From: Trebouxia sp. TZW2008
Lineage: Eukaryota; Chlorophyta; Trebouxiophyceae; Trebouxiales; Trebouxiaceae
DNA: 64,000 bases
Direction: 5' to 3'
Assembly: GCA_002118135.1 (NCBI GenBank)
Contig: BDIU01000008.1
Location: 186,001-250,000 of the forward strand
The notes under the pieces: generated by a model
What the model was told of the DNA's origin: nothing
Databases searched by the model: none
Seen by the model: only the letters and a program-made list of their open reading frames with translations
Made by a program: the position numbers and the translations under genes
Shown: piece by piece, positions 1-64,000 of the stretch
How the letters are laid out: every line of letters begins with the position of its first letter
Position numbering within the stretch: position 1 is the first letter of the stretch

Positions 1-85
1 GTTCAAGCATTCTTGACCAAAGTATCCTGTGACCACGACACTACTGCAGCCAATGGGTTCTGATGGTACTGCTCTTCCTGTGCAG

Positions 86-2510
86 GGCGTTGACTTCTTC
101 TTCAGCAAACGCAGCCATGCACAGCGCTTTCTGGACTTCCTACAAGGTGTGGTGCCCATCAGATACCGCTCTGACAAGCAGCTGGTCAGCCACAACGAGC
201 AGAATGCCTCATACAACTACAAGTACACCTTTTCTGTGGAGATTGTGCCCATCTGCAAGGTATCAACAGTACTTTTTCCGGATGTTGCAACTAACGTCTT
301 GTGAGGGAGGTGAAATCTTGCTCAGAAATCTGCGGTCACAATGCAGTGTCTGGTATCTGACTTTGTTGTGAGCGCAACATATATGTCTCATTCCCAGATT
401 TGTAGCATCCATATACCATGTGCCAAGCTTGCGCTGTACTGCAGCGCCCATGTTGTAGCAGCAAACTATTTTGTCAGCATGGACTGCAATGATAGCAACT
501 TTTTTCTGTGACGCATCTACACCCTAACAGCACCTCTATGCAGCTCAAGGGACAGCACAACTATGCCAATGTGAATGCGTTCAACCACCGATGTGAACAA
601 CCGACTCTGCATCGGTTGTTGACCTCTGCTCTGCTACATTGCAGGATGACTTGATCTTCCTGCCTTCCAAGGTCTCAAGCTCTGTCGGTCACCTGGGTCC
701 TTTGGTATTGTGTACCCGTGCCATGAACACCCTACACTACATTGAGCCAAACACTTTGCGAGGCACTCAAGTTGAGGTGAGTTAGCCTGCAAATATGTAT
801 TTAGCAGTTGACAAGCACTGTCAGAGGCTTTGTTTGTTTGCTTTGCTTGCTTGCTGACTGCACACTTGCAGCACAGTCAAGACATGCTGCTGCGCAGCTC
901 ATCTAGTATGGTTTGCTACACAAACAGGGCGTCTGCATAGACAGCAAAAAAGCTGCAGCTGCATAGCCATCAACCTTATCAGCATTGCTAACAGCAAGCC
1001 AAGCGAAGCAGGTCTGATTGCTGAAAAGAGTGTTGTGTACAGGCACCTGTGTTTTGGAGGCAACCATACAAAGCCCTGCTGAACAGCCGGCATCTAGTAG
1101 AGTACATGATCCTAGACATCGAGCCAACAGGACAGACAGCAGCCAACGGCAAAATTGAGCTGGCAGATGCACAAGTTGCCAGGGTTGCAGACTTAGGCAG
1201 CAATGATACAACGTACCATGTCAGAACCCACTTGGGTCACCTGCTGAACCCTGGGGACACAGCACTGGGGTATGACATGACCAGGGCCAACTTTGTTGAT
1301 GACGAGTTGGAGAACTATGTGCAGAAGGGGCACTCCCTACCTGATGTTGTGCTGGTAAGCATTGACACATGAACTGAACGAATCTTTTAATCACAGGCAG
1401 TGACAAGTGAAGGAGATGTGGATGTTTGCAAAGATCAGTCCTCTGGAAGCGCTTGACTGGGATTGTCTTGATTGAGCGGCCAGCTTGCCTTTGAACCCCT
1501 ACTGTCAGCAATGCGCGCTGTTCAATGTATGCTGGCTGCCCCTTTGTGATCCTTTGTGGCTTCAGCCTCTGGGCAAATACGATGTGCAGCACATCTCTGA
1601 GTGTTTTCTGTGTGCCTGTCCAAATGCTGTGTAGTGTGCACAGCACTGTTTGCTAGGTGTCAACCTTGCTCCAAATTTGTGGAGCAGGGGTCAGATTTGA
1701 AATGACAATGAGGCTGGTGTTAATGTTTGCAGGTACGCAAGAGCTACGAGGAGAGGCGCAGAAAGCGGCAGGGCAAGGGACAGGGTCGCAGCTGGAAGCT
1801 CAAGCGCATGGCGATTGATAGCGATGACACCATGGTGCTGAAGAAGGGGCAACAGGCTCAGGCTGACAAGCGCCAGCAGGACCTGGAGAGGTTCATGCAG
1901 GTGTGCCTTCACATGTCTTCACCTTGTATTGTACTGTCAACGTCTGTTCCTTGCATTTTGATACCTTGTGTTCCAATGCCTTGTGTTTCCTGTTTGAAAC
2001 TGGTTCTCTAAAACTGTATGTCCTGCGTCATCTACTGTTTTGGCCTCCAGTTGGGTACTACCATAGTCAATGTAGATATTGCTGGTGAGGAACTGGCAAG
2101 TACTATGCTGGCTTCTTTCTCAGTGTCTCAAGTCTCAGAAGTTTCATTCCAAGCTTGTGTCTGTTGAGTACACCCTCAACATGGCCTGCTGTTGTGCCAA
2201 ATGGTGTTGCTGTGACTATATTCCAGACAAGCACTGAGTCATTTGCACCTATGCTCATCTCCTGTTGCCATTCCTTCAGGAATTGGAAGAGGATCCTGAG
2301 ATGCGCAGCAGAGTTGCGCTGTATAAGGACCCTGCACACAAGGCGGCGGCAGCGCAGAAGATGGACGCCATGACAGATGGTGATGATGATGAGGATGATC
2401 TGCCTGACATCCCGCTGGAGGAGCTGTTGGATGACATGAACGCACTGCAGCTTGAAGAAGGTGCACAGCACAGCACTGTTAGTGATGAAGACGAAGACAT
2501 GGAGGGATAG
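86..2510 (+). CDS. NMD3: 60S ribosomal export protein NMD3, C-terminal part (5' end outside window)
   Basis: NMD3 is the Crm1-dependent adaptor that carries nascent 60S ribosomal subunits from nucleus to cytoplasm. Five exons are visible: 86-259, 645-776, 1043-1354, 1733-1900 and 2280-2510, all in compatible phase 0, giving 338 residues. Conserved NMD3 strings are seen in order: GVDFFFSKRSHAQRFLDFLQ, then DKQLVSHNEQNASYNYKYTF, FSVEIVPICK, DDLIFLPSKV, LGPLVLCTRAMNTLHYIEP, SRHLVEYMILDIEP and RSYEERRRKRQGKG-like basic residues, ending in an acidic tail (LPDIPLEELLDD). Bases 1-85 read as the end of an intron closing at TGTGCAG. The N-terminal zinc-binding cysteines of the family must lie to the left. 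The last exon's tail is repeated downstream of the stop (see the 2438-2705 repeat). Family assignment is very secure; only the boundaries of the missing 5' exons are unknown. Confidence 0.93.
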
Positions 2511-2705
2511 CTTCTCAATCTGGCGATGGCACCAGCTACACCAGCTGAACGCACTGCAGCTTGAGGAAGCCGCACAGCATAGCAATTTCAGTGATGAAGA
2601 TGAAGAGATGGAAGGATAGCTTCAGAACTGCACATGCACTGCAGCTTCAGAAAGGCGCTCAGCATAGTCCCTGTCAGTGACAAAGACAAGAAAACAGAGG
2701 TTTAG
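2438..2705 (+). repeat. Triple tandem copy of the NMD3 terminal-exon tail
   Basis: The last ~75 bases of the NMD3 coding exon, including the stop codon and the following TAGCTTC, occur three times: 2438-2512 (in the gene), 2547-2619 (about 85% alike, still ending GGATAGCTTC) and about 2633-2705 (more decayed). Spacing is about 109 and 86 bp. The extra copies lie in the 3' UTR or just beyond it. This is the same kind of exon-edge duplication seen at introns elsewhere in the window, here without a splice site. Confidence 0.85.
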
Positions 2706-3525
2706 CTTCGGCAGAGTCTGATGCTATGCTACAAGGTGCAGCAGCAACTCTTTCTGGGACACTGTGCCAGCAAACAAGCTGTCTGCTTTTTGGGCAGTTG
2801 TCACATTATGAGCAGACTTGGTTAGGCATAGGTGAACTGTGAGCTTTCAAAGCCTTTCATGTGTGAGTGTTAGCAGCAGCTGTAGCTCTCTGGAACAGTA
2901 CCAGTGGTACTGCTGACATCGAAGGCAGGCTTGTCTTTCAGGGCACTGCAGCGTGCAAAGATGTCATCACCGCAACAGGTAGACACATCGTCCCAGCCAC
3001 TGTGTTTGCATCTTTGTTTTGGTTCACAACAGCCAGCGGTGCCCTGCTAGTTGCATTGCAGCATTGACATCATCAGCGTTTTGAAATTGAGGCATCTGCA
3101 AAGTGTTTGCTCAAGGGCTGATATGCATTTCTTGGCGCAAGGGCTGCAGCGTTTATGCAACTGGTTCTTTGGCCACTTAATCATTACATTTTCTAATAGG
3201 ACGATATATGTGCAGCAGCATGAATGTCAAACAACAAGCTGCAACAAGACTAGCACTTCAAGGCCGAGCTGCTGAATGAATGTTGCGTGTTTGTTGACTG
3301 GCAAGCGCATCTTATTGCCCCACTTCCTTGATTTCTATTCTCTGTACTATTGCAGTGTTTCTGCAGACCACATTCTGTCAGACACTCAGAGCCCAATTGC
3401 CCATCAGTAGAAGGGAATCTGGCCAATCATTTCGTGCGCCATTGCTTGAATGGCCGTCGGTTCGGTCAAACCCGAGCTTCAAAGCCTGAGAAGTGCACCT
3501 GGTGCCGCGCTGTGTGCGCGCGACG
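2706..3525. other. Intergenic region between NMD3 and the translocator
   Basis: I see no gene here. The stretch carries the NMD3 3' UTR remains and, from about 3420, a CpG-richer segment that should hold the promoter and 5' UTR of the translocator gene. No TATA box stands out. ORFs in it are short and have no recognisable content. Confidence 0.5.
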
Positions 3526-6467
3526 ATGGCGTTTGCGATGGGGCTGCAGGCACCCTGCCAGACTAGACTGCAAGGGCAAGTGCGTCAGCCATACAAGCCG
3601 CGCCTTCAGGCTCGCCTGCGCTGTCATCAAGTCAACGCCGCATGCTCGGCGTCTGTACGGAAGAATGTAATACGAGATTCGATACCATTGCGGAGCAGAG
3701 CGCCTCAGATAGCGAGACAGAGAAGCAAATCCGTTATTGTAGCTAGTGCCGCAGCGTCGGGAGCTGCAGGTAACGATCTTTGCTTTCGACACAACACCGA
3801 CGTCGCCACCGACAAGGGCTCATCGGTGTCACTGCAATGCCGATGCTGCAGTGCCTGCTGCCGAACCAAAGAAAGAGAGTCCTATTATACTCGGGCTCCT
3901 GTTTGCGGGATGGTACGGTTTCAACACATTCTTCAATATGTAAGGCGAAATTTTCCTATCTGCTGACAAGCGTTTTGATTGTATTCTCTATACAAATATG
4001 ACAATTGTGCAGATACAACAAGCAAGTGCTGAAGGTCTTTCCCTACCCCATCACCTGTACAACAGTTCAGGTACTTCATCAACAGCTTGCACAGCTTAGC
4101 TAGTTCAGCTCATGTGCTTGAGCGTACAGCAGAAACAGAGCGCAAACCATTTAGCGGTATCTGCAGCTGGTACTCAAGCTGCTGACCTTGTGCCGTGCAG
4201 TTTGCTGTGGGGTCCCTGTTTGCTATCTTTATGTGGACTGTCGGTCTCTTGAAAAAGCCAGAATTCTCACAGGACATGGTAGGCTCCTAATCTGGAATGC
4301 AGTTTTTAAATCATCATCCTAAATTTAGTAGCGATTGATCTTGTGAATACATTTAGAACTTAAAACGTTGAGACATGACATGCAGGCAAAGAGTATCTCA
4401 CCCCTGGCGGGTGTGCATACACTGGGCAATCTTCTGACAAATGTCAGTCTTGGGAAAGTTGCTGTCTCCTTCACACACACAATCAAGGTACATCAAGCAG
4501 CACAGCCAACATGCTGGTCATTATCCCACAACACGACATGCATGCATGCATGCGTGTGGAATGTGCTTTCCTTGCCACAGTTTGCATATTGCACATCACT
4601 GTGCAATGTCAAAGCCAAGTGGCAGGTCTACCTTCGCGCTGTGCCTGCACATGTGGCCATCTTGATGACTTGTGTTCGACTACGTTGCACGTTTATAGCC
4701 CTTCATTGCCCTTGCTTCTTGACATTGTCTGTATGACCCCCTGCTAAGACAGGAAAACAACGTGACGTGACGTGACGTGATGTGATGTGATGTGATGTAC
4801 AACAGACACTGTTAATGCACTGCTGGCAGGCGCTTGAACCTTTCTTCAGTGTTGCTTTGTCGGCTGCTTTCCTTGGAGACACCCCCAGCCTGGCTGTTGT
4901 GCTATCGCTGTTCCCCATAGTGGGAGGTGTGGCAGTGGCGTCCCTCACAGAAGCCACCTTCAACTGGCCAGGCTTCCTGGCAGCTATGGGCTCGAACATC
5001 ACCTTTCAGTCTAGGAATGTGCTGTCAAAGAAGTTCATGGGCAAGGACACAAAGGTACTGCAGCCTCCCTTTGCACCGTGTGGCTTCTTGTATGAATTGT
5101 TAGCTTGGTGCTCTGGTTCATGCTGATGCAGCAGCACCGTCTGCATACTTGTGGCCAAGGGGGCACAGCACAACTGATGGCGCATATATCGCTTGTCTTG
5201 TCAGATCATGCAGTTTTCTGTGGGATCGTCTACCGACTGCATACTGGCTAATGAGCTGATGTGCTCCTTGCAGCGATCATGTCATTCACAGTCCGCTGCA
5301 AATCTGTCGCGGGAATGATTGTGCCAAAATTTGATGCGCCACTCTTTGTGCCCAGGCAAACTACTTCAATGCAGACAGAGCCAAGTAAAGCTGCTCGTCA
5401 TGCTGATGGGCACTTGTTAGTGCCGTATGGAACAAAATGTGACAGATGCAAGATGAAAGCATTTTCTTTCATCCAGTGCCAAGCTGCTGAATCAGGGCTG
5501 GCAAGCAGCACAGAGGACAACAGCCTGTGCAATCAGATGTCAGGCAGAGACTGATGAAACACTTGTGCTGCAGGGCGCAAAGCGATTGGACAACATCAAC
5601 CTGTTCAGCATCATTACCATCATGTCCTTCTTCATCTTGGCGCCAGTTACCTTGCTGACAGAAGGCGTCAAGTTCACGCCGTCAGCCATGCAGAATATGG
5701 GCATCCTGAACAGCTCAGAGGTCATCAAGAAGACATTACTGGCTGGCGTTTGCTTTCATGCTTACCAACAGGTAAGCACTGTCAAAAGTCTGTTGCAAAT
5801 TTCCTACACCCAAGCAAAACACACAGAATTGAGCTTGCCCTACTCAGCAAAATCATGTTGTATGCATGCTGCTTGTGTTGGCTCACCTCAGGGATCTACT
5901 TGCAGTACTTCAACACCCAGAAAGTCTGCAAGCCTATGTTATCCGGATTTCGAAGCCTTGACTGCTTGATGAATTGGATTGCGCCATTGATGCTGCGTGT
6001 CTGGCTGCTGACCGACATATTTGAGTCGCAGGTGTCTTACATGATCTTGCAGCGAGTCACTCCTGTCACACACTCAGTCGGCAATTGCCTGAAGAGGGTT
6101 ATTGTCATCGTTGCCTCAGTCATCGTCTTCCAGAATCCCATGTCACAGAAGAACATGATAGGTAAGTGCTGCCATGCATACTGATTGCTATCTGTAATGC
6201 CCAAGTGCATGGCATGCCATCAAAGCTACATGCATCAAATGCTTTTGCCAGAAGCACGCTCACACTTTACCTGGTGTCTCCCTTGCAGCAGCTGCTGCAA
6301 TAGTCCTTGCCCCATCGCTATGCTCCTGCAAGCCGTTCAAGTGCATTGCCTAGCATCATCTGTGCCAACCTGTACTTTTGTGACGCGCAGGCACTAGCAT
6401 ATCTCTGGCTGGTGTATTCATTTACAGTCAGGTCAAGCGAATGTCTGGCAAGAAGAAGGCTGCTTGA
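3526..6467 (+). CDS. PPT: Plastid phosphoenolpyruvate/phosphate translocator (PPT type)
   Basis: This is an inner-envelope antiporter of the plastidic phosphate translocator family (drug/metabolite transporter fold) that exchanges PEP for phosphate. There are nine exons: 3526-3769, 3852-3939, 4013-4070, 4201-4278, 4386-4487, 4830-5054, 5574-5771, 6032-6161 and 6391-6467. All phases agree, giving 399 residues. The first ~80 residues are Arg/Ala/Ser-rich and lack acids, as a chloroplast transit peptide should. Then come [76 protein letters not shown] and [13 protein letters not shown]. The NKQ and [12 protein letters not shown] signatures point to PPT rather than TPT or GPT. The protein ends in a Lys-rich tail (SGKKKAA). 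Start: first ATG of the transit-peptide ORF, in a CpG-rich context. Substrate specificity is inferred from family resemblance. Confidence 0.9.
4761..4800 (+). repeat. Pentanucleotide microsatellite in a translocator intron
   Basis: About eight head-to-tail copies of CGTGA, drifting to TGTGA in the second half, lie 30 bp before the acceptor of translocator exon 6. It is simple sequence, with no coding role. Confidence 0.9.
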
Positions 6468-7366
6468 ACAGCGCAAAGTGTCTCCCTGAGTAGATGGGCA
6501 CAAGCCATAAGTCTTCGTCAAGTCAGAAGCTCTGTACCTTGAGGGATGTGAGACAAAAGAGTTGCAGTTTGAAGCAATGAGCGTGTGAGAGTGAGACTGA
6601 AAGACCACAATATCATATGTCAGCCACTTTGTCCTGCTGGCATTCCATGCCTGGTGTTCTTCTGTCCTGTTGTGGTGTATACTGTGTTTCAGCTGCTTTG
6701 TGTAGGAGTAGGATTGCTAGATCTGTGCATTATGAGTTGACACCTTGAAGTTGACCCTGCTTCAGGTTGTCAAGCTTGCTGTTGACCCCATTTGCAAGCG
6801 TACAGTAGATCCTAGTCAGTGTAACACGACAGAGATGTAATGCCGGTATGTTTCTTTACCAAGCGGGCAGCAGCGTGCAATCAAGTGGATGAGGTACAGC
6901 CTGCAACACAAGACAAAGCAATGATTGTTGTATATATCTCTACTTACTAAGTACTACAATGCCACTGAAATGGCCCATCGCCCTCCAGGTAGCGTGAACA
7001 GACCTCCGACAAGCCTATACAGAAGTGCAGACAACTGAAAGGCAAGGACAGCAGCCTATCATGCTAGCATCACCTTCTTTGACAGCACTTTCGCTGACAG
7101 ACAAGGCTCATGAGGAACCGTAACTACGCCAAATAGCGTCCAGTAACCTCATCGAAACCTGAAGCGCAGCCAGGTCAGGCAGTTGTCGATAGGTTGAGCG
7201 CTCCTCCACCGCAAACTGCGGTCCCGCATATCGTGAATTGATTCACTTATTATACAGGCTGTGACGCTAATCTGTGCAACTTGTTTCACTCGATATAACA
7301 GCAACTGTCAGCTGCTGATCACTCCCATAAGCTTTTTCACATCTAGGCAACGTAAGAGCTCATGAG
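6468..7366. other. Translocator 3' UTR and intergenic region
   Basis: I see no gene here. The 3' UTR of the translocator probably runs to the TGTAA signals near 6820 and 6836. The stretch 7080-7260 is richer in CpG and probably holds the promoter of the next gene. Confidence 0.5.
6836..6840 (+). terminator. Probable poly(A) signal of the translocator gene
   Basis: TGTAA, the consensus chlorophyte polyadenylation signal, lies about 370 bp past the stop. Another TGTAA lies 16 bp earlier. Which one is used cannot be read from sequence. Confidence 0.45.
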
Positions 7367-9578
7367 ATGAATTTGGAAAGCCAGAACCTGTTTGCAGCTC
7401 TTGACACCAAAAAGAAAAAGAAAATAAAGTCTTCAAAGGATCACGACAAGAAGAAAAAGCAACCAGACAAAGCCGAAAGAGCAGCTGAGCTAGACAGGGC
7501 TGTCTTCTCTCAGCCTGCCCCAACCACTACAAACTGGGCCGACGAGGACGAGTTTGATGAGTTTGACCAGGACCTTGGACCGTTGCCGGAAAGCTGGGCT
7601 CAGGTCGGCAGGACAGCCCCATACTTACTGAATCCCGGCAATCGCTGTCAGCAGTGAGCTGTCTAGACAGCAAAGCTTGCATGTGCAGGCACACAATAGT
7701 CACGCAGCAGCAGCGGAGGAGGAGACTGCAGAAAGCGACGAGGTGCTTGTCAGCTGTTGTTTTGACAGGCTCCCCACAAACTTGCTCTCTCACTGCAGCA
7801 CCGGAGTGACACTTCATGTCTACAGGAAGTAGACCAGCAAGCCATTGAGGAGGCACTTGGGATTGAGCTAGGCAAAGATGATGAGGAGGAGGAGGAAGAG
7901 GAAGAGCATGAAGGTGAGATCCATCATAGCAGACAGCTGCCTCACATCAAGGCAAAGCTTGTAATGGTCGTGTGGTTGCATCATGCTGTGTGTGAATGCA
8001 GATGAGCGCTCTGAACAAGAAGAGCGAGCTACAACTAGTGCTGATGATGAGGCGAGCAAGAAAAATGCAACTGAGCAGCAGAAGCAGCTCTCCAAAAAGG
8101 TGTGCACCACTTGCTTGCACAAGCAAACAGCGCTGTCTTGTATTTCATGTCTTTCATCACCACGTGGAGGGTGATTACTTAGTCATAGTGCACTACAATG
8201 GCGCAGGCTCAATGCAATGCATTTTCATGTTGTCACATTTTGTTACAGCCAGAGTAACAAGCTGCAAGTGTTGTGACAGAGTGTGACACAGCCGTCGGCA
8301 GTTCCAACCTCTAGCACTTGCAGTCAAGCAGGGTCTTTGCCCGAGGTGTAAATGCAGTCAAGCAGCGTTCACATGCATGCTCTACTTGTACAAATGCTTC
8401 ACAAGATCAAAAGAAGAAGAAGCTGGATCAGTCAAATGTCAACTGCATCATGCCTGTTGACAGGAGCAAAAGAAGAAGGAGCTTGATGAGTTGAATGCCA
8501 TGTTGGCGGAGATGGGTGTGGCGCCCAAAGAATCTGATGCTGAAGGTGATGGCACAGCACCAGCTGGCAAGAAGAAAAAGAAGAAAGACAAAGCAAACAA
8601 GGACTCTGCTCCTGCTGTGAATGGTCACGGTGCTGCGCCTACAGAAGAGCCTGCAAAGCCTGCTGAGGACACCACAGATGGGGAACAGCAAGAGCCTATA
8701 GAGGTAAGTGCTTGCAAGTATCAGCTTCTTTTCTGGCAAAAGCGTGTGCAGTTCTGTTGGCTATAGAGCATACCAAGCTGCTCACACCACTTCTGCATAT
8801 CCTGCTCTGCATAGCTCTGAAGCTTACTTCTCACCATTGCTGATTGTCCTGTCATGCCTCTGAACTGCTGTTCAGAGACATGGTTGCCATTGTGTCAGAA
8901 AATGGCTTTTGCGCAATGCTACACTGCTGGACCTGGTCTTGGTGTTGCTTTCATGCACAACATCTTGTAAGCAGATCATCTTGACAGCTGTGTCAGCTTG
9001 CACTGCATGTGTGCAATCCATGCATGTCAAAGTTATGCAGTGCCAGGCGAATTGTGTGGATCTGCACAGTTAGTCAACATGATCTTTTGGCTACTCCTTT
9101 GTCGCATGGTTTGCAGCCTTTACCCTTAGATTCTGGTAACGCAGGGGGGGTTCAAGAAGGTGCCACCCAAGGTGAAGAAGCCAGCAGCCAAGAAGACTTC
9201 TGCAGCAATTGCAGCAGCTGCTGCCGCTGAGGCAAAGGCACGAGCTAGCAAAAAGGGCAAAACAAAGGACAAGTCCACATTCAACCAGGTAACTTGGTGC
9301 CATCACCACAATTGCCTGGCACTGTGTCAGCTCTCGTGCGCATGCTATGCATCTGTAACAGACTAGGCTTTGTTCTGGTGAGTGTGCGCATCAGCTCAAG
9401 TCACAGACACACCAGAAGTGTTGTCTTATCTGATGGACTGATTCGCAGCTATGCGCGATCTAACCTGAGCATGTGAATTGAGCTGATACGCACACTCATT
9501 AGGACAGAGCCCAGTCTGTTACAGCATCAGAAAGGTTGCTCGCATCTCTGCTTTCTTGGCATCTTGCAGCTGCTTTAA
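7367..9578 (+). CDS. Lysine/glutamate-rich conserved-looking protein, function unknown
   Basis: I do not recognise this family. Seven exons fit with consistent phase: 7367-7603, 7689-7742, 7826-7913, 8002-8099, 8464-8703, 9145-9288 and a tiny terminal exon 9570-9578, giving 289 residues. Visible features are a basic N-terminal KKKKKIKSS block followed by an acidic run (WADEDEFDEFDQDLGPLPESW), an EQQAIEEALGIEL-like helix after an alanine/glutamate stretch, a poly-Glu run, KELDELNAMLAEMGV (likely coiled coil or helix) and a C-terminal Lys/Ala tail (GGFKKVPPKVKKPAAKK). There is no signal peptide or membrane segment. The highly charged composition suggests a nuclear or nucleolar protein, but that is inference. 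The last exon codes only two residues before TAA; the true end could be the read-through of exon 6 instead. Confidence 0.65.
8404..8440 (+). repeat. Acceptor-side echo of exon 5 of the lysine-rich gene
   Basis: GATCAAAAGAAGAAGAAGCT and the bases after it match the first ~36 bases of the real exon at 8464 (GAGCAAAAGAAGAAGGAGCT) with few changes. It lies 60 bp upstream, within the intron. Confidence 0.7.
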
Positions 9579-11170
9579 ACACAAATGATCATGTGGTCAA
9601 GCTTTCACAACACTGTGGCTCAGGACAGCCTCTCTGAATTGCGGGATTTTATTGGCTGTGACTTGGACTATGACCAGCTGCTTGCTTTGCTCGCAGCTCC
9701 ACAAGTGCTCAAAGCCGACAGCTGCTCAAAGTCCCGTTGTCACTGCCAACAAGACTCCCATGATTCAGACAGGCTGTCAGAATCAGAGCTGTCACACATT
9801 GCTGACAACAGTCTTTTTGTCGCCATATAGCGCTATCGGTATAGGTGTTGAAGTTCTTGGTCTTGGTTAAGCTAATCCTGCAAGAAAAGGGATCTGCTTG
9901 ATGTTCCATCCTGAACTTGATAGATTGAATGGCTGCCTTTCTTGCGCTCTACAGATGCTATGCATTCTATTCTACTGCAAATGACGTTTGACTCAGCTGA
10001 GCGCTGCTTGCAGGCTCCCACACGGTAGTTATCATATCAGCTTGAGCCCCCCTTGGCACAGCTTCCACCCCAGCTGGAAGAGCATGTTGCGTGTGCTCAC
10101 TCAGACTGCAGCTGCTCTTCAGGCACCTGCCTCACTCCATGCATTTGAAAGTTCTGAGTGCAAAGGAGCTGCTGTTCAGGCAATGCTGCCACTTTATGTA
10201 AACCACCATCACTCTGTTACTGTACTTCCTGGTCATCATGATTGCCGAATAACTTTTGGCTCGCCAGTGAAAGGTGTTATTGCATATGCCTTGGTGTTGC
10301 AAGCTTGAGATACACACAGATTTGGTTGGTACTGTTTCAGCTTGTGCTTGTTCTGCGCTTGTGTCTACAGCAAACGGTCGTCCTCACTGACGCTGCTCAC
10401 AGCTACGGCCATGCTGTCTGAGCCAGTATTGACACCCAGCAGCAGTACCGAGCGCGACTCTTTCAAAGTTTGGTGAGATCGCTCACTATCGTCTTCTCCC
10501 CTAATCAGGTAACAGCTCATCAATTTTGTGCCCCAGCACTGACACCATTGTTGCCACCTAAGCAGCTTCCAAGAAAAACTTCATCAGGGAAAGTTCACTA
10601 CAGCCAAAGCCGTGTCGCATCAGCTGAAGGCATCTGGCCCACCACGTCATGTCAGAGCTTTTGCATGTGCTGATCGTACGTGCCATTTAATGATGCCATG
10701 ACCGCCAATTCAAGGCAAATCACAACGGAATTCTTCTCTTTCTTCAGCATCAATTGGAAGCATCAAATGCGTCAACCCTGCTAAGGTCATAAGCGCGTGC
10801 TATGAGTCAACCTGACCAGATCAAAGGAGCTGGCAGCATCAGGCAGGTGTCTGAAACGAGCGTGCGGACAGAAGCAACACACACCACAGCATAGCCTGAA
10901 TCAGATGCTGATCCTGTCTCAGCCGTATGTCTACAGCTGAACGGGGAAGCGGCAGCTGAAGACGCCTTGTCTCCAGCGTGCTGGACCTACACCGGACACT
11001 GCTGCTGCTGTCAGCGACCGCCATGCTTGGCGGGCCTTGCGTCCGTGGGATCAGAGCAGCAGACGCCTGAGCCACTGCGCGAGACGTTCTGAGGCCCTTT
11101 CTGCCACAGCAGCGGCTCATTGTCAGTCTCAACGAGGACCACTTCGCAAGGGAACCCTCGTACACCCGGT
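9579..11170. other. Intergenic region upstream of AP2 factor A
   Basis: I see no confident gene. From about 10850 the sequence becomes CpG-rich, unlike the TG/CA-rich surroundings, and this continues into AP2-A exon 1; it marks the likely promoter. An ATG at 10802 opens a 15-codon reading frame ending at a possible GTGTCT donor, so an alternative upstream first exon is possible. Confidence 0.45.
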
Positions 11171-14100
11171 ATGCAGCAACCGCATCTTCACACGCCACAG
11201 CTGGCCGTGTCCCCGAACCAGCATCACGGCCGGTCTGCGGCCCGGTTCGACTGCCCGATGCCAGCGTTGGGGCGGTCGACTGTAACTGCTGTTCGGCATC
11301 TTTGGCCCGAACCAGGCCAAAGCGCAGCGCCTGCGTCGTCAGGTACGCTGCCGCTGCCGCTGTAGTCGCACCACACTCAGTCTGCCTGTCTAGGCCTGCT
11401 GGCCCACCGCTGTTGAGGGGTGAGCTCTGACGCAGTGAACCTGCCTGCCTGTTGCTCACACTTTCAGTTCGTGCTGTACGTCTGCACTTCGTTGCACCGC
11501 ACCGGCGTACGCTACCTGCATCATCCTGTGCAGTGCAAAGACAGCAGCACTGATGCTGAGTCAGACATCTGATGCAGCCCAAGGCGCTGATGGCTTAAAA
11601 GTATTGACAGCTTAGATTTCACAATGTGTAACTGCAGCTAAATAGATAAGCTTGGCAAGGGCTGTGCTCTGCCTGAATGGTCTTCTGACACTCTTGGCAG
11701 CCCATCTAAAGTCTGTTCAGATGGCGACTCAGCCTGTTCTTCACATTGCGCCATCGCATTGCCGGCAGTGCTGGCACCAGTACACATGTACTGAGCAGAT
11801 TACGCTGTGTCTGCAAGCTGATCCGATGACAGTGCATCTGCAGGTGCTGTGCCGTACCTTGCACCAGCCGCTCACTTCTCAGCTGCAAACGACCCGCACT
11901 TACAGCAATGGCATTTGCAGACACACAGCCCTCCTACAACGCTGATCAAGACAGGTCTGCTTCTCAGCGTACACTGACTACCATAAGACCATGGCAATTG
12001 CAGCCGTCTGGTGCTTGTGCAAGTGGCTGTTTGTGTACTTCTGGTGCCTGTTGTGACAACATTGTGACATGCAGTCACATCACCATGTTAACAGGGCATG
12101 TGGCATAGTGAAGCTTGCCTTGAAGGCGATTGAACAAAGCATCCATCTGTACTCTGCTGTCAAACAGAGAGAGTGTTTCTGCGAATCTGAGTTGGCCTGA
12201 TCCCGCCAAGGCAATCTAGACCTAAGCCGATCAAGCTGTTTATCCGCTCACATGCATGTCAATCAAATTTAATGACCCACTTAGCTTGGTGCCAAGCGCT
12301 CATTAAGCCCAAGCAGATATGTCATACACATTGTCTGCTGTAGTAATTAGCTTAGTTACACACTGACCGTAGGTGACACCAAGAGCGACACCAGCAACAC
12401 AAGCATGGACTCCACAGACACAGCGACCATGCGCAACCAAGATGCCGGACACCCTGTTGGCACTCACAGCAACCCCATCCTGTCCTCAGTGCTGTCCAAG
12501 CCCAGTTGGAATATGAGTCCCTCACAAGCACCAGCACAAACAGGTCAGCCAATGCTGCTCTAGGCTGCAGAGGCTATTTTGATTGTGATGAAACACTACA
12601 TGCCACCTCCATGTGTCCAGTCAATGCACAGGGGGACTGCCTAACTGCATTTGTCATCAAGCTGTGCTGTACACAGAGAATTACCATGGGATTGAAGCAT
12701 TACAACAGCCACTGTAAGCAAAGCTTGTAGGGAAACATATACAATCTGTGCTGTGAACAAGACATGGTTTGTGTGTTGCTGGCTGCAGCATCTCAGAATG
12801 GGTCCATCTCACATCCCTTGTCATCCAGCATCATCAATTCGCCTCACCAGGGCCACCCAGGCAGCCACCCCACTTATCTGCAGCTGGACCGCTCCTCTTC
12901 AGGCCACTACTATCAGGTCAGCAGTTCAAAATCAGCATTGCGTCAGATATATACATGCATTCCAGCCTGTAGCTTGACACCACTATTACATTGAAGCTGT
13001 GTAGCCATGCAAGCCCTGACCATGGCTTGTGTTATGGGTTGCATATGGCCTTTGGATATTGTTATAGCCGCTTTCACTCAACCAAGCTCTGTGTTCAGCA
13101 CTGTGGACACCTGTCTCTGCTGCCATGCATAATGCAAACACACCATGGTCTCATCAACTAAGCACATGGTGTAAGTGTGCTTTTACACTTTGCTTGTGCC
13201 AAAAGCCTGTGGCCTCAATTCTGTACTCTACTTGATGCTCAGGCCCAATCAAATGCCACACAGGCAACGGCCAGAAGAGCAGCTGTCACATACTGGTGAG
13301 ACATACACATGTACAATTGCTCACAAAGCAGCATGCTTGCTGCAGGTATCACAACAGCCAACCATGAACATTGCTGCAAAACAGGCGCCTGCCCCAGTCT
13401 TTACTCGCAGCTCCTTTGTGGGGGCCAATGTGGGCATACTCTGCCTTATGAGGCAGCTTGTGTGTTGCAGGCATCAGAACATCCACCAATGAGCAACATG
13501 ACCCTTTGCCCCACCCCCAACCTGACCCGCAGCTCTCCTGCGAGACTTGCGCATGCATGCTCTGCCTGATCATCTAAACTGTGTGCTGCAGGTATCACAA
13601 CAGCCATTCATAAGCATAATTATCTTTGTGCCAGCAGCCTAGCGCCTGTGCTTGCTGTAAGTATCGCAGCAGCCACCCATGAGCAACATAACCTTTGTGC
13701 CAACAGCCCTGGGTCCTGCCCCCAACCTGACCTGGACCTCCTCTGTGGGAAACCACCTTACATGAGCGTAACCCCTCACCACTCAGCCTGCCTGCTATAG
13801 GTGTCGCAGCAGCCACCCATGAGCAACATGACTTTTGTGCCAACAGCCCAGGGTCCTGCCACGAATCTGACCCGGACCTCCTCTATGGGAACCTCCCATG
13901 CAGAGGCTGCAGCAGGCCATAAGGCAGACAGCCCACCTCCCACCATCGAGCAAGCTGCTGCTGCCACAGCTGCAACTGTCAACCAGGTACTGTACCAGAG
14001 ACTTTGAAACATGCCACCTTACATGTTGACATGGCACAGCCTGTGCCATTGAAGTGCCATTTGAGCATGTCAAAGGCCACAAGGCAGACAGCCCAACTCT

Positions 14101-17100
14101 CACAATCCAGTAAGCTGCTGCTGCTACAGCTGCTGCTGTCAACCAAGTATTGTAGCATACATTGTTAAACATGCCACCGTACATGATGACATGGCACAGC
14201 CTGTGCCATTGAAGTGTCACTCAAGCATGTAAAAGGCCACAAGGCAGACAGCCTACACTCCTCAATCTAGCGAGCACGCTGCTGCTGCCACAGCTGCCGC
14301 TGTTAATCAGGTTTGTATCATGCACTTCAAAACATGCCACCTTACATGATATGGCACAGCCTGATGAAATGCCACTTAAGGATATAGAAGGCCACAAGGC
14401 AGACAGCCTACCTTCTCAATCTTGCGAGTTGCTGCTGCCACAGCTGCTGCTGTCAATCAGGTGCGTTGCTCATATCAGATCCGTCTTTACACAGACTTTA
14501 GCATCATCTGAATCACGTATGCTGGTCACTTCATATCTGCCTGCTGTCATGTGCGTCAGATGAGATTGGAGAGCTGACACATGCAGTCACAGCTTAGCGC
14601 TGCATGTCAGGAAGCATGCTAGCTAGATGCGTATGTCTCAGCACAACAACTGTGTGGAGTCATCTTGCCGGTTCTTGTTGCCGCATCTCCAGAATAGGGC
14701 AACTGCATCCTGATCCAAAACCAGACTCTGATGATATGTCAGGAAACGTACAAGCTGACTAAATGATGTGTTACAACTATGCCGGTGGGGCGCAGGCAGC
14801 AGCACATTCAAGGAGCAGGCGCCGCGCTGGAAGCGTGGAGCGCGGCATCAGTCATGGCAGAGTTGAGAAGGCGCGCTCCTCCCGATTCAGGGGTGTCACC
14901 AAGCACAGGCGCAGTGGCAGGTCCTGTTGCTCATGAGTTTGCTGGATCATCATGCCACCATCCATTTCGTGTCCTACCTGCTAATTGGCATCCCATCTGC
15001 ATCTGCCATCTTCCGGCCATGTGTTGCCTTGTCAGCTTGTTGTCTTGTACGGGCAGCTGCTGTATGGCCACCTAGCTGTGTTTGCCATCCTGTTTGCCAT
15101 CAGTCACAAGTCAGCCGCCATGCTGTGTACCATCTGTCAATTGGCATCCTGTATGTCATTTGCCACAAGGCATCTGCTATTCTGTGCGCCATGCACCATC
15201 TGCCGTTTGTACTTCGCTGCCTGGCATCTGACATCTGCCATCCTGTGTGCCATTTGCCAACTTACGCAAACTACTGCCATCTGTCATGCAATCTGGAATT
15301 TGTTGCTGCTGCATCAAAAGCTGTTGCTCTGCTGCTTTGGACCAGCAAGCTTCTGCAGCCTGGATGCCCTCTGGCTTTCTCATATTCTGTGAACAAGGCA
15401 GCACTCAATCTCAGATAGGCGTTTTTGCAAAAAAAATGTCAGTAGAGCTTTGAACAGCTTGCTGACAACGCCCTGTGTGTCCCTCTACATGCATGTGTTG
15501 ATTTCAAGCTGTTCAAGACTCTGCTGACAATTGCACGAAGGTCATGCTGAGTGCGCACAACAGCAGGCACATCTAAGAAGCTTCTGCTTGATAATGGTCT
15601 GCTCCTGCTCACTAGACCTTCGTCAAGGATCCTGTGGACAGGAGCTAAACAGCCTGCAGCCAAATGGACCGAGCAGGTGTGTGCGACGCTGCTTTGTGAC
15701 AGTGGTTGCAATGACCAATCAGTCTTGTGTCAACTATCTGAAGTACAGTCTGGAATACAGTGAGGCAAGAACTGCGCTATATAGGCCATTGGCAACAGCT
15801 GCCATGGCAGAGCTGCAAGCCAAATACATGCACATTTGGACACATGTGCTGAGGCGTAGAGCGTGCGCGATTCATGTCACGGGACATCAACAAACACACA
15901 CATCTTTCTGGTATTTATTGCAGGTGGGAGGCCTACATCTGAGCGAAAGAGCTAGGCCGGCAGGTATACCGTAAGGGCTGCAAAACTCAACAGCAAGGTG
16001 CATACTGCAGGTGGGAAGGCCATATCTGGGTGATAACACAAAGGAGGCAAGCATACCTGGCGGCTATGAGCATGAGAACCATGCTGCTGAAGCCAACAAC
16101 GTGCATGCACTCAAGTGAAGATGGCTTTGGGGTGTTTTGCAGGTGGGAAGCTCACATCTGGGTGAAAGAGCTTGGCCGGCAGGTATATCTAGGGGGCTAT
16201 GAGCATGAGGAGCATGCTGCTGAGGCCTATGATGTGGCCGCCCTCAAGTGCAAGGGCCACAGAGTCAAGACCAACTTTGCTGCTGACAGGTTTGCAGTTG
16301 CTCAAGCACTCTGTCAAACTGTATGAGTTGAGTGGGTGGGTCAAGGGTTGTCATGCCCCTGGTGTCAGCTTCTTCATCCTTTCTCCATGCTGCCAGAGTC
16401 TGCTCAAGCACTGTTCAGGTCTGCTTGACCATACGTTTGACAGCACTTTACGTGCTCCTGAACCATCAGGCAGCTTTCTCATGCGTTCCTCATGCTGTCA
16501 GGTCTACTCAAGCACTGATTCAGTCCACATGACTGTGTGCTAAACATCATGGGTGAATGTGCTCCCAGTGGTAGCTTGGTCATACTTTTTCTATGCTGTC
16601 AGATGCTGCTCAAGCACTGCTTCAGTCTGCATGACCATATGCTTAACAGCACAGTTGATGTGCTCCTGATAGCAGTGTCTCCACGCATTGCATTCTGCTG
16701 TCTGCACACTGCTGCGCTGATAGCCGGGTTCCATTTGTGTGCTGCCATGCTGCCATGTGCTGCCACCGGCACAGCTGCCATGCTCGTGAGAGCTCTTCAA
16801 GTTTGACTCAAGTGACTGATGCTAGCTACAGTCTGTATGGTACAAGACTCTGCAAGTTGCATTGTGCCTGCCAAGTGCAAGGGGCATGAGCTATAGTACT
16901 GTGTCACTGAAGATGGCATTGCTGGGTGTGGTGTGTCACAGGTACAGTGACCTGACAGAGTGCATGGACAGCATCAGTCTAGAGGAGTTGATCATGGCAG
17001 TACGGCGCCAGAGCCAAGGCTTCTCCAGGGGTACCTCCACCTACAGGGGGGTCACCCATCACCCTAGCGGTAGGGTTCATGACTTGTGTGTTGCACATGA

Positions 17101-20100
17101 GGCATTGCATCATAGTTTTCAGCCAGAGACCTGCTCACTTGCTGCTGCTGCTGCGTGATGCTCCTAGGTTGCTGTTGGTCAAACTGTATACGCACAGCTC
17201 TGTGACTCATGAAACCAATTCTAGTTCTGGTAGGACTATGCTTGGCCAATTGCTTACAGCATAGCTGCCACACGAGACCTGCATGCTTCCCTGTCTTTGC
17301 AGCTGTAGACCTCCATCTGCAGCGCTAATTAATGTGTCAACAGGCAAAGTGGTGTCTGTGGCCAGCATGTGCAGCTGTCAAGAAACAGTGCTTGACATCA
17401 AATTGCAGCTGTTGCATGCTGACTCACTCTCACAGCAAAGCCTGGCATGCAGCTTAGCTCTGACATGCAAGACCAACACGTCACTTCACTATCACTAGAA
17501 GGTGCTGGCATGCACGGCGGTGGGAGACACGCATTGGCATTCCCAGCTCCAAGCACATCTACCTGGGCCTATGTAACAAGGAGAAGGAGGCAGCTCAAGC
17601 CTACGCCCATGCATGCACACATGATGTGCTGCATGCTGAACTGAGCTGCATGGGCGCTTGCAGGGCGGTGGGAGGCACGCATTGGCATTCCTGGCTCCAA
17701 GCACATTTACCTGGGCCTCTTCAACGAGGAGAAGGAGGCAGCTCAAGCCTACGACCGTGCCTTGGTGCGGCTGAGGGGCACTGCGTCTGCCACCAACTTT
17801 GCCCTGTCAGACTACCGCCCTGATCTGGCAGAGTATCACAAGATGCAGCAGGTGGGATTCAATTGGAAGGTTTTTCCTGATGTGGCATTGGCTGAGACAT
17901 CGCGCCGACCCATGTTGACGCAAATGTTGACATTCATTACAAGGCAGAACAAAGTCTGGCGTGGTCTGTAGCTAAGTGAACTGCTGAGCCACTAAGTGCC
18001 AACTGCCAGCGCTGAAAAGCAGCAGGTGGGATGCACTGTACATATGCCATTTTCACCGGTCAGATTGAGGCATTTCAGCATGTTCCTCATGAGCTTGAGC
18101 GTGATCTTGTGTGCAGACACAGTGCATCAGTCTGCTGCTTTCTGGTTTGGGACAGAAATCAGGCTTCACTTGCATGGCTGTGTGACCAGCTGGCAAGGGC
18201 AACTAAGCTTTGTGTCAGAACTACCTTGCATTGCAATTCGTTTTGTTGCAGGCATGCAAGAGCTGGCACAAGCTTCAGGCCTGCACAACAGCTCTCTGCT
18301 TCTGCAATATTGGAGGCATTGCTTTGGCAGTCAGCCCTGTTGCGCAAAACTTGTCACCACAGTCCAACTAAGCAGGCTGCTGAGTTTGACTTTGGTGATG
18401 AGCGTTGCACAGCAGACTGAGCTGCTCAACTTGTGCTTCTGAACTGTAGAGGTACAGAGCAGATGCTATTGGCCTCGTGCTGTCTGCCTGAGAAACTGGC
18501 AACGTTCAGGCAGCTTTCTAAAGTGCATAGCAAGTAGCGATTGTGCACTTTGTAGCTCCATTGAAGTATGCCTCTTGTCAAGTCAGGAAAACAAGTCTGA
18601 ATTGCAGACCATGCTGCAAGCCTCTTGATGCCATCACTGGCAGCACTTTGAGTGCAGTCGCTTGTGCATGTGGCAATCCCTTTGTCACTCTGTTGAAACA
18701 AGTTTGAAGTGCAGACGGTTCTGCAAAGCGACAAGGACATCACCGCTGTTCTGGGGACCGGGCAGAACTTTGAGCGCTGGATCAAGCACGGCTCAACAGC
18801 TGATGACCTTATCAACAACTCAGCTGACTCAGATGAGCCACCTCCGAGTAAGTTACTGCCTTCTTGTCTTCTTCTTCTTTGCCCTAAGCCCATGTTGCCT
18901 TGCTAGCTGTCCGGACATCAGGGTTTTGAATGCATGTTGCAAAAAGACACGCTCATCGTTCACAATTGTAAAGCTACATGACAGGCTTGAGCTACCAGAG
19001 AGTTTGAGTGAGGCAATGCGCATTGCATCACAATGTTTTGCAAAACTGATGTGCATGCCTGCGGCAATAAGTGCCTCATCAATCAGCTTGTCAGCATGCC
19101 CTATAGGCCTGAGCTACCAGCCAAAGCTGCAACCTTCATGGCACATTTCCAGCAAACAAACTGTTCACAGCGCCCTGAGTAGAGTGCTCAAGCAGGACAG
19201 GGTGCTGGCATAAACATGCTCAACGCTAAAGCTGATGCATCTATGCATCTGGCACAGAGGCTGTGTCAACTGTGTACAAGCATGTGCAGAGCATGGACCA
19301 CCTTTGCCAGGCTTTGTGATGCCATCACAAGTTGGCATCACAAAGGTTGGCAAAAGTGGTTCAACAGCTCATGTGCTGAGTCTGCACTCAAGTGGGCATC
19401 AGCAAGGTGATTTTACCCCTTGCTGCAAGACTGTATGCTGTGGCCATTGGAAGCTGTAGACAGGCAGCACAAGGCGCATGTTGTAAAGCAAACAGCAGCG
19501 TCTTGGCTGCATTCACAAACGCCGCCTGAACAGTCAGAGCTGCAGACAACCTCTCCCGTTAGCTGTCCCAAGGTCTGTTCTTGAGACCTTACTACCGATT
19601 CGCCACAGAATGTGCAGGCTTATGCTGACTTTCGCCATCAACAGCAGGGCTTACCTTGACCACAGAGCCTCTTGGCAGAATGTGTGATAGACTCTGCTGT
19701 CACGATGTATCATGTGAACATGCAATAGCTGCTTGCTGGCTGCTGTTTGCAGGCAAGCAACTTTTGTATGCAGCAACTTTGTATGAACACTTGCTGCACA
19801 GTCACAGCCGAGACTTTCATGCACTCTATCACAACGTTCTGTGGTCAAGGCAAGCCCTGCTGTTGATTGCAAAAGCTACCAGTCTTCCTTAGCACATAGC
19901 TTCTAATCTGTTGGACACATGTGTCTTACAACATGGTGAACCCATTGCAATAGGTGCTGCTGGTGATGCGCACAGGTTGGCATCAGATGAGCTTGATGCT
20001 CAAGGGTTGCCCACTACCCACGGTCAGCGCTGAATGCTTATGTTTTGCGAAATCATGAACAGACTGTACTAAGAGCTGTTGTCAATTGATGATGCTCAGT

Positions 20101-21253
20101 AAAACGTCGCTTCAGATGAGCTTGCTGCCCAAAGTTTACTCGGTACTCATTGCTCTGTCCTGTGTTTTGCAAGATCGTACACAGACTGAACCAAGTGCTG
20201 CTGGCGATGCTCACACATGCACTGCATCAGATGAGCTTGCTGCCCACTGGGGACCACATTGGTGAGTGCTCTGTAACTGCATGGTAAGTCTGCAGTAAAT
20301 GCATTGCAGTTGGCACAGTGGCAGGAGTTGGAGGCGTGTTGAGAGAGGTCGTCAGGAAGAGGACTGGGAACAGGTCTAAGTCTAGGTCAAGATCCCCTGG
20401 CAGTGCTGCTGCCAAGGCAGCTGCAGATGACGAGATGAACAGTGGTAGTGAAGGTGATGATCACGCTGGTGCATAGCATGTGTCATTGTCATGTGCCAAT
20501 GTCATGTGTCAAGATCCCCTGGCAATGCTGCTGCCAACCTATCTGCAGATGCCTACGTGAATAGCGGTATTGAAGGTGATGATGATGCCAGGCGCACGTC
20601 GTGTGTCAAATCATTGTTGTCATGCCTTAAGTCTGGCATTGTGCTGCTTTGTTTGATGTTGCTGATCATGGCACCAACAGTAGTTATGAAGATGATGATG
20701 CCAAAGCATCAACCATCCTTGTCACGCTTGACTTGATGCTGCTGTCATCAAGCTATGTCTGACATCAGACCTTGTCTGCTGTAGCTTGAGCTGAAGCGTT
20801 GGTGACTACCAGTTCTTGCTACCTCTACTCACAAAGTCCTGTTATGACGCCTTACAGTACATACGTTGCTTCTATTGGTTGCACGAAGAAATTGGGTGCA
20901 ACATTCAGCCATTCTTGTATGTTGCAGGCGAGAGGCAGATGCCAGGTACACCACAAGCGATATAGAGAAGGTGCACTGTCACCACTCCTGAAGCTGCTGG
21001 CTGCCACTAGGCAGTGCGACATTGAGCAACAGCTGCAATTGCATGCTGCAGGCAAGCAGCAAAATCCAGAAACATCACAGATCTCAAGGAGCAACCACAA
21101 CGTGTTCAGTCCCAAGACCGTTGACTCTCGCTAGGCAGCAATCTTGAGCAGTTGCTGCATTTGCATGTTGCAGGTGAGTGGCAGCTTCCAGGTATACCAC
21201 AAGTGACACGGAGCGGCCGTGTGGTCAATCCCAAAGCTGCTGCCTGTCACTAG
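11171..21253 (+). CDS. Double-AP2-domain transcription factor A (AP2/ANT/WRI1-type)
   Basis: This is a nuclear DNA-binding regulator with two AP2 domains. Eleven exons fit in phase: 11171-11342, 12373-12543, 12789-12916, 13801-13986, 14796-14920, 16143-16289, 16942-17069, 17664-17851, 18715-18847, 20310-20453 and 21174-21253, giving about 533 residues. The N-terminus is Gln/His/Ser/Pro-rich. AP2 domain 1 starts [15 protein letters not shown] and continues [37 protein letters not shown]. The linker is [22 protein letters not shown]2 domain 2 reads [36 protein letters not shown]. The tail holds an RS-like KSRSRSPGS stretch and a last exon ending [13 protein letters not shown]. Paralogue B has the same exon phases, including the acidic DDEM segment before the last exon. 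The start ATG at 11171 and the 18847-20310 junction are the weakest points. If the donor at 20454 is not used, the frame stops at 20476. Confidence 0.82.
13346..13735 (+). repeat. Four acceptor-side echoes of AP2-A exon 4
   Basis: The exon that begins at 13801 (GTGTCGCAGCAGCCACCCAT) is preceded by four decaying copies of its 5' half, starting at 13346, 13471, 13592 and 13661. Steps are 125, 121, 69 and 140 bp. The first three keep TGCAG in front; the fourth has TGTAA instead. The copies retain an AGCAACATGACCTTTGTGCC-like core but carry stops or frameshifts. Copy 1 stays open for about 49 codons. Confidence 0.88.
14066..14470 (+). repeat. Three donor-side echoes of AP2-A exon 4
   Basis: The 3' end of the 13801-13986 exon (GGCCACAAGGCAGACAGCCC through the Ala-rich stretch and CAACCAG/GT) recurs with donors at 14147, 14311 and 14461. 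Steps are 160, 164 and 150 bp. The units include ~75 bp of intron (AACATGCCACCTTACATG). Donor GT is kept each time, but the frames are broken. Confidence 0.9.
15924..16125 (+). repeat. Two acceptor-side echoes of AP2-A exon 6 (AP2 domain 1 core)
   Basis: Copies of GTGGGAAGCTCACATCTGGG start at 15924 and 16011, ahead of the true exon at 16143. Both retain a GCAG acceptor. The first has an early in-frame TGA. The second drifts from the AP2 sequence after GCATACCTGGCGGCTATGAG. Confidence 0.88.
17516..17632 (+). repeat. Acceptor-side echo of AP2-A exon 8 (AP2 domain 2)
   Basis: About 100 bp (GGCGGTGGGAGACACGCATT onwards) is nearly identical to the start of exon 8 at 17664, 148 bp further on. The acceptor AG has mutated to AC, which would stop it being used. 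Confidence 0.9.
19947..20262 (+). repeat. Three copies of a ~120 bp unit in an AP2-A intron
   Basis: Three related blocks start near 19947, 20071 and 20191. They share GCATCAGATGAGCTTG and GCTGCTGG-GATGC. The last ends at a good GTGAGT donor (20262), so it may be an exon that I could not fit into phase, or an echo whose parent has been lost. Confidence 0.6.
20505..20710 (+). repeat. Two donor-side echoes of AP2-A exon 10
   Basis: AGATCCCCTGGCAATGCTGC through GAAGGTGATGATGATGCC (20512-20590) copies the end of exon 10 with its GTGATG donor. A shorter, older copy (CAACAGTAGTTATGAAGATG) follows at about 20672-20705. Confidence 0.78.
20938..21140 (+). repeat. Two acceptor-side echoes of the AP2-A terminal exon
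   Basis: Units beginning after GTTGCAG at 20938 and CTGCAG at 21052 resemble the terminal exon at 21174. Steps are 114 and 122 bp. The second copy is still open in phase 1 for 27 codons and ends at its own TAG (21132-21134), so it could serve as an alternative last exon. Confidence 0.75.
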
Positions 21254-22325
21254 GCACTGGAGCTGTATCACCAGTCATGTGTATATAGTGCGCCGGCAGA
21301 CCTTCAATCTGCTGGGTACACAGGATCTATGATGCTGAAATATGCAGTACATACACCTAGGGACATATCACGTTGACATTTTATACATCGTACACAGCCA
21401 AGGCCTCCAGCCATGGAGCATTTGGGCAATGTCCAGTCTGTCCGTCCATGAAAGCACTTCAAAAGTTTTGCCCAGCCGCTTTTGTGAGTAGAGCAGCTCT
21501 CGTTCATGTACTGCACAGTGTGTTGCGCACCATGCCTGTTGCATAGCAGCTGTAGCAATCCAGTAGGCTGGGTGTAGGGACAGGAGTTGTAGCAATCCAG
21601 CAAGTTGGTTGTAGAGTTGGGCTTTCTGGTAGCATACACAGGCAACATTCATGAGTTACTGTTGTTTCCTACTGTCTAAACAGGTCATGTTCTGCACAGC
21701 GTGGAGTGCACCGCACCATTTGCATACGCGTTGTAATGTGCAGACTGTTAGCTTGGTGTACAGCTCAAGCATAGATGTTGGCATGCAAGTCTGTAACACA
21801 CTCAAAGCATCTGTCCTTACAACAGTGCTCCCTCAGCTCGCTCCCTTACGCCACAAACTGCACAGAGCCAACTGCTCTTGATGCTACTCCTCACAAGACC
21901 GCTATTGCTGCGGCGGAGCATAGAAATCGGCATGCCTCGTATGCGACGATACTACTGCTGCAAGGCCCCAAGGACACCAGCTCTCACCGTCCAATACCCT
22001 TCGACCAAGAAGCGAATTAGATAAATTAGACTTAACGCTCGAGCCACCGGGGTGGACGCAGTCGCACAGCTGCAGCACAAGACACGCAACGTCGCCCAGC
22101 GAGCCTTCAGACTTAGCCAACCAAGACGCAGCCTTAGTGCGCCTGCGCTGCCGTAAAGCGCAAGGTCGCCAGCAAGCTTGCTAAGCGTGGTCAATAACGC
22201 ACGCAAGTGCCCGTCTAGCATTCGGCGCCCCGTGCTCGTCGAAACGAAATACCGCTTCTAAGAGGAGCCTAGCAGAGCAAAGCTGCTGTATGATCTAAGG
22301 GCTGTCATCGGTTCGCGTTGCATGT
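21254..22325. other. Intergenic region between AP2-A and AP2-B
   Basis: I see no gene here. A CpG-rich block at about 21890-22320 precedes AP2-B exon 1 and probably contains its promoter. Long ORFs on the minus strand there (for example 21952-22221) are expected from the GC-rich composition and have no family signature. Confidence 0.5.
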
Positions 22326-25300
22326 ATGTGTTTCGAAGATCAACCGGCTGCGCGTGTTCCGACACCGCTTGCATTGAGGTGGGTATGCTCAATGTGCCCA
22401 CACAGATCGATCACGAGCATTGCAAGACGCCAATACATGCAAGCTGTAATCATGACTCTTGTTGCTGCAGCCTTGTGGGTTGTCATGCTAGACTTTCTCC
22501 CTCATATGCTCAAAGGGCCTCTCCGGATGCTTGAAAGGTGGGTCCTCACCAACATCTGCTGTGTGTACTGCTCTGCAAGACCAGAAGAAACTGATTGGTG
22601 CTTGATTCACAGGACAACACATGCTGCTCAACCCCAAAACGATACTAGCCAGCCGTCCCCGTCAAAGGCTTCACCAGATGCTAGCAGTCATCCCCAGCAA
22701 GGCTCTGATGATGTCAGCACATCCGGGCAGCCCATGCAGTCTGCCCACAGCAGTGCATCCTCTGACCGCACAGCTTCAGCAGGCCCTCTCTTTGAGGTAA
22801 CGAACAGTCCAACAACTTGCACTGCTTCAACTCATTGAAGCTCTGCTGCTGAAACAGCACCACCTGCCTGGCGTGCTGCTCCCAATCAACAGCAGCATGA
22901 ATTGCTCCTCAACATTTTCAACCAGGACATTAGGTTGAGCAGCTAAGGTCTTCTGCAGAAACTCAGCAGGCCTCTGTCTGATTTAGTCTACCTGTCTGAC
23001 AACTCATGCTTCTGCTTATAGAATTTCAGCTGCTGCCACAGCAGCATTTGCTCCATCAGCATCAGCATGTCCTTCTTCAGTGGTTCTTGTCAAGGGGCTG
23101 CACTAACAGCTGAGGTCTATCGCACAGATTCTGCGATGTCTGTTGCGGCAGCAGCATCTACCTAACATGCGCGTGGTCAATCAGCATGACCTGTTGCTTA
23201 TCAGCCTCACTGCAACAAGTAAGGCCTTTTGCTCAGATTGTGAACCTTCTACAGGCGCCCAACCCGTTCAAGCTGCGACCTAGGCCTGTCCAAGAAGCGA
23301 CGTCGTCCTACTCAGCGCTTCCTGAATCGTCTGCTGGTGCCAGTCCAAGTCAGGGCACTGGCCAAGTTACTGAACCTGCCCATCCCTTGCTGCATGGATG
23401 CCCACAACACAACCCCATGGCAGCGGTGCAAGACCCCTTGATGCTACTTGCTGCGGCTGTCATTCAGGTATGCGAAGGCATCAGTTGACTTGTCAGTGAC
23501 CATGATCAGATTGCATTGCATGGGTCACGAGCCAGCAATGCTTGTCTGGGTCATGATATACACCAGGTTGCTTGGGTCATGATTCAGGCAAGCTTGCTGG
23601 GTCCATGTGGTCATCATCTTCAGAAGGGCACACAAGTCTCTGTTGCATGTCCAATCTCATAATCTGTTGGCAGGCGGCTGGCTGCAGCAGATTGCGTCTG
23701 CAGCAACACAGCTCAATGCGTCTGTTTCTGCCGTGCTGTGAGCGTGTAACAAAACCTTCTCCTGCTTGCACTATGCTAGACTTTGCTGCTACCGCTTGCC
23801 AGGCATGGTTTGCATGCATCCCAAAGGCCAGAGTTACAGATATGCACAACAATGTAAATGTCCTGACAGTAGCTACATCATGCGATGCATGCATCACGCT
23901 ATGCATGCATCATGCTGATGTACAGCATCTCGTGACAGGCTGGTCCCCTTGGCAAGAGTGATCAAGCTACAGCCAGCCCGCCAAGCAGCCAGAAGAAGAA
24001 GAAAGATAAGGATAAGGACAAGGAGGGAGAGGTTGCAGCAGGAAGGATCAGCAAGAACCGCTCGTCGCGCTTCAAGGGCGTCACCAAGCATAGGCGCAGC
24101 GGCAGGTCAGCTGCAAGCTCTGTCATTTGTGATTTAAGATTTGTTACATTCTCATGAAAGCAATGATATCGTATGCATTTCAGCAAAGGTGCTCAGTGTG
24201 TGTGCCCCAAGTTCTGTCTGCCCAGGCGAGCGTGTTGCATAGCACAGAGCAAACACTATGTACGAAAACTGTGCAGCCAGTCATGATGTTGGCTGTTCAT
24301 GATGCAAGGCAAAATGCACCCAAGGGTTGCCACACAGTTGTAGCCCATCCCAGTCCTTAGCAAAGCTTCATTTGTCTCTGGGCATCAAGAGCATGCTGCC
24401 TTGCATTGATTCCACAGTGCCTAGCTGCTTGTCTACATCAAAGTACTGCTTGTGCAATGAACGCATGCAGCAGCCTCAGCTTCAGCTACAGGCAGGCCCA
24501 GCCCCTCCAAATTCAGCTCAGACTAATCCTCCCAACCCTCCTGAACCTGTGCTTCTGCCTTAATCTATCAGCTCAGGTCACATGCTGCCGCCCAAAGCGC
24601 CCTCCCTGCCAAGCCTGTTTTCCACAACCTCACATCCCCCTTTGATGACAGCTTCTGCTGGACCTCCGTCCCTATGCAATGCTGCCTTGTTGCATGCCAC
24701 CAACTGTTAACATGGGTCTGAACGTGCTTCACCTGAGGTGTGTGCCTGAGTTGGGTGCACCTGAGGCACAGACATAGCTTGCAGACTCTGTTTGGGACGA
24801 CAGAGCATTACCATGTTGATATGTAGGTGGGAGGCTCACATATGGGTGAAGGAGATGGGGCGGCAGGTATACTTGGGTGGCTATGCGCATGAGGAGCATG
24901 CTGCTGAAGCTTATGATGTGGCCGCCATCAAGTGCAAAGGCTCCCGAGTGAAGACCAATTTTGATCCCAATGGGTATGTCCACCACAGCTGCCTGACGCC
25001 TGTCGGTTTGGACAGCAGGCATTTGGCTTGATTAAGCGGCATCACCTGAGTGGGCCTTGGCATCGTCTCATTGTATTGTGGGTGCTCATTCATATTCAAG
25101 GTTGGCAATGGGCATGAATGGGTGTGATGCGCAAGACAGTGTCTTGCAGTATTTGTGTGACCTGCAACCCACTATAAGAGGATGCATGTCACCACAGACA
25201 TCACCTGTCACTTGCTTGTAAGTGGTGCACTAAGCCAAGGCACAGAGACTGAACTGCGTGTCACAGGTACAATGACTTGGCTGAGCTGATGGACAGCATC

Positions 25301-27982
25301 AGTTTGGAGGAGCTGATCATGGCAGTGCGCCGCCAGAGCCAAGGCTTCTCCAGGGGTACCTCCACCTACAAGGGGGTCACCCACCATCCCAGCGGTCAGT
25401 CCCCTAATAGCTGTGCCCTCAAGTGATCACTCATGCACTCAGATGCTGTTCTAGCTATGAAACTCTTGAATTGCTCTGCATGAGGCCATCTATGAATCTG
25501 TGTGACATCAAAGCATGCTCTTTGGCCGCTCTTGAGGTCTTGCTGATACCAAGTTCATTCAGACACATTGCACATGCCTCCTATATAATGCTCGACGTGA
25601 GGCATGCCATGCTAAAGTGAGCTGCATTGACGTACACAAATGAAGGGGACGCACACACTGGCACCCGTGGCTCGAACAGATCCACCTGGACCCCTTCCAT
25701 TCAAGTCCAAACATCTTCATACCACATGCCTACATGAGGCATTGCATGCTGAAACATACTGTCACATGCAGGACGGTGGGAGGCACGCATTGGGATCCCT
25801 GGCTCTAAGCACATCTACCTGGGCCTTTTCAATGAGGAGAAGGAGGCGGCACAGTCGTATGACAGAGCCCTTGTGCGCTTGCGAGGCACTTCTGCAGCCA
25901 CCAATTTCGCCCTGTCAGACTACCACCCTGACCTTGCAGATTACCATAAGATGCAACAGGTGACACCTTGTGCCTAGTCGCCATGCCATCATTTGCCATA
26001 TTGCACTACTGCCTGACCGTAGTGAGCACTGCAAGATTCTCAGGTGACACTTGGCGCAAGCCGTGCAGTAGCATGCAAAGCTGCCATGTCATGATTTTGC
26101 AGGTTACCATAAGATGCAACAGGTGAGACCTTGTGTACTGTCTGAATGGTGTGCAATGACTGTATTGGATGTTCATCCAAACATTGCAAACTAGCTGAAA
26201 CAATGTGCATCGTCTGCATATACAATTGCCCTGTCAGACTACCACCCTGATCTTGCGGACAATCATAAAATGCAACAGGTGGCACATAATGTGCCGTATG
26301 TGTAGCAAGCAAATTGCCTCACCACCATTACCACCCTGACCTTACAGACTGGCATCAGATGCACCACAGGAGATGTTTCGGGCTGTCTCCAAGCTGTGCA
26401 ATCACCTTGTCAGAATGCCAGCAGTCTGCAGGCTATGCACTTGCCTTGTCACGTTGTCAGCTGTCCTCAAGCCGCGCATGATATGCTACAGCATGCATCT
26501 ATTCGCATGGCTTTGGGAATCTGCACCGCAGAGGTCGTTTTGCGCCTTGGAAAGCAAGTGTCAAAGTGCACAACCACAGGCCTTCAAATGTTCATGAGGA
26601 GAACAAGACATTGCTGCCTTGCCCTCGCAACAGAGCTTTGAGGATCGCATTTCAGAGCTATGCTGTGCCACTTTGCACTGAGAAGTGGCGTTTCAGCTCT
26701 GTATTGGCTGTGCAGACGGTACTGCAGAGCGGCAAGCACATGGTCCTGTGTCTAGGTGGAGCAACCGAGTTTGAGAAATGGATCAAGTATGGGTCCTCCC
26801 CTGATGAGTTTGAGTTGGGCAACGAAACAGCCCAGTCTGCTTCTGCACAGAAGCCATCTCAAGGTCAGTCAGACAGGTTCTCTACAGTAACATGCAAGCA
26901 GGCCAAGCTGCAACATGTCAATGCTTCACAGAAACATCGTTTGACTGGTGTTCCACATCTGCAGCCCATTTTGACTCTGCATAGCAAGCATTTCAGGGTC
27001 AGAAAAGCTGTCTCAAAAACATTGTTTGACTACTGTCTGGAGCAATCCTGAAGTCAGTCCAATGAGCTTCCCACGGCTATGATGCAAGCATGCATGCAGC
27101 ACAATATTCTTCATAGAAAAGCGTCATTTGACTGATGTTCCAACATCTAGAGCAATCCCAATGTCAGTCAAACAAGCTTTTGATTTGAGAAATGCCAGCC
27201 ATGCATGCGGCAATAGTAGCAAAGTGGTAGTAACAGTGAAGGTACAGTAAATTCTGTTTGTAAGGACATTCAATGTAAGGGCAATCTCGATGTAAGGACA
27301 ACGCCATTGGTTACCAATGACTGTATTCCGACTGCGGTAGTTACTTTGAGTAAGGACAATTTGATGTAAGGACGAATCTCTTGGTAACCAAAGCAGTCGT
27401 TACAAAGACAATTTATTGTATCTCCGTCATCATCAGTTTGCCAACTGTTGCTGGCAGCAAATGACTGGTGCAAATGCCAGCCACTGACCAGTGCAAATGT
27501 GCAACAATTGCAGCAGGCACAAGTCGTTGCAGCCCATTGGACTCATAAAGTATGACTGCGACTGTCATTGCTGTTGTGGTGAATGCTGCAGGTGGCACCG
27601 CAGAGAGGAACAACAGAATATCTGAAGCCCGTGCAGCTGCTTATGATAGGGCTGCGCTCAAGTCTAAAAACGCAATGCAAGCCGCCGCTGATGCCATTGC
27701 TGCTGTAGACCAACCAGTAGATGATGAGCAGATCAGTGACACGGATACTGATGACGAAATGCAGGGTAGGTGTGACATTTACAATTGCTCGCATGTTGCT
27801 GACATTTGCATCTGATTGTGTGGCTGAATGTTGTTCTTTAGCTGTATGGGACAGTTGCTTGTGCGTGTCAGATGGGATGGTTCAGTAATCTTTTGACGTT
27901 TGTAGGTGTCTCACCAAAATGGGAGTTGCTGCAATCAATACGCAAAGGAACTGCAGCAAGCCAGAAGTCAAACGCAGGCTGA
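22326..27982 (+). CDS. Double-AP2-domain transcription factor B, tandem paralogue of A
   Basis: Ten exons fit in phase: 22326-22378, 22613-22796, 23237-23467, 23939-24105, 24827-24973, 25267-25394, 25772-25959, 26716-26863, 27592-27765 and 27906-27982. This gives 498 residues starting MCFEDQPAARVP. A Ser/Pro/Gln-rich activation-type region is followed by a Lys-rich KKKKDKDKDKEGE stretch and AP2 domain 1 ([15 protein letters not shown], then [20 protein letters not shown]). The linker is [22 protein letters not shown]2 domain 2 reads [37 protein letters not shown]. The four exons that carry the AP2 core have exactly the lengths of their AP2-A counterparts (147, 128, 188) or the same phase, so A and B arose by tandem gene duplication. 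The C-terminus is an Ala-rich helix, then an acidic DTDTDDEMQ segment. Targets are unknown. Confidence 0.88.
25641..25712 (+). repeat. Acceptor-side echo of AP2-B exon 7
   Basis: GGGGACGCACACACTGGCAC and the next ~50 bp align with the start of the AP2 domain 2 exon at 25772, about 131 bp further on. It is strongly decayed and has no AG in front. Confidence 0.7.
26098..26372 (+). repeat. Three donor-side echoes of AP2-B exon 7
   Basis: The exon end (CAGACTACCACCCTGACCTT ... ATGCAACAG/GT, donor at 25960) recurs with donors at 26123 and 26279. A third copy around 26324-26372 (TACCACCCTGACCTTACAGA) has lost the GT. Steps are about 163, 156 and 95 bp. Confidence 0.88.
27245..27418 (+). mobile_element. 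Pogo/Tigger-like MITE, 174 bp
   Basis: A short non-autonomous DNA element. It starts CAGTAAATTCTGTTTGTAAG and ends in the inverted counterpart (TTACAAAGACAATTTATTG). It is flanked on both sides by TA, the target duplication of the Tc1/mariner-pogo superfamily. Internally it has repeated TGTAAGGACA motifs and a TTGGTTACCAA stretch. It sits in the intron between AP2-B exons 8 and 9 and has no coding capacity. A relative lies in opposite orientation at 36722-36893. Confidence 0.8.
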
Positions 27983-28937
27983 CAGATAAGGTTTCATCTT
28001 GAAGCAACAGGGTACCTGTTCAGCTTCAGTTTGCGGTCACAACCTTCAACATTTTGACATTAATACTTGGTCAGTTGCACATTTTGTGCACATGGGTTTG
28101 TAGCTGGCAACGTTCAGCCCAAGATCAAATTGCTTGGGCATTGTGCTAGCACACTGCATCAGTCTTAGCATTGTATATTTGCAGCAGGGTGACATATCAA
28201 ATATGTATGGATATTGAGCTCAAATGTCTCCGTCAAACTTTTTCCTGTCGGGTGATGTCATCTGTAGATGGAAACAGCAGTCTGGTGGTTATGCAAGCTG
28301 AATGTCATCTTCATATGATGTTTTATGATTTCCACAAGCCGGATTACAGCGCTGACATCCACGTGTCATTGATTTGACATGACAGTTGGCACGCTGCAGA
28401 CAGAGCGTAGCTCAGAGCTAGCAGTCTCGCGGTCTGCGAATTGGAACTTTGACAAGGAGCTTTCGAAGAGGCAATGTTTAGTTACTGCACCTCAGGAATG
28501 TTGTGGCATGCTGTTCAAGTTGAACAGGTCAATGTCCATTGGAATTGTATCCCATTCACTCCCACCGTTTAATAAATACCTTGCTCTTGCCGTGAGTTGC
28601 TCCGGAAATGTTTGCGACCTGCTTCACCAAACATGGCACAGCGATCTTCCGTCTCGATTGCCTTCATATGATAGGCAATTGCGACGGAGGGTATCTGCGC
28701 AACTTGGTGAATCAGTATGTCGATCATAGCCGGTGCGCGTCACAGCCATTGTTAGTCGTGGGCGTTAGACATATCATCACAGTGTACATGGTCTAGTGAC
28801 CGCGTGTCAAGCCTAAGGTCGCTGTTTCTCGCACTGTAGCAAGCTTTAGGTTGTCTGTCTTGTGTTGATTCGGTTGAGAAAATAGCGCAAAGCAATCTAT
28901 TGAAGGCACGCTGCTGTTGTCGAGCTCACTTAAGATC
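27983..28937. other. Intergenic region between AP2-B and SEN1
   Basis: I see no gene here. The right half (from about 28380) is CpG-richer and should hold the SEN1 promoter. The ORF at 28379-28729 has no recognisable content. Confidence 0.5.
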
Positions 28938-31900
28938 ATGCCTGCTGATAAGCCTGCTCAGGTACGCCCTAAAACCTATTACTCTGATCACCTCGCGCAT
29001 AGATCGAATCAGCAGACTGTGTCAGTCCTGCATGCAAACGCCGAAGGCAAACTTGACGGCTTTTACTTGAGACGAACATGAGGCCAGATGTACTTTGCAT
29101 GTATAGGAGAAGCCTCGCCTTGTCAGGAAAGGTGAAGCCCCAAAGAAAGTCCAGGTCATAGAACCAGTCCTCAGGCATGGGCCCCCGCAGCGGGCGCCCT
29201 CCCAGTCCACTGCTGCCTTTCTGAGATCAGCAAAGGCTGAAGCTGGCATTTCTAGCAACGTACACCCAAGGCCAGAGCCCTCAGCTGATTATGGCAGCAA
29301 TCACATGCAGCAGAAACTGTACATGCAGCAGGTTCAGGATGCATTGAGAGCAGAGAGCCCTGACAGCAGCAGCAATGAGCAAAGAGCCGGTCAGTCAACC
29401 CGGAGAAGACCAACATCCAAATTGAATGCTCAAAGACCATCTGCTTTGAGTCAAGCACAGCATGGACAGCAGGGCCAGCAATCTATGACTGAAAGGTTGT
29501 CGCTGGCATCCATGCAGCATTTACTGGCTGCCTATGCTGGGCGTACTGAAGTCTATTGTGTATGCATTGCCTAGATCTAGACAGAATCGCCCGCCACCCT
29601 TCCTTGTGAGGCAGGCAATGTTTCAAACTCATTGGCGTTGCCCGTCATGTGTGCTGCATCATATGCTGGATGACCACAACCAGAAACGGAGTGTTTTGTT
29701 TGCCGGGAAACTCTGGATCTATCGCATGAACATGATCCCAAGATTCATTGCTTGTTTCTGTGTTCTCAAATCAGTATGCGCAGAAATGCTATCCTGGACT
29801 TGAGTTCATCTGCTTTGGACAAAGAAGGACCTGGTTTTACAGGTCAGGACACACAGCCTGACACAATCTTGTGACGAGCCAAAAAATATCTTTTTCTGTT
29901 GTAGGATGCAGCAACAGGTTCTAGGTGGCAGGCTGTGGTACCAAGACTGTCAGGACGCTAATCAGGACTTGCCACAGCAGCTGCCGCTCAACTATGACTC
30001 ATCCCAGCATTATTTGTCAACCTTTGAACCCCTGCTATTTGAAGAGGCTAGGGAGGCAGTGCGCTCTACATGGGTTGAGTCATGTGACATGAAGAAGACC
30101 TTCACAGTTGATATCAGCAGGTACAAGCACATGCTGATGTGTCATATCAAGATTCTTTTGTAAATGTCAGCAAATCAGCGCAGCCAGCTCACAAGTGTCA
30201 GAATGCTCAACCAAGCCCTGATCAGCAGATGATCACAGATGATCACCGTATATCATCAGATGTCTGAGCATCTGCCTTGCATTGTCAAAGCATGCAGCTG
30301 TCACACTGCGTGTAGGTAACACATTGCTTATCCTCATACAAAGCAGCAGGGTTAACAACAACAAGGCCGCATTTCCAGCACTCAACAGCTTGCCAGCTGT
30401 CTACCGTTTCTAGCTCAAAAGCCACATGCTTTCTTTCAGTGTGGAAGAGACAGCAGGTGGAGCAGCGCATGTGCGTCTGAAGCCGTGTAATCCCAACAGC
30501 CGAAGCTCCATTCTGCGAGAGAATAGCATGGTGGTGCTGACGCTTGCTAGGCCACCTCCCAAAGGCTCACTTGAGTGGCTTCAAGGGGGGCAGGGCAGGG
30601 GTGCTGGAGGGGTCAGCCCCACAGGACCACCAGAGGAGGGCCCAGTACACAAGAAGCAGCGGTGAGAGGAAGGCTTCTTTAATCACGTTTCTTCGCATGT
30701 CAGCAACTCAGCTGTGACCAAGGTTGTGTTGGTCCGCAGACCTCTTGGGCCTGCCACAGTGTACAGTGCAAAAGACGTGTGCTCAATATGAGTTTCTGGC
30801 ATGCTGTTGTCTTGAGAAGCTGTGCACCGACTTCCTGTAAGACATGGCTGTCAATGGGCTGAGGGCGCTGCGTTGCACAGCCATGCATGCATGTGTCTGC
30901 ATGCCTGCCAAAGCAGCACATCTCTCAGACTGTGCTACACTGTCAATATGCTGTTGAGCCTGTCTGTAAGGCATGAGCTGAGCTTACAGCGCTGACATAC
31001 AAAGTTGCACTGGCACAAGGGATGGTCAGAAGAAGTTGAACAGGCAGCCTAGTGAGCAAAGCTTGATGTGCTGCTGGTGTGCATGCAGGCGGTATCAAGA
31101 AGCAGGCAGGGCTCCAGGATCACAGTCTAACAGCCCAACAGGCAACCCAATTCAGGCACAGGCTGTCAGCATAAGCAATACGCAACCTGAGCCAGGTGAG
31201 CGCTGAACAAAATTTGTCTGTCAAGCAGTCTGCAATGAGCAAGTGTCTGGCGAGTGAGCCGTGACACACAGATTCAGGTCTTTGTACCACCATGTCACTG
31301 GGAGATGAGCAATGCAGCATGTATGTGTTGACATTGGGTCAGCGCACTGTGCTCAGCTATTTGCACGCCACTTGTGCTTCTGTTAGCTGTCAGCACAGTG
31401 TTCACTTGTCAGTCATCTGCTGTTTAATTTGCCTTTGCTCAAGGCTGAGTGGTGAGGGTAAAGTGGGTGGTGGTGGTGAGGGTAATGTAGGAGATGGGGG
31501 AGAAGGTCAGGTGGGCGGTGGAGGTAAGGGTAACTCGGGGGGAGGTGGTGAGGGTGATGGGGGTGGAGGAGGTGGAGATGGTGGTGGGGGCAGCTTGATG
31601 ACTTGTGCTGTGTCAAAAGACAGTAGCTTGATCAAGTTGCTAAGCAGTCACCCTCACCATCGCCCATCATCTTTGTCATGTCAGACCATCCATACAGGAA
31701 TGTTGGTCATCTACTGCGCTCCTGACACAGCCTGCATCAAACCTGTCCATCAGATAACAGGCAATGCAAGCCATTGCTACAAGCTGCAAGGCTGTTGTCT
31801 AAGCAGCTTTGTCATTGCTGCAGATTTAGCGCTGTCACTGGATCAGAGGCAGATAGAAGCAGGCGCTGCTGCTGCTGCTGCTGCTCTTGTTGCTGTCGGT

Positions 31901-34900
31901 GTCCCCCAAACAGTAACCACTGCAAACCATTGCTGCAACCTACACAGGCTGTTGAATGAGCACTAAAGGTGTTGCTGCAGATTCAGCTCTTTCCTTAGAA
32001 CAGCAGAGGCAGATAGAAGCAGACGCCGCTGCTGCTGTTACACGCAAGCACAGCCAAGTGCCTGTTGTGGCAGGTGCTGTGAAGTCAGCACCTCGGGACA
32101 TGTCCGGTGACATTTTTGTGACTGTGTACCCAGCCTGCAGTGCACATGCACACACTCCACATAGCTGCTGCAATCAGGTATGCATACACAAGCAATGTAT
32201 ACTTTGTTGCTTGAAGTCTATGCTATACATGTTCTTGCCAGTCAGCATGGTGAATCTCAGCTTCATCGTCGCATTGGTCAAACTCATCTTGCTTTGTATG
32301 CAAGTCTGCGACTTGTTACATCAATTTACAAACAAACAGCCCTGACAAGTTTGGCTTGACACTTCAGCTGCCCATGGTGCGCGTACTTGCCATTGTGTCT
32401 TTTGACAAGTTCTGTTGAACATCTGCAGGTGCTGCAAGCCATGAGGGATAAGCCTAGAGCATGGCACCTGGGTTACGCTGGAGCGCTCATCTCACAGGAG
32501 AGGGAGCACAAGGCGCTGCGTGAGGTCAAGAATATGAAGGTGACCACACTTCACCCATACTTGGTGGCTGACTCAAACTTCCCCATCCTGGGTCGATGAC
32601 ATGGCAGCAGTATCATGTGCGCCATGCAGAACCCGTCTGACCTGCGTCTGTCTACCACCTGTAGTGATCAGGCCCAAGCAGCCTTTGTTGCTTGTGTGAG
32701 TGGGGCGACAACCAAAGCAAAGTGCATCTGCTTGTGTGAGGTGCACAAGCGCCAAAGCAAAGTGTGCTCCACAGGTTGCCAAGTACATTCTGAAGCCGCA
32801 ACTGCTGGCAGAGATAGGAGCTGAGATGGCAGGTCATCACACCATTCAGCGCATGTGGCCCTCAGAGGCTGGCACACGTCCATTTCTGGATTTCATCCGG
32901 AGGCAGTATGACCAGCCTCAGCAAGCAGCAATAGAGGTCAGTTGCTGCTGTCCTTGCATTATCTTTGCGCAAGTCTTGAAGGTATTTGCGTTGAAACCTC
33001 AGAACAGGCTACTGCCTAATGATGTTCATTTGCCTAAGATTGGGCTCCCGCTGTCGGCACATGTTTTGAGTTGAGGTGTGAACAGTCTTGACTGAACATC
33101 CAAAGCATGATGGTGTGCTGCTTGCAAAATGCTGCCTGTTAGGGCCTGTCTTTGCCACGCGTCACCTGTGTCCAAAGCGTTGTTGATGGGTTTTGAGCAA
33201 GTGCTGTCTAGGTGTGCTGAATATTACTGCAGTCATCATCTCACATGGTAGCATAGAATGTCGACACTGGATGCACTAGTCACACAATGTCCATGAGCAA
33301 TCTCAGCAGTGACAGCTTTATCAATTGTTACTGTGCATCATATAACTCGCTCATGCTCAAAGTGAAGGTGTAACCAATGCGTGTTCGTGTTGCAGATCGC
33401 AGCTTGTCACTTGAGCAAGAGCGCTGCTGGGGGCCAGGGTCACCCAAGTCAGGCCATTCTGCCCTTTGTGCTCATTCAAGGGCCCCCAGGTGCCCCCTCT
33501 TCCTCTCTCCTCGCTTGTAAAGTAAGATACCATTGCTCATAGCTCAACCTTGCATTACAGGAACACAGATGATTGTCACCATGTGACTGCAGCATGCGCG
33601 CATCTGCTGCAGCATGGGTCCCTTGATTATGCAAGAGCTTGATGAAATGTCAACTGCAGCCAGTCTTTGGTTTACACATCATCGATGACTCTGTTTGAGC
33701 ACATCATTGATGACATTGTTTGAGCACAGCTGCAGTAGCACAACACTCCACCTCTGTCCTGAGCTGTGCCAAATGTTCAGTCATGCATGGAATTATCTGC
33801 CAGCAGCGCAGTTGATCAGCTGTACGCTGCGTGCTGCAGGCACAGGCAAGACTCACACGGTGCGGGGCATCTTGAATGTGTGGCATATTGTGCACTACAA
33901 CCGCTTCTTGGAGTCTTTGGTAAAAGCTCTTGCCAGGTTAGAACCCCTGCTGTGCTGTGCTTTGCCATGCTATGCTGTACAGCGCTGCCTTCCTCTGACT
34001 CAGTCAAAAGCCTCAACTCCTGTGCGGTCTTCCTGAAGCATGTCATCTTGATGCTTCCTGCAGATTTACAGCATCAAACAGCAACATGAAAAGCAATCAC
34101 GTGCTCTTCAACCTGGACAGGATCTTTACACGTGTGGGCACTCTAAAAGTGATGACACTTGTGCTATGGTGTCACACAAGGAAACACCTCTCAAGAGATG
34201 GCTAAGACCTCGTTGAGCTGTTGGTGTTGCAGGGACAGCTACAAAGAAAGCGTGTCAGCTGGGCTAACCCGCAGCTTGCCTAATTTGGCTCGTAAGCCAC
34301 GCATCCTAGTGTGTGCCCCCAGCAACGCTGCCACAGATGAGCTGCTGCAGCGTATCATGGACCACGGCTTTGTGGACTTCCAGGTACTTGGACTGCATTT
34401 GTTTCAAGGAAATTGACCTTGCGTTGGACTGTTCTGAATCAGAAGCACCAGTCAAAATGCAGTGCTTGCTTCCCAGTTGCATTGTCATTGTACTGAGATT
34501 GTCTTTGATGTTAGAGTCTAACTCTAAGTATGGAAGCTGCAAGCACGCCTGCTGCAGCGCTGGCTGTGCATCACCACGCCTGAAGACTTGCGTTTCTGTG
34601 ATTTCCGCCTGTTGTCTGCTTTTGAGGGTTTCATTGCACAATAAAAACAGCCCTTGTTATGCCTTTTGGGGCTTAGTCTCAAGAGCATCTTGCATGGTGT
34701 CATGCACGTGATGCCATGCAGAGGCTCAGCCTACAATGGATCCTGTCATGGCAACTCATAAGGCAGCGTAAAGTATGTTGCTGGGCTCAGTCAAAGATTT
34801 TGCCTATAAAGTTAAGCTTGTACTTGTCGAGAGCATGTGCAATGCATCAAACCCAGTGCGTGGAGTTTGCAGTGCAATATGTACAGGCTTGATCTGGTGC

Positions 34901-37900
34901 AATACATATCATACTGACGTACAAGGCAGAGACCATTTGTGTGCCAATGCAGGGCAAGGTGTACAGGCCCAATGTGGTGCGTATTGGATCAGAGGAGGCG
35001 CCTGTCTCCCAGAGGGCCCGGGACGTGTGGGTGGACATGCTAATCGCTCGCTACACTGACATGGACCCCGCCACCTGGCAGCACAGGTCAGTCACATGCT
35101 CCTGCAATGACCTAATCTGCACTGATCACTGTTTGACTACTTGACATATTTGCAAGCATGCTCAGTCCCGCACAGACTACTCTGTAAGGATGCAGTATTG
35201 CACCCACAATGGGCTGATGCATCAGCATGCTGAGCTTGTTGTTTGTCCTGTCATCAGACCAGAAGAGTGCATACATTCTGTCTGTGTGTATCAGTGTCAC
35301 TTTCATGTTGAGACAGTGGCGTTGCCAAATGACACATGCACTATACAGCGCTGCAGAGAATGACAGATGCTTTTCTTGTTGATGATGATGGTGCTGCTGA
35401 TAGTGATGCCGATGCAGTAATGTTGCTGCTGCTGATGGTGTTGCTGCTGCAATAGTGATGCTGCTGCTGATGGTGGTTCTTGGGTTGCAGTTACACGAAG
35501 AAGCAGGATCAGGTCTCTAAGCAGACCTACCAGGTGGCCGCCTTGCAGAAGGATCTGCAGCAAACCCAAGACCAGGTGCGCTGCGTCCCCTTTGTGTGTC
35601 GGATCTTCCGTACTAACCCAATTTCCATGTGCAAGATCTTCTGTACTCACTAAATGATCTTCTTTCTATTTGTGTTTGATCTTCCATACTAAATCAAATT
35701 CTGTATGTAAGATTTTCTGCACTCACTGAATTGCTGTACACATAGCTCCTGTAATCACTCGAGCTTTGTCTGTGTGATCTTCTGTACTCACGTGAGGAGT
35801 CTGCATGTATGCATCTCTGCATGTGGGACTTGTTGCGTGTGTGATCCCTTTCTTGTGTGACTCTCTCCACACGTGGCCATGCCAGGAAGGTTGGCACGCA
35901 AAGTCTTGGCCTGACACTTTTGCAACCCATGTGATCATTCGACTTGATGTTGCCTTGCAGCGTGAGCAGCTGCAGAGCACCACAAGAGTCTGGGCAGTAC
36001 TTCAGTGCCATTACCTCCACTGCATGCAACAGTTTGCATCAAAGAGAGAGAGTTGGCAGGCTTTGCTTGACACTTGGGTCTTGTGCTGCAGCGTAAGCAG
36101 TTGGAGGGGGCAGTTGCAGAAGCCCCAGCAAGAGGGCCAGAGCTGCAGGGGCAGCTGGCGGACCAGTGCACCCCCCAGCTGGCACACCTGCATGAATCAC
36201 GAGACATTGTCACTGTGCTGATTGCTTTGGCCGTGTTTTGCAGCGTGAGCAGCTGGAGAGGGCAGTGGCAGAAGCCCCAGCAAGGGGAGAAAAGCTGCAG
36301 GGGCAGATAGCGCAATTTGGCAGGGAGGCGGACCAGTGCAGCTACCAGCTGGCACACTTGCATGAAGAGCGGGACAAGGCCCTTGTGGACATGAAACGTC
36401 TTGAAGAAGTCCACAATTTGGTGCACCACCAGGGGGGCGTCAATATCCGTGAGGTCAGTCCCCGTCGGCATGTACTGAATGTCACTGTGGAAGGATATGA
36501 GACTGATGGCAAGGACCCGGCGGACATGGCTTGTCTTGAAAAAGTTCCCACTGGTGCGCCAAGAATGCAGAGTCAACACCCGTGTGGTCAGTCACCTCCG
36601 GATCTGTGCAGCCAGGAATACTCTGCAGACAAACAGCCTTCTTTGAGGAGTGCCGTGAAACACATGCAGCATTAGGTGTGAGCATGAAGTGGAATCAGAT
36701 GGCAATGAGATTGATGTTGTCCAGTAACCCCTCAATATGACGACTGCATTGGTTACCAAAAAGAATGTCCTTACATCAAACTGTCCTTACTCAAAAGTAT
36801 CACTGTAGTCAGACTGCAGTGCTTGGTGCCCAGTTGCATTGTCCTTACATCGAGAATGTCCTTGTACCCAGTGTCCTTATAACAAGAGATCTGTAGTGGA
36901 CATGGCTTGCCTGGAAGAAGTTGCACCTCTGGTGTGCCACGAGCACATTGTCAACATTTGTGTGGTCAGTCACTGCTGGATGCAGTCCTGGCAAAGTGGC
37001 TCCACCTAATGCCAAATCAGCATGAGCTATCATGCACAAAGCTCACAATCAGGATGCTATAGCCTGACACGGTGATATTTTGACTGTCAGACATGTTGCA
37101 AGCATGGTCTTGTGCCCTTAGAATGTAATGCAGTCAATTCTTGACGTCGGAACATCGCCAGTGTTGAGAACCAGTCAGTGCATATTGACTGCAGAGGGTC
37201 TTCTGAATGATACTTTGATGCAAGTACAATTGTCAGACCCAGCCATTACATCAAGAAAATGTTGTTTCAATTTGTTTTTGGGCACTGCTCTACAGGTGAA
37301 GGACAATCTGGAGCTGTCATTTGTTCAGGAGGCTGAAATGGTGTTCACTACGCTGTCCAGCACGGGTCGCCGCATCTTCAGTCACCTGAAGGACGCCTTT
37401 GAAAACGTGCTGATCGATGAGGCTGCTCAAGCTTCAGAGATTGCTGTCTTGCAGCCACTCATGCTGGGCTGCAAAAGGTACACCTTACTTGAACAAGACT
37501 CAAAACCCACCCCTCTGCTCATTATGATCAAAGTTGGCTGAGAACGTGCTGATTGATGAAGCTGCTCAAGCTAGCTCAAAGATTGCTGTGCTACAACCAC
37601 TCATGCTGAGACATAATAGGTGTGTCCCAGCTCCTGAATGTCTAGTGCAGTGACCTCTTCCAGCATCCAACAAAAGCTGAATCAAATGCTGACTGCAAAG
37701 CATGTTCACTCAGCCTTTTTGCACAGTGGTTTAAGATTGCTGAGCCAATATGCTTGGCAGTCAGCACCTGAATCAAACAGGGTTGCAAGACGGAGGAAGG
37801 TGATTGGATCAAGATGCTTTGCATCCTGTCCTCCCTGCCAGCCAGCCTGCCTGCTTGCCTGCCTGCCTGTCTGCCTGTCTGTGTCTGTCCATCTGTCCGT

Positions 37901-37901
37901 C

Positions 37902-37955
<54 letters not shown>

Positions 37956-40900
37956 CATCCTGGCTGTGAACCAGTGCAAGAATGCTCCCAAAAGAGTGTG
38001 ATGGGGTTGCAGGGTGGTGCTGGTGGGGGACCCCCAGCAGTTGCCCGCCACAGTGCTCTCACGTCAAGCCCAGCTAGCCAACATGGAGCGCAGCATGTTT
38101 GAAAGGTGCTTGAGCTTGACACTCAAGTCTTATGCGGTTGCCTGCTTGGTATCAGGAAAGCAAGCAGTGCGTCGGCCATCAGTATGCTGTGGTGCATGCA
38201 TTTGCTCAACTGCCCACAAGTGAATAGAACCCATTTTTGTGATTGATGGTGTCTCAAATTTTGATGCATTGAGCCCGCATGTGCCAACATGCTCAGCATG
38301 TCTAACTGCTTATTGACGCCAGATATGCAAATTAGTCTCAAGTTCTCATAATTACACAATGCTTGAAGCTGTCTTCGAAGCATCCTGACATATGCTGATG
38401 TGCCGTGTTGCCTGCATGTAGGTTTCAGAAGGCAGGCTGTCCAGTGACGATGCTGTCAGTGCAGTACCGCATGCACCCCCTCATCCGCCAATTCCCTTCC
38501 ATGCACTTTTACAACAACCAGCTGCAGGATGGGTGAGCTTAACAACATGCTGTGCTGCTTGCATACATGACTGACATATGTACACACAAAATCTGTGTGT
38601 GCTTGAATGGCAAGCTGCATGGCAAATGAAGCCATTGTTGGCCTGTCTGCCTCAAGCTTTCAGATATACATGCAGGCATATATGGGCAATACAGGCGCAG
38701 CGTAGTTGTCGCACATCAGTGCATGTTCTGCGTAAGCCATTGGCAAACAGAGATGTGTAAGAATGTATATGCTGCTTACTGCACTGATGTTCAAATCACA
38801 GAAAGGTTGACTCCCTTTGTGTTGGGGCTGACTGCCCTACGCAGTCACCAATACATAAAGCATGTGCTCAAGTCAGACAACTAGCAAGGAATCATAAGCT
38901 CTGTACTGATCATAGCCCCTTCTGCCTTGCGTTGTGCCATCAGCAGTCATATGCCAAAGTGCAAGCAAATATGGTACACAGTCTGATAGGTTGTGCTTTA
39001 CCATTAAAAGATAGCGATTTCCCAATAGACAGTGTGCTGTTTCCTTACATGCAGGGCGTCTGTGTTGGCAGAGGCAGCCAGTAAGGACCTCATGTACGAC
39101 CACCCCTTGATGAAGCCATACATCTTCTTTGATGTTTCAGCGGGACGGGAGAGCCGCCAGGGCACTGGCTCCCTCAGGAATCAGGTCAGCAGCATTTGCT
39201 ACAATTCTGGTTCTTGCCGGTATTCAGCTGAGGAAATTGCACCGTTCCAAATGTATGCATGTATGACCAACCCTTGATGAAACCCTACAACTTCTTTGAG
39301 GTTTCAGCGGGGCGGGAGAGCCGCCAGGGCACTGGCCCCCTCAGGAATTAGGTCAGCACCATTTCCCTCAGTCCAGATTCTGCTGAGTGTTCATTTGAAG
39401 TGGGTTCAAAATCCACGTCAGTGTATGCATGCACTCGGCTTATGGTGGCAAAAAAAATGGTCTAAGTTTGCCACACTCCAGTTCCCGCGCAAGAAAGCAA
39501 TCATAAAGCATGGTCTCAACCGCCAGGTACCGTTTGACAACATCTGCTGCAGCCAGAGCCGTATTCAATAGAGCCCTAGACAGGTCAAGATGACATTCTT
39601 GGCATAGTGAGTGGTCAACTATGAAGATGCAGACTCAGGTCCTGCGCTCAACACCAGTGCAATGCATCCAGTGACTACGTTGTGAACGAGGTCAATTCAG
39701 TTCCTGAAACGCTATGTGTTCAACAGAATGGTGGTGCAGGGCGAGGCAGATTTGGCAGCAGCCCTGTTCTTTGAGCTGAGGAGTCTGTTGATGGCAGCCC
39801 ACCAGCAGAAGAGCGAGGGGTTGAAGGCAACCCGTGTGGGGGTGATCACCCCCTACCGCCAGCAACGCAGCTGCCTCCAGGACACTTTTGCTGCATTGTG
39901 CAGAGAGCACGCCAAGGAGGTCAGAATCACATTCTGCTCACCCTGCAGTGTGATGCATTGCAAAAGCAACCTGCACCTCATCCTGCACTGTATTGCGTTC
40001 TAAAGAAATGCAGCACAGGATGCCGCTGCTGCCCTCTGCAGAAAGCTTGCCAAGGAGGTCAGCACCCTCATCTTACAACATGTTGCAAAGCAAGCTGGTG
40101 GAAACCCCAACTGCCAGCAGCGCACCTGCCTGCAGGATACCTTTGCTGCTCTGTGCAGGGAGCATGCCAAAGAGGTCAGCGTCTCATCCTGCCCTACATT
40201 GCATTGCACTGAATTGCATTGCAAGCTATAACTATAACAACATTGTGCCCCCTGCCAGCAGCACACCTGTCTGCAGGTCACCTTTGCTGCTCTGTGCAGA
40301 GAGCGCGCCAAGGAGGTCAGCAACTTTGCTCAGGTCCGCTCAGCATGCATTTCGGTGAGACAAAGCCTAAATGTACAGATGCATGCCCTTACCATTTCGT
40401 GCAAGAAAATTGCCAAGGGGTGGCTTACCATTCCTAATGGTCCAGCAGGACAAAAATGAAACATTAGTACAGCCCTCAAATCTATTGCTGGCATTCCTCC
40501 AGCCGTTTGATGTGAGCAATGGCCTGGCAAAGCAATTCTTGCCTCCTTGGTCCCATCCCTCAATTGTCTTCAATTTTCCCAAATACGGCTGCAGCGTGAT
40601 GTGGCTTGTTGTGAATGGGCTTTGTTTTGATGCTGATGCTTTTCTTTGGGCACACTCCAGATCGTCAAAATGTGACTAGCCAGCCATCCTAGAGGTCAAT
40701 GCAGCTGCACAAATGCTCAGTCCAAAGCATGAGCACAGTATATACAGCTTGCTCTTGAATGTGCAGACGCATGGCCAGTCCTCAATTAGAGCACCTTCAG
40801 ATGAACAGTAAGCACAGGAATCAACACAAGCTTTGTGTGCGGTGCAGGTGGTGATAGAGACAGTGGACAGCTTCCAGGGAAAGCAGATGGATGTGGTCAT

Positions 40901-42337
40901 CATGTCGTGTGTGCGGGCCAGCCAACCCGGTCTGCAGACTGGCATTGGGTTTGTGTCAGACATTCGGCGCATGAATGTGGCCATCACACGAGCCAAGCGG
41001 GCTCTCTGGATTTTGGGTAGCGCTGCTACTCTGCAGGTCAACCTTCATGCACAACTCCTGCACATCACTTCCAGTGCACTGGACCTGGCCAAGCATGCCT
41101 GACTTGCTCGACCTCATTAGTTGCATGTGTCAGACTAATCAGGCACGTGAATGTGGCTCCCACCCAAGCTAAGCGGGCTCTCCGGATCTTGGGCAGTGCT
41201 GCTACTCTGCAGGTCAAAATTGATGCACAAATTGTACACTTCAGTTCCTATGAAGTCGCATAAGTCAAGCGCACCTGACTTGCTCAAGTTGCATGTGCAC
41301 GTATGTACATCTCGCTACCCAGCAAATGATGACACCGCCTCTCACAGTGCTTGCAAAGTGGCTTTCAGACAATACCTGATCGAAGACGACCTGCCAACCG
41401 TGACTGCGCTCAGTGCAAGAGGTTGGCATGTAAGGTGAAGTTCTCACAGTCTATGCTGTCTGAGGGTCTGAGATTATGTTGACTGCGGCTGCAGGCCAGC
41501 CCAGTATGGAAGGCGCTGTTGGATGATGCAGAAGAGCGGGGCTTCATTGTGCGCAACGCCAGCGCAGGCGAGCTCTTCCCAAACATGACAGACCTGCATC
41601 TCATGATGGCCAACAGACTCAACCCCTCCCCTGACCCCCACCCACCACCCCAGCCCCCTGCGCATCAGAGGAGTGCTGATATCAAGTCTGACCCCAGGAC
41701 TGACCCCCAGGGCCCCCCTCACAGGGCAGATGCTGAGATCAGGACTGATCCTAGGACTGCTCCTAGGGCACCTCAAGGAGGTGGGCGTGGGGTCGGGCAC
41801 CCCAGCGGCCCCTCAGGGATGGCCCCTCTGGGTGGCAGGGGTACTCCCCAGGGGGTCCCTTTCAACACCAGCCATGCGCCACAACAGCCACAACATAGAG
41901 GGCAAGGCGCTCATGCCATGCATGGGCGGCCGCATCAGGCAATGACGCGCGATGATGCAGGATCACAGCAGCTGACGCCTGCACAGCTGGCCATTCAACA
42001 AGGGAAGCTTCAACAGCAGCTTGAGCGGCAGCAGCAGCAGCCAGGGCAGCAGCAGCAGCAGGCAGGGCCGCTGCAGCATGTAGCGCAGTCACAGATGGCA
42101 GGTTCAGGGAATCAGCCACGCCAACTTCCTGGCCACAGCATACAGTCTGAAGGCATGCAGGGCGTTCAGCACAGCCAATGGGACTCACTACACCATGGCC
42201 CCAGAGACCCTAGGCAGCCAGCAGCTTCTGGAGCACCCATAGAAGCTGCAGCAAGTGCAAGCCAGGCACAGAGGCCTAGTGATAATCACAGTCAGCATTT
42301 GGCCCAGAGTCAGCGTCTACATCCACACCAGCGTCAA

Positions 42338-42369
<32 letters not shown>

Positions 42370-42955
42370 TCAGCATCAGCAGCAACATCAGCATCAGCGT
42401 TCTGCTGAACATGCTCACATAGAACGCCAACTTGGTGCAGGTTTGCATGAGGCGCCCAGTTGGCTGCATTCCCAGTATCCCTCAGCAGCATCTGAGGAAG
42501 CTCATGAGGCGTCAGACTCAGCAAAACCAGGTGCTCACAGAAGTGGTCCATCTGCAGCTGAACAGCAGCACCGTACACTTTCAAGTCATGCCAGACAGGA
42601 TGCGGCAGGCATGCCAGCTATACCATCTGCAGCACCACATGCCACGTCAAGGCATGATCGCTATCCTAGTAGTAGAGTGCAGGATGCTTGGCCAGTGCCG
42701 GCAAGTGTCGCTCAAAGTCGCAATCTTGGCAAAAGCAGTAGAGAACAGTATAGGGAAGGTCCTAGGCAGGCAGACCGCTCTACAAGACACTTTGCTGAAA
42801 GGAATGGTCCTTTGCCAGACTCGTCTCGGATGGATCAGGGTAGTTTTGCAGCAGCTGGGCCATGTGCAGGTAGCCAAGCGGCCTTGAGTACAAATGATTT
42901 TCAGGACAGTAGTGAAACTTCAGAAGTGCCTGTGTGGATGAACAGCCGGCGCTGA
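28938..42955 (+). CDS. SEN1: SEN1/senataxin-type superfamily 1 RNA/DNA helicase (MAA3-like)
   Basis: A nuclear UPF1-like helicase that unwinds RNA:DNA hybrids and acts in transcription termination. Exons: 28938-28961, 29107-about 29560, (uncertain exon near 29776-29845), 29905-30120, 30440-30661, 31089-31195, 31981-32177, 32429-32539, 32775-32936, 33396-33489, 33840-33936, 34233-34383, 34953-35086, 35491-35575, 36244-36453, 37296-37477, 38013-38105, 38422-38532, 39055-39184, 39701-39919, 40848-41036, 41495-42955. From 29905 on all phases agree (1389 codons). Motifs in order: YLSTFEPLLFEE; LARPPPKGSLEW; Walker A GPPGTGKTHT (split by an intron inside the Gly codon); RILVCAPSNAATDELL; a coiled-coil insert (REQLERAVAEAP...EERDKAL); VLIDEAAQASE (motif II); VVLVGDPQQLPATV; SVQYRMHPLIRQFP; VGVITPYRQQ; ETVDSFQGKQMDVVIMSCVR; DIRRMNVAITRAKRALWILG. 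The last exon codes ~480 residues of Pro/Gln/His-rich, probably disordered tail. N-terminal exon joins are uncertain. Confidence 0.92.
31441..31600 (+). repeat. G-rich minisatellite in a SEN1 intron
   Basis: Imperfect repeats of GGTGAGGGTAA and GGTGGAGG run for ~160 bp with many GGG/GG runs. It reads as poly-Gly in one frame, but no acceptor gives phase 1 entry without a stop, so I treat it as intronic. It could form G-quadruplexes on the coding strand. Confidence 0.75.
31824..31955 (+). repeat. Acceptor-side echo of SEN1 exon at 31981
   Basis: ATTTAGCGCTGTCACTGGAT ... CAGAGGCAGATAGAAGCAGG repeats the start of the exon at 31981, 157 bp upstream, with an intact TGCAG acceptor. It is open in the correct phase for about 47 codons before a stop. 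Confidence 0.85.
35961..36213 (+). repeat. Two acceptor-side echoes of SEN1 coiled-coil exon
   Basis: Copies of CGTGAGCAGCTGGAGAGGGC start at 35961 (short) and 36092 (about 120 bp, lacking an internal 15 bp), ahead of the true exon at 36244. All three follow a GCAG acceptor. The 36092 copy is open in frame and would add another coiled-coil segment if it were spliced in. Confidence 0.88.
36523..36970 (+). repeat. Two donor-side echoes of SEN1 coiled-coil exon, with a MITE between them
   Basis: GACATGGCTTGTCTTGAAAA ... GTGGTCAGTCA (36523-36600) and GACATGGCTTGCCTGGAAGA ... GTGGTCAGTCA (36899-36970) derive from the exon end at 36390-36460. The second copy sits directly after the 172 bp MITE, so the element inserted after the duplication. 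Confidence 0.82.
36722..36893 (-). mobile_element. Pogo/Tigger-like MITE, 172 bp, inverted relative to the copy at 27245
   Basis: On the minus strand it begins CAGATCTCTTGTTATAAGGA, with TGTAAGGACA repeats. The other end (CAGTAACCCCTCAATATGAC) corresponds to the far end of the 27245 copy, and the inner GTCCTTACATCAAACTGTCC matches it in reverse complement. TA follows it at 36894; the other flank reads TC instead of TA. Confidence 0.75.
37539..37622 (+). repeat. Donor-side echo of the SEN1 DEAAQ-box exon
   Basis: GAACGTGCTGATTGATGAAG ... CCACTCATGCTGAGACATAATAG/GT copies the motif II exon end, 142 bp after the true donor (37478). It carries a frame-breaking insertion. Confidence 0.9.
37840..37956 (+). 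repeat. (CTGC/CTGT)n tetranucleotide repeat in a SEN1 intron
   Basis: A ~115 bp run of CTGC grading into CTGT, with about ten perfect CTGT units at the end. It lies 55 bp before the GDPQQLP exon. Confidence 0.95.
39256..39358 (+). repeat. Donor-side echo of SEN1 exon at 39055-39184
   Basis: About 95 bp (TGACCAACCCTTGATGAAAC to GGAATTAG/GTCAGC) is over 85% identical to the exon end, 167 bp downstream of the true donor. AATCAG has become AATTAG, an in-frame stop just before the donor. It is one of the youngest-looking echoes. Confidence 0.93.
40020..40325 (+). repeat. Three donor-side echoes of SEN1 exon at 39701-39919
   Basis: The exon end (CGCCAGCAACGCAGCTGCCT ... GCCAAGGAG/GTCAG) recurs with donors at 40058, 40175 and 40316. 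Steps are 138, 117 and 141 bp. Every copy keeps AAGGAG/GTCAG or AAAGAG/GTCAG. Confidence 0.92.
41145..41260 (+). repeat. Donor-side echo of the SEN1 motif VI exon
   Basis: GTGAATGTGGCTCCCACCCA ... GCTACTCTGCAG/GTCAAA duplicates the last ~65 bases of the 40848-41036 exon and ~90 bases of intron. The donor is 176 bp after the true one. Shared intron bases include CACCTGACTTGCTC. Confidence 0.92.
42341..42400 (+). repeat. CAG/CAT repeat encoding a Gln/His tract in the SEN1 tail
   Basis: An uninterrupted CAG run followed by CAGCAT units within the last SEN1 exon codes about ten Gln, then mixed Gln/His. Confidence 0.95.
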
Positions 42956-44168
42956 CAGCATTGCCTGTTCAGGATGTGATGCTGTCAGACTTTCCAATGT
43001 GCTCGAGCAGTGTTTCCATTGTGACAAAGCAGCTGTAAAGCGTTGCCTGCATGCGATTGCTAGCAAAATCGGCGAAGCTGGAAGCCCTGTCATCTTGTTG
43101 ACAAGCCTCATCTTCTGAAATGATTTCCGGACCTGTTTTGTCCCCGATTCCCAAACTCGCCCCTCTCAGCAATTCACACAATTGGTCACTGTTTGCACCA
43201 TAAAGATCATGCAACACCAAGCAGCCATACGTGCTGCATGCTTTACTGTCACCAAATTGCAATCACTTGCTCACAATCTATTATACAGTTGAGGTGCCTT
43301 GTTTGGATATGTGCGATCTTTGTTACAAGCTTAGTGTGGCGGTAGTCCACGCCCTTTGCATATGAACGTGCCAAATTGAAGCGCACGTTCTCAAGACTAA
43401 GTCAAAGCTACAGCAGTGCTCACGCTGAACAAGCCATAAAATCAAGCAGTCAAGTGAGCTTCACCCATAGTTGCTGATCACTGGCCAAGATACAGCATGA
43501 AATGTCAAGCAGTCACCAACTTTAGGGATTGCATCTGAGGCATACTTTTTTGCAGGGTGGCATAAGAGACATGCCATGAACCCCACTGGTACACATGTGT
43601 TCTGATGGAATAAGAGATCACAAAGCTGTCCAAGCACATGACACACTAGATATCTCAGCTACTAGTATACATTTAGACCAAGACGTCTTGCATAGTGGTT
43701 GATGCCAGACTGAGCACACAGGAAATGTCAGCCATTTGGTCTTTGGTCCCAACCACTTGACTTTCTGCTGGGTGCATGCCGGTCGCTTTGTGTCCTGCAC
43801 AGACAATAAATGGGTCGCGATACTTGTCTGCGACCCAAAACAAGCTTTGCAATAGCAAAGCACATGACATGCGCTGCAGAGCGACGCTACACAATGCTGC
43901 ACACTCAAAGCTTTAGTTGAAGAGCAGTGAGCAATAACGCTTCAGCTGACTAGGAACAAGATGACAGCAAGGGTTTTGCACTCCATGAAGGGAATGCTCT
44001 GCAGCATGATGTGCCACCCATCCAAACTTGCAGACAACAAAAGTGTCAGCTGAGCATCTGAAGATGCTCAGTGAGCCCTCCAGTAGCGCACACGCATCCA
44101 TGACGTACAACCGTGGTAGGCAAGGACATCTGTTAATGTTCAATATGAATTATGAGGAACACAGGTAC
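42956..44168. other. Region between convergent SEN1 and PNUTS-like genes
   Basis: No confident gene. A TGTAA at 43034-43038 can end SEN1; a minus-strand TGTAA (TTACA at 43321-43325) can end the PNUTS-like gene. A minus-strand ORF at 42969-43262 (97 codons) and a possible extra exon at about 44145-44029 (minus) would only be coding if the PNUTS-like gene continues past the ambiguous stop at 44169. Confidence 0.45.
43034..43038 (+). terminator. Probable poly(A) signal of SEN1
   Basis: TGTAA lies 79 bp beyond the SEN1 stop codon, a normal distance for a chlorophyte 3' UTR. Confidence 0.45.
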
Positions 44169-46713
44169 TTACTGACTGCGGTCTCTATCTCTGCGCTCGC
44201 CCCTGTCAGCAGCAGACCGGCCTCTGTCAGATCTGTCATGCTGCATCTCTGGGCCATCCCAGTCATCTTCACGCACATGTGCAAACTGACACCTCTCACC
44301 CTTGGCGCAGCCCTGCACGGAAGATTGTATGAAACAATATAGTAAACATGGTCAAGTCAAGTAGTTATGCTTCACGAAGTTATGCAAGATGCTGTGTGAA
44401 ACGGCTACAACTCAACATGAGGCAGCAGGGAGATGCCACAGAATGCTTTATCAATGTTGCAAGATACTGCACAACATGCGGTTTAGCTGGCTCCAAGTCA
44501 AGGTGACATCAAAGTCAAAGTCAACTACACAATGCACTGCTTGTGATGCATATCAACAAGCATCATCCTGTGTCCATGCAATGCAGTAGCACATTCCTGA
44601 CTGTGACCAGAAAGAGGTGCGCTTTACCTTTGGGGTGTTGAAGAAGGCACATCTGCGAGACTGCTGCCATGAGGGCCCATCACCACGACCTCCACTGGAC
44701 CTGCTCACCACCACATAAACACAGTCATGCTCAGCAGACATTGCCTAGCGTTGCTTGACAATGACAATTGACATAAGGCATCAATGAGCCAAATGTCTGC
44801 TTGGGAACCCTCCATCTTGCCAAACATGCATGAGGGGGTGACAGCAGGAGGCCGAGTTCAAAAGGCATTTGCATTGTGCTTTGTCGAAGCACATGTTTTG
44901 AGCACATGCAACTGACACAGCTATGACAAAATGTGATGGCTAGGTAAATGTATGCTGCTGTGCATTTGTGGGATACGCAATTGTTGCGCTCTGCTGGCCA
45001 AGCCTACTTGATCAATTTTCTAGTCGCATCTCACAAGGTTTGGGGGTGACGAAAGCAGACTAGACATGACAAGCAAGCCATACGCTCAAGCTTAACACAG
45101 CACACTTGGTCTGACAAGCCTATCATTGGGAACATGCAGCAGTGCTTGCCAAGTCAAGTGTCAAGCAGCGGTTGGGGCAAGTTTTCTCAAGTTGACAGCA
45201 AATCACACAGTCTGCGTTTTGTTGTGTCACAGACTATGAATTGAGAAAGTATGCCATTTGTCTCATCTTCTTCTTCCTTTTCTTGTACCTGGCAAAATGG
45301 GACAGGCCACCTCTAGATGCCCTGCCCTTATGGGGTGGGCGTCATTGCTGTAGAGTAAGGGTTCAGTTTGTGAAGTCCAAGCCCAGAGCCCTGAGGTAAT
45401 GTAAAGCAAACAAACTACATGCTGTACCTGGCGGGATGAGGCGGGCCATCTCTAGGTGCCCTGCCCCTGCCAGGAGGCTCATTCCTGTGGGGTGGGGGCT
45501 CATGCCTGTAGGGCGGGGGCTCATGCCTGTGAGGTGGGGGCCCTGGGCCAGCACCCCTGAAGTCTGGAGGGTGCCTGCCAGCTGGCTCATACCTGACATG
45601 CTTGAAGCCACATGTCTCCCCTCTTGAACAACCCTGCAAGCAGATTTACAATGGTCAGTCTTCTTGCACAAACAGGAGATGACCATCTTACTGCTGCATT
45701 GCAGCTTGCTCTGCATGATGCAGGATGCTGACGTGGGATATGCGCAAAGCAAGTTTCAGACTGCTGAAGCGCCCAAAGATGCCTTCTTTGTACAGCATTG
45801 CAGATGTGCCTGAAGCATGTCGTAGCCTGCAACAGCTGACCGTACGACATGACAACATAGGCAGAGCCAAGACATTGCAAGTCAAGGTGGACATGAAAGA
45901 TCAGGCAGCAGTCAGCAAGACTGACATTGGTGGGTCACCTTAGGGGTGCTGAAGAACTTGCAGAGGGCAGAGGAGGCTTTAGCAAGGGTTGGCAGCTGCA
46001 CCTCCTGGCCGCCAGCAGGGCGGGGCACTTCAGCAAAGGGCCCTTCCAGCTGGTCTGGCCCTGGCTGCACCTGCCATGCAGAACCAGTGGATGGGTCAAC
46101 GTCGTCACTCACTCAATCAAGCATGCATGTTAGCTGTTGAAGCGTACGCGAAGTGTATCGTGACCTTGGGAGACAGTCAACAACATGCAAGGGATGTTTT
46201 CAACAGGCGTGCCTATGCCTGCTACTCATCAACGCTGAATCAGAAGCCCCTTAGGAAGACTTCATAGAGCAGACAGCCACATGATGCTGCCAAGTGTTGC
46301 CAACATACAGCTTGTGCACTACTGGCAGAAATATTGTGGCGCGTGTGCTACCAGGACCACTGTGCATAGTTCAGAGCAGTGCTATGTCCATACACTGTGT
46401 AAGCGCAAGGCGTACCTGCATGGGGCGCATGACATTGGGCGTCTGATGCAGATGGGGCACAGAAGGGGGCGGCCCTCCCCCAGGTGGGGGTCTGAAAGCA
46501 GGACCGCCTGGGCCTGGTCCTCCTGCTTGCCCATGCATGTGCTGAGGGGGCACAGCGTGCTGTAACGGGGGTCGAGCCCCTGGACCTCCTGGGGGTTTGG
46601 GGGGCTGAGCTGGGGGCTGCAGACCCACTCCTGACTGCTGCAGCATGCCAGGGGGCTGCAAAGCAGGGGCGTAAGTGGGCAAGCCCTGAGGCTGCAGGAA
46701 ATGCCCTGGTGGC

Positions 46714-46767
<54 letters not shown>

Positions 46768-49700
46768 ACAGCAGCTAGGTCTGCAAGTTCCTTGGGGGTG
46801 TGCAGCATGATGACAGCCAGGGTGTAGTCAAGCGGGGGTTCCTGCTCAGCATGGAAAGGCAAAAAGGGGTCCTGCGACAGTTCGTGCTCCATAAGCTGCT
46901 TGTGCAGTGGCGGATAAGGCTGGACAGTCTGAATGCGTTGCACCTCAGCAGTGCTTTCTGTGCTGTCCTCACCAGCAGCAATCGGGTCGGCATCTGGGGC
47001 GACAGCAGCGTTGGGTGGTGGGGTGGCCCACGGCTGAGTGGGAGCCATGCTTTCCAGCAGCTCATTGGCCTCATCTTCATCTTGTGCAGCCGCTCCACCC
47101 TGCATTCACACGTACAAAACTCTATCACAAATATGTTATCTTCCTGTGCTTGCTTGCATCATGCTCATTATGCATTAGGCAGCAACTTCGACAGCTAACA
47201 CAGGCCAGCATGCCCAAACAGCTGTCTCAGCACGCCTTGCAGCCAGCAGCAACAGCGGCAAACGCAAGATGTGCACATACAGTGAAGCATTAATGCTTGT
47301 CCAATACAGGTGAGGCAGAGGGATAGGAGCGTAGAGCAGGACATGAATAGTGCAGCAAGAATTCTTGACCCATGCAGCTAAGGCAAAAGGACAGAAGGGC
47401 AGGGCAGCAGGGCAGGGCACAGCAGCAGAGCAGGGCAGGGCAGCCGGGCAGGGCACAGCAGCAGAGCAGGGCACAGCAGCAGGGCAGGGCAGGACAGGAC
47501 AGAACAGACCTGGTGCATCTGGCGCCTTATGGCAGCAGCTTCGTCCATGTGCTCCTGGCGTGCTGCTGACTTGAACTCAGGAGGATGGTCTTCTGAGGGC
47601 TCCTCAGCATTTTGCTGCAACGCTGCGGCGTCTGAGCTCTCAGCAGCAGTGAAGTCAGGATCTGCCCTCACATTGATGGTTGGCTCAGTCTGCAGCAACA
47701 CAACATGGGAGTGACTTCAGTGAAGAAGATGTGCAGATCAAACATGGATGTCCAGGGTTGAGCACTCTTTGCCTCCAGGTTCTGCAGAGGGTTGCATCCA
47801 TGGCAGCGGCTGTCAACACTTTGAGTCATTATCTACAAAATGAGCAGGCAAGCAGCAAGCATATGCTGAGAAGACTTTGTCTGTCTAAAGAGGCAATAAT
47901 TGTGAAGTGTGGCGTAAGTCTGCCTCTACTCACTTGCACATGGGTGGCTGCATCTGCAGTGACTGAGATGCAACTGGTGCCCGTTCAACTATGACAAAAT
48001 ATGACACAACCCTATGAAGCTGACCTTGAAGAAGTAGCGTATGCAGGCAAGCTGGCCATCCTCCACAAAGACTACGCTCTTGCGCTTCAGCCTAGGGGTG
48101 CCTGGTGGGGGGTCTGGGATTCTGGCTGCGGCCTCAGCAGCTCTGTCAGCAGCAGTCCTGACAGCTGTGCTTTGCCGCCCTAGCCCACTGAAAGTGCCCA
48201 AGCTACCCAGACCAATGCTGCCTAGCCCACCTGTATGTCACCATTGACCATTGTTGGCTATGCTTTTGAGACCTTACTTGTAACTGACAAGACCTTGCAC
48301 TGCGAGGAGCTGTGTGCATACTCTCAGCGCCACTCAGACCCCATGCTGTAGTCCTGAGACGCCCCAACATGCAGATGCTGATGCTCAGCATACATGGGAG
48401 CAGTGCAGACATTCAGACTGCTGCCTGCAGTAACTCATGTGTTACGCATCAGCAGCCTGTTCCAAGCACTCTATTTACACCGTGTATGGTAAGTGTTGCT
48501 GGCAGTTGGAGTGTGTTGTTGATGGTCAATGTGGCCAAGCAATTGTGTGAGATGATGCTGTTGCACCAGTGTGCATACCTATGCGTGTGCTGCCTCCAAC
48601 ACTGCTGCTGGAAGATGCTCCAATGCGCGTCGACCCCAAAGCTGACGAGCTTGCTGATCCCAAACGAGCTTTGTTGGGACCTGCACATGAAGACACATGT
48701 GTCAGGCATATCTGCTGACAGCAGGTGAAGAAAGTCACAGCAGACCTGATGCAGAACATGAAGCGCAATCAAAGGCGACAGTGCTTGACTTGTCTATCAG
48801 CACATCCGTTCAAGTGCAAAATGGCTAGATTGTTACTGCTCAAACTGCGTACTGCTTACAAAGGTACACTCAGCCATGTGAGATTCTGAAGGCAACACAG
48901 TCTGATGCAACACATTTACAACTTCTTGTTGACCGCTCTGTAATGCCATAAGAAGCCAACAACTCTCACCAACTAAGCCAGCTAGCCCCCTGGCAGACTT
49001 GGTGTGTTCCTGCTCGGCTTTCATGTCTTCTGCTTTGACATCTTCTTGCTTCACACTCTCGCCTTTGATGTCCACTTCCATTGGGTCATCCTGCTTGACG
49101 TCTTCAAGCTTGACAGACTGATCAGCAGCTGACTGTGCGTTGTCTTTCCCCAACTTGGCTACCTCAGCTACATCTATTCGCTGAACCTTGTGATCCTGCA
49201 TGCAAAGGTAGCTTGCTAAACATACACTTCTGATGCACTCTGCAGCACTTGCCATGTTTGCAGCAGTATTGCCCAGATTGCTGAAGGCTGGACATGTCAG
49301 GGATGAGACATGTGCATGCATCAAACACAGACAGCCAAAATACAGTGATGATTGTGATGCACAAGAAGAGCAGAGGCTTGTGCAACCTTCTACTGAAGCA
49401 GCATGGCACCAGCCAGAGCAAGGCAAGTATGGGCTTGACAGATAACACACTACCTGGCCAGGATCAGCTTTGACTGTTGGCTGCTTTTTCTGAAACATGG
49501 CATCATCATCCACTTCCATGGGGAGTACGCCACTAGAATGGATTGCGCCCAAGCCAGCAGTGCCATTGACACCATCTGCTGCAGTGCTGGCTGTTTGAGC
49601 AAAGTCTGAACTGTTCTGAGCAGCCAACCCAGTGGCAGCAAACTTTGCACTTTCTGCTGATGCAGCCTTGACCAGACCTGCTGATGGCGCCTGCATGTCA

Positions 49701-51792
49701 CACAGCCTCTGACAATCTGCTGCCATGATGCAGCTCGAGCAACAAACACTGGCAGCACTGCAAGTATGTGCTGGGACATCATTGTCAGCAGCAATGGCAG
49801 GCCTGTCCAGTGTACCAACACAAGCCCGTGCATAGAAGGCCAACATCAAGCAAGACCATGTACTTTGTCTGTGCGTTTATGACTGACACTGCAGCACAAC
49901 TAAAGCGCTGAACATATTGCTAATACTAACTGTCAAGTCTTTTAGAATGATGCAGCATGCTGCTCACAATACAGCAGGACTCAGTACAGAAGCTTACCAC
50001 ACTTGTCCCTGATTCTTGTTTCAGCTTCTTTGCAGGTGCACCGTCAACATCAGCATCAACATCCCTGCAGAGTCATGGGATGTTCTTGAGCCAGCAGCCT
50101 TTTGCAGCTGTGATATGCTTTCATATCAATACTGAGAAGGCATGCAGCCAGGTGCTAAATTTCAGCCTAGGTGTTATGACAGTGACAGTCCAAACAATTG
50201 CAGTCATAGCTGCAGCTAAGTGGCTAAGATCAGGCAGGAACTTGTGTTGGGGCAGGAGGCCGTGTTTAGCGTGTCTACTTTTGGCCAGAGTTCCTTGCAC
50301 AAGATGCTGCATGACTGATCAGCCAATCAGCTGCAGGCATGATATTGCTGTCATCACATGTACAAGGGCATGCATGGCATTACAGTTCAGTATGTGTGAA
50401 TCAGCTATGATGTTGCATTGCATGCACAGTTACGTGATTGGTCCTTAGTGCAGCTAAGTAATGAATACATTCAGACAAAGCCTCCAAACTTGAACCCCAT
50501 CACACAATTTTCAGGTGGTCTGTGGCATTGCCCTTCTTGACTCTCGATCAGCCAGACATGCATAGAGCTGCAAACAACCTTATACGTTTGCTGTCATTGC
50601 CGACCATGCCAACGTTCGATCGCCACTGCAGGACAACCTTGGCTGCAGCTGCCCTAACTTTCTGTGAAGGACTTTTCTTGGAAAGATTGTTGACGGTCTT
50701 GCCGACAGGCACCTTTTTCAAGGCAGTCATGTCCACTGGCAGAACTCCAAGAGTCTTGAGGACATCAAGTGTAAACTTTTCAGCATCTGAAGTCCTTTCT
50801 GCTGCTAGGGTTAGCCAACTGTGCAGGATTGTCAATCCTTTACACTCTGCCATGTTGACAAGAAGGGCCTTGTCAGAGGTAGGCAAAGCAGTTATTGTTG
50901 TCAGGAAGAAGATCCGCACAGCCCATTTCATTTGCGGCCGGTGCATCAGGTCAATGAAGTGGTGCTGTTTGCCAGGTTTTATCATCACTTGACCATCGAC
51001 AGTGGTCAGCAGCCTTTGCAACTGATCATTGACCTCGACTTGTTGTGAGGTGGGAGCAGGTTTTGCTCGAACAGGTGGCAATGCTTTGCTGTCTAGCTTG
51101 TTGTCTGCTATCTTGTAAAACAGCGGCAACTCCTCCTTGTCATCTAGACTTTTCATTTGCTGCTTTCGTGCAGTGATGCAAGCCTTTTTCAGCTTTGGAT
51201 TAAGGCAGTGATGGCAATAACCACAGCGGTCCTCTTTTGCAATTTTTGGCAAAATTTGCCGACGCCTCCGCTCCTTTTGCACTGCTGCTGTGGCCTTTGT
51301 TGGCTGAAACGCAGCTGGACGTCTGTTGAGAGGCATATCTTCTGCTTCACTATCAGATTGGTCTGCAGAAGCACTGCTATCTAGCGACGGTGATGGGGAG
51401 TGTGCTGCACTGACAGGCAGGGGAGGGCCTTCTTCTGTGACTTGTGAGACAAGCGATGCATGTTGCGCCTCAGCCAGAACTTTATGCAAGGCGCCATTCC
51501 CTGCAAGCTCAGCAGGACACTCAGCTCAAGCAGCAGGGTGAAGCAAACAGGGCGAAGGCTGTACAGCTTTCGTCTAGCGCTCACCCTCTGTCTCTCCGTG
51601 ACGCTCCTCCGCTAGCGACTCGTCTGATTTGTCCTGATCAACAGCTGGCAAATCGGTTGAGCTGGTCTTGTACAGTGTTTCGACACCTCCGCTTTGCCTA
51701 GCTACTGGTTCGTTCGTGAGCCACTCGGCAGCGGACGGCATTCCGTTGTTCTTCGCAAATCTCTCATCAATGTTCGATATCGTCGTCAACAT
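44169..51792 (-). CDS. PNUTS: PNUTS-like PP1 regulatory subunit: TFIIS-N domain, RVxF motif, two CCCH zinc fingers
   Basis: Probable nuclear scaffold that brings protein phosphatase 1 to RNA polymerase II. Thirteen exons (read downward): 51792-51585, 51500-50579, 50064-49998, 49690-49454, 49195-48970, 48680-48579, 48230-48025, 47689-47510, 47099-46416, 46070-45939, 45633-45428, 44700-44628, 44312-44169. All phases agree, giving 1128 residues. Order of parts: acidic N-terminus; a half-CXXC-like cluster (CGYCHHCLNPKLKKAC); a TFIIS N-terminal domain (VLKTLGVLPVDMTALKKVPV ... QKVRAAAAKVVLQWR); VKxED repeats; KRKSVVFVEDGQL, an RVxF PP1-docking motif in the same context as KTVTW of animal PNUTS; a Gln tract and Pro-rich region; then CKFFSTPKGCSRGETCGFKH and CAFFNTPKGCAKGERCQFAH (each C-x8-C-x5-C-x3-H); an Arg/Asp tail. 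Animal PNUTS has one CCCH finger, so the second is extra. The terminal TAA overlaps a perfect GTAAGT donor, so the protein could be longer. Confidence 0.85.
45281..45342 (-). repeat. Donor-side echo of the PNUTS-like zinc-finger exon K
   Basis: On the minus strand, GGGCAGGGCATCTAGAGGTG ... CCAG/GTACAAG copies the 3' end of the exon 45633-45428 about 140 bp further downstream in the gene. The donor is retained. Confidence 0.85.
46716..46768 (-). repeat. CAG repeat encoding poly-Gln in the PNUTS-like protein
   Basis: About 17 CTG triplets on the + strand read as consecutive Gln codons on the minus strand, inside exon 47099-46416. Confidence 0.95.
47396..47502. repeat. GGGCA(GCA) minisatellite in a PNUTS intron
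   Basis: Irregular repeats of GGGCA and GCAGCA over ~105 bp, just beyond the donor of exon 47689-47510. Confidence 0.9.
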
Positions 51793-52322
51793 ATACAGAC
51801 AGGTATGTTTGCTGAGCTCAGCTTCAAGCTACTGTACTTGTTGCGGTGGCTTTTTCAGGTAGCTTTTTGCTACCCTTGCCACTTTCTTCAAACACCTTGG
51901 AAATATCTTTGACAGGTGCCACTCAGAGCAATGCAGTTGCTGAACCTCACAGGACAGCTGCAAGTATGCAAGCACTTATGATACAGACTAAAGGAGATCT
52001 CCTTTCCCCCAGAAGCTACGAGTTGCAAGGCATTTTGACCACCAATTCCCGCAAACTTCGCCACTCGACGGCAGTGTCAGCCGTCTATAAATTAGAGGGA
52101 GAGCAAAATACAGTAATAAGCTCACTCGCTGAAGGGGAGGCTTTTTGGCGTCTAGTTTGCTTTGCCCGCGTCAAGCGCTTGCAAAATTGCATTATTTTGC
52201 GCGACGGAAACAAATACTACGGATATTCCGGACGCCGCCCGTCAATCATACGCCGTGCGTTAGTCGACGATCGTGAGATCCACTCGAGTCAAAAAGTCAA
52301 CACAACTCAACGTTGTGATGGC
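51793..52322. promoter_or_regulatory. Divergent intergenic region, likely bidirectional promoter
   Basis: 530 bp separate the start codons of the PNUTS-like gene (minus) and the UPF0153-METTL13-like gene (plus). The right half (52060-52300) is CpG-rich. No TATA box is obvious. Assignment as a shared promoter rests on the head-to-head arrangement only. Confidence 0.5.
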
Positions 52323-55300
52323 ATGGCAGGACTGTCCCTGCTTCGGCAGTCTCGCCGCTTGTATGTCTCGGCAAACAGCAGTGCAGCGTGGATAGAAAGC
52401 GGACTGAACTTCAAGTGCACGCAGTGTGGAAAATGCTGCACTGGAGGCCCTGAAAGAGCTGTATATGTACGTACTCACTGCAGTCGCTGACGTTCAACAG
52501 CCTGCTTACATAGCCTGAGACACCTGCATGCTTACTTTGTAGGTGTCTGAGCAAGAAGCAAATGCGATTGCAGGCAGCTTAGGGCTTGATAGTGACCAGT
52601 TTGCAGATCAGTATCTAAAGGTACTTTGTTGGTGTGCTAATGGCAAGACACTGCCTGCTGTGCCAATCAAGCTGTTGCGTGAAATCCCGGATGGGCTCGA
52701 TGCCTCAAAGCTGACCTATGACAAATCACTTGTTTGTACGCAGGCTGGTTCTGTAGGTCCCCGGCTATCTCTAAAGAAGAACAGCACAAACACAGCTTGC
52801 GTTTTTCTCATAGATGGCAAATGCTCTGTTTACCAGCACAGACCCACTCAGGTCAGTGCAAATACGTCAAGACAGACGTCATGCACGGTTGCAAATTAAT
52901 GCAATGCCAGTCTCAGTGACATGCACACCTCATGCAAAAGCTTGAGCAACAGGCTGAGACGCCTTGAGTTGGATGCCGTTGACTGTATTGCATCTTGCGT
53001 ACATTCTACCTTTGTGTGCATCCTACAGTGTCGCACATATCCATTCTGGCCAGAACCTCTCACTTCCCGCTATGATTGGGAAGCTGAAGCCCTACGATGC
53101 GAGGGCATTCAGATCAGATCATCCTTGCCAATCACTCAGCACAGGCAGTACTGCAATGTGGCTGCGCAAGTTGCAGAGTCGGGTACACAGAGCTGCGAGT
53201 TGCTGCTTGCCTATGTTGTGCCTTCATGCACATCAGTGCCTGTTTCATGTGCATGGCACTCTACTCCACGACATATGTAATGACAGACTGTGTCACATGG
53301 CCAAGCTGCCTGAGTTGCAACCACGAGCCAAATGTCTGCATGGGAAGCTGATCACAGGCAGCGGGTTGCAATCAAACAGATAGCACAATGTACCAGATAC
53401 GTACCTTGCTGTGCCTGCTGAGTCTGCCTAGCATATGTCTAGAAAAAAATGAATGAAATTGAGTATGAGATAGGACATAATGCAAATCAGCAATGCCCAC
53501 ATATGCACTGCAGAGGATAAGCAGAAGCGCGCTAGAGAAGCAGCACAGGAGGACCCTGCAGAAGCGTATGCTGGCAGAGCTGCAACTGCTGCATCATCAG
53601 AAACCTCTCCTTTATCAGTAGATGATGCAGCAGCAACACTAGCAGATGACGCACCCATTCCAGTAGAAACTATAAAGCGTCAGCTGGTATTGGAGGAGAT
53701 CTCCAGAAGCGGTGAGATGGGTGGCACCACTCACAGGCATGCTCTCACTCATAGAGTTCCGCACGAATGCTGCACACTTAGTACATGGACCAAACACACA
53801 TTATGGCAGTGCACTGTTGACCTGACAAGCCTGAACGGATCCACCTGCCACAATGATAATGTCACCCCAAGTTGCACGACAACTGGTAATATACATGACT
53901 GGTGCCAAACGTCAATAGCAAGAACACTTGGCGATTTAGCGTGTCAGCAGCATGAGTTGAGGATGCTCAAAATGTCACGAAATTTCTCACACCGTATCCA
54001 ATCTGTGCATTGCCAGCATTGTGCCCTGCATGAGGCAGTCAGCTTTTGAGCTGTTGTAATCGTCTGTCACACAAATCTCAAACTCTGCATTGCAAGCGCA
54101 GTGACATGGAGGAGCTGCTCACATCAGTGTCCCCACAGCTGGTTGATGAGTTTGCTGAAGACTTCTTTGCCAACCGAGGCCGTGAGCTGCTACACGACAG
54201 CAAAAGGTGGCGAGTGCTCAATACATGGGTGGGCGAACCTAAGGAATACTCCAGGTTTGTAGTACAGTGTCCTTAGACTCACAGCTTGTACGTTACTAAG
54301 ATGGCGTCATTAGCTGCGTTGCATTAAGCTTGGATGTACTCAGATCAGCATGAGGAGCCATACAGGCTGCAGCCTTCAATACATCACCAAGCTCACAATT
54401 GTCTGCTGCAACACAGAGAGACTGGTCTTGACACATATTCTGCACATGCAAGGCCGACCTTGCTTGCTGCCTGTCGTTTTGCAGGCTTGTAGATTATGAC
54501 TTAAACAGGATGCAGCCAGAAATGATCAGCACCAGCTTTATCAAGTTGTTGACGTATCGTCAGCACATACCAACAACGAGACAGCTGAGACAGGGTGACC
54601 CCAACAGCTGCGTGAACATCTGAGTTCATGCGCTTACTCTGTTGTCTCTGCTCATAATTCAGGCACCACGTAGGCTGCAGGCAAAGCCAGCCTTAGCTGC
54701 TGCATTGCATGCAAGACATGCCTGGCATAGCTGACACCAATTCCATTTTGCACTGGGCATACGTTGACCACAGCATACCAGCTGCTTATGAGCAGTGAGC
54801 CAATCGCATGCACAGCATGCAATGCACTGCGTTGCATCTGCTCTGATCTTGCAACATGCCCGGCGTGATGCACACTGAGCTTGCAAGAGCTTCATGCTCA
54901 AGCTGTGTCCAGGCTTTGACCACGATCAGGCAAGAACTGAATGATGGACCATGTGCATGCAGAAGCTTGGTGCTCAAGCCATGTCCAGACTATGCCCAAA
55001 CAGAGGAACAACTCAGACCTCAGCCTGACGGCAGCATGACTGTATGGCATGATAAGCTATGCCAGCCAGCCCACAAAGACATGTGCTTGTTGTGTGATGC
55101 TAAGATTCTTATGAGGCCCTGCATGATGTACAGTGTGCTTGCAGGAGCTTGGTGCTCAAGTCCTGTCCAGGCTATGCCCAAACAGAGGTGCAACTGAGCC
55201 CTCAGCCTGATGGTAGCATGAGGGTGCGGCATGATAAGCTATGTTAGCCAGTCCACAAGGCCACCGCTTTTGTTAAGCTGAGATTCTCATAAGGCCCTAC

Positions 55301-57813
55301 ATGATGTACATTGTGCTTGCAGGAGCTTGGTGCTCAAGTCGTGTCCAGGATACGCCCAGACAGAGGTGCAGTTGAGGCAGCACGCTGATGGCAGCACAAC
55401 TGTACGGCATGATAAGGTTTGCCAGCCGGCCCATAAAGCCATATGCCTGGCTTTCGCTCTGCAAGCCATGAGTCAAAAGCAGATGCACAGCGCTGCAGCC
55501 TCCTCACTGCAAAAGCCCATCAGTGTGCATGACGCTGGCTCCCTGCACTCCAGCACCGAGCTAGCTGTTGCTGTTATAGGTGAGGTTTGCTGCATCTGCA
55601 ATCAGCATCAGTCCGTTCAGCTGATACACAAGTTAGCGCACGTCCCGATGCTGTAAGTGGCCTGCAGTCACTGATGCAAGCTTTATCACAGTGCAAGGAT
55701 TGCCTGGTAAGAGGAGTAGGCAGCTTAACTGCAAAGCTTGGGGGCAGTTTTTGCTAAACTGCGTCGCGTCCCACATTGTGCATGTGAGGTTGATAAACGC
55801 TCCAAAAGTCGTCCCTACCTGCAAACAAGCTGAAAGTGTGTGCGTGTAGCATGCCGGCGGTGCTGCAGCATTCAATGTGATGTGTGCTGTGTGCTGTGTG
55901 TCCGTGTCATGCATGCCATCAACAAAAGCCTGCATTGGCAAGAGTTCTTGGCATTCCTGTCACGCAGGTTCCATCAACAATGTGCATGCATGTGGCCAGA
56001 ACAAGTGCCTAACTCTGTTCTCATGCACTTCCGCACGATTTTGCACAGGCAGACCTTTCAAATTTACAAGAGCTGTCAGGCAAATCAAGTTGACGAACCC
56101 ATTTCTGCATTCACAAACAAGCTGGTGTTGAGCAGGTGCTGGTGCGTGTGCTTTGCCCATGGCCGTCAGGCATCACTTCCCAAAGGCTGCCATTGATGCT
56201 GTTGACATTGATGCTGAGGCCTTGGACCTGGGTCAATGCTTCTTTGACGCAAAGGAAGACTCTCACCTGATGATGCACAATGAAGATGGGGTCAACTTTC
56301 TTACAAGACAGGGTGTCTTATCACAGGTGAACAGTTTTGTGACTACAAATTGCAACAAGTGCATCGACAAGGCAATCTCCAATGAGAAGCTGGCTTGTGA
56401 TGTGGCGCACACATATGGTCTGGTCAGCAGTCCCCATCATCATTGCATGCAAGGCATGCTTGCTGTCCCCAGCACATCCTGATGAAACTGTTTTTTGGCA
56501 ATTCATGTGCATGAGCTATGTGGACTGTTTTACTGTCCACATTGTGGCAACTGAGCTATTGACTGAAATGCCTGCATGGTTCTGATTTGACACGCAGCAA
56601 TTTGCCTGTGAACCCAGCACGCTAAAAAGCTGTTGCGGAGGCACAGCTTACCACTCACTGCAGCTGCACAGCACGCGTAACAACAGCAAGCCAGGAGCAA
56701 GTAGTGATGTGTAGGCGGGTCCTGTTGCACAACAGATCATTCCTTTGAGCACCCTTATCACCTGAGCTGATGGACATTGTGTTTGCTACAGTTCGACATC
56801 ATCATGCTGGATGTGGCAGCACCAGATCCAGATGGAGATCCAGGCACCCTCAGTTCTTTGCCTGCTCAGTTCCTCAGCAAGAGTTTCATTGAAGAAGGAC
56901 TTTGCCGGCGTCTCAGGCAGGTCTATTTGCAGTAGTCCTTACGTCCCATCAAGTTGCCCTGCAGTACTGTTTTTGCCCAATACTGACATACACAGCAGCT
57001 TCAGCCTTGCAGTGAGGAAGGATGTTGCACCGCTTGCTTGTGCGCATGCCTGCACCAGCGAGTGTCAGGGTCATGAAAACAAGCTCATGGCCTGAGGCAC
57101 ATCATGGACGAGCACAGCAGGGCTCAGGTCTGCAAGGTGCATTATCTTTGCGCACATGACTGAAACCTAGCAGTGGTTTTCTGCGCTGAGTTGCACCAAG
57201 TGAGTTGCACCAAGGGCAGGGTCTTCTTGAGAAGCAAAGCTGTGAGTACCACTTGCATCAGATTTGCTGTGGTCTGCGCACTTGGACAGGCAGTCCATAT
57301 ACCGTGATTGCTTGAGCAACAGTGTCACTTGCAGCAAGGCCCTGGCGCATTGAGCCGTTACATGTATCTATTGATGGTATAGGTAACATCCGTTTATGCC
57401 GTTAGGCTAGAATTTCTGAACTGTATGATGTTCTGTTACATGAGTACTTCTGATGTCATGCTTGCAGGCCAGGAGGGGTAGCAGCAGTGAACATATTGGG
57501 AGGCATGCCAGCTCTGAAAAACGCTGTCGCCAAGCTGCAACCTCATTTCCAGCATCTGCACGCGCTGCACACTCCAGAATTTGGCGTCGTGTTTGGCAGA
57601 GCTGCTCTGCGTGGTGGCAATGATCCCCAAAAACACACAGCCTTGTGGAGATTGACAGCAGCTGCTGCAACGCTGAAACCATTGTCTGTCTTGTGTGATG
57701 AAGTGCTGGGTGAACAGCTGGAACAGTGGGCTGTCAATGATGAGCTGCATGATGTGTTGAAGGCTCACTTTGGCTATGGCTGGTTTACAGCACAGGAGTT
57801 GATGAAAGCTTAG
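52323..57813 (+). CDS. Fused UPF0153/YkgJ cysteine-cluster and METTL13-like methyltransferase protein
   Basis: Ten exons: 52323-52466, 52543-52620, 52744-52851, 53029-53144, 53491-53736, 54102-54254, 55323-55579, 56136-56326, 56792-56916, 57468-57813. They give 587 residues in one frame, provided the introns after 53144, 53736 and 56916 are GC-AG. The N-terminal half has the metal-chelating CTQCGKCCTG (CxxCxxCC) cluster, CVFLIDGKCSVYQHRPTQ and CRTYPFWPE, as in the zinc/iron-chelating UPF0153 family. The C-terminal half is a spermidine-synthase-fold SAM methyltransferase like the C-terminal domain of METTL13: SCPGYAQTEVQL, AVIGAGACALPMAV (motif I), HHFPKAAIDAVDID, FDIIMLDVAAPDP, PGGVAAVNILGG, YGWFTAQELMKA. 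METTL13 methylates eEF1A in animals; the substrate here is unknown. If the GC-AG junctions are wrong these could be two adjacent genes split near 53740-54100. Confidence 0.75.
54485..54590 (+). repeat. Possible old echo of the methyltransferase exon at 55323
   Basis: GCTTGTAGATTATGACTTAA ... AACAGGATGCAGCCAGAAATG follows a TTTTGCAG acceptor and vaguely resembles the exon start. It is also an open frame of about 46 codons in the right phase, so it may instead be an alternative exon. Confidence 0.35.
54886..55262 (+). repeat. Three acceptor-side echoes of the methyltransferase exon at 55323
   Basis: AGCTTGGTGCTCAAGTCCTG-type copies begin at 54888, 54964 and 55146. The intact exon has the same string at 55324; steps are 76, 182 and 178 bp. 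The younger two include the intron part ATGAGGCCCTGCATGATGTA, the acceptor TTGCAG and ~120 bp of exon. Stops and frameshifts (for example TGTTAGCCAG for TGCCAGCC) disable them. Confidence 0.93.
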
Positions 57814-58722
57814 CACAGAGAGCAGCAGTTGATACTGCAGCAGCTTGTTGACGCATGCTCAACGATGCATATGCTTTATCTCCCTGTAAGCATGAACTAC
57901 TGAGTATGGTGCATGTAAATGCAAATGTTTGCCAAATTGAATGTGCAGTGCGACAGTTCAGGCTTGACTTCTTTGTACACATGATACATTCCAGCCAGGC
58001 GTATACATGTGTGCACTGCACAAGCGCCCTGATCGAATCAAAAAGGAGCCAGCGAGCTGTGGTCAGCACCGTTCATTTGTTCTGCAAAAGCCGTCGCACG
58101 TGTGTCTCACGCACGTGCGAGCTCGTGCATTTTGCTGGCTCCATCCGTTTCACTGATGGAGGCAAGCGCCCAGCGAATCTTTGTTGTTGATAGCGCGTCA
58201 GCTGCCAGAACGACGATGCATTCTGCATTCCGAGCTCCGGCTACGACAGAGCTGTGCAAGTTCGGCTTGCACATCATCATGATGCGTCGCAGGCAGACGC
58301 CTTGGCTAGTGACGAACTTTGCAGCAGATGGCGTGCGCAAAGAGCAATGTGAGGTTTGCCTTGGACCAAGTCCGAATCTGGAAATTTGTGCGGCCCTTTG
58401 CATGACGACCGTGCGTCAGCGCAGCATGCCATGGCAAATCATGCATGCCTGCCTATAATGCAGCTTTACTCATCCCCCCATCAAATGCAGCTGAAGCGAT
58501 CTAAGATGAGCCCAATGGCGTTCATGAAACAATCAGGGCGTTTGCCCTGGGCGTGCTCGTGTCGTAGCACGCGCCACGTCAAAGCGTGCCGACAGCTTAT
58601 CGAGGAGTGTAAATTCATGTTGACCACAAACCTCGTGGGCACGCTGAAGCATTTAAGATAAGCATTCATTCAGCGACACTCTTGTGCGAACCTTTGCGCT
58701 GATCGAATTGTAGATCGCAAAC
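57814..58722. other. Intergenic region upstream of the LHC gene
   Basis: No confident gene. TGTAA near 57885 and 57912 could end the methyltransferase gene. The stretch 58050-58660 is CpG-rich and open in several frames on both strands (for example a 98-codon minus ORF 58403-58107), typical of a CpG-rich promoter region; no family signature is visible. Confidence 0.5.
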
Positions 58723-61700
58723 ATGGCTTTCGCATTGACTTCATCGCCAGCCTTGGCCACACAGTTGAACAAGGGCGTGAGCAAGCGCTTCACCGCCACT
58801 CGGGTACCATCATCTCCCCATCTGCACAGACCTAATCAAGCCGATCGCGGCTGTTTGTTGCATCCGAGCGAGCCGTATGAAGCATCTGAGTTGACTGAAG
58901 CTCATGACATAGTCTGATGCGTGTTTTAGGCAGCGAGCTTGTGTTCACGCGTTTGCATGCTTCGATGCCATCGGATAACCTGGGCAAAGACGTCGGGCTA
59001 GATGCAGACCCGTAGTCTGCCTTACTTACTCAGCATTTGCTCGGTCTGCAGGCTGCGAGGCCAATCCGCGCTGGTTCCCGCCAGGTTGTCCGTGCCTCCG
59101 GCGATGACTGGTATGGCCCAAACAGGCCCAAGTTTTTGGTGAGTTCCCAGCATGCGGCAGCCCTTGTCCACTTTCTATGATCACACAAACGCTCAACCCT
59201 GTCCGCACTTGCAGGGCCCATTTTCAGAGGGTGTCACTCCCGAGTACCTACAGGGAGAGTTCGCTGGAGGTGAGTGCACGCCTCTGCGCTCGCTCTGATC
59301 TATTCGTGTGGTTCCTTCCGCAACTGACAATGTTACTCTTTGTCCTGCAGACTACGGCTGGGACACAGCCGGTCTATCAGCTGATCCCCAGACCTTCGCC
59401 AGGTAAGCGCGTTGAGGTGCAGAGAGTCGACATTGCACTGCATGCCGCATTGCGCATTAGTCTGACGGTGCTGGTGCGCGCGATCCTGCAGGTACAGGAC
59501 CGTTGAGGTCATCCACGCCAGGTGGGCCATGCTTGGTGCCCTCGGCATCTTGTTCCCTGAGGTCCTGGAGAAGTACGCAGGCATCGAGTTCGGAGTAAGC
59601 ACCTGTTTCTCGCCTGCTTCTGAGCGAATATTTGACAGCATGATATGTTAGCAGTGCGTGCAAGCTGTCCTGGCAAGTCAACCTACCAAATGCTACTGTC
59701 TGGCAGTAAGATGCTTTGCCATCAAGTCTGAGCAGCAACCTTGTGTGTTCTTGCATTCCCCAACACGCAGCACTACAGCGACTGGTACCGTAGCCTCTGC
59801 AATCAGCTTGCTTAATATGGCTACATGTTTGTCAAAGATCTCATCAGCCAATGCTGCTGTCTGCAGAGATGCTTCGCCCTCAATACAGGCTGCTAGGAAC
59901 AAGCTCTGTATGATGATACATGCATGCGCATATCATTCTACTGTCTGTCAAACATCACAGCGAGCAGGCAATGCTGGTGTGCAGGAGCCAGTGTGGTTCA
60001 AGGCTGGTGCCCAGATCTTCACAGGTGAGGGTATCAAATACCTGGGAGCCTTCACCATCCCAGCCTTCAGCTCCAACATCATCCTCACCCTAGGTGTTGA
60101 GGTATGCCACAAGCCATCATACTGATCTGCCTTAACTGAGAGCTTATTGCACAGCTATTGCTGATGACTCTGCTGCTGCTAAGTCACCACGCTACACTTC
60201 CCTCATCACCCCAGCCTTCAGCTTGAAATCATCCTCATCCTAGTTTAGGTAGGTCACATTTCATCACACAGATATGCTGACTGTCAGCCAGCATATCTGC
60301 TTGAAAGCGCACTTTGGCTAGCCTGGGAACAATCAAGCGCGCTATCAGCACATTGCACTGCTGCATTCTCACAAACAGCAGGAACAACAGCAAATCTGTT
60401 GCAACAGATGCATGTGATTACGCATCCAATAAGAATGGAAGACAAAGTGCATCTGCGCAGGTGCAGCTGCTGGACTTGGCAGAGGCCCACTGCACAGTCC
60501 TCCTTTATGGCTTTATCCATCATTGCCATGCAAGTCACATGTGTACATGCTGCTGCTGCATCATAATCAAATCAAGCTGGCCTGGCAAGACAGGACTTCA
60601 GCATGCACCTGCGCTTGGAACGGCAGCGTCATAAACCTGATCATCATCATTCTGCTGAAGCCAGTGCGATGCCCATGTAGGTGCTGCTGTTGGCTCTGGC
60701 CTGGCAAGACAGGATTTGAGCCACACACACCTAGCATCTTCATGTGCTATGTGTGTGTGGCTTATGAGCGTCATCAGCATCATTCTGCTGCAATGAGTGG
60801 AATCCCTGCACAGGTGCTGCTGCTGGGACTGGCTGAGGCGTACTGCACAGTCTGCATCACTCACTCACTATTGCCATGCAAATGACAGTCCTATGTGCTG
60901 CAGTGAGTGCGTTGCATGGTAGATGTAAACATCCAATGCGCGTGCAGGTGCTGCTGTTGGGTCTGGCTGAAGCCTACCGTGCAAACGGTGAGGGTCCAGG
61001 CGTAGAGGGCCTGGATGACCTGTACCCCGGCGGTCCCTTTGACCCCCTCAATTTGGCTGACGACCCAGACTCCTTCGCTGAGCTGCGTGTCAAGGAGATC
61101 AAGAATGGACGGTGAGCATATGACTTTGCCTCGACTTTGATCTGTGCATGCGCTGCATTCCCAAAAGCCTTATGCACCATCATGAGAGCTAGTATACTGA
61201 ATACTACTGGCAAACGTGTGCAGCTGTTGCATTGGCAGGTGTATCAGGTGCTGCTTGTAACTGCCTGCAAGCGTCTGCTGCAGATGCGAAGTGTCCACTG
61301 TGCCACATGCTGTCTCAATCATTCTACCAATGCTGCTTCGGTGGCAACAGCATGCTGACTTTGTTGTGTGCTGTGTGCAGGTTGGCTATGTTCGCCAACT
61401 TTGGCTTCTTCGTCCAGGTGGGCCCTGCTGGCTTCTGCCTGAGCTGCCTCCATCTTGTGCACTATATCAACTAATTTGCGCCTTATGCATCCTGCTTTTT
61501 CCGCAATGCATCATGCTGGTCCAGCACTGCATGAATCACCATTCTATTACTTCGAGCACCTTGATAACTTGATTGTGGGTGCAACATATTTTGCATGTTC
61601 AACAGTCAGTCCCCCAGGCATGCGTCACATAGCTGTGGCTCACAGTATTTGTATCAGCTGCTAGGCTCAACATCGCTTCGACACTGGTCACAACTGCAGT

Positions 61701-61951
61701 GCTCTGAATGTTGCAAATCAGCTGATGCATCAGCAACCAAATTCATGTGCTGTCTCGCCTAATATGTTGCAGACTGTTTTAACTCCCATGCTTGATTGCT
61801 TTGTGCTGACAACTTTACTATGTTGCAGGCCATTGTGACTGGCAAGAGCCCTCTGCAAAACCTGGAGGATCACTTGGCTGAGCCTTTTGTGAACAACGGC
61901 TTCCTGCCATTCACGGCCACCAAGTTCGACCCCTCTGACCCAAGCCTGTAG
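58723..61951 (+). CDS. Chlorophyll a/b-binding light-harvesting protein (LHCII/CP26-like)
   Basis: A thylakoid antenna protein with three membrane helices that binds chlorophyll a/b and xanthophylls. Nine exons: 58723-58803, 59052-59138, 59215-59269, 59351-59402, 59492-59594, 59961-60101, 60948-61111, 61381-61417, 61829-61951. All phases agree, giving 280 residues. A ~45-residue Ser/Arg/Ala transit peptide is followed by [34 protein letters not shown], helix 1 [33 protein letters not shown], helix 2 [38 protein letters not shown] (helix 3) and [15 protein letters not shown]. The chlorophyll-ligating Glu-x2-His/Asn-x2-Arg patterns are intact. The sequence between helices 1 and 2 (EKYAGIEFG, then RAGNAG) and the [12 protein letters not shown] stretch lean towards the minor antenna CP26 (Lhcb5), but major LHCII is not excluded. 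Confidence 0.92.
60205..60258 (+). repeat. Donor-side echo of LHC exon 6
   Basis: CACCCCAGCCTTCAGCTTGA ... CTCATCCTAGTTTAG/GTAGG resembles the end of the 59961-60101 exon, about 148 bp downstream. The reading frame is lost. Confidence 0.85.
60461..60860 (+). repeat. Four acceptor-side echoes of LHC exon 7 (helix 2)
   Basis: Copies of GTGCTGCTGTTGGGTCTGGC start at 60461, about 60553, 60681 and 60814; the intact exon starts at 60948. The last three steps are about 130 bp. AG is kept at 60461, 60681 and 60814. The 60553 and 60681 copies share GGCCTGGCAAGACAGGA, a change not in the others, so they descend from one another. Confidence 0.9.
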
Positions 61952-62622
61952 ATGATCAGTCATTTTCCCTTGAGCTGAAAGGATGAGAGAGATCAGCAGT
62001 GTATCATGCAATGTAGTGTAATGCGACAGCCTTGAAATAAGGCTTACCTGTAATGCCTTAGTGCATGAGAAGATTATGTACACAATGCCTGGCTATGGTG
62101 TATTAACTTCTGACTGACTGGCTGCTTTCTGTTCAGATTTCTGCCACTCATATCCATATTGTAACAAACTCAATCTGTTTGGGTGTCCCATCTGCACTAC
62201 TGTGCGATATGCACTTCAAGATTCGCACACAAAGTCAATGCAAGGACCACTGTGTCTCCAAGCTTCTCTTAAGACTTCAGTACAGTTATGGGACTCACTG
62301 CCAGCTCAAATCTTATTCAAACAGTCAATTGATCTAGCACAGCTAGTGAGTGTCTGATGCTTTACCTGGAGCAGCACTGCTGCGGCAGCACTGAGTTGCC
62401 TCTGGCTACAGAAAGTCTTGTCAAATAATGCCTGAATTTGTCTGATTCTGTGCAAAGTAGTGCAGCGTATGCCTCAGCTTGGGTGTGAGTGGTCTCACAA
62501 ATTCTCTCATGGCCAAGTGGCCTTAGAGTCTCAAACAGGGCCTGAGAAAGCCAACTATTCTGTCCTAGCTCATCAAGCTCTGCTGTGATGGTAATGATTG
62601 GCAGCCTTGAATCAAGAAACTG
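61952..62622. other. Region between convergent LHC and CcdA genes
   Basis: No gene seen. It contains the LHC 3' UTR, with TGTAA at 62017 and 62049, and presumably the CcdA 3' UTR on the minus strand. Confidence 0.55.
62049..62053 (+). terminator. Probable poly(A) signal of the LHC gene
   Basis: TGTAA lies about 100 bp past the stop codon. A second TGTAA at 62017-62021 is an alternative. Confidence 0.5.
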
Positions 62623-63774
62623 TCAAAAAGCTATTCTAGATAAAAGGGCATAGGTACCGCCTGCAAGCATAAGTACTCCACTGGCTGGTGTTACAATTGA
62701 ACTGTACTGCCTCAGCGCCAGAATGTTCTTGAGAGCCCCAGTGAACGTTGCAGCAACCAGCAGCGGCGCAACGTACCTGCATCAACAAAACTCAACATCA
62801 TGATTCTGACACACCAGCTGTGAATGACAGTGCAAAACATACATGCACGCGCTAAGCTGCAAGGACGCTGGGTCTTGCAATATGCTGGCAGAATTTAGAC
62901 AGAGAAGAACATTTCCAACAGCAACGCAACATACCACAGACAGAGAAGCTAGCATGCCCAAGTGACCATCTATTTTCTATATACAGCGATGTGCTGGCCT
63001 TGACACGGTCAGCTGTGCTTTATAGTACAAGACATGCATGCATATATATTTGCATATTACATTAATTGCCTTTGTCACATCGCTTGTCCCGTGCTCGAGC
63101 TAGGGATCCGCCCTTCGTGTCCAGTATGATTGGTATGGGCTAGCACATGATCGAACTGTTTGGAGACAGTTGATTGCTTCTGTACGTACCTAGTTGGGCC
63201 TGCTGAGCCTGCCTAGCCCATCTTTTGAGTGAATGAGTGAGTGAGTGAGTGAGTGAGTGAGTGAGTGAGTGAGTGAGTGAGTGAGTGAGTGAGTGAGTGA
63301 GTGAGTGAGTGAGTGAGTGAGTGAGTGAGTGAGCGAGCGAGCTAGAGAATGAATGAATGAATGAGCTAGAGAATGAATGAATGAATGAATGAATGAGCTA
63401 GAGATCATTGCTGCTGACCTGGCAGATGCTAGGCTGGGAAGCAGTTCAGTGTTGCAATGCACTGACAGAACTAAACAAAAGGAGACAATGCCATGAAGGC
63501 CCTTGCAAAACAAGCTTGCAAAGCCATGCTTTGACAGCTCTTGTCAACGTCACAAAGAGCGGAGATTCAACAGCGGCCAAAATACTGCTCATCAGATACA
63601 ATACTCTTTTCAGGCTATGTGTGATTGTACGACTCACCCAGAGGTGTAGGCTAGCAGCAGGCCGCCACCTTCAAGGGGTCTGTGTGCTGTAGACACGTAA
63701 GCCAGCAAGGTGGCCAAGACTGGTGTGCTGCATGGTGACGCCGCCAGGGCGAATGTGAGACCAGCTGCATATGC
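62623..63774 (-). CDS. CCDA: Plastid CcdA thiol-disulfide transporter, C-terminal part (5' exons beyond window)
   Basis: CcdA is a polytopic thylakoid membrane protein that passes reducing equivalents from stroma to lumen for cytochrome c6/f haem attachment. Two exons are visible on the minus strand: 63774-63638 and 62776-62623, joined in phase 2. Conserved CcdA strings: [20 protein letters not shown] with the redox-active-region Cys, [50 protein letters not shown] and [16 protein letters not shown], then TGA. The first exon's 5' edge is echoed further up the gene (see 63826-63976). The intron holds a long GAGT repeat. The N-terminal transit peptide and first Cys-bearing helix must lie past 64000. 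Confidence 0.88.
63225..63404 (+). repeat. (GAGT)n microsatellite with GAAT variants in the CcdA intron
   Basis: About 27 GAGT units, then GCGA and mixed GAAT blocks separated by GAGCTAGAGA, ~180 bp in all. Confidence 0.97.
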
Positions 63775-63825
63775 CTGCAACACAAGCACACTGCTGAGCA
63801 TGCACAATGCATGCAGTGATTAATG

Positions 63826-63976
63826 TACGGCATGATGACGCTGCCAGGGCAAATGTGAGACCAGCTACATATGCTTGCATCGCAATGTTGTCATCCTATG
63901 TGCTGTATTACCACATTGTGTACTGCATGGCAATGTTGTCAAGGCAAAGGTGAAAGCAGCTGCATATGCCTGCACT
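63826..63976 (-). repeat. Two acceptor-side echoes of the CcdA exon at 63774
   Basis: The + strand string CATGGTGACGCCGCCAGGGC ... CATATGCCTGCAA at 63731-63780 (start of the exon on the minus strand) recurs at 63831-63881 and about 63926-63976. Steps are ~100 and ~95 bp. Both keep a CTGCA/TTGCA acceptor-like end. They lie upstream in the gene, obeying the same rule as on the + strand. Confidence 0.9.
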
Positions 63977-64000
63977 TCAAGCAAGGTCGTCGACACTGAT

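What the first reader, a model, noticed from the sequence alone, without database searches (positions are those of the whole stretch)
1..64000. Genome-wide 'exon echoes': one-edge tandem copies of exons laddered into introns
Direct observation: about twenty exon edges in nine of ten genes, on both strands, are repeated as tandem units of ~75-180 bp that span an exon-intron border. They obey one rule: copies of an exon's 5' edge lie only upstream, copies of its 3' edge only downstream, and the intact exon is the one next to the rest of the coding sequence. Identity falls with distance in the clearest ladders. Inference: recurrent tandem duplication across splice borders is enlarging introns in this lineage, with splicing keeping one copy and the rest decaying. 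Tandem duplication is a known route to intron gain (AGGT-containing segments), but I know of no description of such dense one-sided ladders in a green alga.
Basis: partly seen in the sequence, partly recalled or inferred. Interest (0 to 1): 0.92.

Follow-up and report, generated by a model that had tools for sequence, protein, structure and literature searches.

The report
Decayed local copies beside exons
The DNA of a lichen-type green alga is full of old, short, nearby copies of itself; the half-decayed exon copies in its introns are the part of that process that is easiest to see, not a process aimed at exons.

Summary
The repeats are real. In 324 kb (window plus 260 kb of seven other contigs) there are 332 local direct pairs, 7 inverted, none in shuffles, covering 14.3% of bases (summed). 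About 20 exon edges in the window have a copy in the adjoining intron.

The interpretation needs correcting. Coverage between genes (12.2%) is close to that of introns (14.9%) and exons (16.0%), and borders are no hotspot (56 of 465 spanned; 47.3 +- 6.8 expected). The one-sided rule holds (45 of 47), but in 39 of 45 cases the other side would have hit an exon. Identity falling with distance is not general (12 falls, 10 rises). About half the pairs are spaced (95 of 197).

Echoes decay as if neutral: 0.158 from their exon against 0.309 between noncoding copies (medians). Four orthologues lack one echo-coded insert.

Unexpected: young copies are almost absent, so duplication was once frequent and then slowed. 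I file this as a dense, apparently episodic case of close direct duplication. Exons are predicted, not RNA-based.

The parts
2280..2709 (+). exon 2280-2460 with two 3'-edge echoes downstream, 2546-2623 and 2636-2709
   Evidence: 87.2% and 74.3% identity to 2437-2514
8398..8703 (+). exon 8464-8703 with a short 5'-edge echo upstream, 8398-8441
   Evidence: 79.5% over 44 bp; relation listed
13328..14462 (+). exon 13801-13986 with 5'-edge copies upstream (13328-13740) and 3'-edge copies downstream (array 13914-14462, period 160, 3.5 copies)
   Evidence: an internal copy was also called as an exon (14248-14310)
15909..16289 (+). AP2-domain exon 16143-16289 with two upstream 5'-edge echoes, 15909-15979 and 16006-16117
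   Evidence: 78.9% and 75.2%
17508..17851 (+). AP2-domain exon 17664-17851 with upstream 5'-edge echo 17508-17612; the echo has lost its AG
   Evidence: 88.6% over 105 bp; echo nearer to its own exon (0.897) than to the paralogue's (0.838)
20310..20608 (+). exon 20310-20453 with 3'-edge echo 20508-20608
   Evidence: 79.2%
22613..23051 (+). exon 22613-22796 with 3'-edge echo 22963-23051
   Evidence: 71.0% (listing data)
25772..26366 (+). second AP2 gene, exon 25772-25959 with 3'-edge echoes at 26092-26135, 26228-26285 and 26329-26366
   Evidence: 90.9%, 87.9% and 84.2%
26716..27002 (+). exon 26716-26863 with 3'-edge echo 26962-27002
31744..32177 (+). exon 31981-32177 with upstream echo 31744-31877 (called as an exon at 31824-31898)
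   Evidence: 73.2% to 31900-32037; segment present once in P0121 and P0122
36073..36601 (+). helicase exon 36244-36453 with a 5'-edge echo upstream (36073-36160) and a 3'-edge echo downstream (36510-36601)
   Evidence: 81.8% and 70.2%
37296..37621 (+). helicase exon 37296-37477 with 3'-edge echo 37539-37621
   Evidence: 79.5%
39055..39398 (+). helicase exon 39055-39184 with 3'-edge echo 39258-39398
   Evidence: 82.3% over 141 bp; alignment
39740..40333 (+). helicase exon 39740-39919 with 3'-edge echoes that the gene finder called as exons 40019-40174 and 40277-40333
   Evidence: 69.4%; the echo-coded insert is absent from four orthologues
40848..41285 (+). helicase exon 40848-41036 with a downstream copy of its 3' edge at 41126-41285
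   Evidence: 75.6% over 160 columns; exon aligned to orthologues
45284..45633 (-). minus-strand exon 45428-45633 with its 3'-edge echo at 45284-45365 (downstream in transcription)
   Evidence: 72.0%, relation
54858..55449 (+). array of about 178-bp units, 2.8 copies, in the gene at 53.3-57.8 kb; exon calls inside it are unsure
59985..60277 (+). chlorophyll-binding-protein-like gene (name recalled from the sequence), exon 59985-60101 with 3'-edge echo 60200-60277
   Evidence: 76.8%
60811..61111 (+). exon 60948-61111 of the same gene with a short 5'-edge echo upstream, 60811-60843

Best explanation
The exon echoes are the exon-overlapping part of a genome-wide mutational process that made short direct copies (offsets mostly 40-240 bp) of whatever stretch lay nearby, some adjacent and about half separated by a spacer. 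Shown here: the copies are local, direct, spread over genes and intergenic DNA, and not concentrated at splice borders; the echo drifts at about the rate of noncoding DNA while the coding copy is held. What follows from geometry plus purifying selection: copies of a 5' edge survive upstream and of a 3' edge downstream, and duplications inside exons survive only in frame. Inferred: the copies were made by re-copying of nearby template during repair of breaks or by backward slippage of replication, and the great majority were made before a sharp slowdown roughly 0.1 neutral substitutions per site ago. Function: none needed; echoes are neutral debris that lengthens introns and leaves decoy splice signals.
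For: 332 direct against 7 inverted pairs, 0.0 in shuffles. Coverage 12.2% intergenic, 14.9% intron, 16.0% exon; borders spanned 56 of 465 against 47.3 +- 6.8. Median JC distance 0.158 (codon positions 1+2, 41 exon-echo pairs) against 0.309 (86 noncoding pairs), ratio 1.96; exon side 0.158 and intron side 0.347 in 20 relations. Exon-exon offsets a multiple of 3 in 15 of 16, against 28 of 92 noncoding and 32 of 110 mixed pairs. Mirror copy would hit an exon in 39 of 45. Four orthologues lack the echo-coded insert of the helicase. Splice dinucleotides kept in 17 of 22 and 18 of 23, about what 14% divergence per base leaves by chance (hand reckoning, 33 of 45). Few young copies: noncoding pairs under p = 0.15, 4 of 86; 0 of 120 segments at offsets 100-200 with 95% identity.
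Against: Exon-versus-noncoding pairs are 1.6 times expectation (82 against 50.6); I explain this by slower loss of recognisability but did not model it. In-frame stops in echoes are fewer than simulated (6 against 11.7 +- 3.3, P = 0.056), so some echoes may be or have been coding. In several well-preserved relations the strict test found no intron homology (13 of 21). The spacer resembles an outer flank in only 20 of 73 pairs, which a plain tandem model does not predict. Breakpoints were not analysed, so the copying mechanism is inference. All exon calls are predicted.
Confidence: 0.74

Rival explanations
1. One reading: tandem duplication favoured at splice borders, still running, steadily enlarging introns.
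For: About 20 window edges carry copies; exon-versus-noncoding pairs exceed the shift expectation, 82 against 50.6; introns with duplicates are longer.
Against: Borders spanned 56 of 465 against 47.3 +- 6.8, p = 0.109; intergenic coverage 12.2%. Young copies almost absent.
Confidence: 0.1
2. The copies are alternative or mutually exclusive exons kept by selection.
For: Splice dinucleotides kept in 35 of 45; somewhat few stops (6 against 11.7 simulated, P = 0.056).
Against: Most are copies of one edge, not whole exons (80 edge rows, 17 whole-exon rows). Codon-position divergence is 0.16, 0.144, 0.232, and positions 1+2 diverge at half the noncoding pair distance, as for a neutral copy. Four orthologues lack the helicase echoes.
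Confidence: 0.08
3. Assembly artefact: false duplicates, or true young copies collapsed so that only old ones are seen.
For: No reads were available and the assembly method is unknown; near-identical short repeats are a known weakness of assemblies (recalled).
Against: Copies differ mostly by 10-35%, so they are not false duplicates. Collapse should cut both classes at the same high identity, yet noncoding pairs are already scarce above 85% (9 of 92, most of them short matches) while mixed exon pairs are common up to 90% (24 of 110 between 85 and 90%). No N in 324 kb.
Confidence: 0.07
4. Copies are born already diverged, through error-prone synthesis, so that the missing young class is an illusion and the process is still running.
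For: Fits the lack of near-identical copies.
Against: Would not by itself give the twofold ratio between noncoding and exon-echo distances, nor the exon-side and intron-side ratio within one copy.
Confidence: 0.04

Closest known systems
Short local or close direct duplications of eukaryotic genomes (Thomas et al. 'doublets'; Achaz et al. 2001; Messer and Arndt 2007; known here only as cited in PMC2671141)
   Same: Direct orientation, short distance, tens to hundreds of bases, no border or gene specificity
   Different: Here the density is high (14.3% of 324 kb) and young copies are nearly missing; I had no comparison genome, so 'high' rests on no measured baseline
Repair-mediated duplications, Pace et al. 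2009 (PMC2671141, abstract and passages)
   Same: Proximal duplications of similar length (mean 162, median 147, max 619 bp there), including partial exons; rate reported as decreasing through primate evolution
   Different: That study excluded copies within 50 bp and reports an opposite-orientation case; here direct pairs outnumber inverted 332 to 7. Breakpoint signatures not tested here
Small tandem duplications by CST and Pol alpha-primase at breaks (PMC8355091, passages); patch-mediated duplications in rice (Vaughn and Bennetzen 2014, cited there, not seen)
   Same: Small direct duplications made at DNA breaks with overhangs; a plausible route
   Different: Shown in cells at induced breaks; nothing here tests that pathway, and half the pairs here have a spacer
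Intron gain by tandem genomic duplication (PMC3443670, passages; Gao and Lynch 2009 and Hellsten et al. 2011 seen as references only)
   Same: Duplicated genomic segments carrying splice signals; splicing can spare the coding sequence
   Different: There a new intron arises from a duplicated exonic segment; here existing introns hold the copies and no new intron was shown
Introners (PMC9860276, listing and start of abstract only)
   Same: Lineage-wide change of intron content
   Different: Introners are dispersed copies of one element; here dispersed similarity is nearly absent (11 far pairs in the window, 10 of them between the two AP2 gene regions)

Membership tests
close direct / short local duplications | direct orientation and short distance | tested here: met
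   332 direct, 7 inverted
close direct / short local duplications | occurs irrespective of gene structure | tested here: met
   coverage 12.2 / 14.9 / 16.0% intergenic / intron / exon; no border excess; modest 1.6-fold excess of exon-noncoding pairs
close direct / short local duplications | strict tandem adjacency | tested here: inconclusive
   102 adjacent or overlapping, 95 spaced
repair-mediated duplications | microhomology, filler or deletion at breakpoints | not tested
   copies too diverged; no analysis run
intron gain by tandem genomic duplication | a new intron at a site where relatives have none | not tested
   no DNA of relatives available
introners | dispersed similar copies across the genome | tested here: not met
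   per block, 0-7 pairs at 600-5000 bp and 0-11 beyond 5 kb within the same block; matches between blocks not searched
mutually exclusive exon duplication | whole exon copied with both splice sites and coding constraint on both copies | tested here: not met
   80 edge rows against 17 whole-exon rows; neutral-like divergence. Individual exceptions not excluded
minisatellites | many homogeneous head-to-tail copies | tested here: not met
   exon-border arrays in the window have 1.8-3.5 copies at 77-82% matches

The most novel reading that the evidence does not exclude
This algal lineage passed through a long episode in which short stretches of DNA were copied beside themselves at a very high rate; the rate then fell several-fold or more about 0.1 neutral substitutions per site ago, leaving about one seventh of the genome in recognisable copies and many introns lined with exon remnants that still carry splice signals. 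That would be a datable change in a replication or repair trait of a whole lineage, read from one genome.
Probability: 0.42. Interest if true: 0.68.

Novelty: new variant of a known kind. Interest (0 to 1): 0.5.

Why it matters
With one copy pinned by coding selection and the other free, each echo is a built-in clock for neutral decay that needs no second genome. The copies explain a share of intron length in these algae, mislead gene predictors (mine called echoes as exons in at least three places in one window region: 31824-31898, 40019-40174 and 40277-40333), leave intact decoy splice sites in most echoes (35 of 45), and point to a past change of duplication rate that could be dated across Trebouxia species.

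Tried and rejected
A splice-border hotspot: not supported by the placement test. Collapse of young copies in assembly: unlikely, because the two classes thin out at different identities. Gross loss of flap endonucleases or MutS: XPG_I and MutS_V exons are present; finer defects untested. A repeat-directed mutator (RIP-like): C>T plus G>A are 224 of 648 exon-to-echo changes, noncoding ti/tv is 1.17, not extreme. Copying from mature mRNA: 3' echoes keep the intron's GT in 18 of 23 and intron-side homology is found. Comparison algal DNA in viral contigs: 9 pattern matches, none a relative, so no baseline from another alga. Gene finder: first runs failed to start, the next degenerated; models used are. 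A strict local-alignment test of intron homology was weaker than the gapped one; both are reported. The second spacer test is partly circular, because the aligner had already stopped at those ends; one search is the fairer one (20 of 73). A borderless 'young echo without intron homology' idea (copies ending exactly at the border) was dropped, though 4 of 24 well-preserved relations still lack detectable intron homology. Genes with echoes were not counted, breakpoints not analysed, opposite-side cases on other contigs not resolved one by one.
Full report
WHAT GENOME. The window lies in a genome of 68.5 Mb in 527 contigs. A predicted AP2 protein piece is 95% identical to a Trebouxia sp. C0005 protein and a helicase 67%, so this is a Trebouxia or a close relative; I cannot name the species. 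Published Trebouxia genomes are 63-74 Mb, about 50% GC, with 9-16% repeats (PMC11523091, passages; PMC12712428, passages). In the main texts 'tandem' occurs 0 and 0 times, 'intron' 0 and 1 times.

IS IT REAL. I compared the 64-kb window and 260 kb from seven other contigs with themselves. Local direct pairs (offset 20-1200, score 26 or more): 332; inverted: 7; mean of five dinucleotide shuffles: 0.0. An ungapped diagonal scan also gave 0.0 in shuffles at every threshold shown. By a stricter scan, coverage is 11.2% of the window and 6.0-34.2% of the other blocks, 46,253 of 324,000 bases when summed by hand. The window is ordinary for this genome.

GENE MODELS. With no annotation at hand I wrote and trained a simple gene finder on these sequences: 385 exons, 355 introns, median intron 360 bp, acceptor consensus TGCAG|G. 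It merges neighbouring genes, misses some exons (one helicase exon seen in orthologues) and reads some echoes as exons. All exon-based counts carry that error.

IS IT ABOUT EXON BORDERS. Coverage is 12.2% between genes, 14.9% in introns, 16.0% in exons. Of 465 borders of exons scoring 8 or more, 56 are spanned by a copy; 1000 circular shifts give 47.3 +- 6.8 (p = 0.109); pairs touching a border are 73 of 332 against 64.1 +- 11.4. Among 218 primary pairs, those with one exon-bearing and one noncoding copy number 82 (32 + 50) against 50.6 expected, and wholly noncoding pairs 92 against 119.5. A pair with one conserved copy stays recognisable longer, which should give such an excess; I did not model its size, so a mild real preference is not excluded.

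THE ONE-SIDED RULE. In the cleaned set 45 of 47 relations obey. In the full set 66 edge rows obey and 14 do not, 12 of these in four complex arrays. For the 45, a mirror-image copy at the same spacing would have landed in a predicted exon in 39; only 6 were free to lie on the other side, and 2 opposite cases were seen (P = 0.145). So the rule is what geometry and selection leave, and says little about mechanism.

WHAT HAPPENS TO THE ECHOES. If an echo is neutral and its exon is held, an exon-echo pair should diverge half as fast as two noncoding copies. Median Jukes-Cantor distance is 0.158 for codon positions 1+2 of 41 exon-echo pairs (0.203 with all positions) and 0.309 for 86 noncoding pairs. 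Beyond the border the intron side is homologous in 28 of 45 relations and in 20 of the 24 whose exon side is best preserved; in those 20 the mean distances are 0.158 exon side and 0.347 intron side. A stricter local test found intron homology in 21 of 43, and in 8 of 21 of the better preserved. In-frame stops: 6 seen in 931 codons, 11.7 +- 3.3 simulated (P = 0.056): compatible with neutrality, but some coding echoes are possible. Splice dinucleotides remain in 17 of 22 acceptor echoes and 18 of 23 donor echoes, close to what neutral decay leaves.

DIRECT CASES. At 39740-40333 the gene finder called one good exon and two weak ones. Aligned with orthologues from Trebouxia C0005, C0004, C0009 and Myrmecia, the weak ones form an insert that all four lack, and the flanking exons join directly: they are 3'-edge echoes. 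At 31824-31898 a segment that I predicted twice occurs once in the two orthologues that cover it (by eye). In the AP2 gene the echo 17508-17612 resembles its own exon (0.897) more than the paralogue's (0.838), so it arose after the two AP2 genes split; an older echo (16006-16117) is about equally far from both (0.748, 0.736).

OUTSIDE THE SAMPLE. Profile searches of the whole genome, capped lists read by eye, show the same ladders: MutS_V on C344 (2-32, 2-43, 2-37 upstream of the fullest exon 2-74, and 40-73 downstream) and on C33 (2-33 upstream of 2-79); AAA on C328; kinase on C73 and C130; XPG_I on C57 with three copies of 1-47, which of them is coding being unknown. The DEAD and ABC searches showed no clear ladder; possible kinesin cases on C275 and C193 were not followed.

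TANDEM OR SPACED. Of 197 pairs with at least 40 aligned bases and offset up to 400, 102 are adjacent or overlapping and 95 are separated by 20 bp or more. The spacer resembles an outer flank in 20 of 73. Tandem duplication followed by partial deletion, or interrupted re-copying of a nearby template during break repair, could both give this; proximal repair-mediated duplications in human are of similar length (median 147 bp; PMC2671141, passages). Pairs with both copies in exons have offsets divisible by 3 in 15 of 16.

LADDERS. Where one border has several copies on the allowed side (13 ladders), identity falls in 12 steps and rises in 10. Repeated events at one site are real; an orderly age gradient is not general.

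MISSING YOUNG COPIES. Noncoding pairs in p-distance bins of 0.05 from zero: 0, 3, 1, 9, 29, 28, 13, then 3 from 0.35 to 0.45; exon-echo pairs: 0, 3, 10, 13, 9, 5, 1, 0. From the 0.20-0.25 bin I reckon by hand about 68 noncoding pairs below 0.15 at a constant birth rate, against 4 seen. The diagonal scan finds 7 of 252 segments at 95% identity or more, 3 of them at least 40 bp long, and none of 120 at offsets 100-200. Rapid loss of young copies cannot produce this at a steady birth rate, because survival can only fall with age. Collapse in assembly should cut both classes at one identity, which is not what is seen. I read it as a past episode that slowed; comparison with other species' DNA is needed.

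LITERATURE. Ten searches were made. Those that joined tandem or exon duplication with introns and algae or Trebouxia gave 0 papers, 113 papers of which 15 were listed, and 3 papers; no listed title or abstract start describes such copies in green algae. Only listings were seen for these, and the library lacks most subscription journals.

Noticed in passing
window 14796-18847 and 23939-26863: Two neighbouring genes each encoding two AP2-type domains; exons 78-88% alike between them, echoes placed differently in each.
   Followed up: partly
block C208 (contig C208, 100001-130000; L029-L031): Repeat coverage of 34.2%, far above the other blocks, with 6 nearby inverted pairs where the others have 0 or 1.
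   Followed up: no
window 63226-63341 and 46715-46767: Simple repeats: TGAG, 29 copies at 97%; GCT, 17.7 perfect copies inside a predicted minus-strand exon.
   Followed up: no
window 34391-34507 and 36742-36864: The only direct repeat of the window at 600-5000 bp distance: 2351 bp apart, 71.5% over 123 columns.
   Followed up: no
all blocks: Predicted introns end in a strong TGCAG|G signal with only a weak T-rich stretch upstream.
   Followed up: no
L-less place G000:C57:178778-179254: Three neighbouring matches to the same part (1-48) of the XPG_I profile, spaced about 160 bp.
   Followed up: no
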